Below, one piece after another: positions 1 to 64,000 of a DNA stretch of 64,000 nt (its first letter is position 1; every line of letters begins with the position of its first letter). Source of the DNA: Boswellia sacra (lineage: Eukaryota > Streptophyta > Magnoliopsida > Sapindales > Burseraceae); NCBI GenBank assembly GCA_013180625.2, contig SNVD02010473.1:4092001-4156000 (forward strand), read 5' to 3'. The position numbers and the translations under genes were made by a program. The notes beneath the pieces were generated by a model. That model was given only the letters and a program-made list of their open reading frames with translations, did not search any database and had not been told where the DNA came from.

Positions 1-1573
1 TTTTAATAAAATTCACACGAAATAAGTACCTACGAAAAATCTGTCATACCTGGTGCACACAGATAGAGAGGAGATAATTTCATATCATATCACAATATCA
101 ACATACCTATCACCCAACAATCTCATATGTATCATTTGCAATGCGTAAAATCAATCCATATATCATGTGGATGGGAAATATGTCATACCTAGCGATACAT
201 TCGCCCCAACAGAGGATGATCCAACAACAATGGGGAAGAGTACTTATATGACGGTTTCTTTTTTTTTTTCACAACAATTAATTTTACTCAATTCCAAAAT
301 AAATAATAATTCCAACAACATATAAAAGTTTCACATAATTTTTTTTCATAAATTTGAAATCTCATAAAAAATTTGTAAATCATATAACTCATTGTAATTT
401 CACAATTTTCCATATGCTCACATTCATAATTTTCATAAATTTTGACTAAAAATAAAATAATTGAATTTTCTTCTTTTTAATTCAACAAGTCAACATAAAA
501 ATAATTTTTATTTCCTAAAGTCATCAATAATTTAAATTTTCATACTAAAATATAAAACACATTAACATAAAGATTTTACTATAAAATAATTAAATTTTTT
601 AAAAAATTCCACTCACTGAACAAGTGATCAATCCTAATTTGCTTCAAAATCTACTAATGGATCTTCAATTGAACCCCTATCTATAATAACAAAACTTTAA
701 TACTTAATTAAAGATCAAAATTTTAAAATTATAATTAAAATTAAAGAAAACTTAAAAATCTATATATAAATAAAATGTAATCTTAAACTTGATTACATAG
801 CCCACACTTACTGCTCTCTTTTATTTCCTTATTTCCCCTTAAATGTCCTCTCTTTCTGCTTGTAAAGCCACTGACAACAACTCCCTTTATTCTCCTTTCA
901 CAGTCTTTCGGTTACTAGAACCGAGAAATCAAAATCTCTTTTCTTCAATTATTTTCTTCTATGCATATGCGTTTATACACACACACACACGCACACCCCC
1001 CTCTTGGTCCCCGCTCCTAGTTACAAAAAAGCATGTGCTTTGCCTCCTTCATGCTCTCGGTTTTGCACTCATCCCACACTCCAAGCAACTCTTCTTATTT
1101 AATTAAACTCAAAAAAATAAAATCCATCATTAAAATATTTAATTTAATAAACTTGAATGACCACGGTTAATTACCTTGTCTCCCTCCAAAACCAAAGCTA
1201 GCCACCACGTGTGTTTCAATGTTTCTAGACTAATCTTTAAAGCCTTTGGAAATAATTAAATAAACAATGTCCCTTTTTTTTTTTAAAGATTTATATGTGT
1301 ATAAAACCAACGCCCAACGGGCTGCCCAGGCCCAAAACAAAACCTAATCCAACCTCTTTTGTGTATATACATATAATGGGCTAGGTTTAAAGCAATTTGA
1401 GTTAAACTCAAGCAAGAAATCTAGCCCAATATAAATCTAAATCAAATTAAATATCAGCCCAAAGCTACTTAGCCCACGAGACATTACACATATTGCATTC
1501 CTTCATTGGATTGTAATTGTCATTATAAAAGATCATGAATGGAATAGAGCAGCTTTCTTTCTCTGAAATTTTC

Positions 1574-1608
<35 letters not shown>

Positions 1609-1655
1609 AACACTGATGGAATCACTGGCGTGCAGGCTTTTCATCGATTACCTAC
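1..1655. other. AT-rich intergenic DNA, no gene seen
   Basis: This stretch is very AT-rich with many A and T runs. The longest open frame (843-1106, plus) has low-complexity composition and no recognisable motif. It may hold the 3' flank of the RALF-like gene that ends at 1656. I see no transposon ends or RNA genes here. Confidence 0.5.
1572..1607. repeat. (AAT)n trinucleotide microsatellite
   Basis: About twelve uninterrupted AAT units lie some 50 bases beyond the 3' end of the minus-strand RALF-like gene. The tract is probably length-polymorphic and could serve as a marker for the cluster. Confidence 0.9.
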
Positions 1656-2063
1656 TTATTGCATAGACGTACGGTAAAAATTATCTTTGTTTACGGCGCG
1701 ACGACAGTTTTCTGGAATCTTCGCAGCGTTTGGATAGCGGTGGACGCAAGGATAATATGGACGGCCTTTGGCATGGCGACCACAGACAGAAGCTGCTTTG
1801 TCACGTTTGCCTGTGTCCTTAACAAGATGCTGGTAATTAATGGCCAATAAGCGGATACTGGGCAAATCCATCATGAACGCCAACTCTTTGTCATGTGCTC
1901 TGAGGCATTCACTCATCATGGAGGCATCGGCGTCGTTGCACAGCAGAAAGGTGGAGTTTGTCTGGCCCTTGTTGTTCTCCAATGAAGAAGAAGTGGTGAA
2001 GGGTACTATATTCATCAATAGCGTTGCTAGCGAGAGCACCACCATCAAAGTCCTGAGTTGCAT
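1656..2063 (-). CDS. RALF-like secreted peptide precursor, last cysteine lost
   Basis: This intronless 135-residue frame starts with a hydrophobic signal peptide (about residues 1-25, LRTLMVVLSLATLLMNIVPF). A prodomain follows with a cysteine pair (C..DASMMSEC), then a basic C-terminal region with cysteines spaced C-x11-C-x13-C and the PENC motif shared with the copy at 23176. RALF peptides are apoplastic hormones sensed by CrRLK1L receptors together with LLG/LRX partners, and such a receptor gene lies 0.8 kb away. The canonical RRxL cleavage site and YISY motif are absent, as in divergent RALFs. The conserved fourth cysteine is missing: compared with the paralogue at 23176, two bases are lost near 1670, which shifts the frame just before a would-be Cys codon. 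It could be a functional variant or an early pseudogene. Family assignment is fairly firm; function is inferred. Confidence 0.75.
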   Translation of the reverse strand: MQLRTLMVVLSLATLLMNIVPFTTSSSLENNKGQTNSTFLLCNDADASMMSECLRAHDKELAFMMDLPSIRLLAINYQHLVKDTGKRDKAASVCGRHAKGRPYYPCVHRYPNAAKIPENCRRAVNKDNFYRTSMQ

Positions 2064-2298
2064 TTTTTTTTCTTATTCTCTCGACTCCCTGCATGTAGTG
2101 TGCAATATCTACTTAGTTTGGCCTACGTCTTACTATAGTAGAAGTTTTGGGTGAAGGATGATTGCATAAAGTGAAAGTGGGAAATGTCTACTCGGTATGG
2201 CCCAGGTGTCAGGCTAGAACTTGCTAGATTAATGTAAGCCACCAATTCCACATCGCTAGCAACCTAATTAGTTTGTAATCAAATATAAATTATCGATC

Positions 2299-2356
2299 AT
2301 ATATATATATATATAGATATATACATATATATATATATATATGTATATATAGATAT

Positions 2357-2407
<51 letters not shown>
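2299..2407. repeat. (AT)n microsatellite
   Basis: This is a long, almost pure AT dinucleotide tract with a few GATA/CATA interruptions. It lies between the RALF-like gene at 1656-2063 and the 3' end of the receptor kinase gene at 2890. Nothing else is visible from 2064 to 2640. Confidence 0.95.
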
Positions 2408-2413
<6 letters not shown>

Positions 2414-2619
2414 TTGACTATAGAGTACTTTATAAGACTAAGATAAAACATTATTTTAAATATTTATTGGTTTTTATCATTTAAACATATTTAACAAATC
2501 TTTATATTTCTTCAACAATCCTAATTATAGAATTCAGAGAAGTACACAAATTTGTACAAACCTTATGTTATTTCTATAGTAAAACTATCAAACACAAGTA
2601 ATATATATTATTATAATTG

Positions 2620-2889
2620 ATTCTTCCCAAGGGAAAAAATGAAAGGAAAATTAGAGAAACTCAATCCCCAACTCGACGGAGTTAACATTCATGATTCAAC
2701 CAATCTATTATATAGCTAGACTCAAGTCTGTCAAGTAAGCGGTGAGACCAAATATTCGCTGCTTCCGATGGGATCCTTCAACGGCGTACCACCACATTCT
2801 CAAACTTAATAATAAATTGTGCAGCTATATTAAGGCGAGTTGTGAGAACAGCGGTTGAAAAATGTACCCATAGTGCCGTAATACCTTTC
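2620..2889 (-). repeat. Receptor 3' flank, duplicated at 15746-16019
   Basis: The 270 bases beyond the stop codon of the first receptor kinase align by eye with those beyond the second. Shared blocks include ATTCTTCCCAAG, AGACTCAAGTCT and the run up to TTTCTCATCG. The stretch is probably 3' UTR and shows that the duplication extended past the coding sequence. Confidence 0.7.
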
Positions 2890-5622
2890 TCATCGTCCTT
2901 GTGGGTTCATGATCTCAGAGAATATAGCTTTGCTATTTGAACTTTTAGTATTGAAACTTTGATCCTCACTAGTTGTTACTGTCACTGTGCTAATGGAAGT
3001 CTTTGATTCCAGCACATGGTCACCAATACTGCTGAACAAGACACCGCTATCAATGTCAGATGCATCATCAACGTTCCTTGGAGGCATCTCTTCAGCAAAA
3101 AGAGGGGCCTTCTTGCGATGATCCTCATCATTACCAGGCTTGTCATTCTCCTTCGAAGATTCCTGTAGCTGCAAAGCAAACTCAAGACTCCACACCACAT
3201 CATTCATCGATGGCCTTCTTATTCCATTATCATCCAAGCAGCTCATTGCTATCTCAGCAAATTTCTTCAAGCACTCCGGCGCTATCATACCCTTCAAAAT
3301 CGGATCAACGATTTGATCAAGTGTTCTGTTGTTATAACACTGTTGTGCCCAAAAAGCTAAACTCACTTGCTTCTTATCCACCGTTTTAAGTATTGGTGGT
3401 CTTGCGCACAAGACTTCGAACAACACTACCCCAAATGAGTATACATCAGATTTCTCTGTAAGCTGCTGAAGTCTGTAGTACTCAGGATCCACGTATCCAA
3501 AGCTGCCCTTTACCACTGTACTGACATGAGTTTTGGACATGGTAGTAGGTCCCATCTTGGACAATCCAAAATCAGAGACCTTGGCCACCCATTTGTCATC
3601 CAACAATATATTTGTTGTCTTCACATCACGATGAATGATACCGTGCTTGGTGCCTGTATGAAGATACTGAAGCCCGCGTGCTGCACCAATGCAAATCTTG
3701 AGCCTTTGATTCCATGTAAGGGGAGGATTGTCGGTGTTATAGAGATGATCACGCAAGGTACCATGAGCCATGTAATCATACACGAGGATCATCTCGCCAT
3801 GATCGTTGCAGTAACCGATGAGAGAGACTAAATGAAGGTGTCGAAGCTGGGAGAGCATCTCGATCTCAGTCTTGAATTCCAGGGCCCCCTGTTGTGACCC
3901 TGGATTCAGCCTTTTGATAGCTACAGGAGTGGCTCCGTTATTAATGTACCCTTTATAGACATTACCAAACCCTCCAGTGCCAATAATGAATGTATCATCG
4001 AAATCGTTTGTCGCCGCTCTGATCTCTGACAGTGAAAAGTGGGTACCAAGATCGGATGGTAGAGATAGGCCATGGGGCTTGGTGGACTTGGTCGTAGAAA
4101 TAGAAGATGGGCCAAAGAATGAAGGGCCTGTGCTGGAACCAGAGTCCTTGGCTTTCCTTGCTCGCCGAAAAATAAATAAAAATAGAAGAGAGATTACAAC
4201 AAAGCCGGATGCAACACCACCAACGATACCAATTAAAGTTGCACGGTTATTGGTGGATTTTGTTGATCGCGGGCTTGGCGACGGAACGGAAGGTTGACCG
4301 GACAGAGGATCGGGATTAGGTCCGGCTAGATTTCCATTTTCATCCACTTTGAAGATTTCAAGCCCATTCACGATAGCATCAGAATATACTGTTCTCCATT
4401 CCGCCGCAGGGTGCAGCGCAGCTGAGAGATTCTGCCTCTTCATATTTCCTTTTTGTGCTATAAGCACGGCGTAATCTCTGTATATTGGAATTCCGTTTCC
4501 AATTTGACCGGTCCAGCCAATAATGTCCGCGTGAGGCTCAGCAGTTTGATTAGCTATGTCGATCTGAAATACTCTATCACCAAGTTTGTTTATTTTTCTT
4601 TGAAACTCGCAAAAATGAAGCCTGACAAAATATTTAAACCCGGAATCTACTGGAAACTGCCAAGTAAGGGTAGAATGCTCGTTAAGTTCCTTGTCATTCC
4701 CCATCGACATGGCGGTTTGATAGACAATAGCCGGAGCGGTATAATTTTGTATCTGCCTGAATCTAAGAACAATACTATTGTTAGCAGGAATAGCGCCTGG
4801 TCTTGCCTCTGTCAAGTACTCCATGTACAGACCAAGCCAGGTTCGATACATGCCGGCCGTGTCATCATGGGGTGAGATAGAACTCCCGCCAATATTTATT
4901 CGGTATACTGTCTCAAGGGCGCTGCTGTTTCCAATACTGAATGAAGGGTTATCCTGGCCAAGAAATGCGGGACCTTTATCGCCGGTGGCGGTGTAATAGA
5001 GATTTGTTGGCATGTGGACAATCTCAATTCCGTTTATAAAAGCGTATGCTCCCTCAAGACTTGGCGACAAAGTTATGTTTAACCTCTGATCTTCATCGAC
5101 GTTAATGCAATATTCTTTGAAAAAGGTGTCTTCGCCAAAAGCATCAGCTGTAAGCGAAGCGCTGAAGTTGCTTAGAAGGGTAAAAGAACCGGCCATAACA
5201 GAGAAGAAAGCCTTAGATCTGTCAAAGCCAGGATACGAGGTAGGATAGAAATACAAGCGGATAAACTTTTGACCGGCCGAGACGTTGAAGATGTAGGTGA
5301 ACCGCGAATAAGACAGCCGTGCTTTCAAGTAGTAATTCTCGGGACTGCGGGCTTGTTGAGTTACGTTAGAGACTCTTGACGAGTTGTTAGCGGGTTCAAA
5401 AGAGGGAAAGTAGGGAGAGTTGCCATCTCCAGTCCATCTCCGGCCATCTGGAGAGACGAAGTTGTCAGTTGAGCCACAAGCAAGACGTATGCTTTCTCCT
5501 TGGAACGCAGAGTTATCTGCAACGGTAGCATGGTGGTGGATAAAGGAGCAGAGGTAAAACAGGGCTAGACTTATAACTGGTCGGATTTTGGCATGGAAAT
5601 GCTTACTGGAAGTGTTTTCCAT
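2890..5622 (-). CDS. CrRLK1L (FERONIA-like) malectin receptor kinase
   Basis: This single intronless frame of 910 residues has the full length and layout of the CrRLK1L family. It has a signal peptide (about 1-35), a tandem malectin-like ectodomain (about 43-425) rich in N-x-S/T glycosylation sites, one transmembrane helix (about 463-487) followed by RRARK, and a Ser/Thr kinase domain (about 540-815). Kinase residues are intact: glycine loop GTGGFGNVYKG, VAIK lysine 570, HRD Asp666 with VKTTN, and DFG Asp684. Family members act at the plasma membrane in RALF perception, cell-wall sensing, growth and pollination. Lack of introns is typical of the family. The start fits the paralogous N-termini (MENT/MERS). 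RALF-like genes lie on both sides in the cluster. Orthology to FERONIA itself is not claimed; it is a tandem paralogue with 16020-18779. Confidence 0.95.
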   Translation of the reverse strand: MENTSSKHFHAKIRPVISLALFYLCSFIHHHATVADNSAFQGESIRLACGSTDNFVSPDGRRWTGDGNSPYFPSFEPANNSSRVSNVTQQARSPENYYLKARLSYSRFTYIFNVSAGQKFIRLYFYPTSYPGFDRSKAFFSVMAGSFTLLSNFSASLTADAFGEDTFFKEYCINVDEDQRLNITLSPSLEGAYAFINGIEIVHMPTNLYYTATGDKGPAFLGQDNPSFSIGNSSALETVYRINIGGSSISPHDDTAGMYRTWLGLYMEYLTEARPGAIPANNSIVLRFRQIQNYTAPAIVYQTAMSMGNDKELNEHSTLTWQFPVDSGFKYFVRLHFCEFQRKINKLGDRVFQIDIANQTAEPHADIIGWTGQIGNGIPIYRDYAVLIAQKGNMKRQNLSAALHPAAEWRTVYSDAIVNGLEIFKVDENGNLAGPNPDPLSGQPSVPSPSPRSTKSTNNRATLIGIVGGVASGFVVISLLFLFIFRRARKAKDSGSSTGPSFFGPSSISTTKSTKPHGLSLPSDLGTHFSLSEIRAATNDFDDTFIIGTGGFGNVYKGYINNGATPVAIKRLNPGSQQGALEFKTEIEMLSQLRHLHLVSLIGYCNDHGEMILVYDYMAHGTLRDHLYNTDNPPLTWNQRLKICIGAARGLQYLHTGTKHGIIHRDVKTTNILLDDKWVAKVSDFGLSKMGPTTMSKTHVSTVVKGSFGYVDPEYYRLQQLTEKSDVYSFGVVLFEVLCARPPILKTVDKKQVSLAFWAQQCYNNRTLDQIVDPILKGMIAPECLKKFAEIAMSCLDDNGIRRPSMNDVVWSLEFALQLQESSKENDKPGNDEDHRKKAPLFAEEMPPRNVDDASDIDSGVLFSSIGDHVLESKTSISTVTVTTSEDQSFNTKSSNSKAIFSEIMNPQGR

Positions 5623-5830
5623 TGCGTCGTGAACCCTGAAAACCAGGAGTGTCAGTGGATAGATTAAGGGAAAGTTGGTAATGCAATCGAGTTTTCAGGC
5701 GCAGAAAATTCTTGAAAATAGAGTAATGAAGGCGAGTAAGAGTCAAAGTCTTTGGCAGATATTCTACGAGAAAGCAACCGGCAAGTTCTTAGTCTTTGGC
5801 ATAACTCGTAATGCCATTTTCAGATAAGGA
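5623..5830 (-). promoter_or_regulatory. Receptor 5' flank conserved with the inverted pseudogene
   Basis: The 200 bases upstream of the receptor start are closely matched, in inverted orientation, by 24920-25102 upstream of the broken receptor copy. The shared sequence runs from the ACCCTGAAAACC block to GGCATAACTCGTA. It probably contains the 5' UTR and proximal promoter. No clear TATA box was picked out. Confidence 0.55.
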
Positions 5831-7442
5831 CATTCGTTGCTATTATTATTAAGTTAAATTGTTGATGAAAGTTCAACGTCAGGATAGGTTTAATTAAAAG
5901 CAACGACTTGAAAATTGTGAAGAGAAGAATAGAAGATTTGAGATATATACCCCTTGAAATATTTAAAGCGGGATAATTTTGATAATTGACAATTGAAATT
6001 TCCGTGTGAGGACAACTTAAATCTATTAATGATGGGACAAAATACGCCTTCTTTGTTAAACATGACAGAGAGAAAAGAATAAATAGAGGCTAAATTACCT
6101 AACCTCCCCAAGAGTTTTATAGAAAAGAAGTCTTATCCTCAAAAGTTTAAAAAAAATGAGAATTTCTCCTTTTCCGTGGTTATATAACGAAAAAAGAAGT
6201 CATATTTTACTCTTGAATTCCTAGCCAAGTACCAGAAACTGAAATATGATCAAATGACGAAGAGGAAATGAACAGATGTTTTATATACTTTTAAAACCTT
6301 AAAAAAAAAAAAGCACAAAGTGTATTTGATGAAACTTTAGAGGAACAAGTTATCATCTATGAATAAAACAAATGACCAAAGAAACAAATTTTTGGCAATG
6401 AGAAAGAATTATTCAAAGCCCCACATTTCGTTCCCATCTGCAAGTCTGGGTTCGTAATTATTTCCATCGATACGTTAAAAGTAATAAGACAACTAATGTC
6501 TGAAATTGAAAGTGGCAAGCAGATTATTATTATTATTATTATTTTGCGTCGGATTATCTAATTTGCCACACAGCTTTTAGATTGTTTCTTAAGATCATGT
6601 GATATTTGGGTCTGTGCATCAAAGTACGTAACTAAATGGATTAAGACCAAACAAGAAACTAATCTTGATTGCTTCAACCACCAAATTTCTACAAGAAGAT
6701 TCAATTTTTATCAATGAAGTTTGTTATAACTTTTGTGTATATTCTTCCATTTAGCTATCTCAAGATAATAACCGATAAAATACAAATAAAATTTTTCTTT
6801 TGTTATTGAACGGGTACGCATCACTAATGTTATTGATATGATATGCTGGCCTCCAGTACAGTCAATTCCTAGATTCTGTTGGAGTCACGGGTGATCGCTA
6901 TCATCAATCGGTGACCTGTTGCATTTGAGAATAATAATTGTTGCTTGTTTTTGTCACCACTGCATACTTTGACAGAAAATTGGAAATGATCACTTTTATA
7001 TAGTGGTGTTTTATTTGAATAATTATCGTGTCATTTACATTAATTAATATAATTAAATTTTAAAGTTTACTCTTTTAATCAAAGCATGATATATTTACCT
7101 GTATAAAAAATTTATATAAAAAATTTATAAGAATAATATTACATGTTATAATATAGTACAAAACTACTTATTCAAATAAGTTTTCTCAAATTGTTTAATA
7201 AGTATATAACTTTCTAATTATACATAAAGATGTTAAAATCATTTTTCCATTTTAGAAGGTTTTCATGTATTTAACATTACATTAAAGATCATACATTAAT
7301 ATACATATCCATTTAGTTTGGAATTAAGATATTCATTTTTGTAAGTTTGTGCATAACCATAGAGAAAATATACATTGATTTTTAGATCATGATATTCGTA
7401 CTGCAACGTTCCATGCATTATAAGTTGATAACCTCATTGCAG

Positions 7443-7514
<72 letters not shown>

Positions 7515-9211
7515 TGTTACTTTTCCTTGTAAATTATCTGCGTCTCTCACCCATCTTCTCATCAATTTTCCTCAGATTCTGATCAAATATATATCTTAAG
7601 AGTCCATGATGGAAGGTGTAGATGATTGTTATTTTGAAGGTAACAATAACCCATATATGTGGAAAAGATAACATTGCGCCACCGATAAGATTCCTAGAGC
7701 AACGTTTTGATTAACATGCATGTAACAAAAGTTAATTTCATGTGATTATATGTTGTTAAAAGAAGATAGGGGTACGTGTATTCGAGATTTTCTGCATTAC
7801 TTGTGAAGCCATTAATTTGGCAATTTGCACAACCAATTGTCAATTCAAGTCAATTAATCATAATATCAAGTACAACTACTCGTCCTGCGGTTTCACTGAA
7901 ATATCTGTACTATACGCGGCGCAGGAGTTGCAAATTTTCTTCGCTTCCTCAGCCCCATTCCCGGCCCCCTGCTCAATGGTATAAATACTGCAGAAACCAA
8001 CCTCACAGTAGACTCTAAAGACTTATCTTGAAAATTTTAAATTAACATAATTCAATCGTATAATATGTGACACCCATTTTGCTATGCACGAAATCAAAAT
8101 GCAACGACATAATTCTTGCCAAAATGGTTAAAACATTACAAATTAAGGTCAATCCAAATGTGAAAAGATCGTACAAAAGACGTTTCATCTCTTTCTTTAA
8201 ATATAATTGATCACGGCTGTAGAAAGAATTTTTGTAAATATAAAATAACAAAAAAAGATGTTCAACTAGGATTACGTTTTAAAGATTTAAAAGTGTAAAG
8301 AATAAAATTTGTTTTTATAATTTGCACATGGGTGTGTTACAGGAAGAATCTTTGGTGAACACCCACTAGGGTTTTGTCACTCATGCCGACAAAATTATTC
8401 ACAATTTTTCTAGAGTTACAAATATTTTCAATATATTTGGATAAGTTCTATAGTTGATTTAATAGAAAGGTACCGAATGGTTCAAATGTAGCGCCCTTTA
8501 TTTACTGTAGCTCTCATTATCGGCCTTGTATAAATCCAAATATTGTTGTTATGATACAGTTGCTACATATGATTAATTAATTTCTATCAAATAATTCTAC
8601 ATATACAACTAACTTATACAATTATATTTCTTTTATATGATATGACACAATCTCATTAAATATATATGTAAAACTATTCATTTCCATCAAAAGTTTTATA
8701 TTAGTGTTTTTCTTTTGTAAGATTAATTAATGTGTCTATATGCTAATCTGTACAAATTCATTGCTCAGAATTTGAGCTAAATCTTGAATGAGAAATAATT
8801 GAGTGGAGTATATTCTTCTAAACTAAAGGCCAGCGAGGAAAAGTTGAAAGTTCCTTCAAGTCTTTGTCACCTTTTTGACTAATCCGCAAATTAATAGTGG
8901 GCTTATCTGCACGCCTTCGGTTTGATTCTTCGATAGTTATGTATTTCCTAAATAAATACAATAAAAAACTCGGAAGGTTAAATATGTCACACGCAAAGTT
9001 TGGGGCTATTTGATTTCATTTTCTTCGTCTCAAAATCCTATTTAATATTTTTAAACATAGTATCGATGTTATATATATATATATATATATAGTTGATAAT
9101 TTTAAGTTATTTTTATACGAAGTTTAAAGTAAAATAGCCAAATTTCTCAAGACAAATTTCCAAAATGTTCTCTCTACAACTATCCATTTTTCTATGATCG
9201 ATATCTCCCGA
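5831..9211. other. Intergenic DNA, no gene seen
   Basis: This is AT-rich sequence between the first receptor gene and the first hAT-like element. Short open frames here (for example 7776-8018 and 8042-8251) lack motifs and resemble neither neighbour. Small ATT and AT microsatellites occur near 6525, 7444 and 9068. Confidence 0.5.
7444..7511. repeat. (AT)n microsatellite
   Basis: This AT dinucleotide tract of nearly 70 bases, interrupted once by CT, lies in the intergenic region upstream of the first receptor gene. Confidence 0.95.
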
Positions 9212-10006
9212 TTAGGCCTGACAAATTTTATACGATCCGTTAACAGGACACGAACCCATTCGATAAAAACGTATTTTGGATATAATATTATCGAATCGGG
9301 TCGTTAATGGGTTAACACAGTAAAACCCGTTTGATATTGGATCGTGTTTGGATTTATCTTATAAAAAATCGTTTCACCCGTTTAACCCGTTAATATTAAG
9401 GATAATATAGGAAATTTATTTATGATACATGAAAAAATATAATAAAATGTAACAAATACTAATTTATAACTATGTTTAACCTAATTAAAATTATTATAAT
9501 ATAATTACGTCATCTTTTTCTTAGGTGTGTATGTGTATGAGTATGATATTTTGATGGAAAATATAAAGAAGAAACTTATAAAATGTCCTATTTCATTTTT
9601 ATAAATCATTCAATAATTGGACATTATCAATTATTTATTTTAAATATACTTTAGATAGATCTTTAAATGATATTGGATACAAAATTTTGTTTATATTTTC
9701 GTATTATATTAAATTTGGATATTTCAATAAATTCTAAAATATTTGTTAGATTTTAAATTTATAAACTACTGGTTGTATTATATGTTTAAAATTTATACAA
9801 ATCATGTTACCATATTGTCGTCTAGCTTAAAAATAAAAAACGTGTTAAATGGGTTGGATTTAGGAACACGTTAAATTAACAGTTGAATTTGAGTTTTTAG
9901 ATTTAGACTCAATAAATTAATAAGTCAGATTTAAATTAACATAATTTAACACGATACGAATACAAAACGATACGAAACCATTCAATCACGACTCGTTGGG
10001 AGGTCT
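9212..10006. mobile_element. Non-autonomous hAT-like transposon with 8-bp TSD
   Basis: The segment is flanked by a perfect 8-bp direct repeat TCTCCCGA (9204-9211 and 10007-10014), the target-site duplication length of hAT transposons. Its ends form an imperfect inverted repeat: left TTAGGCCTGACAA, and the reverse complement of the right end AGACCTCCCAA. Inside, near both ends, are motifs such as CCCGTTAA and ACACGAACCC that look like subterminal repeats. There is no transposase frame, so it would need an autonomous partner. The ends are diverged, so it is probably older than the element at 13150. Confidence 0.65.
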
Positions 10007-10546
10007 TCTCCCGATACTTTATTATTTTAGGAATAGTTGGTTTTAGACTTGCTTTAATCTAACTATAAATTATCGGAATCGATTGATTATTTTATTATTT
10101 TCATCTTAACAAGAGCAAGGTTCACGGATTCCACAGTTCTCATGTTCTCAAAAGCAACAACCATTGAAAAAAGCAAGATTAATGAATAATACAATTTCAA
10201 GCTAGCCATAATTTATATAGTGAATATTATAATGAATATCAGAAATATAATATTTGTTTAATTCCAAAAGCAAGAACTAATCATATACATATTTTCACAG
10301 CGGAAAACAAAGTGAAGGTGTCTTTCATTTGTGTTGATTGGCAGAGATACAAGAAGAACTTGAACTGAGAAAGTTCGTTACAGCAGAGAACTGAAAATAC
10401 AATAAACACCAACTACGTACGTGCACACAAGAAACAGATAGAAGAAACAGCGAAACCGCCCACACCTAAAATGGAGCAATATTGACCAAGAGCTGGCTGC
10501 TGGGAAAGCTAGACAAGTAGTCAAGACCGAACTGAAGGGTGCCTCA
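10007..10546. other. Intergenic DNA downstream of a RALF-like gene
   Basis: This short AT-rich stretch lies between the hAT-like element and the 3' end of the RALF-like gene at 10547. It probably carries that gene's 3' UTR. The open frame at 10378-10578 overlaps the RALF gene end and has no support. Confidence 0.4.
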
Positions 10547-10894
10547 CTAGCAACTTTTGATACGGTTGTAAATGCCACATTGCTCTGGGTGGCGGACGTT
10601 CAGGTTTGGATTGGGGAGGCAGCGGTCGTATGGCACATCTTTGGGACAAGGCTGAATGGCCTGTCTAACATCGAGGGTGTTCGTAGAAACCCTGCCTGGC
10701 CCTGGGTTAAGAAGCAATCTGCTACTCTGAGAATCCATCAAGAACTCAAAATTGTCAGTTTCAGCGATGAGACAGTCATGGATGGAGCCATTGACGCAGC
10801 TGGAAGAAGTAGCTCTACAGAGATTGTTATCGTTGAAGAGAATCAACAGTAGGGTTGCTAGAGATAGACTACTTTTCCTCAAATTGACTCCCAT
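10547..10894 (-). CDS. RALF-like secreted peptide precursor
   Basis: This is an intronless 115-residue precursor. It has a signal peptide (about 1-28, SLATLLLILFNDNNLCRA), a prodomain with the RALF-type motif CVNGSIHDC followed by EFLMDSQSSRLLL, and a C-terminal mature region with four cysteines spaced C-x8-C-x13-C-x8-C that ends in the last Cys. The prodomain pattern (C-x-GSI-x-x-C, then E-F-x-MDS-x-x-x-R-x-L) is what I associate with RALF precursors. RRxL is reduced to SSRLL and YISY is absent, so it belongs with divergent RALFs. The gene at 12053 is a close tandem copy and shares long identical stretches. The predicted product is an apoplastic ligand of a CrRLK1L receptor; pairing with the neighbouring receptors is inference. 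Confidence 0.85.
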   Translation of the reverse strand: MGVNLRKSSLSLATLLLILFNDNNLCRATSSSCVNGSIHDCLIAETDNFEFLMDSQSSRLLLNPGPGRVSTNTLDVRQAIQPCPKDVPYDRCLPNPNLNVRHPEQCGIYNRIKSC

Positions 10895-12052
10895 TATTGT
10901 TTCTTCTTCTCTCTCTCACTTCTCTCTCTAGAAGGGTTTCTTGGGCCAATTGTTTATTGGTGAATAGAATGGGGAAGATGTGGACAGACAAAAAGTCAGT
11001 GGTGCAGGAAATTTACTAGATTCATTAATAATTTAATACACCTAGCTTTCTGAACGTAAATTAAATGCTAGGTACCATTGTCAGCTCATTTGCATCAAGA
11101 CTCCAATACTATATGGATAAGTAGAGCTTTTCATTTAGTTGTATTAATTTAATAGCAGTAATTCAGCTAATGCATCTTTTTTATTTTAAATTAAAAAACA
11201 TATTTTTTTATTCAATTTAATTGCATTTCGATGAATTCCAAAAGCTCTCGTCAGAAAAGAAATAACAAACGTATATATAAACCTCAGATTCAGAATCTTA
11301 AAATTTATTAACCGATCTTTATTTTTTTTAATTTTTATGGCAAATTTTTCTATCTTATGCAAATTAAAAAGATTATATCAATGGGGTTTTTTTGTTATTA
11401 TAATTATTTAGATATCAGCAATCAGTGATAAATATATTAATTTGTAAAGATGTTTTTAGGTCGAGAAATTAATATATATCATCAATCATGCATGCATCGA
11501 ACTCATCAAGATTCTAAAATAAACAAATAAATATATAAGACATCGAACAAGCTGATTTTGGACAACACATAGGACCCATGCACTGAGTCACATGTTTTGG
11601 AATATTAGCGCGAGATTTGGCCTCATTTACCTACCATTAGGAGTTTTAGATGCCCTCTCTTAATTGCGATTGTATAATAAACTATTTTATTATTAACTTA
11701 TTTAGTAGCGTTTAGCATTTAATTTTCTTCAAATTGCAATAATCTTCAGTAATAAATTCATCAAAAGAATGAGAACAATTTCATAACAAGAATCAGATTT
11801 GATCCAATATTGAATTTTTATCAAGATATAATTTTCCGGAGACAATTTTCAACGACAATCTTAAAAATTTTATTTGAAATAATGGCGAAAAACGGTATAA
11901 TCACGATATAGAAAATTGAACTTCCTGCGATAATCATTTGATCATGGCAGAGGACTGGAAATGCAATAACTCAACTACGCTCACAAGAATCGGATCAAAG
12001 AACCAATAAAGCAGCAATGAGCAGTGAGATGAACTGAAGGGCACATATATCG
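10895..12052. other. Spacer between tandem RALF-like genes
   Basis: This AT-rich spacer contains the presumed promoter of the RALF-like gene ending at 10894, with a pyrimidine/purine-rich (AG)n-like leader at about 10898-10930. Beyond that I see no gene or transposon ends. Confidence 0.45.
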
Positions 12053-12397
12053 CTAGCATGCACGGCCACGGTTGTATATGCCACAGTTTTCTGGGACCTT
12101 TGGTTTGTTTGGATCGGGGAGGCAGCTGGCATATGGATTGTTCTGTCCACAACCCACAGCTGGTTTATTAGAATTGCCAGTGTTCCCAGTCACAGCATCA
12201 CCAGGGTTAAGAAGCAATCTGCTACTATGAGAATCCATCAAGAACTCAAAATTATCGTCAGTTTCAGCGATAAGACAGTCATGGATGGAGCCATTGACGC
12301 AGCTGGAAGAAGATGCTCTGCTGAGATTGATAGTGTTGGAGAGCATCAACAGTAGTAGGGTTGCCAGGGATAGACTCTTGATGGAGTTGAATCCCAT
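12053..12397 (-). CDS. RALF-like secreted peptide precursor
   Basis: This intronless 114-residue precursor is a tandem paralogue of the one at 10547. It has a signal peptide (about 1-30, SLSLATLLLLMLSNTINLSR), prodomain motif CVNGSIHDC, the stretch NFEFLMDSHSSRLLL, and a mature region with cysteines spaced C-x8-C-x12-C-x8-C plus PENC. All features needed for a folded two-disulfide RALF appear intact. A canonical RRxL protease site is lacking, so processing may occur elsewhere or not at all. It lies about 3.6 kb beyond the 3' end of the second receptor gene. The role is inferred from the family: an extracellular signal that changes apoplastic pH and growth through a malectin receptor kinase. 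Confidence 0.87.
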   Translation of the reverse strand: MGFNSIKSLSLATLLLLMLSNTINLSRASSSSCVNGSIHDCLIAETDDNFEFLMDSHSSRLLLNPGDAVTGNTGNSNKPAVGCGQNNPYASCLPDPNKPKVPENCGIYNRGRAC

Positions 12398-12468
12398 TAT
12401 TGTTTCTTTTTCCCACTCTCTCGCTCTCTATTACTCAACAGCTCGGCAGATTCTAGTACCTTATACGT

Positions 12469-12476
12469 ATCTTATA
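12469..12476 (-). promoter_or_regulatory. Candidate TATA box of the RALF-like gene at 12053
   Basis: The minus strand reads TATAAGAT about 75 bases upstream of the start codon, a plausible distance for a TATA box with a short leader. A second, weaker TATAAGG lies just downstream on that strand. There is no experimental support. Confidence 0.4.
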
Positions 12477-13420
12477 AGAGGCCAGGGTTGAACAGAATGG
12501 TTAGTTGAAATGATAATACAAATGATGATGACTAGTGATAAAGAACTTTATAAACTATTTAGTTAGGCGCATTATGCATTACTTAAACTCCCTAGCTCTA
12601 AGTACTTATGCTAGATGCTGTGGTTCAATTGTGACGGCAGGTGCTCATCAACCTTTACCTACCGTCAGTTTAGTAGACTTTTCAGAGTTATATATCGTAT
12701 GTAATGGGAAAATTGTAACACAACCGGAGAGTAATCACCTCCAATTAATCCATCTCATATTCACTCTAAAGAAGGAGAATTAATCAGACCTTGCTTCACT
12801 AACAGCCGTCAAACTTGAAGATTTGTTATGGGACAGCTGAATTGCAAGAAACCATAATTTTCTTGTTAACAGAAGCAAACAAAATTATGGTTTGAGTGAA
12901 GAAATTATATGCCTTAAATTTTACTCTGTACACTTTAGACAAAAATAAATGATTATTATAAATCTTCCAAAAAATAATTTATTAATTATAATAATTTAAA
13001 TACAAGACAGAGAATATGACTCATTCATATCAGTTAAGCAAAATAAGAGGATGGGTCTAACAATAAATTCTAGAGTTTGACAAATAACACTTAATATACT
13101 CCATATAAAATTAATAAATACTATTTTTTTAAAAAAGTTATCTCATATGTAGGGATGGCAAAAGTCCGGTGCGGGTGCGGGTTTGGCCATTCCGCACCCG
13201 GACCGGACTAAAAAAAATTTCCCCGGACCCCGGAAAATCTCCGGATTTTTCCGGGTTTTTCCGGGTGCGGGTATTTGCGGGTGCTGAGATTATGCACCCG
13301 CACCCGGAAAAAAAATCCGGATTATCCCCGGTTTTATTTTTTTTTTATTTTTCTGCACTTTTGATAAAGTAAAATAATGCAATGTTGCATAACTTAAACA
13401 AAGGACGCGGCTAGCACTGC

Positions 13421-13465
13421 TGGCGAAGGGGGTGAAATGAGTTTTGATGGCCAAGGTTCAAATCC
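13421..13465 (+). other. tRNA-like A-box/B-box module inside the hAT-like element
   Basis: TGGCGAAGGGGG at 13421 resembles the Pol III A box (TRGCNNAGYNGG), and GGTTCAAATCC at 13455-13465 matches the B-box consensus GGTTCRANYCC exactly. The spacing of 22 bases is shorter than in most tRNAs. No intact cloverleaf is evident, so this is a tRNA-derived or SINE-like fragment, not a tRNA gene. Confidence 0.5.
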
Positions 13466-13555
13466 CAGCCCCTCAATGTTCTATTTTTAATTAAATATAT
13501 AAAAGAAAATTGATATTATAAAATTGTATGCAAAGAATGGCGTACAAAAGGTGAG

Positions 13556-13609
13556 TTGCCTGGTGGTTTACCACCAAAAGTTCAAATGGTAGGTCACGGG
13601 TTCAAGCCT
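13556..13609 (+). other. Second tRNA-like module inside the hAT-like element
   Basis: TTGCCTGGTGG at 13556 resembles an A box, and GGTTCAAGCCT at 13599-13609 is close to the B-box consensus. The 32-base spacing is tRNA-like. TGGTGG/CCACCA in between could pair as a short hairpin. It is probably a decayed tRNA-related sequence. Confidence 0.45.
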
Positions 13610-14395
13610 CCTCCTATGCATTTTGTAGTACAAAATTTAAATAAATAATTGGGCTATGCGGGTGCGGGCCGGAGACCGGGTTTCCTCAGCAATCCGGCCC
13701 CCGGAGTGCACCCGGGCCTCGCTGCCTTTAGCAGCCCGCAGCCGGGCCTGATCCCCGTAAATCCGGGGTTTTCCCCGGCCGGGCCATGCGGGTAAACTCC
13801 GGGTACCCGGCCCAGCCGGGGAAAACTGCCATCCCTACTCATATGATATTATTAGCATTTCACTTATCACAAGTTTTCATGATTTTGTCCTCCATTTAAT
13901 GAGTGCTACAATTATTTGACATAGATTTAGGATAATATTTTTTATTACAATTTTTTCTCTTGGAATGAAATTGTTGTTTAGGAGTAGCATTATAATTAAT
14001 TGGTTCATATATAACAAACCTTATAAAATTTTCTTAATGACCCGTAGCCTATTTTCTAACGGCCCAGTCGATTGAATCATCAAGCTAATTGAAAATTTTA
14101 ACACATCTAGCTAATGGCTGGCAATGCACTTTACATGAGAGGAATGATCGTAGTGGCTCTACTTTCCATTTGGAAAATTTATGTTAGATTTTGGATGATA
14201 CTTAACTGTTTACGCAGTGATGATGAGCTACATATGATAAAAATTCCAAATTTATTATTTTTGGATTTATGATCATGTCCATCACTTGTTCTACATATTT
14301 CTGTCGCTGGACTGATAATAAATTTGGGGCTCCTAGCGTTGAATGACTTGAGTGCTAAATTTGAATCGGAGATATCGAGAGGTAATTGACGTGTC

Positions 14396-15745
14396 CAATC
14401 ACATTGGAAATAAGGTTGATATAATTAGTTTCTAGTCTAATCATGTTACCATTGAGACTTGTAACCATTGATTTAGATCATATGAAGTATATGAAGCCTT
14501 ACAATATACCTTTCCTTATTAGGTTCCGGAGAAATTCCAGAGCTAGCTTTTGACTGAAATGCAAACTGGAGGCCGATTTACAAAAGATTAACGGAAAGAG
14601 ATCAAGTCATGCTCACTTAAAAACACGACAAAGAAAACTATTTGTTAAAGAATTTTGCAGATCGGCCCAGTCTTGCTTCAAGCCACAGATTGGCCCAAAA
14701 GTCCTATCAATATTCCGGCAACATGTGTGTGTGTGTGTGTTTATTTTTTTCTTTTCCTTTTTTGAACCTCTCTTAGAGGATCTGGTACAAGTAGAGTATT
14801 ATTTTACATGTATAATTTAGTGACAGTCTCTAATCAAACTATTTGGAATTTAATTTGAATTCAAACCCATCCTTACCTTGTTCATCTTGTTCACTCTATG
14901 CTAATATTAAGTCTCGGATGTTAAAAAAAAAAAAGTATAATAAAGGTGCAAACTGCAAGAATGGCGATATAGGTGATATTAAGTTTTCTTAAATAATAAG
15001 AAATTTATAAGACAAACCTTAATTTAGATAGCAATCCTATATACAATACAAAATGATGTAGTATATCATTAATTTATTGTCACATTATTTATCAATATGT
15101 ATTTATTTTTTTTATATTTACCTTATAACTACTTACTTGATGACACATGCATCATTTTGTATAATAAAATATTATATATATACTTTGTATTTGTTGTATT
15201 ATTTTATTTTAAATACCTCTTATTAATTTGTTATAAAATTTAAGAAAAGAAGTCTAATATATATTTTGTTGACGTTCCTAATTACAGAAAAATTATTCGA
15301 AGAAGCATACAAAATTTGGAAAAATCTTACGTAATTTATATGCACAAAATTATCATAAATAATTATTCTTGAGAGAAAATTGAAGGCAAATTAGAGAACA
15401 ATCCCTAACTTAATTGAGATGACATATAATACAAAATTTTACGTACAAAATGATGTGGTATATATTTATTTATTGTCGCATTATTTATCAACATTTAACA
15501 TTTATTGATTTAACTTTTTTACATTTACTTTACAACTTAATTGATTACAAATGATTTTGTGTACAAATTTTATAAATAAATTTGTATGTCTAGTACTATC
15601 TTATGTTTATTTAGTTATTATCAATTTTAAGAAAAGCAAGTCTAAAATATATTTAATTAACTGTCATAATTATTGAAAAATTATACAAACAAGTAGACAA
15701 ATTTCAACCAAGTCTTACATGATTGCTATATGCAAAACTACCGTA
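14396..15745. other. Intergenic DNA, no gene seen
   Basis: This AT-rich stretch carries a short GT microsatellite at about 14723-14742. A segment at 15360-15440 partly repeats the receptor 3' flank that starts at 15746 (shared GAGAGAAAATTGAAGGCAAA-like text), which hints at a local tandem duplication. No coding signal is seen. Confidence 0.4.
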
Positions 15746-16019
15746 AATGATTCTTCCCAAGAGAAAAATGAAGGCAAATTAGAGAAACAAGCCCCAGCTT
15801 GATCAAGATAACATTCAACCAGTCTAGCTAGACTCAAGTCTATCAAGTAAGTGGTGAGACCAATTCTCTCTTTCGAATGGGATCTGTCATCGAGATACCA
15901 CCTGCCAGCCATCACGCCCACGATCAAATTTTTAATCTTAACAATAAATTTAGAAGCTATTAGAACAAGTGATAAAAACAGACGGTTACGTACAATGCTG
16001 AAATTCAAAGCTATCTTTC
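15746..16019 (-). repeat. Receptor 3' flank, duplicate of 2620-2889
   Basis: The sequence after the second receptor's stop codon matches the first receptor's 3' flank over about 270 bases with scattered differences. It probably represents the 3' UTR. Confidence 0.7.
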
Positions 16020-18779
16020 TCATCGCCCTTGTGGTTTCATGCTCTCAGAGAATATAGCTCGATGCATGGTTCTGCTATTAGAACTTCTAGTAGAGAAACT
16101 GTGATCATCACCAGTTGTTGTGGTCACTGTACTAATGGATGACCTTGATCCCAGCACATGGTCACCAATACTACTGAACAAGACACCGCTATCAATATCA
16201 AATGCATCGTCAAAGTTCCTTAGAGGTGTCTCTTCATCATCAACAAGATGCTCCTTCTTGCAATGATATTCATCGTGACCAGGCTCGTCATCATTCTCCT
16301 CCGCGTTTTCCTGTAGCTGTAACGCAAACTCAAGAGCCCACACCACATCACTCATCGACGGCCTTTTTGTTCCATTATCATTCAAGCAGCTCATTGCTAT
16401 CTCAACAAATTTCTTCAAGCACTCGGGCGCTATCTTACCTTTCAAAATCGGATCAACAATTTGATCAACTGTTGCATTTTTATAACATTGTTGTGCCCAG
16501 AAAGCCAAACTCACTTGCTTCTTATCCACCGTCCGAAGTATAGGTGGTCTAGCACACAATACTTCAAACAAAACAACACCAAACGAGTATACGTCAGACT
16601 TCTCTGTGAGCTGCTGAAGTCGATAATACTCGGGATCTAAGTATCCAAGACTGCCCTTCACCACTGTACTGACATGAGTTTGGGACACTGTAGTAGGTCC
16701 CATTTTGGACAATCCGAAATCAGAAACCTTGGCCACCCATTTGTCATCCAACAAAATGTTTGTGGTCTTTACATCACGATGAATGATACCGTGCTTGGCG
16801 TCCGAATGAAGATAATGAAGCCCACGTGCTGCACCAATGCAAATCTCGAGCCTCTGATTCCACGCAAGGGGAGGATTATCGCTATTATAGAGATGATCTC
16901 GCAGGGTGCCATGACCCATGTAATCGTACACGAGAATCATCTCGCCGTAATCGTTGCAATAACCAATTAGAGAGACTAAATGAAGGTGTCGAAGTTGGGA
17001 GAGCATGTCGATCTCAGTGTTGAATTCCAGGGCCCCCTGTTGTGACCCTGGATTTAGCCTTTTGATCGCAACAGGATTGACCCCACTATTAATGTACCCT
17101 TTGTACACATTACCAAACCCTCCAACGCCAATAATGAAAACATCATCGAAGTCGTTGGTAGCCGCTTTGATCTCCGATAGTGAAAAGTGGGTACAAAGAT
17201 CAGATGGTAGAGATGAGCCATGGGACTTGCTTGACTTGGACGTTGCAGAAAAAGAAAATTGGCCCCAGAATGAAGCCCTTGTGCTTGAAACTGATTCCTT
17301 CACTTTCCTTGCTCGCCGTAAAATAAACAAAAGTAAGAGAGAAAATACAGCAAAGCTGGATGCGACAGCAGCAACGATGCCGATTATAGTCGTAAACTTA
17401 ATTTTTCTTTTTGTTGACTGTGTATGTGGCTGCGGAACCAAAGATGGGGTGATGAAGGGGTCAGGGTTAGGTCCAGATAGATTTCCATTATTGTCCACTT
17501 TGAAGATTTCTAGACCGTTCAAGATTGCATCAGAATATCTTGTCGTCCATTCAGGCGCTGTGTGCATGGCAACTGACAGATTCTGCTTCTTTTCATTTCC
17601 TTTTCGTCCCATCATCACAGTGTAATTTGTAAATATGGGAAAACCACGTCCACCGCTCCAAGAAATTATGTCTGCATGAGTCTCCGCAGTTAGATTAGCT
17701 ATGTCGATCTCGAATACTCTGTCATTCGGTTCTCTTACCTCTATCTGAAACTCGCAAAAATGAAGCCTAACAAAATACTTAAACCCGGAATCAACTGGAA
17801 ACTCCCAAGTGAGACTATAATTCTCATTGATTTTATTGTCTAGACCCATCGACATGGCTGTTTTATAGACTCCAGCCGGAGCAGTGTAATGACCTATGGC
17901 GCTCCAATTGAGATCAATTGTAAGGTTAACGGGAACAGCACCTGGTCTAGCATCTGTCAAGTAGTCCATGTAGTCACCGGTCCAGGTTCGATACATGCCA
18001 GTGTCATCTTGAGGTGAGATTTGACTCCCACCGACATTTATTCGATATACCGTCTCAAGGGCATTGCTGTTTTGAATATAGTCGGGAATCACCTGGCCAA
18101 CAAATTTGACTGCTGGCCCAGCGGCTGGCGTGTAGTAAAGATCTTGGGGCATGGAAACTATTTCAATTCCGTTGATAAAAGCATATGCATTTCGGTAGTC
18201 TGGACTTGGAGTGAAGGTTATGTTTAAACTCCCACCTTCTTCGACATTAATGCAGAATTCTTTGAAAAAGGTGTCCTGACCCAGAGCACCAGCCATAAGT
18301 GAAGCACTAAAGTTGTTTAGAAGGGTAAAAGAACCGGCGGTAACAGAGAAGAAAGCTTTAGAGCTGTCAAAGTTCGGATACGAGGTTGGATAGAAATACA
18401 AGCGGATGAACTTTGGACCGGCCGTGACATTGAATATGTAGGTGAATCGCGAATAAGAGAGTCGTGCCTTCAAGTAGAATTTCTCGGAGATGCTAATCGC
18501 TTGTTGGGGCAGAGCAGAGATACTTGAAGCGTTGTTTTGAGGTTCAAATGATGGGAGGAAGTACGGAGAGTCGATATCTCCTATCCATCTCTGGCCAGGA
18601 TGTTGAGAGTCCAGACTGCCAGATGAGCCACAGGCAAGAAGTATGTTTTCTGTTGGAGTGTATAGAGACGGTGAGTCAGCGGAAACGACGAAGGCAAGGG
18701 TCTGCAAGAAGAAGAGGTTGAAAATGGTAAGAATTGGTGGGATTTTCGCCTGGAGATAGTTGCTACAACTCCTCTCCAT
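16020..18779 (-). CDS. CrRLK1L (FERONIA-like) malectin receptor kinase
   Basis: This intronless gene encodes 919 residues from the Met at 18779. That start is preferred because MERSCSNYLQAKIPP aligns with the MENTSSKHFHAKIRP start of the paralogue at 2890; an in-frame Met at 18809 would add ten residues. Using the 18809 numbering, it has a signal peptide (to about 45), a malectin-like ectodomain (about 53-440) with many N-glycosylation sites, a transmembrane helix (about 474-498) and a kinase domain (about 550-830) with Lys583, HRD Asp679 and DFG Asp697 intact. The kinase is nearly identical to the paralogue, while the ectodomain and juxtamembrane linker differ much more. The family works at the plasma membrane in RALF sensing. 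RALF-like genes lie 3.6 and 5.1 kb away. Confidence 0.95.
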   Translation of the reverse strand: MERSCSNYLQAKIPPILTIFNLFFLQTLAFVVSADSPSLYTPTENILLACGSSGSLDSQHPGQRWIGDIDSPYFLPSFEPQNNASSISALPQQAISISEKFYLKARLSYSRFTYIFNVTAGPKFIRLYFYPTSYPNFDSSKAFFSVTAGSFTLLNNFSASLMAGALGQDTFFKEFCINVEEGGSLNITFTPSPDYRNAYAFINGIEIVSMPQDLYYTPAAGPAVKFVGQVIPDYIQNSNALETVYRINVGGSQISPQDDTGMYRTWTGDYMDYLTDARPGAVPVNLTIDLNWSAIGHYTAPAGVYKTAMSMGLDNKINENYSLTWEFPVDSGFKYFVRLHFCEFQIEVREPNDRVFEIDIANLTAETHADIISWSGGRGFPIFTNYTVMMGRKGNEKKQNLSVAMHTAPEWTTRYSDAILNGLEIFKVDNNGNLSGPNPDPFITPSLVPQPHTQSTKRKIKFTTIIGIVAAVASSFAVFSLLLLFILRRARKVKESVSSTRASFWGQFSFSATSKSSKSHGSSLPSDLCTHFSLSEIKAATNDFDDVFIIGVGGFGNVYKGYINSGVNPVAIKRLNPGSQQGALEFNTEIDMLSQLRHLHLVSLIGYCNDYGEMILVYDYMGHGTLRDHLYNSDNPPLAWNQRLEICIGAARGLHYLHSDAKHGIIHRDVKTTNILLDDKWVAKVSDFGLSKMGPTTVSQTHVSTVVKGSLGYLDPEYYRLQQLTEKSDVYSFGVVLFEVLCARPPILRTVDKKQVSLAFWAQQCYKNATVDQIVDPILKGKIAPECLKKFVEIAMSCLNDNGTKRPSMSDVVWALEFALQLQENAEENDDEPGHDEYHCKKEHLVDDEETPLRNFDDAFDIDSGVLFSSIGDHVLGSRSSISTVTTTTGDDHSFSTRSSNSRTMHRAIFSESMKPQGR

Positions 18780-21700
18780 TGTCCACTGTATGTGTTCCCT
18801 GAAGTTCAAAAATCTACAGCTTCTACAGATTACGTAAAAGCGATAAGAGTGTCGCTTCAGGCACAGAGGACGCGTGAAAAAGGAGCATCAAAGACCTCTA
18901 AGAGTCAATTGATGCAGATACTATACAGAAACACGGAGAAGTTCTTAGTCTTTTGCATGAGTGCCCGTAAACCAATCATTCAAAGTCATCACAATGACCT
19001 TTTCTTTTCAAGTTATTAATGATCTAAGATGAATTTGGTCAAAAAGTTATTTGTCAAAATACCTACAATCTAGGGCAAATCCGCCCTAAGGCATTATCTT
19101 TTTTTAATAAAAAAGAAAAAGAAAAAAGAAAAAGAAAAATTATGTCTTACATGGTTTCACATACCGAAACACATCAATCAGAGAAAGAAAGTCTTACGTG
19201 AGACAAATTTTTTATCAATCTAAACAACTTTTATTTCTTCAATAATTCTCTACACAAAGAGTTATCAATTTTTTGAATAAAAAAATTATATGTGTATGTT
19301 ATATCTTAATGCATGGTCACCTAATATTGATTCTATATGTCCATGTTCAAGTCAACAAGTATCATATGTTCGCCAAATTAATTAACTATCGTAAATAAGT
19401 TATGTTTGAACAGGCACCATCTTAAACACATATATTGCCTTAGAATAAATAAAAGAAAAAAAATGCAATGTTGATCTTTTAAAATTTTTTTGGGTTCATT
19501 AAGATGTGACAATTTTTATTAACTGTTTAATCATTTATCAAATTGTTATTGAAAGTTCTACATTTGTTTATCTTCCTGCAGTTGATACCAAATGATTTTA
19601 CACCCAACTGCTATGAATTTGTTAAAAGTTGATTACTTAGGAATATCATATGTTAATTTGGGTTTGTTTCCATCATTTAAAATTTGTTTTAACCGTTTCC
19701 TTCTCCAATTTAATTATTTCAAGACAACGACAATTCGCTAGGTACACAATTAATTTCTATGACTCTTCCTGACCCAAAACAACCAAAAAATATCTCGTTC
19801 CATCAGCCTTACTTTTGACGTGCGTAAGAGGACAATAATTATTTTTTGCCACCTTTATTTGACAAGGAACCATCTCAAACCCCTTCTGAAGATACATTTT
19901 AAATCCAAATATAGTTTTCATTGAGTTGTTTCGTGATCACCACCATATGTACATAAACTCAAATTAAATCTTATAACTTAAAAACAAAAAGAGTGAAAAT
20001 TGTAAGAGTCCTTTTTAATATTGCACAGACAGTTCTTATAAACAATAACAATAATAATATTCCGGTTTAAAAACTATTTATATTTATATATTTATTACTT
20101 AAAAGTTATTTTTGTAAAGAGTTATTACTTTCAGAAAGCTACATAAAATATAAGATTTATTTGTTACTTTTAGTCTTGCATATGATATTGCCCCTTTCCC
20201 CGTGATCCAAGGTGGAACTCACTTTTCAATTTGGTTGTGAATGCTTTCTATGACATACATTAATTTTGCAACGCGGTATCAAGTAAAACCAATCCATTTT
20301 CCTTTCTGCCATTTGGATTATGTTGGTAAATGATTGGAAATCTAATGTCTAAATTTATGTAGACAAATTTATCTCAAAAGATCTCAAATAGATATACATA
20401 TACTTGGTGGCAAATTAAATCTAGCACCAATTCAATTGCTGACTCGAAAGGCAGTCAATAAGAAGTCCAATTCTTCCATAACAAAACATATATGGACTAG
20501 GATTTTTTGAATTAAATGCTTGTGATAATATCTATATACTATTTTAAAATCATCTATATATCTAATCAAACCGTGAAGAATATAGTTAAACATGAGATTT
20601 GAGTTATTTGAAAAAAAAAAACTTTTAAACCTAATTTAATGTCCAATAAGAAGCTAAGCATTAGTTATACAATTATTTTTTGCATGAGATTTCGTATTCT
20701 TCTCATATTATGCTCCGTAGCTTTGGTTCTTCGGCTGTTTAGTACTTCACTTCAACAATTCCAACATACTCGAGGCCAAGTGAACTCATGAGGTGGAGGG
20801 GTTAAGAAACGGATCAATAAGAAAAAAGTTGGAGAGAAGAAGAAAAAGTAATGTGATGGTTAGGGTTATTAGTTTCCTTATAACTTAGGATAATTAGTTT
20901 AATAATATTTTAGTTAGTGTAACTTTATTGAGGGAAAAAAAGCCAATTAATATTCTGTATGTTTTCTCTTGGGAATAAATATTTATCATGGATTCAATCG
21001 ACAATTCTTTTAGTAAAAATCCTTGTTCATTGTGTTAGATATAGGAATATTTATCTTATGTTTCTAAGTATTATTTTTGCTTCTACTATCCCACTTCCTC
21101 AATCTAGGTGGTCTTTTTCTCACTTTTTTTGTTTTTGATTTCACAATTGTTGACATATATTGACATTCAAAATTGTCTGATCACTCTATTTATCATCAAA
21201 CAATTCCACTCATCCAAGCTTGTACTTGGATAATTAAACACAAAGACACCTCTTTAATTCAATGGCTTTGGCTAGTGAAACAACTGGATATAATAAGCAA
21301 TGGCTATGGCTAGTGATGTTTGAAGAAGCTGCGCAAGGTCAGGGAAGGGTAATCTTGGCCATTAAAAAGGGTGTGGACTGTGCAAGGGTATTTTTGGTAT
21401 TACTCAGGGTATACAAAGCAATAACCTTTTTTTTTTTTTTTTTTTAATTCTGAGTGTTTTTCTAGGTGCAAATAGCCATGTCCTTATCTAAATCGGAAAA
21501 ACAATACAATAATAACAAGTTTCTATTTTTGCATTAACTTCTTATATTATTACGTGGTACTTCAATTACTTCTTACACATAGAGCTCTTCAAGAAGTTTT
21601 CTTCCTCATAATCTATGCTTTAATTACTTTAAATTGATGGAAAATTTATTTTAAAATTGCATTAATTTAAGCAGAATTAAATTAGAAGAGCAGAAAATTA

Positions 21701-22117
21701 AAAAATTAAATTATTATAGACTTATATAGGAACTAAGATTTACTCCATTAGTTTGATTAAAATTAAAAAATTACTGTTGCGAACTCATCAATCATCGTAA
21801 TCATTAGATTTTATGAATCAATAACTATAAATTTGTGTCTAGCTCTGTGTCAACAAATTTGTGTCGAAATCTCCATTCACATACACACATACATATATAT
21901 AGAGAGAGAGACACACACACACGCTTACACTATAATAAGCTAATTTATACAAAAAAAATATTCCCTTTAACACGACGACAAAACCTTTTGTTAGGTTCGC
22001 AAGGTCTAAAAATCAATTATAATATGAATTAAACAATATTTGTTTAAAGCAAAAAAAAAAAAAAAACCAATAATCGCGTTCAATCTTTTGATCACCGTAG
22101 AAAATCGAGAGCATCAG
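18780..22117. other. Intergenic DNA, no gene seen
   Basis: The first 200 bases are the receptor's 5' flank and weakly resemble the 5' flank of the first receptor (the AGTTCTTAGTCTTTTGCAT region). The rest is AT-rich. The small frame at 21262-21447 ends in a poly-T run and has no motif. Confidence 0.45.
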
Positions 22118-22330
22118 CCGAATCAAGAAGCAATCTGCTACAATAAGAATCCCTCAAGAACTCAAAATGTTGAGAGTTGTCATGAGACAGTCATGCAAAA
22201 TGCAAGGAGCCATTGCAGTTAAAAGTGGTTCTAGTGAGATAAATGATAGTGTTTAATAGTATCACAAGTGCACGGTTGCAGGTTGCTAGACATATAATCC
22301 CCGTGATCAAATTGACTTCCATTGTTTCTT
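22118..22330 (-). pseudogene. Decayed RALF-like gene fragment
   Basis: This stretch aligns with the 5' two-thirds of the RALF-like genes at 10547 and 12053. Shared text includes AAGCAATCTGCTAC, CATCAAGAACTCAAAAT-like sequence, GAGACAGTCATG, GGAGCCATTG and the AAATTGACTTCCATTGTTTC start region. Small deletions break the frame, the GSIHDC prodomain segment is damaged, and the cysteine-rich mature part is not found beyond about 22118. The position, between the second receptor and the RALF gene at 23176, fits a formerly larger peptide array. Confidence 0.8.
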
Positions 22331-23175
22331 TTTAATCCATGTCTACCTCATCGGAAACTTTAAATAAATGAGGAGAAGCCACCGAAATTTTGCCCGGATT
22401 CACCAAATTATTATGTGTCCGCGATTGCATCACTAATTAATTAACTCTCCCTAAGTTCTACTACATTTTCTTGACCACCTTCTCAGCTCTTTTCTCAAAA
22501 AACTTTATTTGATCAGAATCCTCCGCATCAAATTGGCGTCCATATTGCAGTGCTCATGAAGAACTTGAAGTGGCTTGTATGGGTCCCCAGTGAAGGTTTT
22601 AATGATTCTGGTTCGCGTTAAATTTACGATCAAGTAAAGGGTAATTAGTGGTGGATAATAAATTTTTTTTCAGATTCATCAAATTAATTTGAAGTACTTA
22701 TGGGTGTCGGCACGTGCATTACTTTAAAAATTCCCTCCAAAGTTATCTAACAAATTTTATACCAATTTTTAATTAGATTTTCCTGATATATAAACCTTCT
22801 TGGCTCTTTTCTTCAAATTGGATTAATTGTGATTAAGCAAACAATTTATTCTTTTTCAATTTTAAATTTATTACATAATTCACATCGTTGAACAATAACA
22901 ACAAACCTTTTGTAAGCAGTACAGCGATAAGTAATTAAGCTATAGGGTCATCAGCGAATGGAATAGAAAGTTTCAATTTCTTCTGATTAAGCTAGGGTAC
23001 ATAGCTTGACAACAAATTAAAATACATTGGAAATACTTTACATAATTAATAGCTGCGGCAATAACAAAATCAAAGAATACACGATTCATAATAAAGATCG
23101 AGTGGTCGACATTATACTAAAGCAATATGAAAAGAAGAAATTAAGAATCACTGGCGTGCATGTAGTCCAGGTTTT
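22331..23175. other. Intergenic DNA, no gene seen
   Basis: This AT-rich sequence lies between the RALF remnant and the next RALF-like gene. It probably contains the 3' UTR of the latter near 23100-23175, where CACTGGCGTGCA is also found downstream of the RALF gene at 1656. Confidence 0.4.
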
Positions 23176-23556
23176 TCATCTACATAGACGGTTACGGTTT
23201 TGTCTGTAGATTGCGGCGCAATTTTCTGGATTCTTCACAGTGTTTCTCCTGCTGGGAATGCAACTAATATATGGACGGCCTCTGATTTGTCGATTACAGT
23301 CAACAACTGGTCTATTACGCAAGATTGTGCTCCTAGTAAATGGCAAGTAGCGGGCGGAAGCCATTGTGAATTCCAACTCTTCGTCATTTGCTGTGAGGCA
23401 CTCACGCATCATGGAGGCGTCGCCGCTGTTGCACTGCAGATCAGAGGTGGAGTTTGTGTGGCCATTGTTGTTATCTCTAGTGGAAGAAGTGCTGAACGGC
23501 ACTAACATCATCACTAGTGTTGCTAGTGAAAGCACCATCATCAAAGTCACTCGCAT
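23176..23556 (-). CDS. RALF-like secreted peptide precursor
   Basis: This intronless 126-residue precursor is closest to the one at 1656. It has a signal peptide (about 1-25, TLMMVLSLATLVMMLVPF), a prodomain with C..GDASMMREC, then a basic mature region with four cysteines spaced C-x11-C-x13-C-x11-C and ending C-R. The sequences GRPYISC and NPENC are shared with its paralogue. RRxL and YISY are absent. Both copies have DASMM where the other pair has GSI, so the cluster holds two RALF subtypes. The broken receptor copy lies 1.5 kb away, so this gene may have lost its original partner. Peptide hormone function is inferred from the family. Confidence 0.82.
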   Translation of the reverse strand: MRVTLMMVLSLATLVMMLVPFSTSSTRDNNNGHTNSTSDLQCNSGDASMMRECLTANDEELEFTMASARYLPFTRSTILRNRPVVDCNRQIRGRPYISCIPSRRNTVKNPENCAAIYRQNRNRLCR

Positions 23557-23879
23557 TTTGTTGTTCTTGTTTTTTCTCTCTCAAACTCCTGTAGTTCAAA
23601 TAGGAAAGTGGAAGATAAGTTACATTTATAGACTCCTCCTCGTTCCCCTGCGGCCAACAATTTTTTAAGCAATAAATTGTTGAAAAAGTTTAGAAACATC
23701 TAATGTGGCAATCATGTAGGGGACAGTAGTGCAAGACGACCTGGTCGAAAGGGCACTCACGTTCACTCTAGCTATTTGTTAACTATACATGCACCACCAC
23801 AAAGATGTAATTATTTGCATCGATTATTATGTTGTTTTGAGCTTTTAGATTGGCTATTTGGGCTGAGAAATGCATATCC

Positions 23880-24495
23880 GACAAATTGAGAACATAGATG
23901 AATATAACTCAATCATAGATACCAGTTAATCAAAATGAGAGGTGGGTGCGACAATAGATTCTGGAGTTCGACACATAACAACACTTACGACACTCTTAAT
24001 TTTTTTAGTTACATTTTTTTTTTTTTACCCTTAAAAAGAAAATGGGTTTTGACAATAAAGCAAACACTTTAAAATTTTCTGCAGTGAACCATAGGCTATT
24101 TTTCACCGCTCAGCCCATTTAAGCATCAGGCTAATGGAAACTTTCAAAATATGTAAGCTACTAGGCATGTAAACAGAAGAGGAAGAAATAGAAAGATGAT
24201 ATGAAGATACTGAGAAATTATTTAATTAAAATGAACGTAAGTGGCTGGACCTTCCATTTGGAAATTTAAAGTTGGATGTTGGAAGATACCTAACGGCTTG
24301 CGCACTGATGATGAGATAGCTAAGATAAGATATGCCAAGTTGATTAATTTTGAATTTTTTATCAAGTCCATCACTCGTTTTATTCTTTGCGTCTTATTCG
24401 CTGGTACTCTACCGGTAAGAAATTTAGGGCTCTTAGCGTTGCGTGACTTGGGTGCAAAATTTGAATTGGAGAAATTGAAAGGGATCAATTGAAAG
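23880..24495. repeat. Cluster spacer, duplicate of 12990-14395
   Basis: This second copy of the spacer lacks the hAT insertion. It lies next to a RALF-like gene, as does the first copy, which supports block duplication of RALF gene plus spacer. The open frames on both strands here are not conserved in the other copy. Confidence 0.65.
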
Positions 24496-24919
24496 ACGAA
24501 GTTGTAAGGCGAGCCATATTACTCAAATATAATTTAATATATACTAACTGATGTCATATTACTCAAATATTCACACACATCATTTCTCTTCGTAAATGAG
24601 TTAGATTTTGTAAATTCATTACTCTAATCATCTCATGACATATCTGTTTATAAATATACAAGAGTTTATATCTAAAGTTCTAAAACAAGCATTTTTCATT
24701 TACGTAATATAGAAGATATATGATATGGATATGATGGTTGACAATAGGAATCAAGAGTTTTAGAACGAGTGAACTAGCATTTTAGAAGCGTTCGTTATTT
24801 AATTAAATTGTTGGTAAGACATGATAAACAGAAAAAGTCCGTTGGGATTTCCATCGTTATTGTTTCAAGAGTTACAATATTTGGTGAAGTTATTCCCCTT
24901 TTTTTCTCTGCAAAATGCT

Positions 24920-25102
24920 TTACGAGTTATGCCAAAGACTAGGAACTTGCCAATTGCTTTCCGGTAGAATATCTGCCCAAGACTTGACTCTTTCACGTCT
25001 TTAATACTCTATTTTCAAGCATCTTCTGCGCCTGAAGACTCAATTGCATTACCAGCTTTCCTTAATCTACTGACACTCCCGGTTTTCAGGGTTCACTACA
25101 CG
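24920..25102 (+). promoter_or_regulatory. Relic promoter of the receptor pseudogene
   Basis: This is the inverted counterpart of the 5' flank of the receptor gene at 2890, from TACGAGTTATGCCAAAGACT to the bases before the ATG. Its retention shows that the pseudogene arose by DNA duplication and inversion and was not a retrocopy. Confidence 0.6.
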
Positions 25103-27679
25103 ATGGAAAACACTTGTAGAAAGCATTTCCATGCCAAAATTCGACCAGTTCTAAGTCCAACCCTGTTGTACCTCTGCTCCTTCATCCACCACCATGCCTT
25201 CACCGTTGCACATAACTCTCCCTTTCAAGAAGAAAGCATACTTCTTGCTTGTGGCTCGCCTTACAACTTCGTCTTTCAAGATGGCCGGAGATGGCAACAC
25301 TTTCCCTCTTTTGACCCCGCTAACAACTTGTCAAGAGCCTCTAACATAACTGACCAAGCCGGCAGTCCCCCGAAGTAATACTTGAAAGCACGACTGTCTT
25401 ATTCGCGGTTCACCTACATATTCAACGTTTCGGCTGGACAAAAGTTCATCCGCTTGTATTTCTATCCTACCTCGTATCCGGGCTTTGACAGATGTAAGGC
25501 TTTCTTCTCTGTTACAGACGGTTTTTTACCCTTCTAAGCACCTTCATGCTTCACTTACAGCCGATGCTTTCGGCCAAGACACCTTTTTCAAAGAATATTG
25601 CATTAACGTCGAAGAAAATCAGAGGTTAAACATAACTTTGGCGCCAAGTCTTGACGGAGCATACGCTTTTATCAACGGAATTGAGATAGTCTCCACGCCA
25701 ACAAATCTTTATTGCACCGCCACCGGCGATAAAGGTCCCAAATTTCTTTGCCAGGAGAACCAATTATACAGTATTGGAAACAGCAGCGCCCTTGAGACAG
25801 TATACCGAATAAATATTGGCGGGCGTTCTATCTCACCCCACGATGACACGGCCGGCATGTATCGAACCTGGACCGATCAGCACGTCGACTACTTGAGAGT
25901 TGATAGAACAGTCTTTGCTCCTTCTAACATTAGTATTCATCTTAATTTCAGCAAGACGGAGAATTACTCAGCTCCAGCTAATGTATATCAAACCGCCATA
26001 TCAATGGGGAACGACACCGAAAGAAACAAGATTTCTACTCTCGGAAAGAAACAAGATTTCTACTCTTACTTGGGAGTTTCCAGTGGATTCAGAGTTTTTC
26101 TATTTTGTTAGGGTTCATTTTTGCAAATTTCAGACAACGATAAAAAATTCTACCGACAGAGAATTTCAGATCGACATAGTTAATCAAACTGCGAGGCTGA
26201 GCATTACGCAGACATCATTCGTTGGACTGGTGGGTTTGGAATTCCGACATACAGAGATTACGCAGTGCTTATAGGACAAAATGAAATGTAAAGAGGCAAA
26301 ATCTCTCTATTTCACTGTACCCTGCCCCGAGTTGGATAACTAAATATTCTGATGCTATCTTGAATGGGCTCGAAATCTTCAAAGTGGACACAAGTGGAAA
26401 TCTCTCGGGACCTAATCCTGATCCTCTGGCCTCCGTTCTGTCACCACACGCGCAATCAACAAAATCCACCCATAACCATGCAACTTTAATTGGTATCATC
26501 GGTGGTCTTGCATTCGGCTATGTTGTAATCTCTCTTCTATTTTTATTTAGTTTTCGGCGAGCAAGGAAATTCAAGGACTCTGGTTCCAGCACAGGCGCTT
26601 AATTCATTGGCCCATTTTCTATTTCTGCGACCAAGTCCCCCGAATCTCATAGCTCATCTCTACCATCTGATCTTTGTTCACACTTTTCACTAGCTGAGAT
26701 CAAAGAGGCTACCAACTGACTTCGATGATTTTTTCATTATTGGCGTTGGAGGGTTTGGTAACGTATACAAAGGATACATTAATAATGAAGCCACCCGTGT
26801 TGCGATCAAAAGACTAGATCCAGGGTCAAAACAGGGGGCCCGCGAATCCAACACTGAGATCCAAATGCTCTCCCAGCTTTGACACCTTCATTTAGTCTCT
26901 CTGAATGGTTATTGCAATGATCATGGAGAGATGATCCTGGTGTACGATTACATGTCTTGTGGTACCCTGCGTGATCATATATATAGTTGCAAAAATACTC
27001 CTCTTCCATGGAATCAAAAGCTCATTATCTTCATACGGGCACCAAGCACGTCATCATTCATCGCGATGTGAAGGCAACAAACATTTTGTTGGACGAGAAC
27101 TGGGTGGCCAAGCAATCAGATTTTGGACCGTCCAAGATAGGAGCTAGTGGCATTTCCAAAACAAATGTCAGTACAAGGGTGAAGGGCACTATTGGATATT
27201 TGGATCTGAGTACTATGGACTTCAGCATCTTACGGAGAAATCTTATCTTTACTCATTCGGGGTAGTGTTGCTCGAAGTATTGGGTGCTAGACCCCCTATA
27301 ATTCAAACGGTCGGCAAGAAGGAAGCGAGTTTAGCAGTTTGGGCACAGGAATGTATCTCAATGGAACGATTGATGAGATTGTTGATCCAGTTCTGAAGGG
27401 TAAGATAGCACCCGAGTGCCTGAAAAGATTTTCTATGAGTCAGCAGTGAGCTTCTTGAATGAAAACGGAATCAGACGGCCATCGATTAGTGATGTGGCGT
27501 GGAGTCCTGAATTTGCATTGCAGCTACAGGAGAGTGCAGAGAATGATTGGACTGACCAAATGATGGGGGGTTCCTAATTGTCGTCGCAGCTACAGGAAAG
27601 CACAAAGACTGATTGGGCTGATCAGACGGAGGCCAGCATCGTAGAGGAAGATAATCATCTCGAGGACAATGCAACTTAA
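25103..27679 (+). pseudogene. Broken CrRLK1L receptor kinase copy, inverted
   Basis: This copy is collinear with the gene at 2890 from its MENT start through malectin-like domain, transmembrane helix and kinase, but it carries many lesions. They are a nonsense codon at 25376 (TAC to TAA), a one-base loss near 25525, and a 25-bp tandem duplication (26019-26043 and 26044-26068) that shifts the frame. Further lesions are a small insertion near 26190, a stop at 26600 after the transmembrane segment, a one-base insertion near 26716, and CGA to TGA at 26880. A deletion near 27020 removes the stretch before HYLHTG, and one base is lost near 27213. The HRD catalytic loop remains readable ([15 protein letters not shown]). 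The C-terminal tail repeats an LQES..DW.DQ segment. It is unlikely to encode a receptor; transcripts could still exist. Confidence 0.93.
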
Positions 27680-28328
27680 CGCAACACCTTGACGGCACAT
27701 GGCACGGTCTATTTGTGTTCTTGTATTATTACTACTAGCTTGAACTTCTTCCAGAAACAAGAGTATTTGTACGCTTAGTCTAACACCAACGATGATCCAA
27801 TTCAATTTTCAATCGCTAAGTTTCCATAGCAGACCTCGTCGCCTCAAATATCATGAACCCAGAAAAATGATGAGAAAATGTTAAGCACAAATAGGAGTTT
27901 TGCGGATGAACGGTGAATGTTATGTTTAAAAATACTTCTTTCTAACATGCATGTTTTGTACTTGTACCAATTGCTTAGGAGAAGTCTCAATTTGGTTCTT
28001 TTTACTCCATTAAACATCCACAACATATGATAGTATTGAACAATGCAATCGGTTTGTTGGCCGTTGAACGACAAAGCTATCATAAGACAAACTTGAAATC
28101 GAAAGACAAAATTCAACCACACATCAAACAAAAAGATAGCATGATAAATGAATATTGATGGAGAGTAACTCATTGCTGTCAAAATTTCCAATACATTGGG
28201 ATTAATTCCCGACTAATATAAATAAAAGATCACAAGTATGACACATCGGCCGCTCATGACATGATAGTCGAACCTATCTCTAGATAACAGGGGCTTTTCA
28301 AACAAAATGGTAAGATTAAAAAAGAAAT
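27680..28328. other. Intergenic boundary between cluster and eIF3m gene
   Basis: I see no gene here. The 115-residue frame at 27844-28191 (minus) lacks homology clues. The part next to 28329 is probably the eIF3m 3' UTR. Confidence 0.45.
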
Positions 28329-31300
28329 CTAGCGAGTCATTAACCCTTGCACTGCCTGTGAGCCATCTTCAGTTATCTTGTTAGCCTGAATCGTGCTGAT
28401 TAAATTTGCAATATTACCCTTGGAAAACGAACACAAAAGTTAATTATTTAATCAAAAAGTATAAACCACCATTTTTTAAGAAAACAAAAAGAAATTAAAG
28501 AGACTTTACGTGAACCACGATGGTATTGTATTAAAAATAGTTGCTGTATCAATTCTATCACGTTCCTACTCAGGAGAGGATTACCAGCTGGCAACATATG
28601 CTGTCCAGTGAAACGACAACAGTAATTGTGGAACATGAAAAGCTTGGGATATATATAATATTCAACGACACAAGCAAACTTTATTTTTGAAAATTTAACA
28701 TCCAAGTCAATTTGTGACACCCGGAAGTAAACTGTTATTTTTTCCTTTTTATCAACTATAGCATGGAGCGGTTCAAAGCAACTGAAACAAAAATAATGAA
28801 ATCATAATTCGTTAATGGTAGGAATTCTTACCCTCCATGTTGCAAGCTTTGTTCTAAGATTTTGCCACTGCTCTGGGCAAAAGACACGCTCGGTACAGCG
28901 GCTGCAGATCAAATAAAAATCAGAACCAAAACCATGAACTGTAGTAAATTCTAGAAATACTTAAATAAGAACAAGTTCGGAATAAAACTGAGTTGTGCAC
29001 ATGCATGCATGCATGATGGAGGAAGAGTTTGGAAAGAACTGGGCATTTACCTTACAATTACAATTTGGTTCATCTGGTCCATTTTGCAGTCAATCAACTT
29101 GGCAGTTATTGCCTTAACCACCCACATTTCCACTTCATCATCACTGATCTGCAATGGAACTTTCCAAATCATGAGTAACCAACACAAATACAGAAAATTC
29201 AGCAGAAGGGAAGGAAGTTTACCCGAAGGGTATCCCTGATAAGGGTGTAAGGAATTTGGCCAGGGCCATTAGAGCCAAGATCAACCAACGACATCAATCT
29301 CATCTTTGTTATACAATCTTCATGAACCAGACCTACAACGTTGCAAACAACATAATTACTAATTACTTAGGTTGCGTCTTTTTTGTATTTTTTGAGTTTC
29401 TGTTTCCAAAATTTTGAAAGAATGTGCAGTTGATTTTAAATTTTTTTGAATTTTGAAAATGATATATAATTGATATTGATTTAAATGCATTGGAAAATGT
29501 GCATTTTCATAAAACTGTTTTTTGAAAATGTAAACAGACACAACCTTAATTTTGGATACACTTTTAGCTCATCTAGTATCCAAGCACTAGTAAATGGCAT
29601 GAAATCAAGAAAAAATACCATAGCTTTTCAGTAAAGTAGAATTTGCAGCTTGAAATTCCAAGTAGGAATCCAGTCTCTGAGTCAAAAAGATCTTCAGAAG
29701 CTGATATACCAATGCATATTTAGCATCCTTCTCTAATTGCCCTACAGCAGGCATGTCCAACAAATCACACTGAAATGCAGCAAGAGAAATTAGTTTAGAT
29801 CAGGTAAATCTCTATTAAGACATAAGAAAAATGAGAAAGCTCCATAATAACCATGCAAACTGCAAGAGCAAAGAGATAAGTTATATATTTTTTTCTTCTT
29901 AAAAGAATAAAATAAAAAAGGACACCCACTGAACAAAAAATAGCAGAATCTATCAAGTTGATAGTTACTTTTTGTCCATTATAACAAAGAAATAATATTA
30001 AATTATAATTTCTGAGCCATTAACAAATTATTAGTTGCATCACTAAAATTCATTGAGCCCTTGAGATACCTGGAACATGTCAGGTGCCTTCACAAATTCA
30101 ATAATTGTGCGTACAGCTTCCTCCTTAGCTTCACTCATGGTATAAGCATCTTCACCAGAGAAAGTTGCCAAATACTTGGTCAGAAATTTGAAAGAATCCT
30201 TCGATGAGCTGGGATAACAAAAGAAGCCATACCACAATTACAAAGTATATAACTAATCAATGGATTTACATCAATGACAATGACAAACATAATTTTAATT
30301 TGGGAGAAGTTAAGCTCTTTGTTAAATACCTTTTATTTTCCTTGAGTACATTAGCTATGCCAAGAAAGAGTTCTCTTTTATCTTTGATCTCAATATTCCA
30401 CTCTTTTAAGAAGCTATCAATCTTTTTGAAAGAAGGTATTATATGATCAGTGACCTTCCCAGTCACTGCCAAATTTAGGGCTTTCATGTATACAAAGAAC
30501 CGGCTATATGGATTCTCCAGAAGATTGTACAGATTGAACAAGCTGGTAAAAAAGAAATGGTTGGTAAGATCTAAGACAACTATTCGAACTTTCATAAGCA
30601 AAATTGTATTCATCATGTGATATTACATTTTTAAACGCAATGCTGGCTTGTCATTAGGTTGTTGAATAATTTTTGCAGTTATGAGCTTTGCCATCTCATG
30701 TACTTCGTCCAGACTTTCAGGCTTCGTCACAAGATTACAGATAACAGTGAAGATACACTCAAGATCTGGGAGAAAATAACAGCACAATGAATTCACAGAA
30801 ACAAGAACTATGATGAATCTTTACAGAATAAAAGAATATCAAATAAAAATAAATAAATATAATAACTGTATAAGGCATCCTTACAGAAATCATATTTATT
30901 TCCATCCTGCCAATAAGAATTTTCTTAAATTTATCTAATTTCTCTTCCTTTTTTTTTTTTTTTTTTGACAACTTAAGATATACTTTATGATGTTACACAT
31001 AGTTTGTAAACATATTATTAGTCTTAACAAGAAGATAACACCGGGAACTCTCTTCTAGATTTATACAACCAGCAAAGGGAAATAACAACAGCAAAAAGCA
31101 AACCTTATTGAAATTTGTATATAGCATAAAGTTCGCTTATAAAAGAAATTCAGTAGCAAAAGCCAGCAAAAGATGAGAGAACATTAGTCGAGATATAGAA
31201 CCTCCTCCAAAGACTAATGATTTCAATAGCATTACAACATCAAAAATCAAAATTTTTGCCATTGCAAATCAGTATTCCATGGAAAAAAAAAAAAGTACCT

Positions 31301-32178
31301 TATAAACCCATCTTTTTAAGTTTAAACCTTACAAATCTCATGAACCACTCACAATCAGCTACTTAATCCGAGAATTAAAATAAAATTAACCTTCCAAAAG
31401 CATAAAAGATAGGACACAAACAAAATCCTTAATGAATATGCAAAATTCAAAAAGTTGGTGGTTCTTGAAGATATGAATATACAAAATTTGACATTAGCAA
31501 CTTTCAACAGACAGTTACCAAATCACAACTGAATATCACTTCATATTTTCCAGTAAAGAAATTCGTACCTTTATCGGAGACCTTGGCAAACATCAAGTCA
31601 GCCGATGTAAGCATTAGTGATGCCAAATCCAACCATCTTCCCACCACCATGGTCTCTTGTGCTTCCAAACAAAGCCTATTAACTTGTTCTTCCGCAGCCT
31701 GCAAATTCAGCCACCAAAAAGCAAAACACGCCATCAACAAAAATTTAAAAAAAAATCCCAATTTAACCACACAAGCAACTCCCCACAAAATTTCAAATCT
31801 CTTCAACACTAGAAACACTCTGTTCTTCTCCTTATTTTTTGTTTCATAACAAATAAAATTTCTATTCTTCACAACAAGTTCCATAGTAATTCCTGTATAT
31901 TCTCATTAACCAAAATATCGAAGCAAAACCGACTAAGCAGGCATTGCATTAAGCAATGTCCAAATAAAAAAAATAAAAAAAAGCAATCTACTAAAGTGTC
32001 GCATACCCATTTAAAGATTCAATCTGAAAACTTCAAATTCGAGTTCCCAGATCTTTATCAAAGAGTAAAACAGAAACAAGCATACCTCGGGACCGGCGTC
32101 AGCCCAGGCGAGTTCCGAGGTGAAGCGGACGACGGCGAGCGCGGGATCTTCTTCAGAGGTTGGGACTACGGTCGTCAT
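28329..32178 (-). CDS. EIF3M: Eukaryotic translation initiation factor 3 subunit m
   Basis: Ten exons join to a 410-residue protein: 32178-32086, 31698-31569, 30765-30627, 30542-30330, 30208-30070, 29769-29619, 29332-29223, 29148-29051, 28901-28832, 28418-28329. All introns have GT-AG ends and the frame stays open throughout. The start MTTVVPTSEEDPALAVVRF is the eIF3m N-terminus as I know it from Arabidopsis. The middle is helical-repeat sequence (LFNLYNLLENPYSRF, KKIDSFLKEWN), followed by a PCI-type winged-helix region (DEVEMWVVKAITAKL). In the cytoplasm the protein is part of the eIF3 complex that scaffolds 43S pre-initiation complexes. The neighbouring SPIRAL1-like gene is in the same orientation. 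Exon boundaries are my reading and may differ slightly. Confidence 0.93.
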
Positions 32179-32270
32179 ATCTGGCAGTTGATGATGCTCT
32201 CAGCAACGGCGAGTCTGGCACGATAGCGTTCTTGTGCTGGCAGCCGAGAGCGAGAGAAAGCGGGAGTGAA

Positions 32271-32278
32271 AAACCCTA
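32271..32278 (-). promoter_or_regulatory. Telo-box in the eIF3m leader/promoter
   Basis: AAACCCTA on the plus strand (TAGGGTTT on the minus strand) lies about 95 bases upstream of the eIF3m start. Telo-boxes are commonly found near transcription starts of plant translation-apparatus genes, which fits. The start site itself is not determined. Confidence 0.5.
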
Positions 32279-32299
32279 ACTAGGTTTCTTTTAGTGTAA

Positions 32300-33437
32300 C
32301 AGGATCTACAAGCTTTGTGGTTTTATCTGATATTATAGACGGTTATCACCGCCTATAATTTATATCTTTCCTTATTATTTTTTATTGGCCTTGGCCAATG
32401 CAAATTAAGATTGAGGTTCAGGTTAAGTTTTTTTAAAATTTTTTAATAGAATATTACTATTTTTCATTTTTATAAGAAATCAAATTTTGTTGATTAAAAG
32501 GAAAAATAGGTTAATTAACACGTGTAGGATGAAAATAGTTATACACTTTTCTTGTTTGATTAGGAGAAAAAAGTTTTACAATAATCAAGTTATTGCCAAG
32601 TTTCTCAAATTCTTTTGTTAATTTTAAATTGAAATTTAAAAAAAAATAATTAAACTCAACCTTCAAGCTTTTTTAAGTGTTTTTTTAATAAAACTGATTT
32701 ATTTATAATGAAAAAAACTATTTTGACCTGATTCAAATAATGATATTAAAATATACGATATGCCGATAGTAGGATCAAATCATATAAGCTTATAATAGAT
32801 AATGCTAAGTGGAGGCCCTAGATGGGGAAAAAAAAAAAACAATTCCAAATCAAACTATATCTAATTATTTGCATATTAGTAGGAACTTTATTCACATTAA
32901 ATTATATTACAAAGAGAATCCACTTAGCATGAAACTTTAGAATTTGATTGAGGGATTAGTTTTGAATTTGATGGGGTTGTAATGAAAAAAGCGAGTTCAC
33001 AAGATATTAAAGAGAAGTATTAGCACGTTTCATTTTTAGAAAAATAAGAAAAATTTAGCTTGATGGTTTTATAGGTTTTTTTTTTCTTTTAAAAATGAGG
33101 CTATGTTTATAAAACTATAATAAAGTGGTGTAAATAAATCTTTATCCAATCTTTTCACAATTTGAACACTTCCCAAATCCATGGCCATGAGTAATTTACT
33201 CACAAGCACAAACAAGTCATGAAAGAATTAATGCATTACACACTTGCATTTAACAATAAAATTCATGGCTAAATATGCCCAATTACAACAACTCCCATTA
33301 AGGGAACACAAACAATACACTGCACTTCATCTCCAATGTAGAGATTAGATAACCAACCAGGAAATACTGAACAATGAATCAAATGTGCCAATGCTGAGTG
33401 AATAATGCGATCTGTGCATTCTTACATACTAAACAAA
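32300..33437. other. Intergenic DNA with a possible small MITE
   Basis: The stretch holds the eIF3m promoter side and the SPIRAL1-like 3' UTR. ATGCTAAGTGGA at 32802-32813 and its exact reverse complement at 32919-32930 bracket about 130 AT-rich bases, which looks like a small inverted-repeat element. I could not find a target duplication. Otherwise nothing is seen. Confidence 0.4.
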
Positions 33438-34365
33438 TCAGTTTCCTCCACCACCAAAGAGGTAACCCAGGGAAGATCCACCGCCAGGGGCAGCATGAAC
33501 TTTGGTTGAGGGCCGATCCTGCGTCCCAATATATAAACCATTAACAGAGTATAATGATCTCAAGCAGCAGAAACAAGGTTCTTGACAATCAAATTGCTAT
33601 GTCAAGAGGTCAGCATATTCAATTGGTTCCAAAATTAGAAGCAAATGTGTTACTAGTAAAGCCATTCCCATCTGGGAAAAATGACATCCTAACTCTAGAT
33701 GAACAAGTATTGAAAGAACAGAATCTAATACTTATCTCACCTTAATTACAAAGGATGATCCCTTAATTTATATAAACATTTCACGAAAGCCTAACATCCT
33801 GATTGATAGCGAGCCCCAGGAAGCAAATAAAGTAACTCAAAGAAATGAATGTCGAAACATTAGTTAAAGCAATTGGATTTCTGAATAGCATGCTAAAAAT
33901 TCTAGGGACATGGTCAAAATTTGATTATCCAAGTTGCTGATTCTTCTTCTTTTTTATGGTGATTTACAATATCTTTATAATATCTTTTTCTCTAGTATAC
34001 TTTTGATTGCACATAGAATGGAAGTCTTCGGGGTCTTTTGTCAATGGATTTGTTCTTCTAAACTATAAATTAAAAAGGCCAAGTGGAAAATACTATTTCC
34101 TGTTTTCAGGCTAGTATTATACCGTGATAAAGTTGCCACAGTTCTGCCCATCAACCCGATAGTAGTTGTTTGTACGATCTCCATGAATGCCTGCTGGAAT
34201 CTGCTTATCAATTGGTTGCGGAGTAAAAGAAGGTTTCTGCTTAGGCACATTATTAGTAGCTTCCCCCTTACTCTTTGGAGCCTGAGCTGTATTAGTAGTC
34301 TCTCCACTTCCAAATAGATAACCCAAAGAACTCTGTCCACCACCGGCACTGACTCCACGACCCAT
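33438..34365 (-). CDS. SPIRAL1-like microtubule-associated protein
   Basis: Two coding exons (34365-34123 and 33518-33438) join in frame to 107 residues. The start GRGVSAGGGQSSLGYLFG and the end GGGSSLGYLFGGGGN are the two conserved repeats of the SPIRAL1 family, and the middle has the usual NNYYRVDGQNCGNF motif. SPIRAL1 proteins bind cortical microtubules and promote directional cell expansion. A 5' UTR exon and intron lie upstream. The neighbourhood suggests the SP1L3/SP1L4 subgroup (see the synteny finding). Length is normal for the family and no lesion is seen. Confidence 0.95.
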
Positions 34366-34406
34366 TCTTATCGATTGCTTTGTTTTTATATGGATAACAC
34401 TAGATC

Positions 34407-35455
34407 CTGCACATGGTTTTAGTGATAAATAAATTGAAACTTCAAACCTAATGCTTGACAAAAAAAAAATGTTAATACAGATTAGCAGTTGCTTACAGTT
34501 AAACAGAAAGCCATCAAATCATGAGCAATAAACAAAAGCATCAGCAATAAATCAACCAATGAACAAGGTAAAGCTAATTTAATTACACTAGCATTGCACA
34601 TCAATGTGGGAATTGATGCAGACAAACAGAGAATGGGCCCATTATTTCTTCTCATAAGATTAGTTCAATTTTGAAATTTTGGCAGTATGAAGCTAAATTG
34701 AGAATCCATCAATCTGTAACAAATAAACCAACTGCTGAGAATCTAAGCTGGTTCTATTTTCTAATCGGCTGTTAACCTAACTCCTTGAAAAATAACATTG
34801 GAAGCCAAACCTTAAAGGGACAGCCACCATTTGCTATGATTCTTATCTGTTTCTAAGACAATCCCGGCTCCTAAAACACACTAAACCGTGGATGAACACA
34901 GATTCCACGCACTTTCAGACATTACATATATAGACAATTGACAACAATACCTTCCTTAAACAGCATACAGAAGTGTTCAAAGCCATAAAAACAAGAACAG
35001 AATGCTATAAATCAAAATAATTTATGTCAACACCAATAGATACTAGCTAGAATCAAGCAAATCCATTTTAAATCCCACATTGCTGTCAAATTGTAGTGCA
35101 CAATAACAAATTGTACCAGAATTTCCTCTAGTTTTTCCTTCTGATCCCTCAATAAGAAAAAATTCTCACCCAACTTTAAACATTGTCCGCAATGGACCAC
35201 ATCACGGCAACAAAATCAATATTATGCAAATACCAATGTGATTCCTTTTGCATTATCTCCGATCCTCAATCAGATGCCCCACAATGACCTATCTTTCTCT
35301 TAGCTTACAAGTTAAAAACTTGACTAGATTCAACATATTCACATGCTATATGCAACAAACGTAACAAGAAAAAGATCCCAGAACTCAACGCATCTGATCA
35401 GCAACATATGCAATGGAATCTGCAGTCAATGAGAAGGACATTGCTTAACGCTTAC
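34407..35455 (-). other. 5' UTR intron of the SPIRAL1-like gene
   Basis: A donor (AAAAG|GTAAGCG, minus strand) at 35456/35455 and an acceptor (GTGCAG|GATC) at 34407/34406 delimit an approximately 1-kb intron. It separates a non-coding first exon from the exon carrying the ATG at 34365. Such leader introns often boost expression in plants. The sequence is otherwise AT-rich without features. Confidence 0.6.
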
Positions 35456-35527
35456 CTTTTGTTTGAAAAGAAAAGCAAAAAATTGAAGCAAGGAGGAGAT
35501 GAGAGGCTCTCAAGAAAGCAAAAAGGT

Positions 35528-35535
35528 ACTTATAG
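35528..35535 (-). promoter_or_regulatory. Candidate TATA box of the SPIRAL1-like gene
   Basis: The minus strand reads TATAAGTA about 70 bases before the inferred leader-intron donor. This would place transcription start near 35500 and give a short purine-rich first exon. It lies 450 bases from the hAT-like element at 35981. Confidence 0.5.
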
Positions 35536-36507
35536 GAGAGAGGGAAACTGATTAACTTAAAAATGATTAAGAAAATTTTAATTATGGAAATTATGTACGT
35601 TGAAACTAGATTTAGTTTGAGTTTAGTTTGACGTAGTCAATGTCTGAGCTGGCTTTGATTTTGTTAAGTGGTCGGCAGTTGATGTCATGTTGGCAGTCAT
35701 GGGGGTCACGTGTGGTTTTGTTGGATAAGCACTGATTAGGTGCTGCGCGGCTCCATTAGTCATTTTTCTGATTTCTTTATCAATCAATCTAGCACGTAGG
35801 ATAAAAGAGAACCTTCTATCCTTTATGATTGTTGATCATGAACATTTTATTTTATTGTGTTATTACATCTATAAAACATTATACTAATTTCATAATGTTT
35901 GTATTATTTTGCGATTTACTATCAGTCAACTTCCAATCAATATGCAAGAAAGCTTTCACCAACCAAACATCAACCAGGAATAGGGATGGCAATTTGACCC
36001 GGTCGGGGCCGGGGATCCGGAAAATCCGGACTTCTGGGGCCGGATAATAACCCAGAAAATCGGGTAATTTGGCCGGAGCCGGGGAGAAAATTTTTGCCCC
36101 GACCGGGGGCGGGGCCAGGGCCGGGGTGGGAAGGCCGGGGCCAAGGACTCGGAATTAAACCCGGGGTACGTTAAAAATTATAAAACAATATCAATTTAAT
36201 CCATAAAGTTTTCATTCTTAAATATAACACCTAAACCATAAACTATTTTACTAAAACAATTTATAAAAGCCCAACAAGACAACACAGTCCAAATCAAGGC
36301 CCAATTCAGCTCAGCCCACCTAAATTAAAAAGTTATATACCTCATTTGTCATTTATAATCTTGTAAATCCCTAATTTTTAGGCTTCTAGCACCATTGAAT
36401 TTGAGTCATCCCTAAGGAGGCAGCAATCTACTTTGTATGCGCAATTAGCGATATGAGTCATCCCAAAATCATCTTTGTAAAATAAATTAAATAAGTTACA
36501 ATTGGAA

Positions 36508-36560
36508 AGACTTGAACCTGATCCGCCATGGACAACATAAGGCAAAACACCATTGGGCCA
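36508..36560 (-). other. tRNA-like A-box/B-box module inside the hAT-like element
   Basis: On the minus strand, TGGCCCAATGGTG (36548-36560) resembles an A box and GGTTCAAGTCT (36508-36518) a B box, about 29 bases apart. No full cloverleaf is apparent, so it is likely a tRNA-derived fragment. Confidence 0.45.
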
Positions 36561-36600
36561 AAGCCACTTTGTGGCCTTTTGGATACAATATATAAATATA

Positions 36601-36649
36601 TTACCCGGTACCTATGAAGCAGAATGCATGATATGACACCACTGGGCTA
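36601..36649 (-). other. Second, weaker tRNA-like module
   Basis: On the minus strand, TAGCCCAGTGGTG (36637-36649) is an almost perfect A box, while the B-box position (GGTACCGGGT) is degraded. It pairs with the module at 36508 just as the two modules pair in the element at 13150. Confidence 0.35.
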
Positions 36650-36894
36650 CAACCCACTTCACACCAAAATTTGCTTGCTACATATACATATATATTTTAG
36701 AAAAACAAATCAGAATTAAAAAAAAAAATTCACAACCCGGGTTTTAATCCTGGGTTATTTCAAAACTCGGCCCCGGCCCCGGCAAAAAAATTCCGGAGAA
36801 TTTTCCGGGATCGGAGTTTACAATTGATGCCGAGGCCGGGGCCCGGTCACCGGTCCCGGCCCCGGCCCCGGATTTTGCCATCCCTAACCAGGAA

Positions 36895-38283
36895 GAAAAT
36901 GAAATGATTCTCCTATTAAGCATATTCTTAATTTACCCACAGATTCCATCTTTATAATTGTTCAAGTTGAAGATATTTACCCATATGCCCAAATCTATTG
37001 TCTATTGAGCCGCATTCGTGGTTCATAACATTCCTCTTCAAGTGATTGCTTTCATGCCGTCCTAGAGAGGGAACTTCAGAAACCCTCTACAAAAAAATTT
37101 TAACATTTTATTCGAAAATTGACTTGAGTATCAGAGAATTTTTTTTATTGGTACGTTTATTTTCATCACAAAACGCTAGTTATTTCGCTATTACTAAACA
37201 TCAACATTATTTATGGTGAGCATGATCGGATGTTTAATAGCCAATTAAGAGCATTCAACATCAGAAGATATGATAGGTAATAGGTGCTAAAATCAGCTAG
37301 GCCATCCGTTCTGAAATGATTGATTTAATGCTCATTGGACTTGGAGAGCAGCTCCAGCTCTAGAAGAAGGGTAAATTTATCTGGTCTGGAAAGCAGTGTT
37401 TTGTGTTGCTTTTTAATTGTAAAGAAGAGTGATTGAGGAGAATTGAACGATTTAGTTTATAATGGCAATCTTGTGAAAAGAAAAATGGGATTTTTATGTT
37501 TCCTGACGATTTTTATGTCTTAGAATTAAAAAAAAGCTACTACGTCTATGAAATTGAATGAGTAGTGCTGTGCGATTCACCTAAAATTTTATGACAACTT
37601 CAGTGCAGGTATGGAAGGAATTGGTTGTGAAGAAGAAACAACCTAACCGGAAAATGGTTTAAACAACCACACCTACCTGATGTCTCATACACAAAGGCAC
37701 TTGAATTGTTAATGTCTAGAGTCTAACTACAAAAGCATAATATATATTTTTTATTTATTTAAAACGAGAGAGAGAGAGAGAGATAATCTATTCATGTATA
37801 GGGCAAGTAGCCATTTCAACTTCAAGCCATTAGGCTTGTCTTTAGACATCGAAGATATATAATCACATCCTACAAAAAGCTTTGTGGAGAGATTATGTGT
37901 CCTACATGACCCATGGTAACCATATTCAAGACAGCAATCTTGCGTAATAACGTATTTGATGTGTCATATGATGCAGATTGGAGTGGAAAAACAATGAAAA
38001 TCAACAGCAAGCATTCGCACCAAGATCATACCAAAGTTGTAAAATTTCACTAGCAAAAATATGAACATCTCTTGCTGGATAAGAAAACGACCTGACAAAA
38101 AAATATGGACACATTTCATTCCGATACAAATCTCTAATGATCTTTCTTCCAGGTTTTGGCACCAGGGAAGCCATTTCTGATTGTATATGCATGTAATCAC
38201 TCAAAATCGTGTGCAGCATTCCTGTGCCATTTCAATGAAGCTCTACAAGAGGGACTTCTAAAAGCCAACTAGTGAGTAATATT
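36895..38283. other. Intergenic DNA, no gene seen
   Basis: This stretch includes the remote upstream region of the SPIRAL1-like gene and the presumed 3' UTR of the methylesterase-like gene. A short (GA)n tract lies at about 37767-37783. The frames at 37964-38219 (minus) have no motif and probably fall in the 3' UTR. Confidence 0.4.
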
Positions 38284-41200
38284 TCAAGTTGAAGGGATCT
38301 TTGAGATCTCTACTAATAACTTGTGCAGGGCTTGAGGCTTTGAGAAAAAAGGCGAGTGATCAGCACCTTTTAAACGAAATACCTGCTCTGGGGGACTTGA
38401 GTTTATCATGCTCTCTTGAAGCGAGATAGGTATTGCACTATCTTCTGGAGTTTCTACATAAAAACGCCTCACAGATCCATATTTCATTTCAGAAAGACAG
38501 AGTTTCTCTAAAACAGGAGCAAAGGGGATTGGCCTCATTGAAACAGATGCTAATGCAATATCCTGGACCACAAGAAGCATATTAGAAAAAGCAACAATGA
38601 AAAAAGAGAAACAAAAATATATACAACGAGACAAAAAGTAGAGAGAGATGCAACATCAAAACTAAATTTCACTGATTTTAATGAGAATGGCTTCTAAGGC
38701 AAGGAAGAGGGGGAAAATTGCTTGTCTTCATCGCCTATTTCTCTGATATCTTCTATCTCTAATCATTCATCAAAAATAATGAGCAAGGAAAAACATGATT
38801 GCCAAATAAATTTTTTTCAACATTAAATCTTCATTTTTTAGTTGATGTTGCACGTGCTCGTGTGTGTCAAAGACTCACGGAGAGAGAGCGAGGAAGGAAA
38901 GGTGACAGAGAAAGAATTAAATTCATGCACACTTACATCTCTGTTCTGTTTCAACTAAGCAATTCACATATTAGAAGGTTCAGGCATACCTTTGCAGGAC
39001 TTTGGTTGAATAACAAATCCTTCAACAATGACTTGTCTAGATCAATAGCAGTTGGAGGCTGATCATTCCCATTTGCATACAAAAATATCTGAGCCTGTCG
39101 CATCAAATCGTTTGAACCTGTCTGCAATGACTTTTAGCATCAGTCTCAGAACTGAAGAAATTATTAACTTCACATTGTTGAAAAACTGAGATTGGATAAT
39201 TACAGTTCAGTGTAAAAGTAAAAATGCTAAGTGATTTCCTTTCCCCATTCTTTTAATTATTAGGATTTGGTCCTTGTTAAACATAATGATTAAAAGGGGG
39301 ACAAGAGATGCTTTACTCAAAACAAAAATGAAAAATAAAAAGAATGAGATAAGCTCAAAGTTAACATCTTCCTTCACAAGAAAGAAGTTAGTGAAAATTA
39401 CACGGAACATAAACCCATGCATGTATAACAGGCTTCTTAAATCTCGTAATCAATTCAATTCCAGAAACTTCAGAACAAATAAGGATTCTAACCAATCATC
39501 CATGTGGTTGAAACGTGATCAAGTGAGGGGCAAACCTGCTTATTGAACATATCAAGAGTACTTTGTCCATTAGTTAACATTGCTGCAGCAATAAAAACAG
39601 CCTTTGCAATTTTAAAAGGAAACAACTCCATTGCATATGATAAACATGCACCTCCAAAATCATGTCCCACCAATATCACCTGCACAATTGAACAAACAAA
39701 AATGGAGAAAGAAAACAATTAATATCCGGAACAAAAATTGTTTTAATAGGTTATGTGCAATCTAAGTTTTCAGTAATGGCTTAATATTGACACCAAAGAC
39801 ATAAAGTTGAAAATATAATTAGTTTCCATGCTAAGAACAATAATTTATTATCGAGAATTTTCATTTTGCTTACTAAAATAAATACAAGTGTGATATAGTC
39901 TTTCAGATATAACAACATACGGCATGCACATATCGGTATTTCAACAATAGTTTATAAGATTTGTATTATAATTAATTCAGATGGGACCAATATTTTGAAT
40001 ATAGTTACTAAGATCCATAAATAGCAATATTTCTAATGTAACCAGTATCTCACATGTAATCAACATTGGCAGTAAACTCTATTTCACTGTGATCTGTGCT
40101 TATGTATGTTAATCAAATGAGTAATGCTACATCTACAACTCATTCACAACCAACCTTTCTCACAACCTGAGTTGACAAGATATCATTAGATAAATAAAAT
40201 ATGAAAATAAATAAAATATATTAAATTACATGAAGTAGTAATTATCCATTCACTAATTATTTTACCAACTCAAGTTGGAAAAAAAAAATTGATTACAAAT
40301 GAATTGTAGGTGTAAAATTATTATAATCAAACTTCCATATAAGAATATTACAGAACTTCAAACTTAACAACCAAACTGCAAGTACAAATTCAAATCAGAT
40401 GAATAAGCTTAATGATATCTGTTCATCTCTAGTGACATGAAGAACATGGCAAAAGTCTTCAATAAGCTTAATGATATCTGTTCATCTCTAGTGACATGAA
40501 GAACATGGCAAAAGTCTTCAAAAATTATGAGCAATTGAAGGAAGCCCTAGCTTATACTTGCTATTGATCAGTTCATCAGTGCAATGGACAAAAACTTCTA
40601 TAGTATTTAGCATTGCAAATAGTTCTAACAGTTTCCATTCTTCTACTGAAATCTTTACTAACTCATTAAACAGAAAGCTGAAATAAAAGCGCACATAACA
40701 AAAAAGAGAGCAGTAAAGATGAAATATAAGAACCTTCTCTCCATCACCGAGTTTTTCAAGAAAATCAGTAAGTGGCTTCACATATTGTGATAGACTGGTA
40801 ATGCCATTTGTATCAAATGAATGAATCCCTGAACCAGTTAAGTCTATGGCAGTAACTTTGAAACCACCTTCTTCTAAAAGTGCAATAGTTTTATACCAAC
40901 ACCAAGCACCAAAGCCTCCACCATGGACAAGGACAAAATGGTCGGTTTCAAGATCATCAAGCTTTACATCCTGTTGTGTAGAAAAATAGTAAGGGACCTA
41001 AAGGAGTTAAGCAATGAATGAAAAACAAAGAAGAAAGGAATTCCAAAAATTAAACATAGTTTTTTATGATTTCCTTCTTTGTATCCAGCATTGCATAAGA
41101 AAAAGAAATGCACAGGCATACATCTAAACTAGAGGTGTCAAACAGCCACATAATTGGAATATTAAAAAGTTATAATAATTAATATAAAACATGAAATAAA

Positions 41201-42445
41201 AATGTATACAAAAAATAAAATACAAAATATATACAATAATAGTACGATACATGATAAATGTTATATAAATATCAAACAGGCCACATAATTATAATAATCC
41301 ATATAAAACATGAAATAAAAATGTATACAAAAAATAAAATACAAAATATACATAATAGTAGCACAATATATGATAAACGGTATATAATCACTGTGTTTGA
41401 AAAAGAAAACCCATTCTACTATTTATGCCCATTTTGACATGTCTAATCTAAACAAGACCCCACGAAAAAGTTACAAAAAGATATTAAATTTTGATAAAAG
41501 GATAAATTCTTATGTTAAGCTGAAACGAATTCACCAAGAAATTCATGACTATTCTGCTCCATATTATACTCACCGGAGCACATATAGATTGTCACATCAC
41601 ATTGGGTTGAAACCCAAACATGGGGCAGAAGGCTACCGGGCAAGATTTTCTTACTAATACAGTCAACACCCAAGCATTATTACGAAAATAATTCCTCAGC
41701 CACCCGTAGCAGCATATATGCATAAGTTCTGAGAGCTGCAATTGTTCAATATATAAATGTTTCTAAGAGCTTAAACGCAGGTGTCCACTTATAAACTGAA
41801 CTGGCCAATTTGCTTCGAATATCTTACGATATGTACAAAGAAAAAAAAAAAAACATCTAAAGCTTCTGCAACCATTATTTGTTTACCAAATTTAACAGAG
41901 ATAAATCATAAATAAAACAAAATATTGACAATTACATTCCAAAGTTACCATCTTTGGCATTCTCTAAAAAATCCAACTTAAGGCAATAATTAGCATAATT
42001 AAATTAAAACTGCCAACAATCACCCTATTCCCAATCAATCTTATAGGTACCAAAAAAAATTAACACGAACCCTGTTGACAAGCTGCTGAGGCTGGAGAAG
42101 CGGGTCAGTAAGCGAGCGGGCACGGGAACTGGAGCTCCGGGGTAACTGGGTTTTTTTGGACCCGGCGGAACCATTCGGATACCGAAGCGACGTGGAGCGA
42201 TCAAACGGCAAGCCCCCACCAGCTCCATTCTGTTGCTGGTGTTGACGAAACAAGATTGCAGCAGCTAAAGCCTGCTCGTGAATAAGAGCATCATCAAGCC
42301 TGTCCTTCCGAGAACCTGATCGGATCCTCGTCCACCTGTTGCTTGTATTAGACACTTGACCGCCCGAGCTCTGTAACCTCTTTATGGGTCTCTGTTTCTT
42401 CTTCACCGGAGTTTTGGGCACTAAACATGTGCAAAAGTTACCCAT
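38284..42445 (-). CDS. MES11: MES11-like methylesterase-family alpha/beta hydrolase
   Basis: Five exons (42445-42071, 40970-40734, 39679-39536, 39121-38990, 38562-38284) join in frame to 388 residues. Residues 1-125 are a basic, serine-rich extension; an alpha/beta hydrolase of the plant methylesterase (MES) family follows, with HGGGFGAWCW (oxyanion hole), the nucleophile elbow and the terminal KGADHSPFFSKP histidine. The elbow reads GHDFGG, so Asp211 stands where active members have Ser; I recall the same in Arabidopsis MES11. MES enzymes demethylate methyl esters of auxin, salicylate or jasmonate, but this one may lack that activity. The start MGNFCTC fits N-myristoylation plus S-acylation, at odds with the chloroplast label often given. 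Exon 1 is in a different intron context from the hydrolase fold. Confidence 0.9.
40118..40323. mobile_element. MITE inside the methylesterase-like intron
   Basis: About 33-base imperfect inverted repeats (TGAGTAATGCTACATCTACA at the left; reverse complement of the right end TAATAATTTTACACCTACAA) enclose 206 bases. They are flanked by an 8-bp direct repeat TAATCAAA (40110-40117 and 40324-40331). The size and 8-bp duplication suit a hAT-type MITE. It lies in the intron between exons 2 and 3. Confidence 0.75.
40402..40519. repeat. 59-bp perfect tandem duplication in an intron
   Basis: Two identical, adjacent 59-base copies (40402-40460 and 40461-40519) begin AATAAGCTTAATGATATCTG. They lie in the same intron as the MITE. 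Identity suggests a recent duplication, or possibly an assembly effect. Confidence 0.95.
41138..41395. repeat. Imperfect 124-134 bp tandem repeat in intron 1
   Basis: Two similar copies start CAAACAGCCACATAATT at 41139 and CAAACAGGCCACATAATT at 41273. They share ATGAAATAAAAATGTATACA-type sequence. The preceding TAGAGGTGTCAA resembles a hAT terminus, so this may be a decayed element; a right end was not found. Confidence 0.7.
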
Positions 42446-42615
42446 TTCTGCTTGTGCATGTCAAGAACAAAACAAAATTTCAAATATATTTATAAATATA
42501 CAAGTTTATACGTATAGCAAAAGCAAATATTTTTCCAATCTCCAATTCCAAGGTTCTTGTTTGTATAAATGCCTGAGAGAGAGACAAGTAAGGTTGAAAT
42601 TCAGGTGAAGGTTGG

Positions 42616-42734
42616 ATGGTGATGGCTGAGGAAAGTTGGGGGGCTCTCTCTGTGTGTATGGTTGGAGGTTTTATATGGTGATGGCTGAGGAAAGTTGGGG
42701 GGCTCTCTCTGTGTGTATGGTTGGAGGTTTTATA
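42616..42734 (-). repeat. 59-bp tandem duplication of the methylesterase core promoter
   Basis: Two near-identical copies (42616-42674 and 42675-42734) contain the same CT/GT-rich leader sequence and TATA motif. The duplication therefore copies the core promoter and 5' leader of the MES11-like gene, 170-290 bases upstream of its ATG. Confidence 0.9.
42669..42675 (-). promoter_or_regulatory. TATA box, proximal copy
   Basis: The minus strand reads ATATAAAACC within the first copy of the 59-bp duplication. Transcription from here would give a leader of roughly 195 bases. Confidence 0.5.
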
Positions 42735-42735
42735 A
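42728..42735 (-). promoter_or_regulatory. TATA box, distal copy
   Basis: The minus strand reads TTATAAAACC at the same place in the second copy, 59 bases further upstream. Transcripts from this box would contain an extra leader copy and small upstream ATGs. Confidence 0.5.
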
Positions 42736-43049
42736 GTGGTGGCGAAACGTAAAGTGAGATGGTTGTGAGTTGGCAGCAGCACAATAGAAACATGAAAATA
42801 TTTTTGGCGATTTTGTAAAGTGTTTTGTAACTGTAACTTTCTTGTTTCGGGTCAAACAAAAATGGAGAATTGAATGGTTAGAGTGAGTAATTGCAGCAGG
42901 AGACTTCTAAGCAGTTACATTCGTAACATAATAAGTGTTTCGTTTGGTTTTGTTTTCTAATAACAACTTGACATGTGGACAAAGTTACCCAACAACCCTT
43001 TTACCTTTATTGATATGGAATCTAATGCCGGTCCACCTCCACCCAATAA

Positions 43050-44323
43050 GGGCATGTTTGGGAGTCCGGACTGGACTGGACTGGACTGAGATTGAGATTT
43101 GGATTGGGATTGGACTAGATTAGACTGGATTAGATATAGTGCTATGTTGTGTTTGATGTAGTATGGGATTGGACTATATTAGTATATTATAAACTTTTAA
43201 AACATCTATTTTTAAATATAAACTAATTTAATTTTATTCAAGTTTAATTTATTATTACATCATATTTATAGTTAATTAAATATTTAAATATATTTAAAGA
43301 GTATATTTATTTAAAAATTATTAAATATCACTATTTTATAAAAAAGTAAGATTTTTAATGTTATTTAATATGAATTTAATAATATTATATTTTTGTTTAT
43401 TATTTATTATATTTAAACTATAATATTATGAATTATAATAAAAATAAAAATTTGTAATATAATGGAAAATAAAATATTTATAATAAAAATATTTTTATCA
43501 CATCATAATTAAATATTTAACTATAGTTAAAATTATATTTATTTAAAAATTATTAAATATTACTCTTTTATGTAAAAGTAGGTATTTTTAATATCATTTA
43601 TTATGAATTTAATAACATTTTATTTTTATTTATTATTATATTTCATTTTAATTATAATTTCATGAATTATTATAAAAATAAAAATTGTATTATAATGGAA
43701 AATAAAATATTTATAAAAAAATTTTATAACATCATTATTAAATATTTAAATATTGTTAGAAATTATTTTTATTTAAAAAATCATTAAATATTACTATTTT
43801 ATGAAAAAGTAAGTATTTTAAATATTATTTAATAATATTTTATTTTTATTTATTATTATATTATATTTTTATTATAATATTGTCAATTATAATAAAAAAA
43901 TTTATAATATTATGGAAAATAAAATATTTATAATAAAAAGTTTATTTATTAAATCACAATTAAATATTTAAATATAGCTAAAAATTTTATTTATCAAAAA
44001 GTTGTTAAATATTACTCTTTTATTAAGAATTAAGCATTTTTAATATTATTTAAAATAATATTAATAATTTTTATTTTTACTTATTATTATATTATATTTT
44101 AATTATAATATTATAAATTATAATAAAAATAAAAAATTTATAAAAGCTTGGGACTATTGAGTCCCATGGTTCCACATGGGATTAGTTGTCCCATGAGATT
44201 GATACTATTGGGACTAACAATAGTCCACTCCCAATCTCATCTCAAGAATCCAAACAAAGGATTGGACTATTAATCCCAAAACATAGTCCAATCCAGGCTT
44301 TGTCCCCCTTCCCAAACGCGCCC
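43050..44323. mobile_element. PIF/Harbinger-like non-autonomous element
   Basis: The left end GGGCATGTTTGGGA and the reverse complement of the right end GGGCGCGTTTGGG form terminal inverted repeats. The direct repeat TAA flanks both sides (43047-43049 and 44324-44326), the 3-bp TAA/TTA duplication of PIF/Harbinger (Tourist-like) elements. Subterminal blocks of GGACTGGACT / ATTGGACTA motifs (with TAGTCCAATCC near the right end) resemble transposase-binding repeats. The interior is almost pure A/T with no transposase frame. It lies upstream of the MES11-like gene. Confidence 0.8.
43318..44130. repeat. AT-rich ~230-bp tandem repeat inside the Harbinger-like element
   Basis: The motif TTAAATATYACTMTTTTAT recurs at about 43320, 43551, 43784 and 44005, and GGAAAATAAAATATTTATAA recurs between. 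This gives four diverged units of 224-232 bases. The array fills most of the element's interior. Confidence 0.8.
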
Positions 44324-44326
44324 TAA

Positions 44327-47300
44327 AGATTTGGCCAAAATTCTATAAAATTTGGGTAGGCTTCTGTGTTTACAATTTCATATCTATCATAGTTTAAAGG
44401 CCATTTCAAAAATTCGCATTACCCATAAATTCAATTACATTAGAGATAATGTGGATAATATTTGCCAATATTCTTTCACATTAGACAATTGTTATCCATC
44501 CAAAATGGGTTTATGGCATTATTGACTTTTTTTTCTGTTTGATGGGTATTTTACTTTTTGAGTAATTGGGATTTCCTTTACGCAATATGGTAACACAATT
44601 CTACCAACTCTATACACGTTTTCTCTTTTATGGTTCTCCAAATCCTATTGAAGGATAAGGGACCTCATACAAGCCTCCAAATTTATCCAGATCGTGAAAC
44701 TAATTTAAAACTCAACTTACTTAATTGAACTCACAGCCTTCAAGATTTCTGGTGTTACTTTCCCATCAATTGAAGGGCATTCATTTCACTATAAGCTGAA
44801 TTCACATATTTGAGATACGGTGAATTGACTTCAAGAATGAGACTAAATATCTTGGCATCTTCAGCTAGCATTTTTCATAAACAACAAATTGGTCGTTTGA
44901 TATAATTGCTTTTGATTACACAATCGTGGCCCCTTTATCTTTAAAATCCCCATTACAGTATCTATTTTGTTTGCAATTAGCAGGCTAAAGAAAAGAATAA
45001 AAAATTCGATAGAAAGAGAAGTGCTTTGAACATGGCATCTTTGTTGTGGAGTGAATAGGCTCTTTTGAATGTAATATTTTATTAAAAATATTTAATATGA
45101 TATCATCTTTATAAACTAATATCCCTTTTGAATATTTAAACAAAAGCCTTCCATATCCTTTTCTTTTTTCTTTATTTTACAATTTTTTTTATTAAAGACT
45201 TCACCCTAAAACGTTACACCCGTTTCATGTTAATCATATTTTTTAAAGTATAATGGCCGATCATCACATTTAGTTAAGAATAAGATACTATAGTTGGGAA
45301 TTTTGTATCATTTCATTTTTCATTTTATTTCCTCTTTTAAAGAATTATTTTAAATTAATATCATATTATTTTAAAATATTTTATTATTATCATAAATCAT
45401 AGGATATTTATGTTATATAATTAAACAAAAACAAAAATGAGTAGATATGAGAGGATTATTGTTAGAATTGAAATGATAGCTTAACTACTAACAATTAATA
45501 GTTCATACAAAATAAGGACTAACTTTATTAATAGTAGACCAACGAATTAATCAAACATAATTTGTACTCAGGGCAAACATCAGTCAAAACTTGTGCAAGA
45601 ATCAAGTATAATTAAATAGATCCTAAAATGATATTAATTGATGTTAATTAGTCTTATGAGTCATCACAAGTATTAGATCCAATAGTATTTCACAAAAAAC
45701 TTTTTTAATATTGTCATTTAACTCAACTTCTAATTCGCAAGTGGGTTCATATAAAGCGACTTTTTGATCAAAATTAGCACAATTGGAAATTTGAAAGTTT
45801 GACCAAGCATATGAACGTGGAAAGGTTACAATTACATTAAGTACTTTTTAGTCATAATTAATCATTGTAGAAAGACTTGCTTATTGTCACAAATTTCTTA
45901 GACGACTATTTTGAAAGATATTTAGAAAGCAAGATAGGATTATCATGATAACAACTTTCCCTAACTTCTAACTTAATCAATCAATATTGGTCAGAAAAAA
46001 AAAATCTATTAAATGTTGGACTTTTCATGAAGTCGTTGATTTTATGAAGATGTATTCAATTAATTGAGGAATCTCATTACGGTACCAAATCATGATTAAC
46101 ATGACAAACTCTTTTGACACTATTTGATGATCATGAGTACCAAAACAGAAGAAGAAGAAGAAGAAGAAAGTGGTATGATGTTTCACCTAACAATATAATT
46201 TATTTAATTAAGTTTTGTAATTAACCAAATCTCCATGTCATGGTCTGATCACCGACATTTTGGTTAATTGTTAATACCCAATTTGAGAGGAACCTTGAGT
46301 ACAAGTAAAAAAAGTTTCATTTCATCATCATTTGTTCTTACAAGAGAGAGAGGAAGAAAGAGTCATTAATATTTTGGTTCCATTGGTAGATGCAGGGAGA
46401 TTGAACAACATAATTGCATAATTGTTATGGGTCCCAAGTGTCGTGGAGATCCTGAAAAGGCTGAATTGGGTACTGAATTTTAGGATGTTTCTTTAAATGT
46501 TAGCTTGACCTTTTTGGCCTCTCAAGCAAGCCAAAGGCATCTGGGTGGTGGAAGAAGAAAGTAGCCGGTGCTGGTTTACAAAGTTTCAACTTCTTTAATT
46601 AATGAAAAAATGCCTACCCAATATTAATTCATCCCTTGCATGCCGTAAAGTTTGATGTTGGTTATTAGCTCTCTCCTGCACTCCCAATCTAACTTTGTGC
46701 CCAAATAATTAATTCACATCTCTTTCTCACTTTTCATTGCTTGTTTCCCACTCATCAGAATGTTGAATACATTGAACCATCCTTCATGCATGTATTCACT
46801 ATTTAAAATCCAAATCACTAGAACTATACATTATTATTATTATAAATTTGATAGCTTAATATGGTATAAAAACTTAAAGATATTAAAGTTCTTTAAGTTG
46901 GAATGCGCACATATTTGCATCTGCTTTATTACAATTGTTTCTTCATTATTAAATCATCCCTTCGAGTTATTGTTCCCAGTAAAAATTAATGATGGGCTTT
47001 GTGTTCCGTATATAGAATTATGGGATTTTTGTTTGGGATAATTTTTTGACATTTCCTACTGAAAGCAAGAAATTAATTATGTCATGAAGAACAAAACAGT
47101 AATGATATATTGCAGAAGTGCAACATTTCCGAGAAGTTTAATGTTCAAAGATTGATTTTGGACCACTTGTAACCCGCAGAGAACATTAATTATTCGCAAT
47201 ATCAACTCAGGATGAAGCATGTGGATTTCTCCATATTATACAAAATAGAGCAAGCCTAGCTTAGCTAGCTTTGTAGATTGCAGAATCAAATCAAAGGGCA

Positions 47301-49439
47301 TGATTCATGATTCATGACTCATGGAGGTTATATAATCATGGCATGCATGATGTGCACATGATCCCAGTGATCCTCCCGCAAAGTAACAGCACTTGACTAG
47401 GCCTCAATATCAATTTGCATGCTCTGCTTACTTTAATCTAAATTCTATATATGATTCAGATTCATAATGGCTAATTAACCATAAACAAGTACAGTTTAAA
47501 GAGTTTCTCGACCATCGACCAACTCACTGCTTATCTGATCAGTGGTCCAAACTCCAAACTCTCTTCTCCATGTATCAATTTCGCCAACCAGTTGAGAAAG
47601 TTGGACCACTTTCACGATGAAATCCATCAAGGGATCATGATAATTTGTCATGGTTCTCTAAGGAAGTGGAGAAGCACTTGGAATGGCTTAGAACTTCAAA
47701 AGCTACAAGCACTTCAGCCATCATTAGAATTGAAAGTAGAAAGCATATGCAAATGGGTTTTCACCTTCTCTCTCTTCTTGAAATTTGGATCATTGGTTAT
47801 AATGTTGCTTTTTATCTTAGAATCACAGTTGTGGTAGCGGCTCAAAGTGCACATGCTTCCCTCAATTTGGGCATCTGCTTTTATAAACTTCCTGCTATGT
47901 TACATGTTCCTTTCTGGGACTTTTGCTTCTTTTATCATCCCATTGCTTTTCCTAATCATGGTATAGTTCGGTATCATTATGCTTCCTATATGATTTGGAC
48001 CGAGGACCAACTTTGTGTTTAGTGTTTAATTTTGGGCAGACTTGCTATTCATGAAAGTGGGCAGGACAGAGCTGTGGGCTTTGCTAATTCCTTTTCTAGA
48101 CGCATTGCACGTTGTTGGTTATATGTTTCTTATCGTAAGATACATAAAAAGAGTATGGAGTAAATGTAACCGATCCTTGTGTGGTTTGTCAAAATCTCAT
48201 AAATTTGGGTTTCAGAATTTCATAAACCTCTTTTGCTATCGGTATATATATACATATTCAATAAATTTTTTATTTAATTGATGAACCATTTTAGCTTTTA
48301 ACTAATACTTTTAACGGAAATTGACTGCTGATAGAGGAAGTTTATGAGATCATTCAAACTATATAGTAGTCGTGTGAAATTTCAGCAAACCTCAACCTTA
48401 GGAAAGGCATGTTAAATTTACCTAAATAAAAAAATATCTGACTCCAGTCTTTTTAAATTTGTATCTTAAATTTTTATATCCACATGAAGTGAGTCTTGAT
48501 TTAAGATTATACTTGAACTTTTTAGCGTCATCATATAACGAAGGTACATCAATTGTAATGATAAAATTAACTTACTGAAGGGCATATTGTCAGATACAAA
48601 ATTATAAGTCTAGAATATATACAATTGATTATCAATCGTATTTATATTATAATGATAGCATTGAACCCAAAAAAAAAATCTATATATCAAACTTCAGTGC
48701 AGATGATCAGATACCCTTCGCTGTTTATGGGAAAAAAGTTATCAAAAAAAAAAATTGTTGCAGGTCCAAGTCAAATGTGAGACTTGTGGAAGAATGATGA
48801 TGGAAAATTGTCCCTGAATTCTAATGAGGGTCCAAGCTTCCCAAGAAAAGCTATGCCGCAACACATATAAAAATTGTTGTATTATAAATTTATGTTCAAT
48901 ATTACATGTATAATGTCAATAGAAATTGTTAGCAAACAATACAATGAGCTGTACTACAAGGATAGCTTTTCTTCTTAAAAAAAAAAAAAAAGGAAAAAGT
49001 TTGATTCTAATCCCCTTCAAAGATTTTGTTGATAGTGAATGCATACTCATATCCTGGCCCATATTTAAGAGCCCAATTATGACTTTTCGAACTAATCTGG
49101 GCCAATCATCTCTGTTATTCATCGAGAAGGAAATTTTGTTGCTGACAAGTTGGTTAATGTTTGTTTTATATTCCATTGGCTCGTACAGAAGAAACGACGT
49201 CGTTCCATAGAATACGTAGCCAAAAATTCTTAATACACGTACGTCGAACTTCAATCCGGTGCGTTTCATTCAATAAAGGCAGCCAATACTAATACCAAGT
49301 TACTAACAGAACCGTTCCAAGGCTGCGTCTTGCGTTCTGATTTCTGATTCTGATGCCCACGACTGCAGGGGATGTCGTCTTGGTTTGTTTCCTCTTTCTC
49401 TGCCTCAATCGTACAAGCTTTGTCCTCGTCTATATAAGA
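44327..49439. other. Long intergenic stretch, no convincing gene
   Basis: About 5 kb of AT-rich DNA with short runs such as (GAA)n at about 46149. Frames at 46760-47041, 47592-47837, 47645-48022 and 48042-48281 overlap in different frames and have no motif, so I do not call them genes. A non-coding transcript around 47.5-48.3 kb cannot be excluded. Confidence 0.4.
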
Positions 49440-51087
49440 AAACAAATTAAGAAAAGCAAAACCTTCACGCTACACAGCACAGCAGCCTTCTCCGTCTCAT
49501 CTTATATGGGTTTATATGCATAAGAACAATTGTATGAGATGACTGCTTTGTTTTACCAGAACCACATTGTATGTTAAATGTTATTAGAATGCCTCTCTTT
49601 GTATTCTTCTTCGACCCACTTGAGAAAATTACAAGATTTTGTGTTGAGTCAAAATCAAAACATAGCTTTCAACCATAGTTGATGAGGTCAGTGCTTTTGT
49701 TTGTTTTCGGAATCCTCCCATATGATGGTTTTGCAAGTTTGCTTCTTTTCTCAGCAATCATATAGTCGTTACTAGCTGATATATTGCAAATTTGCTTTTC
49801 TGTTTTCTGCTTCTGTTAGCGATGTCGTTTCCTGTTTGTTTGCACCTCTATACGAAACTTTTTAATTGGATTCAATGGAATAGAGTTTATGCATTCTTTA
49901 TGTTCTTTCGATTCAGTGGCTTGAGTTGGCAAAAAGGAACATTAAAGTCTAGTAAAGAGTGAAAGAGTAATTGTAACAATTGGTATTTCCTTAGTTTTGT
50001 AAATTAATCATCAGGTGGTGAAGCTATGCACTCAAGGCATATCAAATCAAATAAAAAATATTCATTTTTTAGCTGTACACTCAAGGCATATCCAATTTAT
50101 CAAATAGTAAACTCTCATTGTTATTGAAAGGAGGTAACTTTCATTCTTTTCCTGTAATAGTTTAGGTTCTAGACAAATGACAATGAGAGTGGAAAGGTGG
50201 GATTTTTGTACAATTTATGTTTCCTTTTAGGCGTTGTTCACTCAAGATGGTTCAAATGTGACAATCTAAACCAATTATTGAGCTAATGCCAAATCCATAA
50301 TCTCATCAAGGATAAATGAGTGAGTTCTGTTTCTTGAACCAGTCAGGTGCCTGGTAGATCCTGCAGTAGTAGTGTCATCTTGGTTTTGAAGGTCAGAAAG
50401 AACTAAAAGGATTGAAGGAGAACAGAAGTTTAATAGCCATGGCTGTATGTTTCCGTGATGTATTGAGCGGTAGGACTTGTGTTTCTTCTGGAAATCTGAT
50501 GCCGTATAAGGAAAAGAATTGCTGGATATTCGTGTATATTTTTGGTCATTTGAACATTTTGCTAGATGGAATTAAGATGAGAAATTGAGTTTAGGACAAT
50601 TTTTAAGATTCATTCAAATACATAATATAGTACAATATCTGCTGAGTCCCTCGTAAAATTTTGAGTAGGCATCAGAGATATTTGTTTTGCAGCATGAGTG
50701 ATGTTTAGTGATGGAGTTCAAGCCATTTTCGGCTGCAACAATTCTAGGATGCCCCATGGTCTAGAAAGAAGATTTCTGTTGTCAGACAAAAATTCTTATC
50801 TCTAAGTCTTTTTTTTTTTTAAATCAATTTTTAAATCTCTAGCTGTTTTGATGATAGCCTGTTTAATGTAGCTTCCCAGCCATTATTTATTTATTTTTTG
50901 TTGGACCTTTTTTCTTTTTCCAGTTGTTGGAAGCTTATTATAAATATTTTTTCTGTACGGTTCAGGGAATAACAGAAGGGGAATGCTGGATGAGGCTATA
51001 AAACATGTGGAAATTGATTGAGCACGGATAATAGAAGAATCTTCATTTTGAGAGGCGTCAGGTTTCGAAGAACACTAATTCTTTTCA
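49440..51087 (+). other. Probable promoter and leader region of the phosphatase-like gene
   Basis: TCTATATAAGAAAAC at about 49430 is a good TATA motif, and 49440-49560 is CT/AC-rich like a transcribed leader. The ATG of the phosphatase-like gene is 1.5 kb further on, so a spliced 5' UTR is likely. I could not fix its introns with confidence. Confidence 0.4.
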
Positions 51088-52934
51088 ATGGCAAAGTGGG
51101 AAATGCTGGATACTCTCTTTGGAGTGGGTTCGATACTGCACCTTGCATTTGTTAGAATTCGAAAGATGGGCATGGACACAGTGAACAGAAGTGTCCAAAG
51201 TATTTCAGCTAATGAGCTTCATGTGGATGTTGAGCAGACCAATATAGATCAAATGAATAACATGTCAATTCTAAGTAAGTCAGATGAAAGAAATAGTGCA
51301 GAAAAAGTTGTATTGTCAGAGATTGATGAACCTCAACATTCAACTTGTGCTGTTAAAAACAAAGAGGATAGCCTCTCCAAAACTTCTCGTCCCTTGCCAT
51401 TAGGAGCACCAACTGGACAATTTAGGAAAAAACTTCTTGTGCTTGATCTGAACGGGCTGCTTGCGGATATAGTTTCTCCTCCCCCAAAGGATTATAAAGC
51501 AGACATAAACATTGCAAGACGTGCAGGTGAATCAATGCCGAATCATTAGTTCATGATTGACTGGTCAAATCTAATTTTTTTTTTCTTGTTTCAGTTTTCA
51601 AGAGACCCTTTTGTTCTGATTTTCTGAGGTTCTGCTTTGAGCGATTTGAAGTTGGTGTTTGGTCCTCAAGAAACAAGTACTCTTCTACCGTGCTTTACCA
51701 TTCATTTATTACATCAATTTTCTTTCTTTATCTTGTTGACTTATCTTTCCCTTTTTTGTGTTATGTAATAAAGAGGCACATTAATTTTTTGCAGGAAAAA
51801 TGTTGAAAGAGTGGTTGAGTTTTTGATGGGAGATATGAAGCACAAGTTGCTATTTTGTTGGGTAGGTACTACCCCGTTTTGCATGGAAGCAAAATTGCAT
51901 TAGTGAAATAAACTTGAGAGTAACATTACAATTTGCATATTACATAATTAATTTTTAGAACAAACTATTACAGTGTTTCAAGAAATCTTCATACTCTTTT
52001 AACCACCATTGAACTCATCCATGCATGAAACTCCTTGATGGATGCATTTATTGGTTATTTAAATTTTTGTCTCAGATTAGTGGAAAATAGCACAAACTAT
52101 GATCTTCATCTTTCTAATTTTACGTATATATACTAAATGAACTTTCAGGATCTATCCTACTGCACCGCTACACGTTTTAAAACCCTTGAAAACAAGCATA
52201 AGACCTTGGTTTTTAAGGAATTATGGAGAATCTGGGAAAGGGATGATCCTAATATTTCTTGGAGGCAAGGAGATTATAATGAATCAAATACATTACTGTT
52301 GGATGATTCTCCTTACAAAGCATTGCTTAACCCTGTAAGTTTATTGACTCCTTCTCTACCTATTCATATTTATTTCTCATATGATTTTGAATCTATGCCC
52401 TAACTCTGTTTCCAAAACTTTTTTTCATCTGATAGCCTAATACAGCAATCTTCCCTTGTACATACAAATTTCAGGATGAGAGTGATAATTCATTAGGTAA
52501 GATCCTTTGACTTGATCTGCTATTGACCTATTTCCAGAATTCATCAGAATATCAACCAAGTCTGCTTATAATGATTGCAAGGTTGGGGATTGCCCAATCT
52601 TGTAATTATCATTATCTAAGAAATTAGTACTAGCGAGTTGCTATCATCATCCTTTAAAAAAAAAAAAAAGAAAAAAAAAATAATGGGGGTGTAATAATAT
52701 ACCTCTCCTTGCCTACTTCAGAAAAAAAGTTTAATGGGTTTGTAATGATGATCTGTGGCAGGTGCTGGAGGTGATCTCAGAGTTTATCTGGAAGGATTGG
52801 CTGAAGCTGAAAACGTGCAGAAGTTTGTGGAGCAACACCCTTTTGGTCAAAGTGCCATCACTGAACGAAGTGAGTCTTGGGACTTTTACCTCCAAGCTAT
52901 TAATACATTGCTTGCCTCCCCAACTACAATTTAA
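51088..52934 (+). CDS. FCP1-like (HAD-fold) phosphatase-domain protein
   Basis: Six exons (51088-51526, 51595-51676, 51795-51861, 52149-52334, 52436-52496, 52762-52934) join in frame to 335 residues, all with GT-AG introns. Residues 1-110 are polar and unrecognised. The FCP1/NLI-interacting-factor homology domain follows, with KKLLVLDLNGLLADIV (motif 1), GVWSS (motif 2) and LLLDDSPYKALLNP (motif 3). Such proteins dephosphorylate serine in RNA polymerase II tails or other substrates, or have lost activity like TIM50. Motif 1 reads D-L-N, not D-x-D: Asp120 (nucleophile) is present but the second, acid/base Asp is Asn122. I recall the same change in plant relatives. Substrate is unknown. Confidence 0.88.
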
Positions 52935-55900
52935 CAAGAATCTCAGAGCTTTGCTATAGTTTTGCTGGTTGAACAGAATATTGATGAGCTTAAGAAGTCT
53001 CCAAAGGGAGTCGTGCAACCAAAGTAGTTGGGGGATAAAGAATTGCCATTTTTTGTCTTGCATATAATTATCATATTTTTAATGTTTTATTTATTTTTGA
53101 GAAAGTGATGGCAAAGGGCAGTAATTGATGTTACAGTGGATTTAGCTTGTGGCAGGAACCACTCCCATCTAGTGGAACTACTAAGTATTGTAGTTATTAT
53201 TGTAAATACTAAATATTCAATATACATATTAAGGAATACAGGTTTACTTGTTTTCAATTCACCATTATGTTTATGTGTCTAGTTCCCTTACGAGTTGGTT
53301 GTATCATCTAGGCTGGTTGAATTGAGGGTTTGACTGCCGAGTCTTGGCATGAATTGAAACTTTTCCAGATTTATGGGCTTCTCGAAAATATATTTATATA
53401 AGCCCATGATTGAGAGACCTTTATTTAAGCGCATTAAGTCAGACCCAATAGCAGATTTTCCCCTCAACATTTGGATCTATGGTGCTTCACATTTGGTCCA
53501 TTTCAATTTGGACTATGAACCCAGCCCACTAAGATCTCTATATGGGGATTGGTCAAACACTAGACAGCCTATGGCATTACTCGAAGGAATTGGTGTCCCT
53601 AATGCTTTTTAGGTTCCAAAATCAATTGAGTTTATTATCAAACCAACCCTTGAGATTACTTTGGCATTAGCTTATTTACCTCAATGTAAATTCTTGAGTA
53701 TACTTCTAGACGATTGTACTTATAGAAGACGACTAAAAGGTAGCTGTATTTATATACGCAACGAGATAATAGAAAATATACGAAACCGTGTGTTTTCTTA
53801 AGAAAATGAGCTAAACGATTTGTGAGTGAAAATGTGAAGAAGCAGCTTTGTTGAGTCTAATTTACATTAGGTTCTAAGTAAATTGTTCTGACAACTTCCT
53901 TTGTTGTCACTACTATGGACCAAGTCACATGACTCGGATCAATTAATGATGGCATATTTCAACACTTTGGCCCAACCTAAAGCTACCATATGACAAAGCT
54001 GCTGTGTACAGCTTCTCCAGTAGCTCCTGACTTTGGCAAAGCATGATGCCACTAGATTCCTCTTTTATCATTCATGATTTTCTTCTCTGCACAGGGATTT
54101 GGTTTTGACTCTTGAGAATAGAGGACCCAGTGCCCACTCCCTCTTCAACCTACTCAAGAAAGCTGATATCTTATGCACTTTGTACCATCAAATTGAAGTG
54201 TCTATATCTATATGCAAGAGACAATGTACATATAAAAAAATTGTGTATGAAAGTTGCACCATTATTGCATTGTACAATCAAAAGTGATGGTGAAGAGAGA
54301 TCCATTGAGGGGTCCGTGAGGTATCTTCTCCAAATTAATTAATCTAATTAGTTTCCACAAGCGTAGGATAGCCTTAATTATATGAACCGAATATTAATTG
54401 CAGTTGATCATGATATGGTAAGTACATGATCAGCTGGGCATGCATGTGCAGAGATAATTCTGGATTCCAATGACCTGGCAATTTGATTGATTGATTTTTT
54501 CTTGACTTTATGTGATTGTCAATCTTAATAATGAAGGAATATTATATAATATATATTCATGCAAGCAAGCAAGCTACTTGCATCATGAAACGCTATTATT
54601 TTAGTAGCAGAAAAGCCTCTTCATAGTACACGTGACACTAATAATAACTTCACTTATATATGTATTTTATATGATAAATGGCTTTGCGTATGCTAGTTTC
54701 ATTCCCTGTTGGCGAAGTACTCCACCATCGATATCTTCCAAGTGGTATGCCGGGCCATACCATATATTTCTCATCTAGGGATCACCATGTTCTTCCTTAA
54801 ATTAGCAAAAACAATTAATACCCAGATCGTTTATTTTGCTCTCTTTGTTAAATAAGGATATTAGAAGAGAGGCAGATACATAATTTTCAACTCCACTTGC
54901 ATCAGAATTCTGACTTACCTCCCAAGTTTAGATCTATAAACTTTTTAAAGCCATCACTCTCATGTGAAAATGGAAGGTGCATGGATAAGATGGAATCTTG
55001 ACTTAGCCTGCCCTACACTTCATTAATCAAATAATCTCTCTATCTACATTCTACAAGAAACAATCCCTTGTTTAATGGTCACACTTGCTTGTTGAGAGAA
55101 CTTTATGATCGATAATGTGAATAGGAAGCTGCCCTCTGTGCGGTGCATGGCTTTGATATTATCATCAAATGCATAATCTTGTTGACTTTGAAAGCCCCAC
55201 TAGCCAGCACTAAATAAATAATTTTAAGTGGGTAATTCACAAGGGTGATTTGGTGGGGGAGACATCATGTGCCAATCATGGTAGGCTTGCTGGGTAATTG
55301 CTTGTTGGAACCCAGTTTTGGGAAGAAGATAGAGACGTGTATTAGTTGGTCCCTTCAAGCCTCTCTACCTCATGAGTGATGATGATAATTAGCTAGCTAG
55401 CCATCCTTCATGTGGCCCTTCTCACTTTATACATGTGGTTTTGCTCCCTTCTATTTTTCAATCCTTTTCCCATCTCCAACTATCTTTATCACCCTCTTTT
55501 ATTAACTTAATAACATTGCATGTGTACATTAATACCACCTCTCCCATTTCTTCAATTTGCCATGCATTAATTATATTTCCATCACCTACTTATCTTTAAC
55601 TCTTAGGGTTGGTGCAAGCAAATTTAATTATTGAATCACTGTTAATTATGTCTACAACTCTTAAATCAATTATGCTACTCTATAGCTTTTAATGCATTCA
55701 ATTTTAATTACTTGGATTCACATTCCAAATTTTTGCTTTTAATATATTTGTGTAATAATTAGATGAATTAGATATTGGTTATCTTAACATGTGTTCTAAA
55801 TATAAATTAAAAAAAAAATGAACATGTTATTACATCAAAAGCTACATATTTTCATTAAAAATATCATTATATTACCAAATTTTTTTGTTAAAATTAATTA

Positions 55901-58900
55901 TTTCGTTGTATTATAATAAAATTAAAAATATAAATTTTAAGATGATTTGATGATTTTATGATGAGTACGCATCCAATTAAAAATGAATCATCTTGAAGAA
56001 ATAGAAAATGAAAAGAGCTTAACATAATTTTACTTTATTGAAAATAATTTTACTTTATTGAAAAATGCTCTATAAATAAATTTGACTTTTTAAACAATAA
56101 AGTTATACTAATTACTCTCCATTTTTTACTTCTTAACTTTTATTCTTCTTTATTAGAAGACTAACAAGAAGAGAATGATTATTTTAATAGAAACTAAAAT
56201 TAATTATTACGGTTATGATTTCCAGAATCTCCCTTAATATTAGTGGTCACTTTTTATGGTTTCCTAGTTGTTGCACCCCAATAATTAATCATACAAAATC
56301 TGTATAAAATTCATTCTCTATTGTACTTTCAAACCTTTGACAAATTAATTCTATGAATAAGAGATCAAAATTGGTTATATTTTTATTTACGTAATAGTTG
56401 TCTTATTTTATGTTCTAAATATTCTTTTTTAAATATTTTATTTGGTCCTCCCACTTAGCGATAAATTAATAGTCACGTTCCAAAGATTATAATATAATAA
56501 ACATACTCGGTGGTACAGCGCATTGGAAAGCAAAGCACGTGATCTCTGAATTTCAATGTAATGATAAAAAAATTTTTCTCACAAAAAAAAAAAAAGAAGT
56601 CAAACTACATAATTGTTCAAAAGGATTATAATATTATATCCAATTATGCACTGAATATCAAGTTCGGATAATGCTGGATGCAACAACATTTACAGCCAGA
56701 CCACAATTATTAATTCCATTCATCCTTTCTCTTAAAAAATGAAAGAGAATAAATCTATATTTTGGTATATTATCAGTACAAAATTATTATCAAACTAGTA
56801 TCATAATAATTTTTATCACTATTCACAAATCTTTTAATGGTATTAATGATAATGATGTCAACAGAATATCGGCATATATTTATATATATTACATAAATTT
56901 TAAGTTATCAGATCTAAGTATTTTGTATGATTGATAATGAATCATTTGTTAGTAATTTTGAAGTTGTATTATCATAAAAGTGAAATTAATTTAAACCCTT
57001 TAAAATGTTTAGATTGGATGATACAAAAATTATTTAAAAGAGAAATATAATGTTATGATCTTTCTGTATATTATAATCTATCTCCCTCCTACCACATTTT
57101 TCAATTCATCAATCATAACAAATAGTTGTAACTTGTAGGAGATAGCATTAACTCAGTGCAGTAAAGTCCTCAAAGCATGACTTGTTTCGCCAATGATATT
57201 CAAACCATTTATAATATACAATATAATGTTATGATCAACCGTCCCCCGGGTTCAATAATCCAGCTGTACTCATCCACACATCCATATTCAAACCATTTAG
57301 CACTCTTATTTTGACTACAAATTTGATCTTAAAGTCCACATCTATATGCAAATATAAATGGCATTATAGTGAAAGGGTGTCCTTAAAATGTAGGTAACTG
57401 GACCACATTCTAACTCTTTGCTTAATTGCAGAAACTAAATTAGAAAATAAAACTTCTGATTTCTGTCACTTGTGTCTCCCTCATTCTCTCTAATTTTACA
57501 AAGATAATATAATGTTGAATGTTCCGCAAATGTGCATATGCCACTAAATTAGATGCCTTTTGGAATGATTGTGCTTAGATTTGTAAATAGCAAAAGGACA
57601 ATTTGTTGCATTTTTGCGCAAAATGTCTAGCCCCCACTTTCTAAAATCCCTGAAAGTCACAGATGATAAATCATAACATACTGAACACAATAAGCAATTT
57701 TCTAAAGAACACCAAATGGAAAATGGTAAAGTTAAAGATGAGCAATTTTGTCGAATGGGGTTAAGTTACTGAGAATGGTTAGTATTGTACACGTACGAGA
57801 GAAATAAATGGATTATGCACTCAATTAATAGTTGATTAATACTTCTAGTTGTCGAAGAGGAAGATTACATAAAGATGAATATTGATAATTTTCTGACAGA
57901 GATGGATGTGTAAATATAATCTGGAATTCCATTTAATAAACTACAGGAATAAGTGCATGACAGAGTATTGTATTGAGCCAGAATACATTACAGGTTGCAT
58001 GTATTACAGGCTAGGTAAAATTTTAAAAGATCCTGTGCGGTAACAAACCTTCCTAGGTATTATCCGTCAGGCTCTCTGAACCTTTTTGCCTTGCCTTCAC
58101 AATTTTGGAAACCTAGGCAGTCCCAACCACTTGTAGGAGAAAATTGAAGGGTGGTTCTAAAAATTAAAATTAGCTCAAGTCAGCATCAAAGTGTTGTTTG
58201 TATCGCCCCACATGCATATGCATGTTGCCCTTGCTTTGCTTTTATCTGTACTATGTACCACTATTGGCATGTGTAGCCAAAGCATGCTTCGGAGTGGTTG
58301 TGTTCTTGCTACTTGCGAGCATACACATGTAATGTAATAGAGTAGCTTACAAGCATATTGGGACACGGTACTTGTCTCTCTGTTGTTCATCCGAAACCCC
58401 AGATAATGATATTCAAAGTATCTGGGAAGGATAAGATGAACAATTAGCAGGCCATCAATATCAAGCCAGAATAATAAATAAGAATGTCTCAGAAATTTAT
58501 AGGTATATTGCAGTGAAACCAGAAAAAGGATTTATAGTATCATCAATCAACCACAATTAGAAGAGAAAATCCCCGCAGAAAAGTGTTACACTGATATAAT
58601 CGACTAGAGCTTTCCCAAAGAAAATACGGTATAACAGCCTTTGTGGAAAATTATTCATATAACAATGTAGTTTCCCTAATGGTCCAAAACACATAGCTTA
58701 AAATTGAAAAGATGGGGAATCTGTTGGAGGGTAGCAGCGTAAGTTGGGAGTCGGGGATTGGTGGAAAAAGGTTTTTAGAAAATAGAGAAGTGCAGGCTTT
58801 CCAGTACATTAATCCACTTTCTTATTTTTCCACTCACTGACAGACTCCACATGCTCAAGTAGAGAGACCTTCAGATTGCAGTCCCACCAACATTATTTTT

Positions 58901-58988
58901 TCCACATGGAAGTGGGAGAAAAATGACCATAACATAACAGATCTAATCATAACCCACACATATATTCATACATTATACAAATACATAC

Positions 58989-58989
<1 letters not shown>
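52935..58989. other. Long intergenic stretch, no gene seen
   Basis: The first few hundred bases are the phosphatase-like 3' UTR. The rest is AT-rich with scattered short frames (53373-53612, 54099-54342, 58175-58390) that show no domain or splice-consistent extension. I see no transposon ends with target duplications. Confidence 0.4.

Positions 58990-59036
<47 letters not shown>
58990..59036. repeat. (CT)n microsatellite upstream of the LONGIFOLIA-like gene
   Basis: This is an uninterrupted tract of about 23 CT units roughly 1.03 kb before the start codon. GA/CT repeats are bound by BASIC PENTACYSTEINE factors in plants, so it may be regulatory as well as polymorphic. Confidence 0.9.
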
Positions 59037-59039
<3 letters not shown>

Positions 59040-60064
59040 GCCAAATTACTTTTAATATCTTCCAAGATTATTAGATTAAGATTTCTCTCTCATTCTCTCT
59101 GTAATGCAAATAATTAAAATGGTTGTCACCACTTCTGTCCTCTGACTTCTCATTCATTCCCCTCATTCTAATTGAGATCTTCACATGCAATATGCATGTA
59201 ACTTACACCCAGTATATAGTATATACTAATACTTCCCCTCATTATGTGTTCTTCTATTGTAGCCTTAGCTGGTAGCTAGCTGCCTTTCCTAGAGAGAGCC
59301 AAAAAACAAGGCAAAGCATTGTTTTGTGCTTGTGACGAAAACCAAAAAAAAAACTCTTCTCTTCTTGGGTCTGCAGAGCAGAACTTCCCCTGCATTGCAG
59401 TGCTACCGCAGTATTCTTATTTTCATTTCTTAGTCTTCCTTACAAGGTGGGGGCTGGTTGGTAACTGTTTTGTTTTGTGTTGGGTCCCTTCACTCCCTTT
59501 CAACGTTTTTGTTCCGTTCGGCTTTGGGCTTTTGCAGAAGATATTGTCTGCCTTATTCTGTGAATTCCGAAAAAACAAAATTTTATCTTAGTGCTCATGG
59601 TTAAAGAAATATTGTGGGGCTCTCTGTATCTCCTCTTTTCTCTTTAAATCATCTCCTTCATTCCTTCTCTTGTGTCATTCACAAAATTCTCCCAAACAAA
59701 CAAGCAACTCTCAAAAGAAAAACCCCACCTTTACTGTGAGTGTTTCTTGCAATTTGCCAAGAGGAAAAAAAAAAATTCCCAACCAAAGCTGACTGTTGTT
59801 TTTAACTTGTAAGTTATATATTTTACTTCATTATAATATAAATATGTGAACTTTCACCTCCGAACCGTTTATGCAAACTTTTTGTGAATGGATGATGTTG
59901 CGTTTTGAAGCTTTTTAGTAGTGCAATACTCAATGTTTCTTCTGGTTACCTGAAATTCTCTTAATTTTTCATTTGTTCTCAGAGATGGGAGTAATGGAAA
60001 TATGGAAGCTCCATAGAAGTCTTTAAGTTTTTCTCGTTTACTCAGTTGAGGGGAGGAAGAGAAA
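59037..60064 (+). promoter_or_regulatory. Promoter and leader region of the LONGIFOLIA-like gene
   Basis: Sequence from about 59270 is transcript-like: CT-rich, with purine blocks and less A/T than its surroundings. A 90-codon upstream frame starts at 59319, and several short CTCTTTT motifs are present. A leader intron is plausible (GT after TTTACT near 59735) but not proven. Confidence 0.45.
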
Positions 60065-62992
60065 ATGTCTGCAAAGTTCATATATTCCGTTTCTGATGAA
60101 AATCCAGATCTGCAGAAGCAGATTGGCTGCATGAATGGTATCTTTCAGCTTTTTGACCGCCACCATTTCCTCAGTGGCCGCCGCATTGACCAGAACCACA
60201 AGCGCCTTCCACCAGGTATTTCTTTCCTCTTATCTCAGTTCAAGTTTTTACAATTTCAGCCAGTAATGTACATTCTTTCTTAGTTGGGTTTGTGCATGAA
60301 GCATGTTCATGGTTTGCAACGCTCTGTTTCATTTTATAAAATTCTATTAAGCCAGAGCTTTTATGAGGTTCGCATAGCTTAAACTTAGATTAACAACTCT
60401 GCTTCTCATGCTGGCTTTTAACCTTTCTCATTTTTGGATTTTTGGTTGTTTGATTTCTTTTTCACTATTTCAGAGTTAATCACTGCATACTATCCATTAT
60501 CATTCATTAACTTTAATTTAGTGGTTTGGCGTGAAAAGTAAGAGCGTTATTTCACTCATCGTTCTGTCAGTATTACCAAGGATTTAAGAGAAGTGATTTG
60601 TTCGCAAATTGAATGCGTACAGCCATTTGTATTTGTATTTCAACAGCTCACATTTAGTTTTTCTCCAGGTCAAAAGGATAACCATGGAAAAAAGCCCAAA
60701 AGTGCATCACAAAGACCAACAGTAAGAATCTGATAATATCTGTAGATACTCCAGTTTCCTCAAATTATAAATGAAACACACAAAATAATGTAAATCATAC
60801 TCTCAGGAAAAAGAACTGAAGAAGGCCAAGAAAGAGAAACAAAGAATGTCCACTGAATCGTCGAGAACCTCATTTTCATCTTCCTCTTGTTCATCTAGCT
60901 TATCATCCATAGACTGCAATAAGCAATCTCAGCCAGAACCATATCCCAGTGGCCCAAAACATTCCCGGGGAACCATCACTCGGGACTCGCCCGCATACCA
61001 ATCAAATGATTCTTTGCAATTAACACGTCAACTTGTTGATCTCCGAAACGTTGTCAAAGATTCTATGTACAGAGAAGCCCGCGGGATACCCATCAAAACT
61101 GCAACAAAGGACAATGCTGGAGGCCAAATTTTGAAATATATGGATTCTCCAAGGCCAATGCAACAGCCAAAATCTGTCAAGTCCAGAGTTTCAGGTCTCA
61201 ATGAATCAATCCAGGCACCTTGGAGTTCCAATGAACAGAAAGAAAGTTTTCCAAGAAAGGATGCTCCTCGGTTCTCTTGCGATGGTCGGGAGTCACGAGA
61301 GGCGTTCAAATCTACCATAAAGCTAAAAGAGCAGCCAAGACTATCACTGGACAGCAGAGTGCGCTCCATGAGGGGTTCCACCACTGAAATGAAATCAAAT
61401 TATCTTCCAGGCGACCTACAGATGAGTAATGGGAACTCTCACAATAATCCAAACAAACAGCAAGAGCCAGAAAGTTACAGACGACCATCTACTGTTGTAG
61501 CAAAGTTGATGGGATTAGAAGGCTTTCCAAATTCCATGTCAGCAAATGGTGATCTGCCAAGTCAGACGAAAACCTCCCGAGATGTCGAAAGTGACTCCCT
61601 CCCAGGAACATCTAGAACAACTGAGGGAAGCAAGCAAAATCGAGTACCTGGCTCCCCAAGGAATTCTAGTAAGGAACCTATTTCCCCAGGAAGAAGGAAT
61701 GCTGATTCTGTCAAGATGCCCATTGCAAGCTCTAAATTTCCTATGGAAGCTGCTCCATGGAAGCAGCCAGATGGAAGGAAAGGTCAAACACCAGCTCTAA
61801 AGTCTCGAGAAACTCTGACCAAAGCCTCCAACTCCTCCCTTTCTGTTTACGGTGAAATTGAGAAAAGGTTGGCACAACTTGAATTCAAGAAATCTGGAAA
61901 GGACCTCAGAGCTCTTAAACAAATACTAGAAGCAATGCAGAAGACTAAAGAGATCTTAGACAGCAGGAAAGAAATTCAAGGTACAAACTTTGTGTCCAGA
62001 AAAGGGAATACCAATAGCGTTGATCAGAGCTCAGAATTAGCAAATTTGAGAAGCCTGAAGATTAGTGGTTACCCGACTTCTACCACAACTAAAGGAAATA
62101 ATTCTCCAAAAAGTTTTAAATCCTCAATTGTGATTATGACGGGAGCTGAATCCATTGAAAAGGCTAATGATTCTCCTTCCTCAGTAATTCTAACCGAGGT
62201 TTTACCAAGTCTAGAAAGACTCCGCAATGATGAATCCAGAGATAGCAGAAAGGAATCTGTCAAAAAGCAAATGAGTAAAGATCCACCTCCAAGAGCTATG
62301 CACCTCACAGACCCTTCTGGCAGACAACTTAATCCACTACATAAAAATAGTAATGCCAAAACTTCAAGCTTGGCACAAACATCAAAGCCTACAACTGGAA
62401 GAAGCAAGGCAGGAAAGATCTCTGAACCAATGAATGCGAGACTACAACAGAAGAAACTCGGATTGGAGAAGCAATATCATTCCACAACCACATCATCAGA
62501 TTTGAGCAGGACTAGGAGGCAAGCAATAGAATCAGGTTCTCCAAATAGGAAATCTAGACCACAGTCTTCCCATCTGCAGCAAAATGATGACCAAATGAGT
62601 GACACCAGTAGTGATACAAGAGATTTGAGTCAACAAGGCGACACTATTTCTTTGCAATCTGAGAGCAATATAAGTATGGCCTCTCATCTTGACACTGAAG
62701 TCACAAGCATAGATAGATCTGATAAGATTCATGGTGCCTTCTTCCAGCAACAAAATGGCCGAAAAGTAAGTGTTAATACTTGTGCTTATCAGAAACTACT
62801 TAAAAATTATCTTATTAACACTTTTCATTTCTCCCAATCAGTATCCAGAAGCAAGGTATAATGAAGGAAAATCAACAGTAGAACCTGCAAGAGTGGGACC
62901 AGAACAACCGAGCCCTGTTTCTGTTCTTGATGCAACATTCTATGGAGATGAACCACCATCCCCGGTGAACAAGATATGTCATCCATTTAAAG
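60065..62992 (+). CDS. LNG: LONGIFOLIA-like (TRM) protein, 3' end outside the window
   Basis: Four exons are visible (60065-60215, 60669-60721, 60807-62765, 62842-62992), encoding at least 771 residues; the rest lies beyond the window. The start MSAKFIYSVSDENPDLQKQI and GCMNGIFQLFDRHH match LONGIFOLIA1/2. Next come a Ser-rich basic region, the TRM-family motif STVVAKLMGLEG (about 296-307) and SPVSVLDATFYGDEPPSPV near 755. LONGIFOLIA (TRM1/2) proteins associate with cortical microtubules and the TON1-PP2A module, and promote longitudinal cell and organ elongation. A SPIRAL1-like microtubule gene lies 26 kb away. The last visible donor (AAAG|GTAAGA) at 62993 opens an intron longer than 1 kb. 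No lesion is seen. Confidence 0.92.
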
Positions 62993-64000
62993 GTAAGACT
63001 CTCATAGCTTTTGCGCATCATATTCACTACTAAACTTGTCATTTGTTCAAAAAGTAGAACAATGACTATATTAATCAATGTGTTAGTACACCAATGAAAA
63101 TTTAAAAATAAATTTCGGTCTTAACTATAACACACAGCATTATTTTTAAACATGTTAGCTGTTGAAAAATGAAAAACACTTTTACATCCAACAGAAGAAT
63201 TATAACTTAATAAAGTATTTGCAAGAAAACAGTACATAAAATAATATAAGGATTGACAGGTTCTCATATTAGTGTAGTCAAACTAATATGAATAAAATCA
63301 GTAGTTGCTCTCGTCTGATGCTACAGTGAAATCCCGACTTAGCAGGCTGACAGGTTCTCATCTTGCCTCAACTGCTAGCAGATGACTTAGGTTCAATCTT
63401 ACTGTGCAACAGATATGAAGCAAAATGCAATTGCCAATTCACTCATGTTAGTTTGACTCCGCTACTTTGTGGCATATTAAAGAATAATAAAGGATTTCAA
63501 TGTAGGGATAGTACAGAGATAAGCCAACATATGAAGGAATTAAATATATGCACACCACATACCTTCACAATATTGAAAAGCACACAAGAAAATTTGGAAC
63601 AAGACAGTCTAGGCAAATTAGACTGACCATAGCTCTAAATGACAACAAAATAAGTAATTCACGCACAGTAGTTCAGTCTGCATTTGCTATACAAAATATT
63701 AAAGAAAATTAGGAACATACAAATTAGGAGTTGTAGGCAGACAATACCTGTAAATAATGAGAAATTTGACACAGAGGGAGAAAGTAGGTGATGAGGAACG
63801 GGGTTCCTCAAGTTAATAGAAAGGAAGGGAGATGTAGACAGAGAAAAGGGGAGAAACAATAGAAGAAATTTAGGGAGAAATAGAGTGAAATTAAGGAAGA
63901 AGACAATCTTTTTACTAAAAGATCAAAAACTAATAACAACCAAATCTAAGAAATAAAATAACTAAAGACACTTATTTATAGTGCCGACAATCATAACTTA
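62993..64000 (+). other. Intron of the LONGIFOLIA-like gene, no exon recognised
   Basis: No further exon with LONGIFOLIA-type sequence is visible. A 14-base direct repeat TGACAGGTTCTCAT occurs at about 63255 and 63348 and may mark a small insertion. Open frames at 63363-63626 and 63659-63859 have no motif. Confidence 0.5.

Follow-up and report, generated by a model that had tools for sequence, protein, structure and literature searches.

Probably old linkage of RALF-related peptide and FERONIA-like receptor kinase genes in Boswellia sacra

Are RALF-type peptide genes and CrRLK1L receptor kinase genes that lie interleaved in the genome of Boswellia sacra paired as ligands and receptors, or are they neighbors by chance? 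The question is raised by the window, the 64,000-nucleotide stretch analyzed here, in which positions 1656-27547 hold four RALF-related peptide genes, one peptide relic, two intact FERONIA-like receptor kinase genes, and one broken receptor gene (Table 1). According to the available text of one review, the known CrRLK1L receptors are RALF receptors, and its table names no receptor for several RALFs (PMC12807370). No earlier report of linkage between RALF and CrRLK1L genes was found in the literature searched, which for the most part excluded subscription papers and contained no preprints.

Table 1. Peptide and receptor features of the cluster within the window.
Feature	Position	Strand	Basis
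R1, RALF-related peptide gene, 135 aa	1656..2063	-	ORF; alignment with R2-R4; cysteine count
K1, intact FERONIA-like CrRLK1L receptor kinase, 910 aa	2890..5622	-	Pfam kinase and malectin-like; solved-structure search; tree
R2, RALF-related peptide gene, 115 aa	10547..10894	-	ORF; 64% identical to R3 (alignment)
R3, RALF-related peptide gene, 114 aa	12053..12397	-	ORF; genome search
K2, intact FERONIA-like CrRLK1L receptor kinase, 919 aa	16020..18779	-	Pfam kinase and malectin-like; 70% identical to K1
Relic of RALF-related peptide gene, contains stop	22107..22322	-	tblastn; genome search with R3
R4, RALF-related peptide gene, 126 aa	23176..23556	-	ORF; groups with R1, support 0.93
psK3, broken FERONIA-like receptor, inverted relative to K1	about 25065..27547	+	inverted repeats with K1; frames, stops

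The interleaving of RALF-type and FERONIA-type genes described in the first-pass annotation was borne out by the open reading frames, the Pfam matches of the receptors, and tblastn matches of the relic to R2 (E 5.7e-6) and R3 (E 2.5e-7). That layout stood, with the corrections that the peptides lack a Pfam RALF match and that the cluster is larger, starting ∼89 kb to the left of the window at C5300:4.003 Mb and spanning ∼116 kb overall. The whole cluster comprises eight peptide genes, of which one is frameshifted, and seven receptor loci, besides relics. At its left end, a recognized RALF of the RALF-like 27 type (RA) lies 1448 bp from an intact FERONIA-like gene; RA matched the Pfam RALF model (E 1.5e-8, 36 bits, cut-off 22) and contains ISY, though not the full YISY motif. 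The claim that no other genes lie between these held for the three open reading frames of at least 80 aa outside the genes in positions 1-30000 (843-1106, 15715-16023, and 27844-28173), none of which had a Pfam match; the gaps also hold 26 stop-to-stop frames of at least 70 aa, and finely split genes could escape that scan.

Their malectin-like ectodomains and kinase domains, together with the tree, mark K1 and K2 as FERONIA-type CrRLK1L receptor kinases predicted to bind RALF peptides; the best solved-structure matches of K1 were FERONIA, and K2 was placed beside it through their 70% identity. The broken receptor psK3 was nearer to K1 than to K2 (81% vs. 72% of bases); its alignment to K1 broke up into five matches, which were spread over two reading frames and contained 13 stops altogether, the last match lying partly in the wrong frame.

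The four window peptides showed no Pfam family match even at E 10, were absent from the matches of a genome scan with PF05498, and contain neither the YISY motif nor a dibasic RRXL cleavage site; the missing Pfam match and YISY motif thus place them as RALF-related peptides rather than canonical RALFs. Their link to RALFs is drawn from the cysteine pattern, the resemblance of the prodomain, and the visible name Rapid ALkalinization Factor on six of their 38 profile matches. The C-terminal part contains four cysteines in R2, R3, and R4 and three in R1, which may be decaying. An AlphaFold2 model of R3 from a 28-row alignment reached a mean pLDDT of 55.9 and a pTM of 0.20, and solved-structure searches with R3 and the leftmost RALF as queries returned no RALF match. 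The peptides resemble the clade IV RALF-related peptides of Campbell and Turner (PMC5258720) in the absence of YISY and RRXL and in the variable mature part; however, in the available description, clade IV peptides are short (mean 88 aa) and without an acidic region, whereas the window peptides are 114-135 aa long with a prodomain stretch before the mature part and thus depart from that description.

The proximity of these genes is not expected from random placement, under which ∼0.03 RALF loci would fall within 10 kb of a receptor (hand-compiled counts). Of 28 places in the genome matching the Pfam RALF model, 27 lie away from all 48 receptor matches, and the 28th is the leftmost cluster member; the sole contig shared by a non-cluster RALF match and a receptor match (C20) has ∼560 kb between them. 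A genome search with R3 found seven places, six inside the cluster, but overlooked the known cluster members R4, RC, and RD, so distant members elsewhere could escape likewise; that the peptide family seems confined to the cluster is the result of this search and of the Pfam model. RALF-type peptide genes and CrRLK1L receptor genes are linked here on a larger scale than first described, and the grouping apparently extends to other Sapindales and to Malvales. In nine of 12 informative species, the contig of a related peptide has the same length as that of a close receptor, whereas the other three show no shared contig; in the four species with visible locus tags, the nearest receptor is five to nine tags from the peptide. 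The linkage is therefore probably old.

The co-duplication proposed in the first-pass annotation was not supported. Self-comparison of the cluster returned gene-sized matches only, with no block holding a peptide and a receptor together, and the position and strand of the nearest peptide vary from receptor to receptor. The receptor Ka sits in a different clade of the tree from K1, K2, and Kd, a point against tracing every cluster gene to a single pair, and no peptide gene was seen beside the Ka paralogs in the stretches of C5674 and C3708 that were read.

We give an even chance to the reading that these RALF-related peptide and FERONIA-like CrRLK1L genes form an old cluster, expanding locally, with ligand-receptor pairing inside it. 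Such a cluster probably grew from a neighboring RALF-like-27/FERONIA-like pair; its peptides would leave the cell by secretion, undergo trimming close to a conserved R-L-L/I-like site, and be bound by the malectin-like ectodomains of adjoining receptors or close paralogs, as RALFs are with FERONIA. Gene-by-gene birth and death would give each lineage its own gene set, and tight linkage may hold working partners or shared expression together. The pairing itself is plausible by analogy to the RALF/FERONIA module, with which the cluster shares the receptor family, a recognized RALF at its left end, and related precursors whose prodomain and cysteine pattern are similar. It differs from that module in that the window peptides lack YISY, RRXL, and a Pfam match, and in that its genes are linked, whereas the other 27 RALF places in the genome are not near a receptor match. 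The absence of YISY was counted against pairing because this motif contacts the LLG co-receptor, according to the available text of the review (PMC12807370).

Alternatively, one RALF and one FERONIA-like gene may have been chance neighbors in an ancestor, both then multiplied through inversion and unequal exchange amid abundant repeats, with the peptides now serving other receptors or decaying. This is a real, if tentative, possibility, consistent with the lack of a joint duplication block, the several relics and broken copies among peptides and receptors alike, and the cysteine lost from R1. Tandem clusters of malectin-domain receptors are also common in poplar, a similar local receptor expansion, although the available text of that study does not mention peptide genes among the receptors (PMC7783096). 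However, passive linkage sits poorly with the apparent conservation of the grouping across several families and with the constraint on prodomain and kinase. The dN/dS of the kinases was 0.11-0.12 in K1, K2, and Kd; such strong constraint implies that these receptors are probably in use. The peptide prodomain was likewise constrained, and the intervals of dN/dS for the mature peptide include 1.

The ectodomains of the cluster receptors evolve ∼3 times faster than their kinases. Comparable ratios of ectodomain to kinase were seen in two receptor pairs without known linked peptides (L031/L030, 0.49 and 0.19; L032/L033, 0.16 and 0.06, with dS saturated), and diversifying selection on the ectodomains was not supported. 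Positive selection was not significant. In sliding windows, isolated peaks exceeded 1 without adjustment near residues 1-60, 351-410, 441-490, and 831-870 (K2/Kd) and near 811-850 (K1/Kd), to which no weight was given. The recognition role put forward in the first-pass annotation thus gained no positive evidence from the fast ectodomains or the mature peptides, and remains speculative. Its strongest form, a supergene predating the split of Sapindales and Malvales in which YISY-less, RALF-derived peptides would be dedicated ligands of the interspersed FERONIA-like receptors and form a species- or haplotype-specific recognition code in pollen-pistil interaction or defense, is unlikely. Diversification of receptors and peptides in response to pathogen signals, such as RALF mimics made by microbes, is less likely still; birth and death with broken copies would resemble resistance-gene clusters, and fungal RALF homologs work through plant RALF signaling (PMC12786044, available text), but the ectodomain dN/dS of 0.32-0.35 is well below 1.

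A reproductive locus at which pollen acceptance depends on linked alleles of a peptide and a receptor, by analogy to SCR/SRK in Brassica, is the least probable reading, since both kinds of gene occur in several copies instead of as a single pair, positive selection was not significant, and no second haplotype was found in the assembly as judged from K1 (one copy at 100%, next match 77% identical) and the right-flank gene (one copy at 100%, next match 70%), even though the Brassica S-locus likewise links small cysteine-rich peptides to receptor kinases (PMC13033167, available text) and pollen RALFs work via FERONIA-type receptors at the Arabidopsis stigma (PMC12786044, available text). The S-locus further differs in its receptor and peptide families, and the many-copy cluster is known from one assembly. 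For the cacao self-incompatibility locus, the report consulted names GEX1 orthologs at CH4 and, at CH1, a BAM1-like receptor kinase; RALF does not occur in its main text (PMC5853246).

Returning to an old cluster with paired ligands and receptors, its side-by-side peptide and receptor genes name testable pairs and would reveal if the two partners diversify in step. Should the pairing hold true, the cluster would represent receptor-kinase/peptide linkage beyond the Brassica S-locus, built on the RALF/FERONIA module, which controls growth as well as reproduction and immunity.

In the window, six complete open reading frames and two broken genes lie between 1.7 and 27.5 kb, which confirms the cluster of ligand and receptor genes that the first-pass annotation had placed at 1656..27679, and a further 120 kb read to the left enlarged it. 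Both intact receptors, K1 and K2 (70% identity), are uninterrupted malectin-like receptor kinases (Pfam); the top matches of K1 to solved structures were the kinase and, among ectodomains, FERONIA (302 bits), which scored above ANXUR2 (242 bits). The broken receptor, psK3, is oriented opposite to K1 and is nearer in sequence to K1 than to K2. Antisense open frames occur at the same place in K1 and K2 (window 3060-3389 and 16202-16543, +), probably a by-product of conserved codons. The window also holds two exact 59-bp tandem duplications (40402-40521 and 42616-42734) and a satellite-like 233-bp array (43273-44135).

Cluster members left of the window (coordinates of contig C5300)
Feature	Position	Strand	Remarks
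RA, peptide gene	4002952-4003302	+	Pfam RALF, E 1.5e-8
Ka, receptor (L017:2750-5440)	4004750-4007440	+	896 aa; FERONIA ectodomain match 398 bits
Receptor fragment	4041.0-4041.5 kb		
Kb, receptor	4044411-4046865	+	frameshift near catalytic loop breaks gene
Kc, receptor	4049052-4051634	+	kinase complete, tail short
Kinase fragment	4070.85-4071.0 kb		
RB, peptide gene	~4071.3-4071.6 kb	+	frameshifted
RC, peptide gene	4073824-4074207	+	
Kd, receptor (L010:7149-10000)	4079149-4082061	+	open apart from one AT-rich stretch
RD, peptide gene	4085514-4085912	-	
Relic pieces	near 4085.0 kb and 4089.3-4089.6 kb		

Right of the relic pieces follow the window genes, running to ~4119.5 kb. Matches to K1 covered seven receptor loci in the cluster, and 0.27 to 4.9 kb separate a peptide gene or relic from the nearest receptor or receptor fragment. 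Judging by its sequence, the AT-rich stretch of Kd could be spliced as a 189-bp intron, whereas K1 and K2 are uninterrupted. Degenerate long tandem arrays with open frames of up to 366 aa separate the cluster halves (C5300:4062.6-4069.1 kb).

The four window peptides, R1-R4, all begin with a hydrophobic segment, carry F-x-M in a prodomain stretch and end in a C-terminal part rich in cysteine; Pfam gave no family for any of them, even at E 10. A profile search with these peptides (E <=0.01) recovered 38 proteins, 24 from Malvaceae, 6 without organism name and 8 from Pistacia, Melia, Castanea, Vitis, Cannabis (two), Trema and Parasponia; the name Rapid ALkalinization Factor was visible for six of the 38, and no protein of the set carried a precomputed Pfam domain. 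With RA, the left-most RALF, added, a second profile recovered 13 proteins (2 already in the first set); the Pfam RALF domain was present in 8 of them, and 4 were named RALF-like 27. Since this profile contained a RALF, its support for RALF kinship is only partly independent.

Across the assembly (638.6 Mb, 7431 contigs), the search with K1 gave 2457 candidates, of which 50 were scored, yielding at least 48 matches with E <=1e-60; RA alone among 28 Pfam RALF places lay near one. Only one other contig, C20, held both, ~560 kb apart; under random placement, ~0.03 RALF loci would be expected no more than 10 kb from a receptor, given a receptor count compiled by hand. Searching the genome with R3 (E up to 1) returned seven places: six belong to the cluster, and the seventh is a canonical RALF on C928. 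This search was not exhaustive, since R4, RC and RD were missed. Around the Ka paralogues, the stretches read (~C5674:402-435 kb and ~C3708:196-218 kb) contained no peptide gene. FERONIA-like genes and gene fragments, several of them broken, form another group at C3708:181539-253318, with no peptide gene in the 196-218 kb read; C6321:361513-524390 has four Pfam-RALF places and no receptor match among the at least 48, a RALF cluster without receptors.

For other species, peptide matches were compared by eye with 120 listed of 2141 receptors via contig size and locus tags, equal contig size being a proxy for the same contig. Thirteen species had both kinds of match among these; Corchorus capsularis (small contigs) was set aside as uninformative. 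Nine of the remaining 12 had a peptide and a listed receptor on an equal-sized contig, the listed receptors so placed being 3/3 in Pistacia atlantica, 1/4 in Craigia, 3/4 in Diplodiscus, 3/5 in Pterospermum, 4/4 in Melia, 1/3 in Hibiscus trionum, 1/2 in Theobroma, 1/2 in Mangifera and 1/1 in Citrus clementina. Reevesia, H. sabdariffa and H. cannabinus had no shared contig among the 120 of 2141 receptors, the others of which could change that. Tags were visible for both partners in four species: Pistacia (peptide 21688; receptors 21671, 21677 and 21679) and, taking a step as 100, Craigia (5 steps apart), Diplodiscus (7, 19 and 21) and Pterospermum (5 to 19). The linked peptides of Mangifera and Citrus (the latter placed by tree) belong to the RALF-like-27 group, not the divergent type. 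Contig sharing, as contig sizes and tags rather than a synteny map, supports an old peptide/receptor linkage.

The receptor phylogeny (57 proteins: 14 from this genome and 43 chosen from the 120 listed of 2141; psK3 left out) united K1, K2 and Kd (0.996), with Pistacia and a single protein of Mangifera as their sister group (0.984) and Citrus and Melia apart. Judged from this single gene family, the plant is probably related to Anacardiaceae, as members of Burseraceae are. Ka clustered with C5674 and C3708 genes (0.998), distant from K1, which counts against simple descent of all cluster receptors from Ka. In the midpoint-rooted peptide tree (7 own peptides and 27 chosen from 49 matches), R2/R3 grouped with Melia (0.90) and next with Malvaceae (0.78), R1 paired with R4 (0.93), and RA fell within the RALF-like-27 group, itself with Anisodus (1.0); placement of RD, RC and Pistacia was weak (0.2-0.34). 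Self-comparison of the cluster DNA revealed no block containing both a peptide and a receptor. Of the earlier interpretation, the linkage is supported and the joint duplication of ligand and receptor genes is not.

By Nei-Gojobori, dN/dS in four cluster receptor pairs was 0.32-0.35 for the ectodomain and 0.11-0.14 for the kinase; in two receptor pairs without known linked peptides it was 0.49 and 0.19 (L031/L030) and 0.16 and 0.06 (L032/L033, dS saturated). Pro and mature parts gave 0.30 (0.12-0.69) and 0.77 (0.35-1.79) for R2/R3, and 0.52 (0.25-1.15) and 1.37 (0.71-2.84) for R1/R4, with overlapping intervals; the mature parts are thus fast-changing, without significant positive selection in either pair. 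Between Ka (L017:2750-5440) and L030 (C5674:422900-425600), synonymous distance was 0.57 in the ectodomain and 1.62 in the kinase, a difference such as exchange or conversion of one part between loci might leave.

CrRLK1L-type receptors with constrained kinases lie next to both a recognised RALF and a family of divergent RALF-related peptides; the peptides would be secreted, processed and bound by the receptors. One review describes the RALF receptors known so far as CrRLK1L proteins and the YISY motif of RALF23 as touching the LLG co-receptor (PMC12807370). Because the window peptides lack YISY, they would be expected to bind differently, perhaps as antagonists or via the cysteine-rich part. 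RALF10-13, 25, 26 and 30 are members of clade IV, which lacks YISY. The Arabidopsis stigma is where these pollen RALFs act, according to a second review (PMC12786044). Absence of the motif thus need not exclude function. A search with partial literature coverage found no earlier description of linked RALF and CrRLK1L gene families; such a family, apparently undescribed in the literature searched, is of interest, and the putative ligand/receptor cluster may possibly serve in recognition or self-incompatibility.
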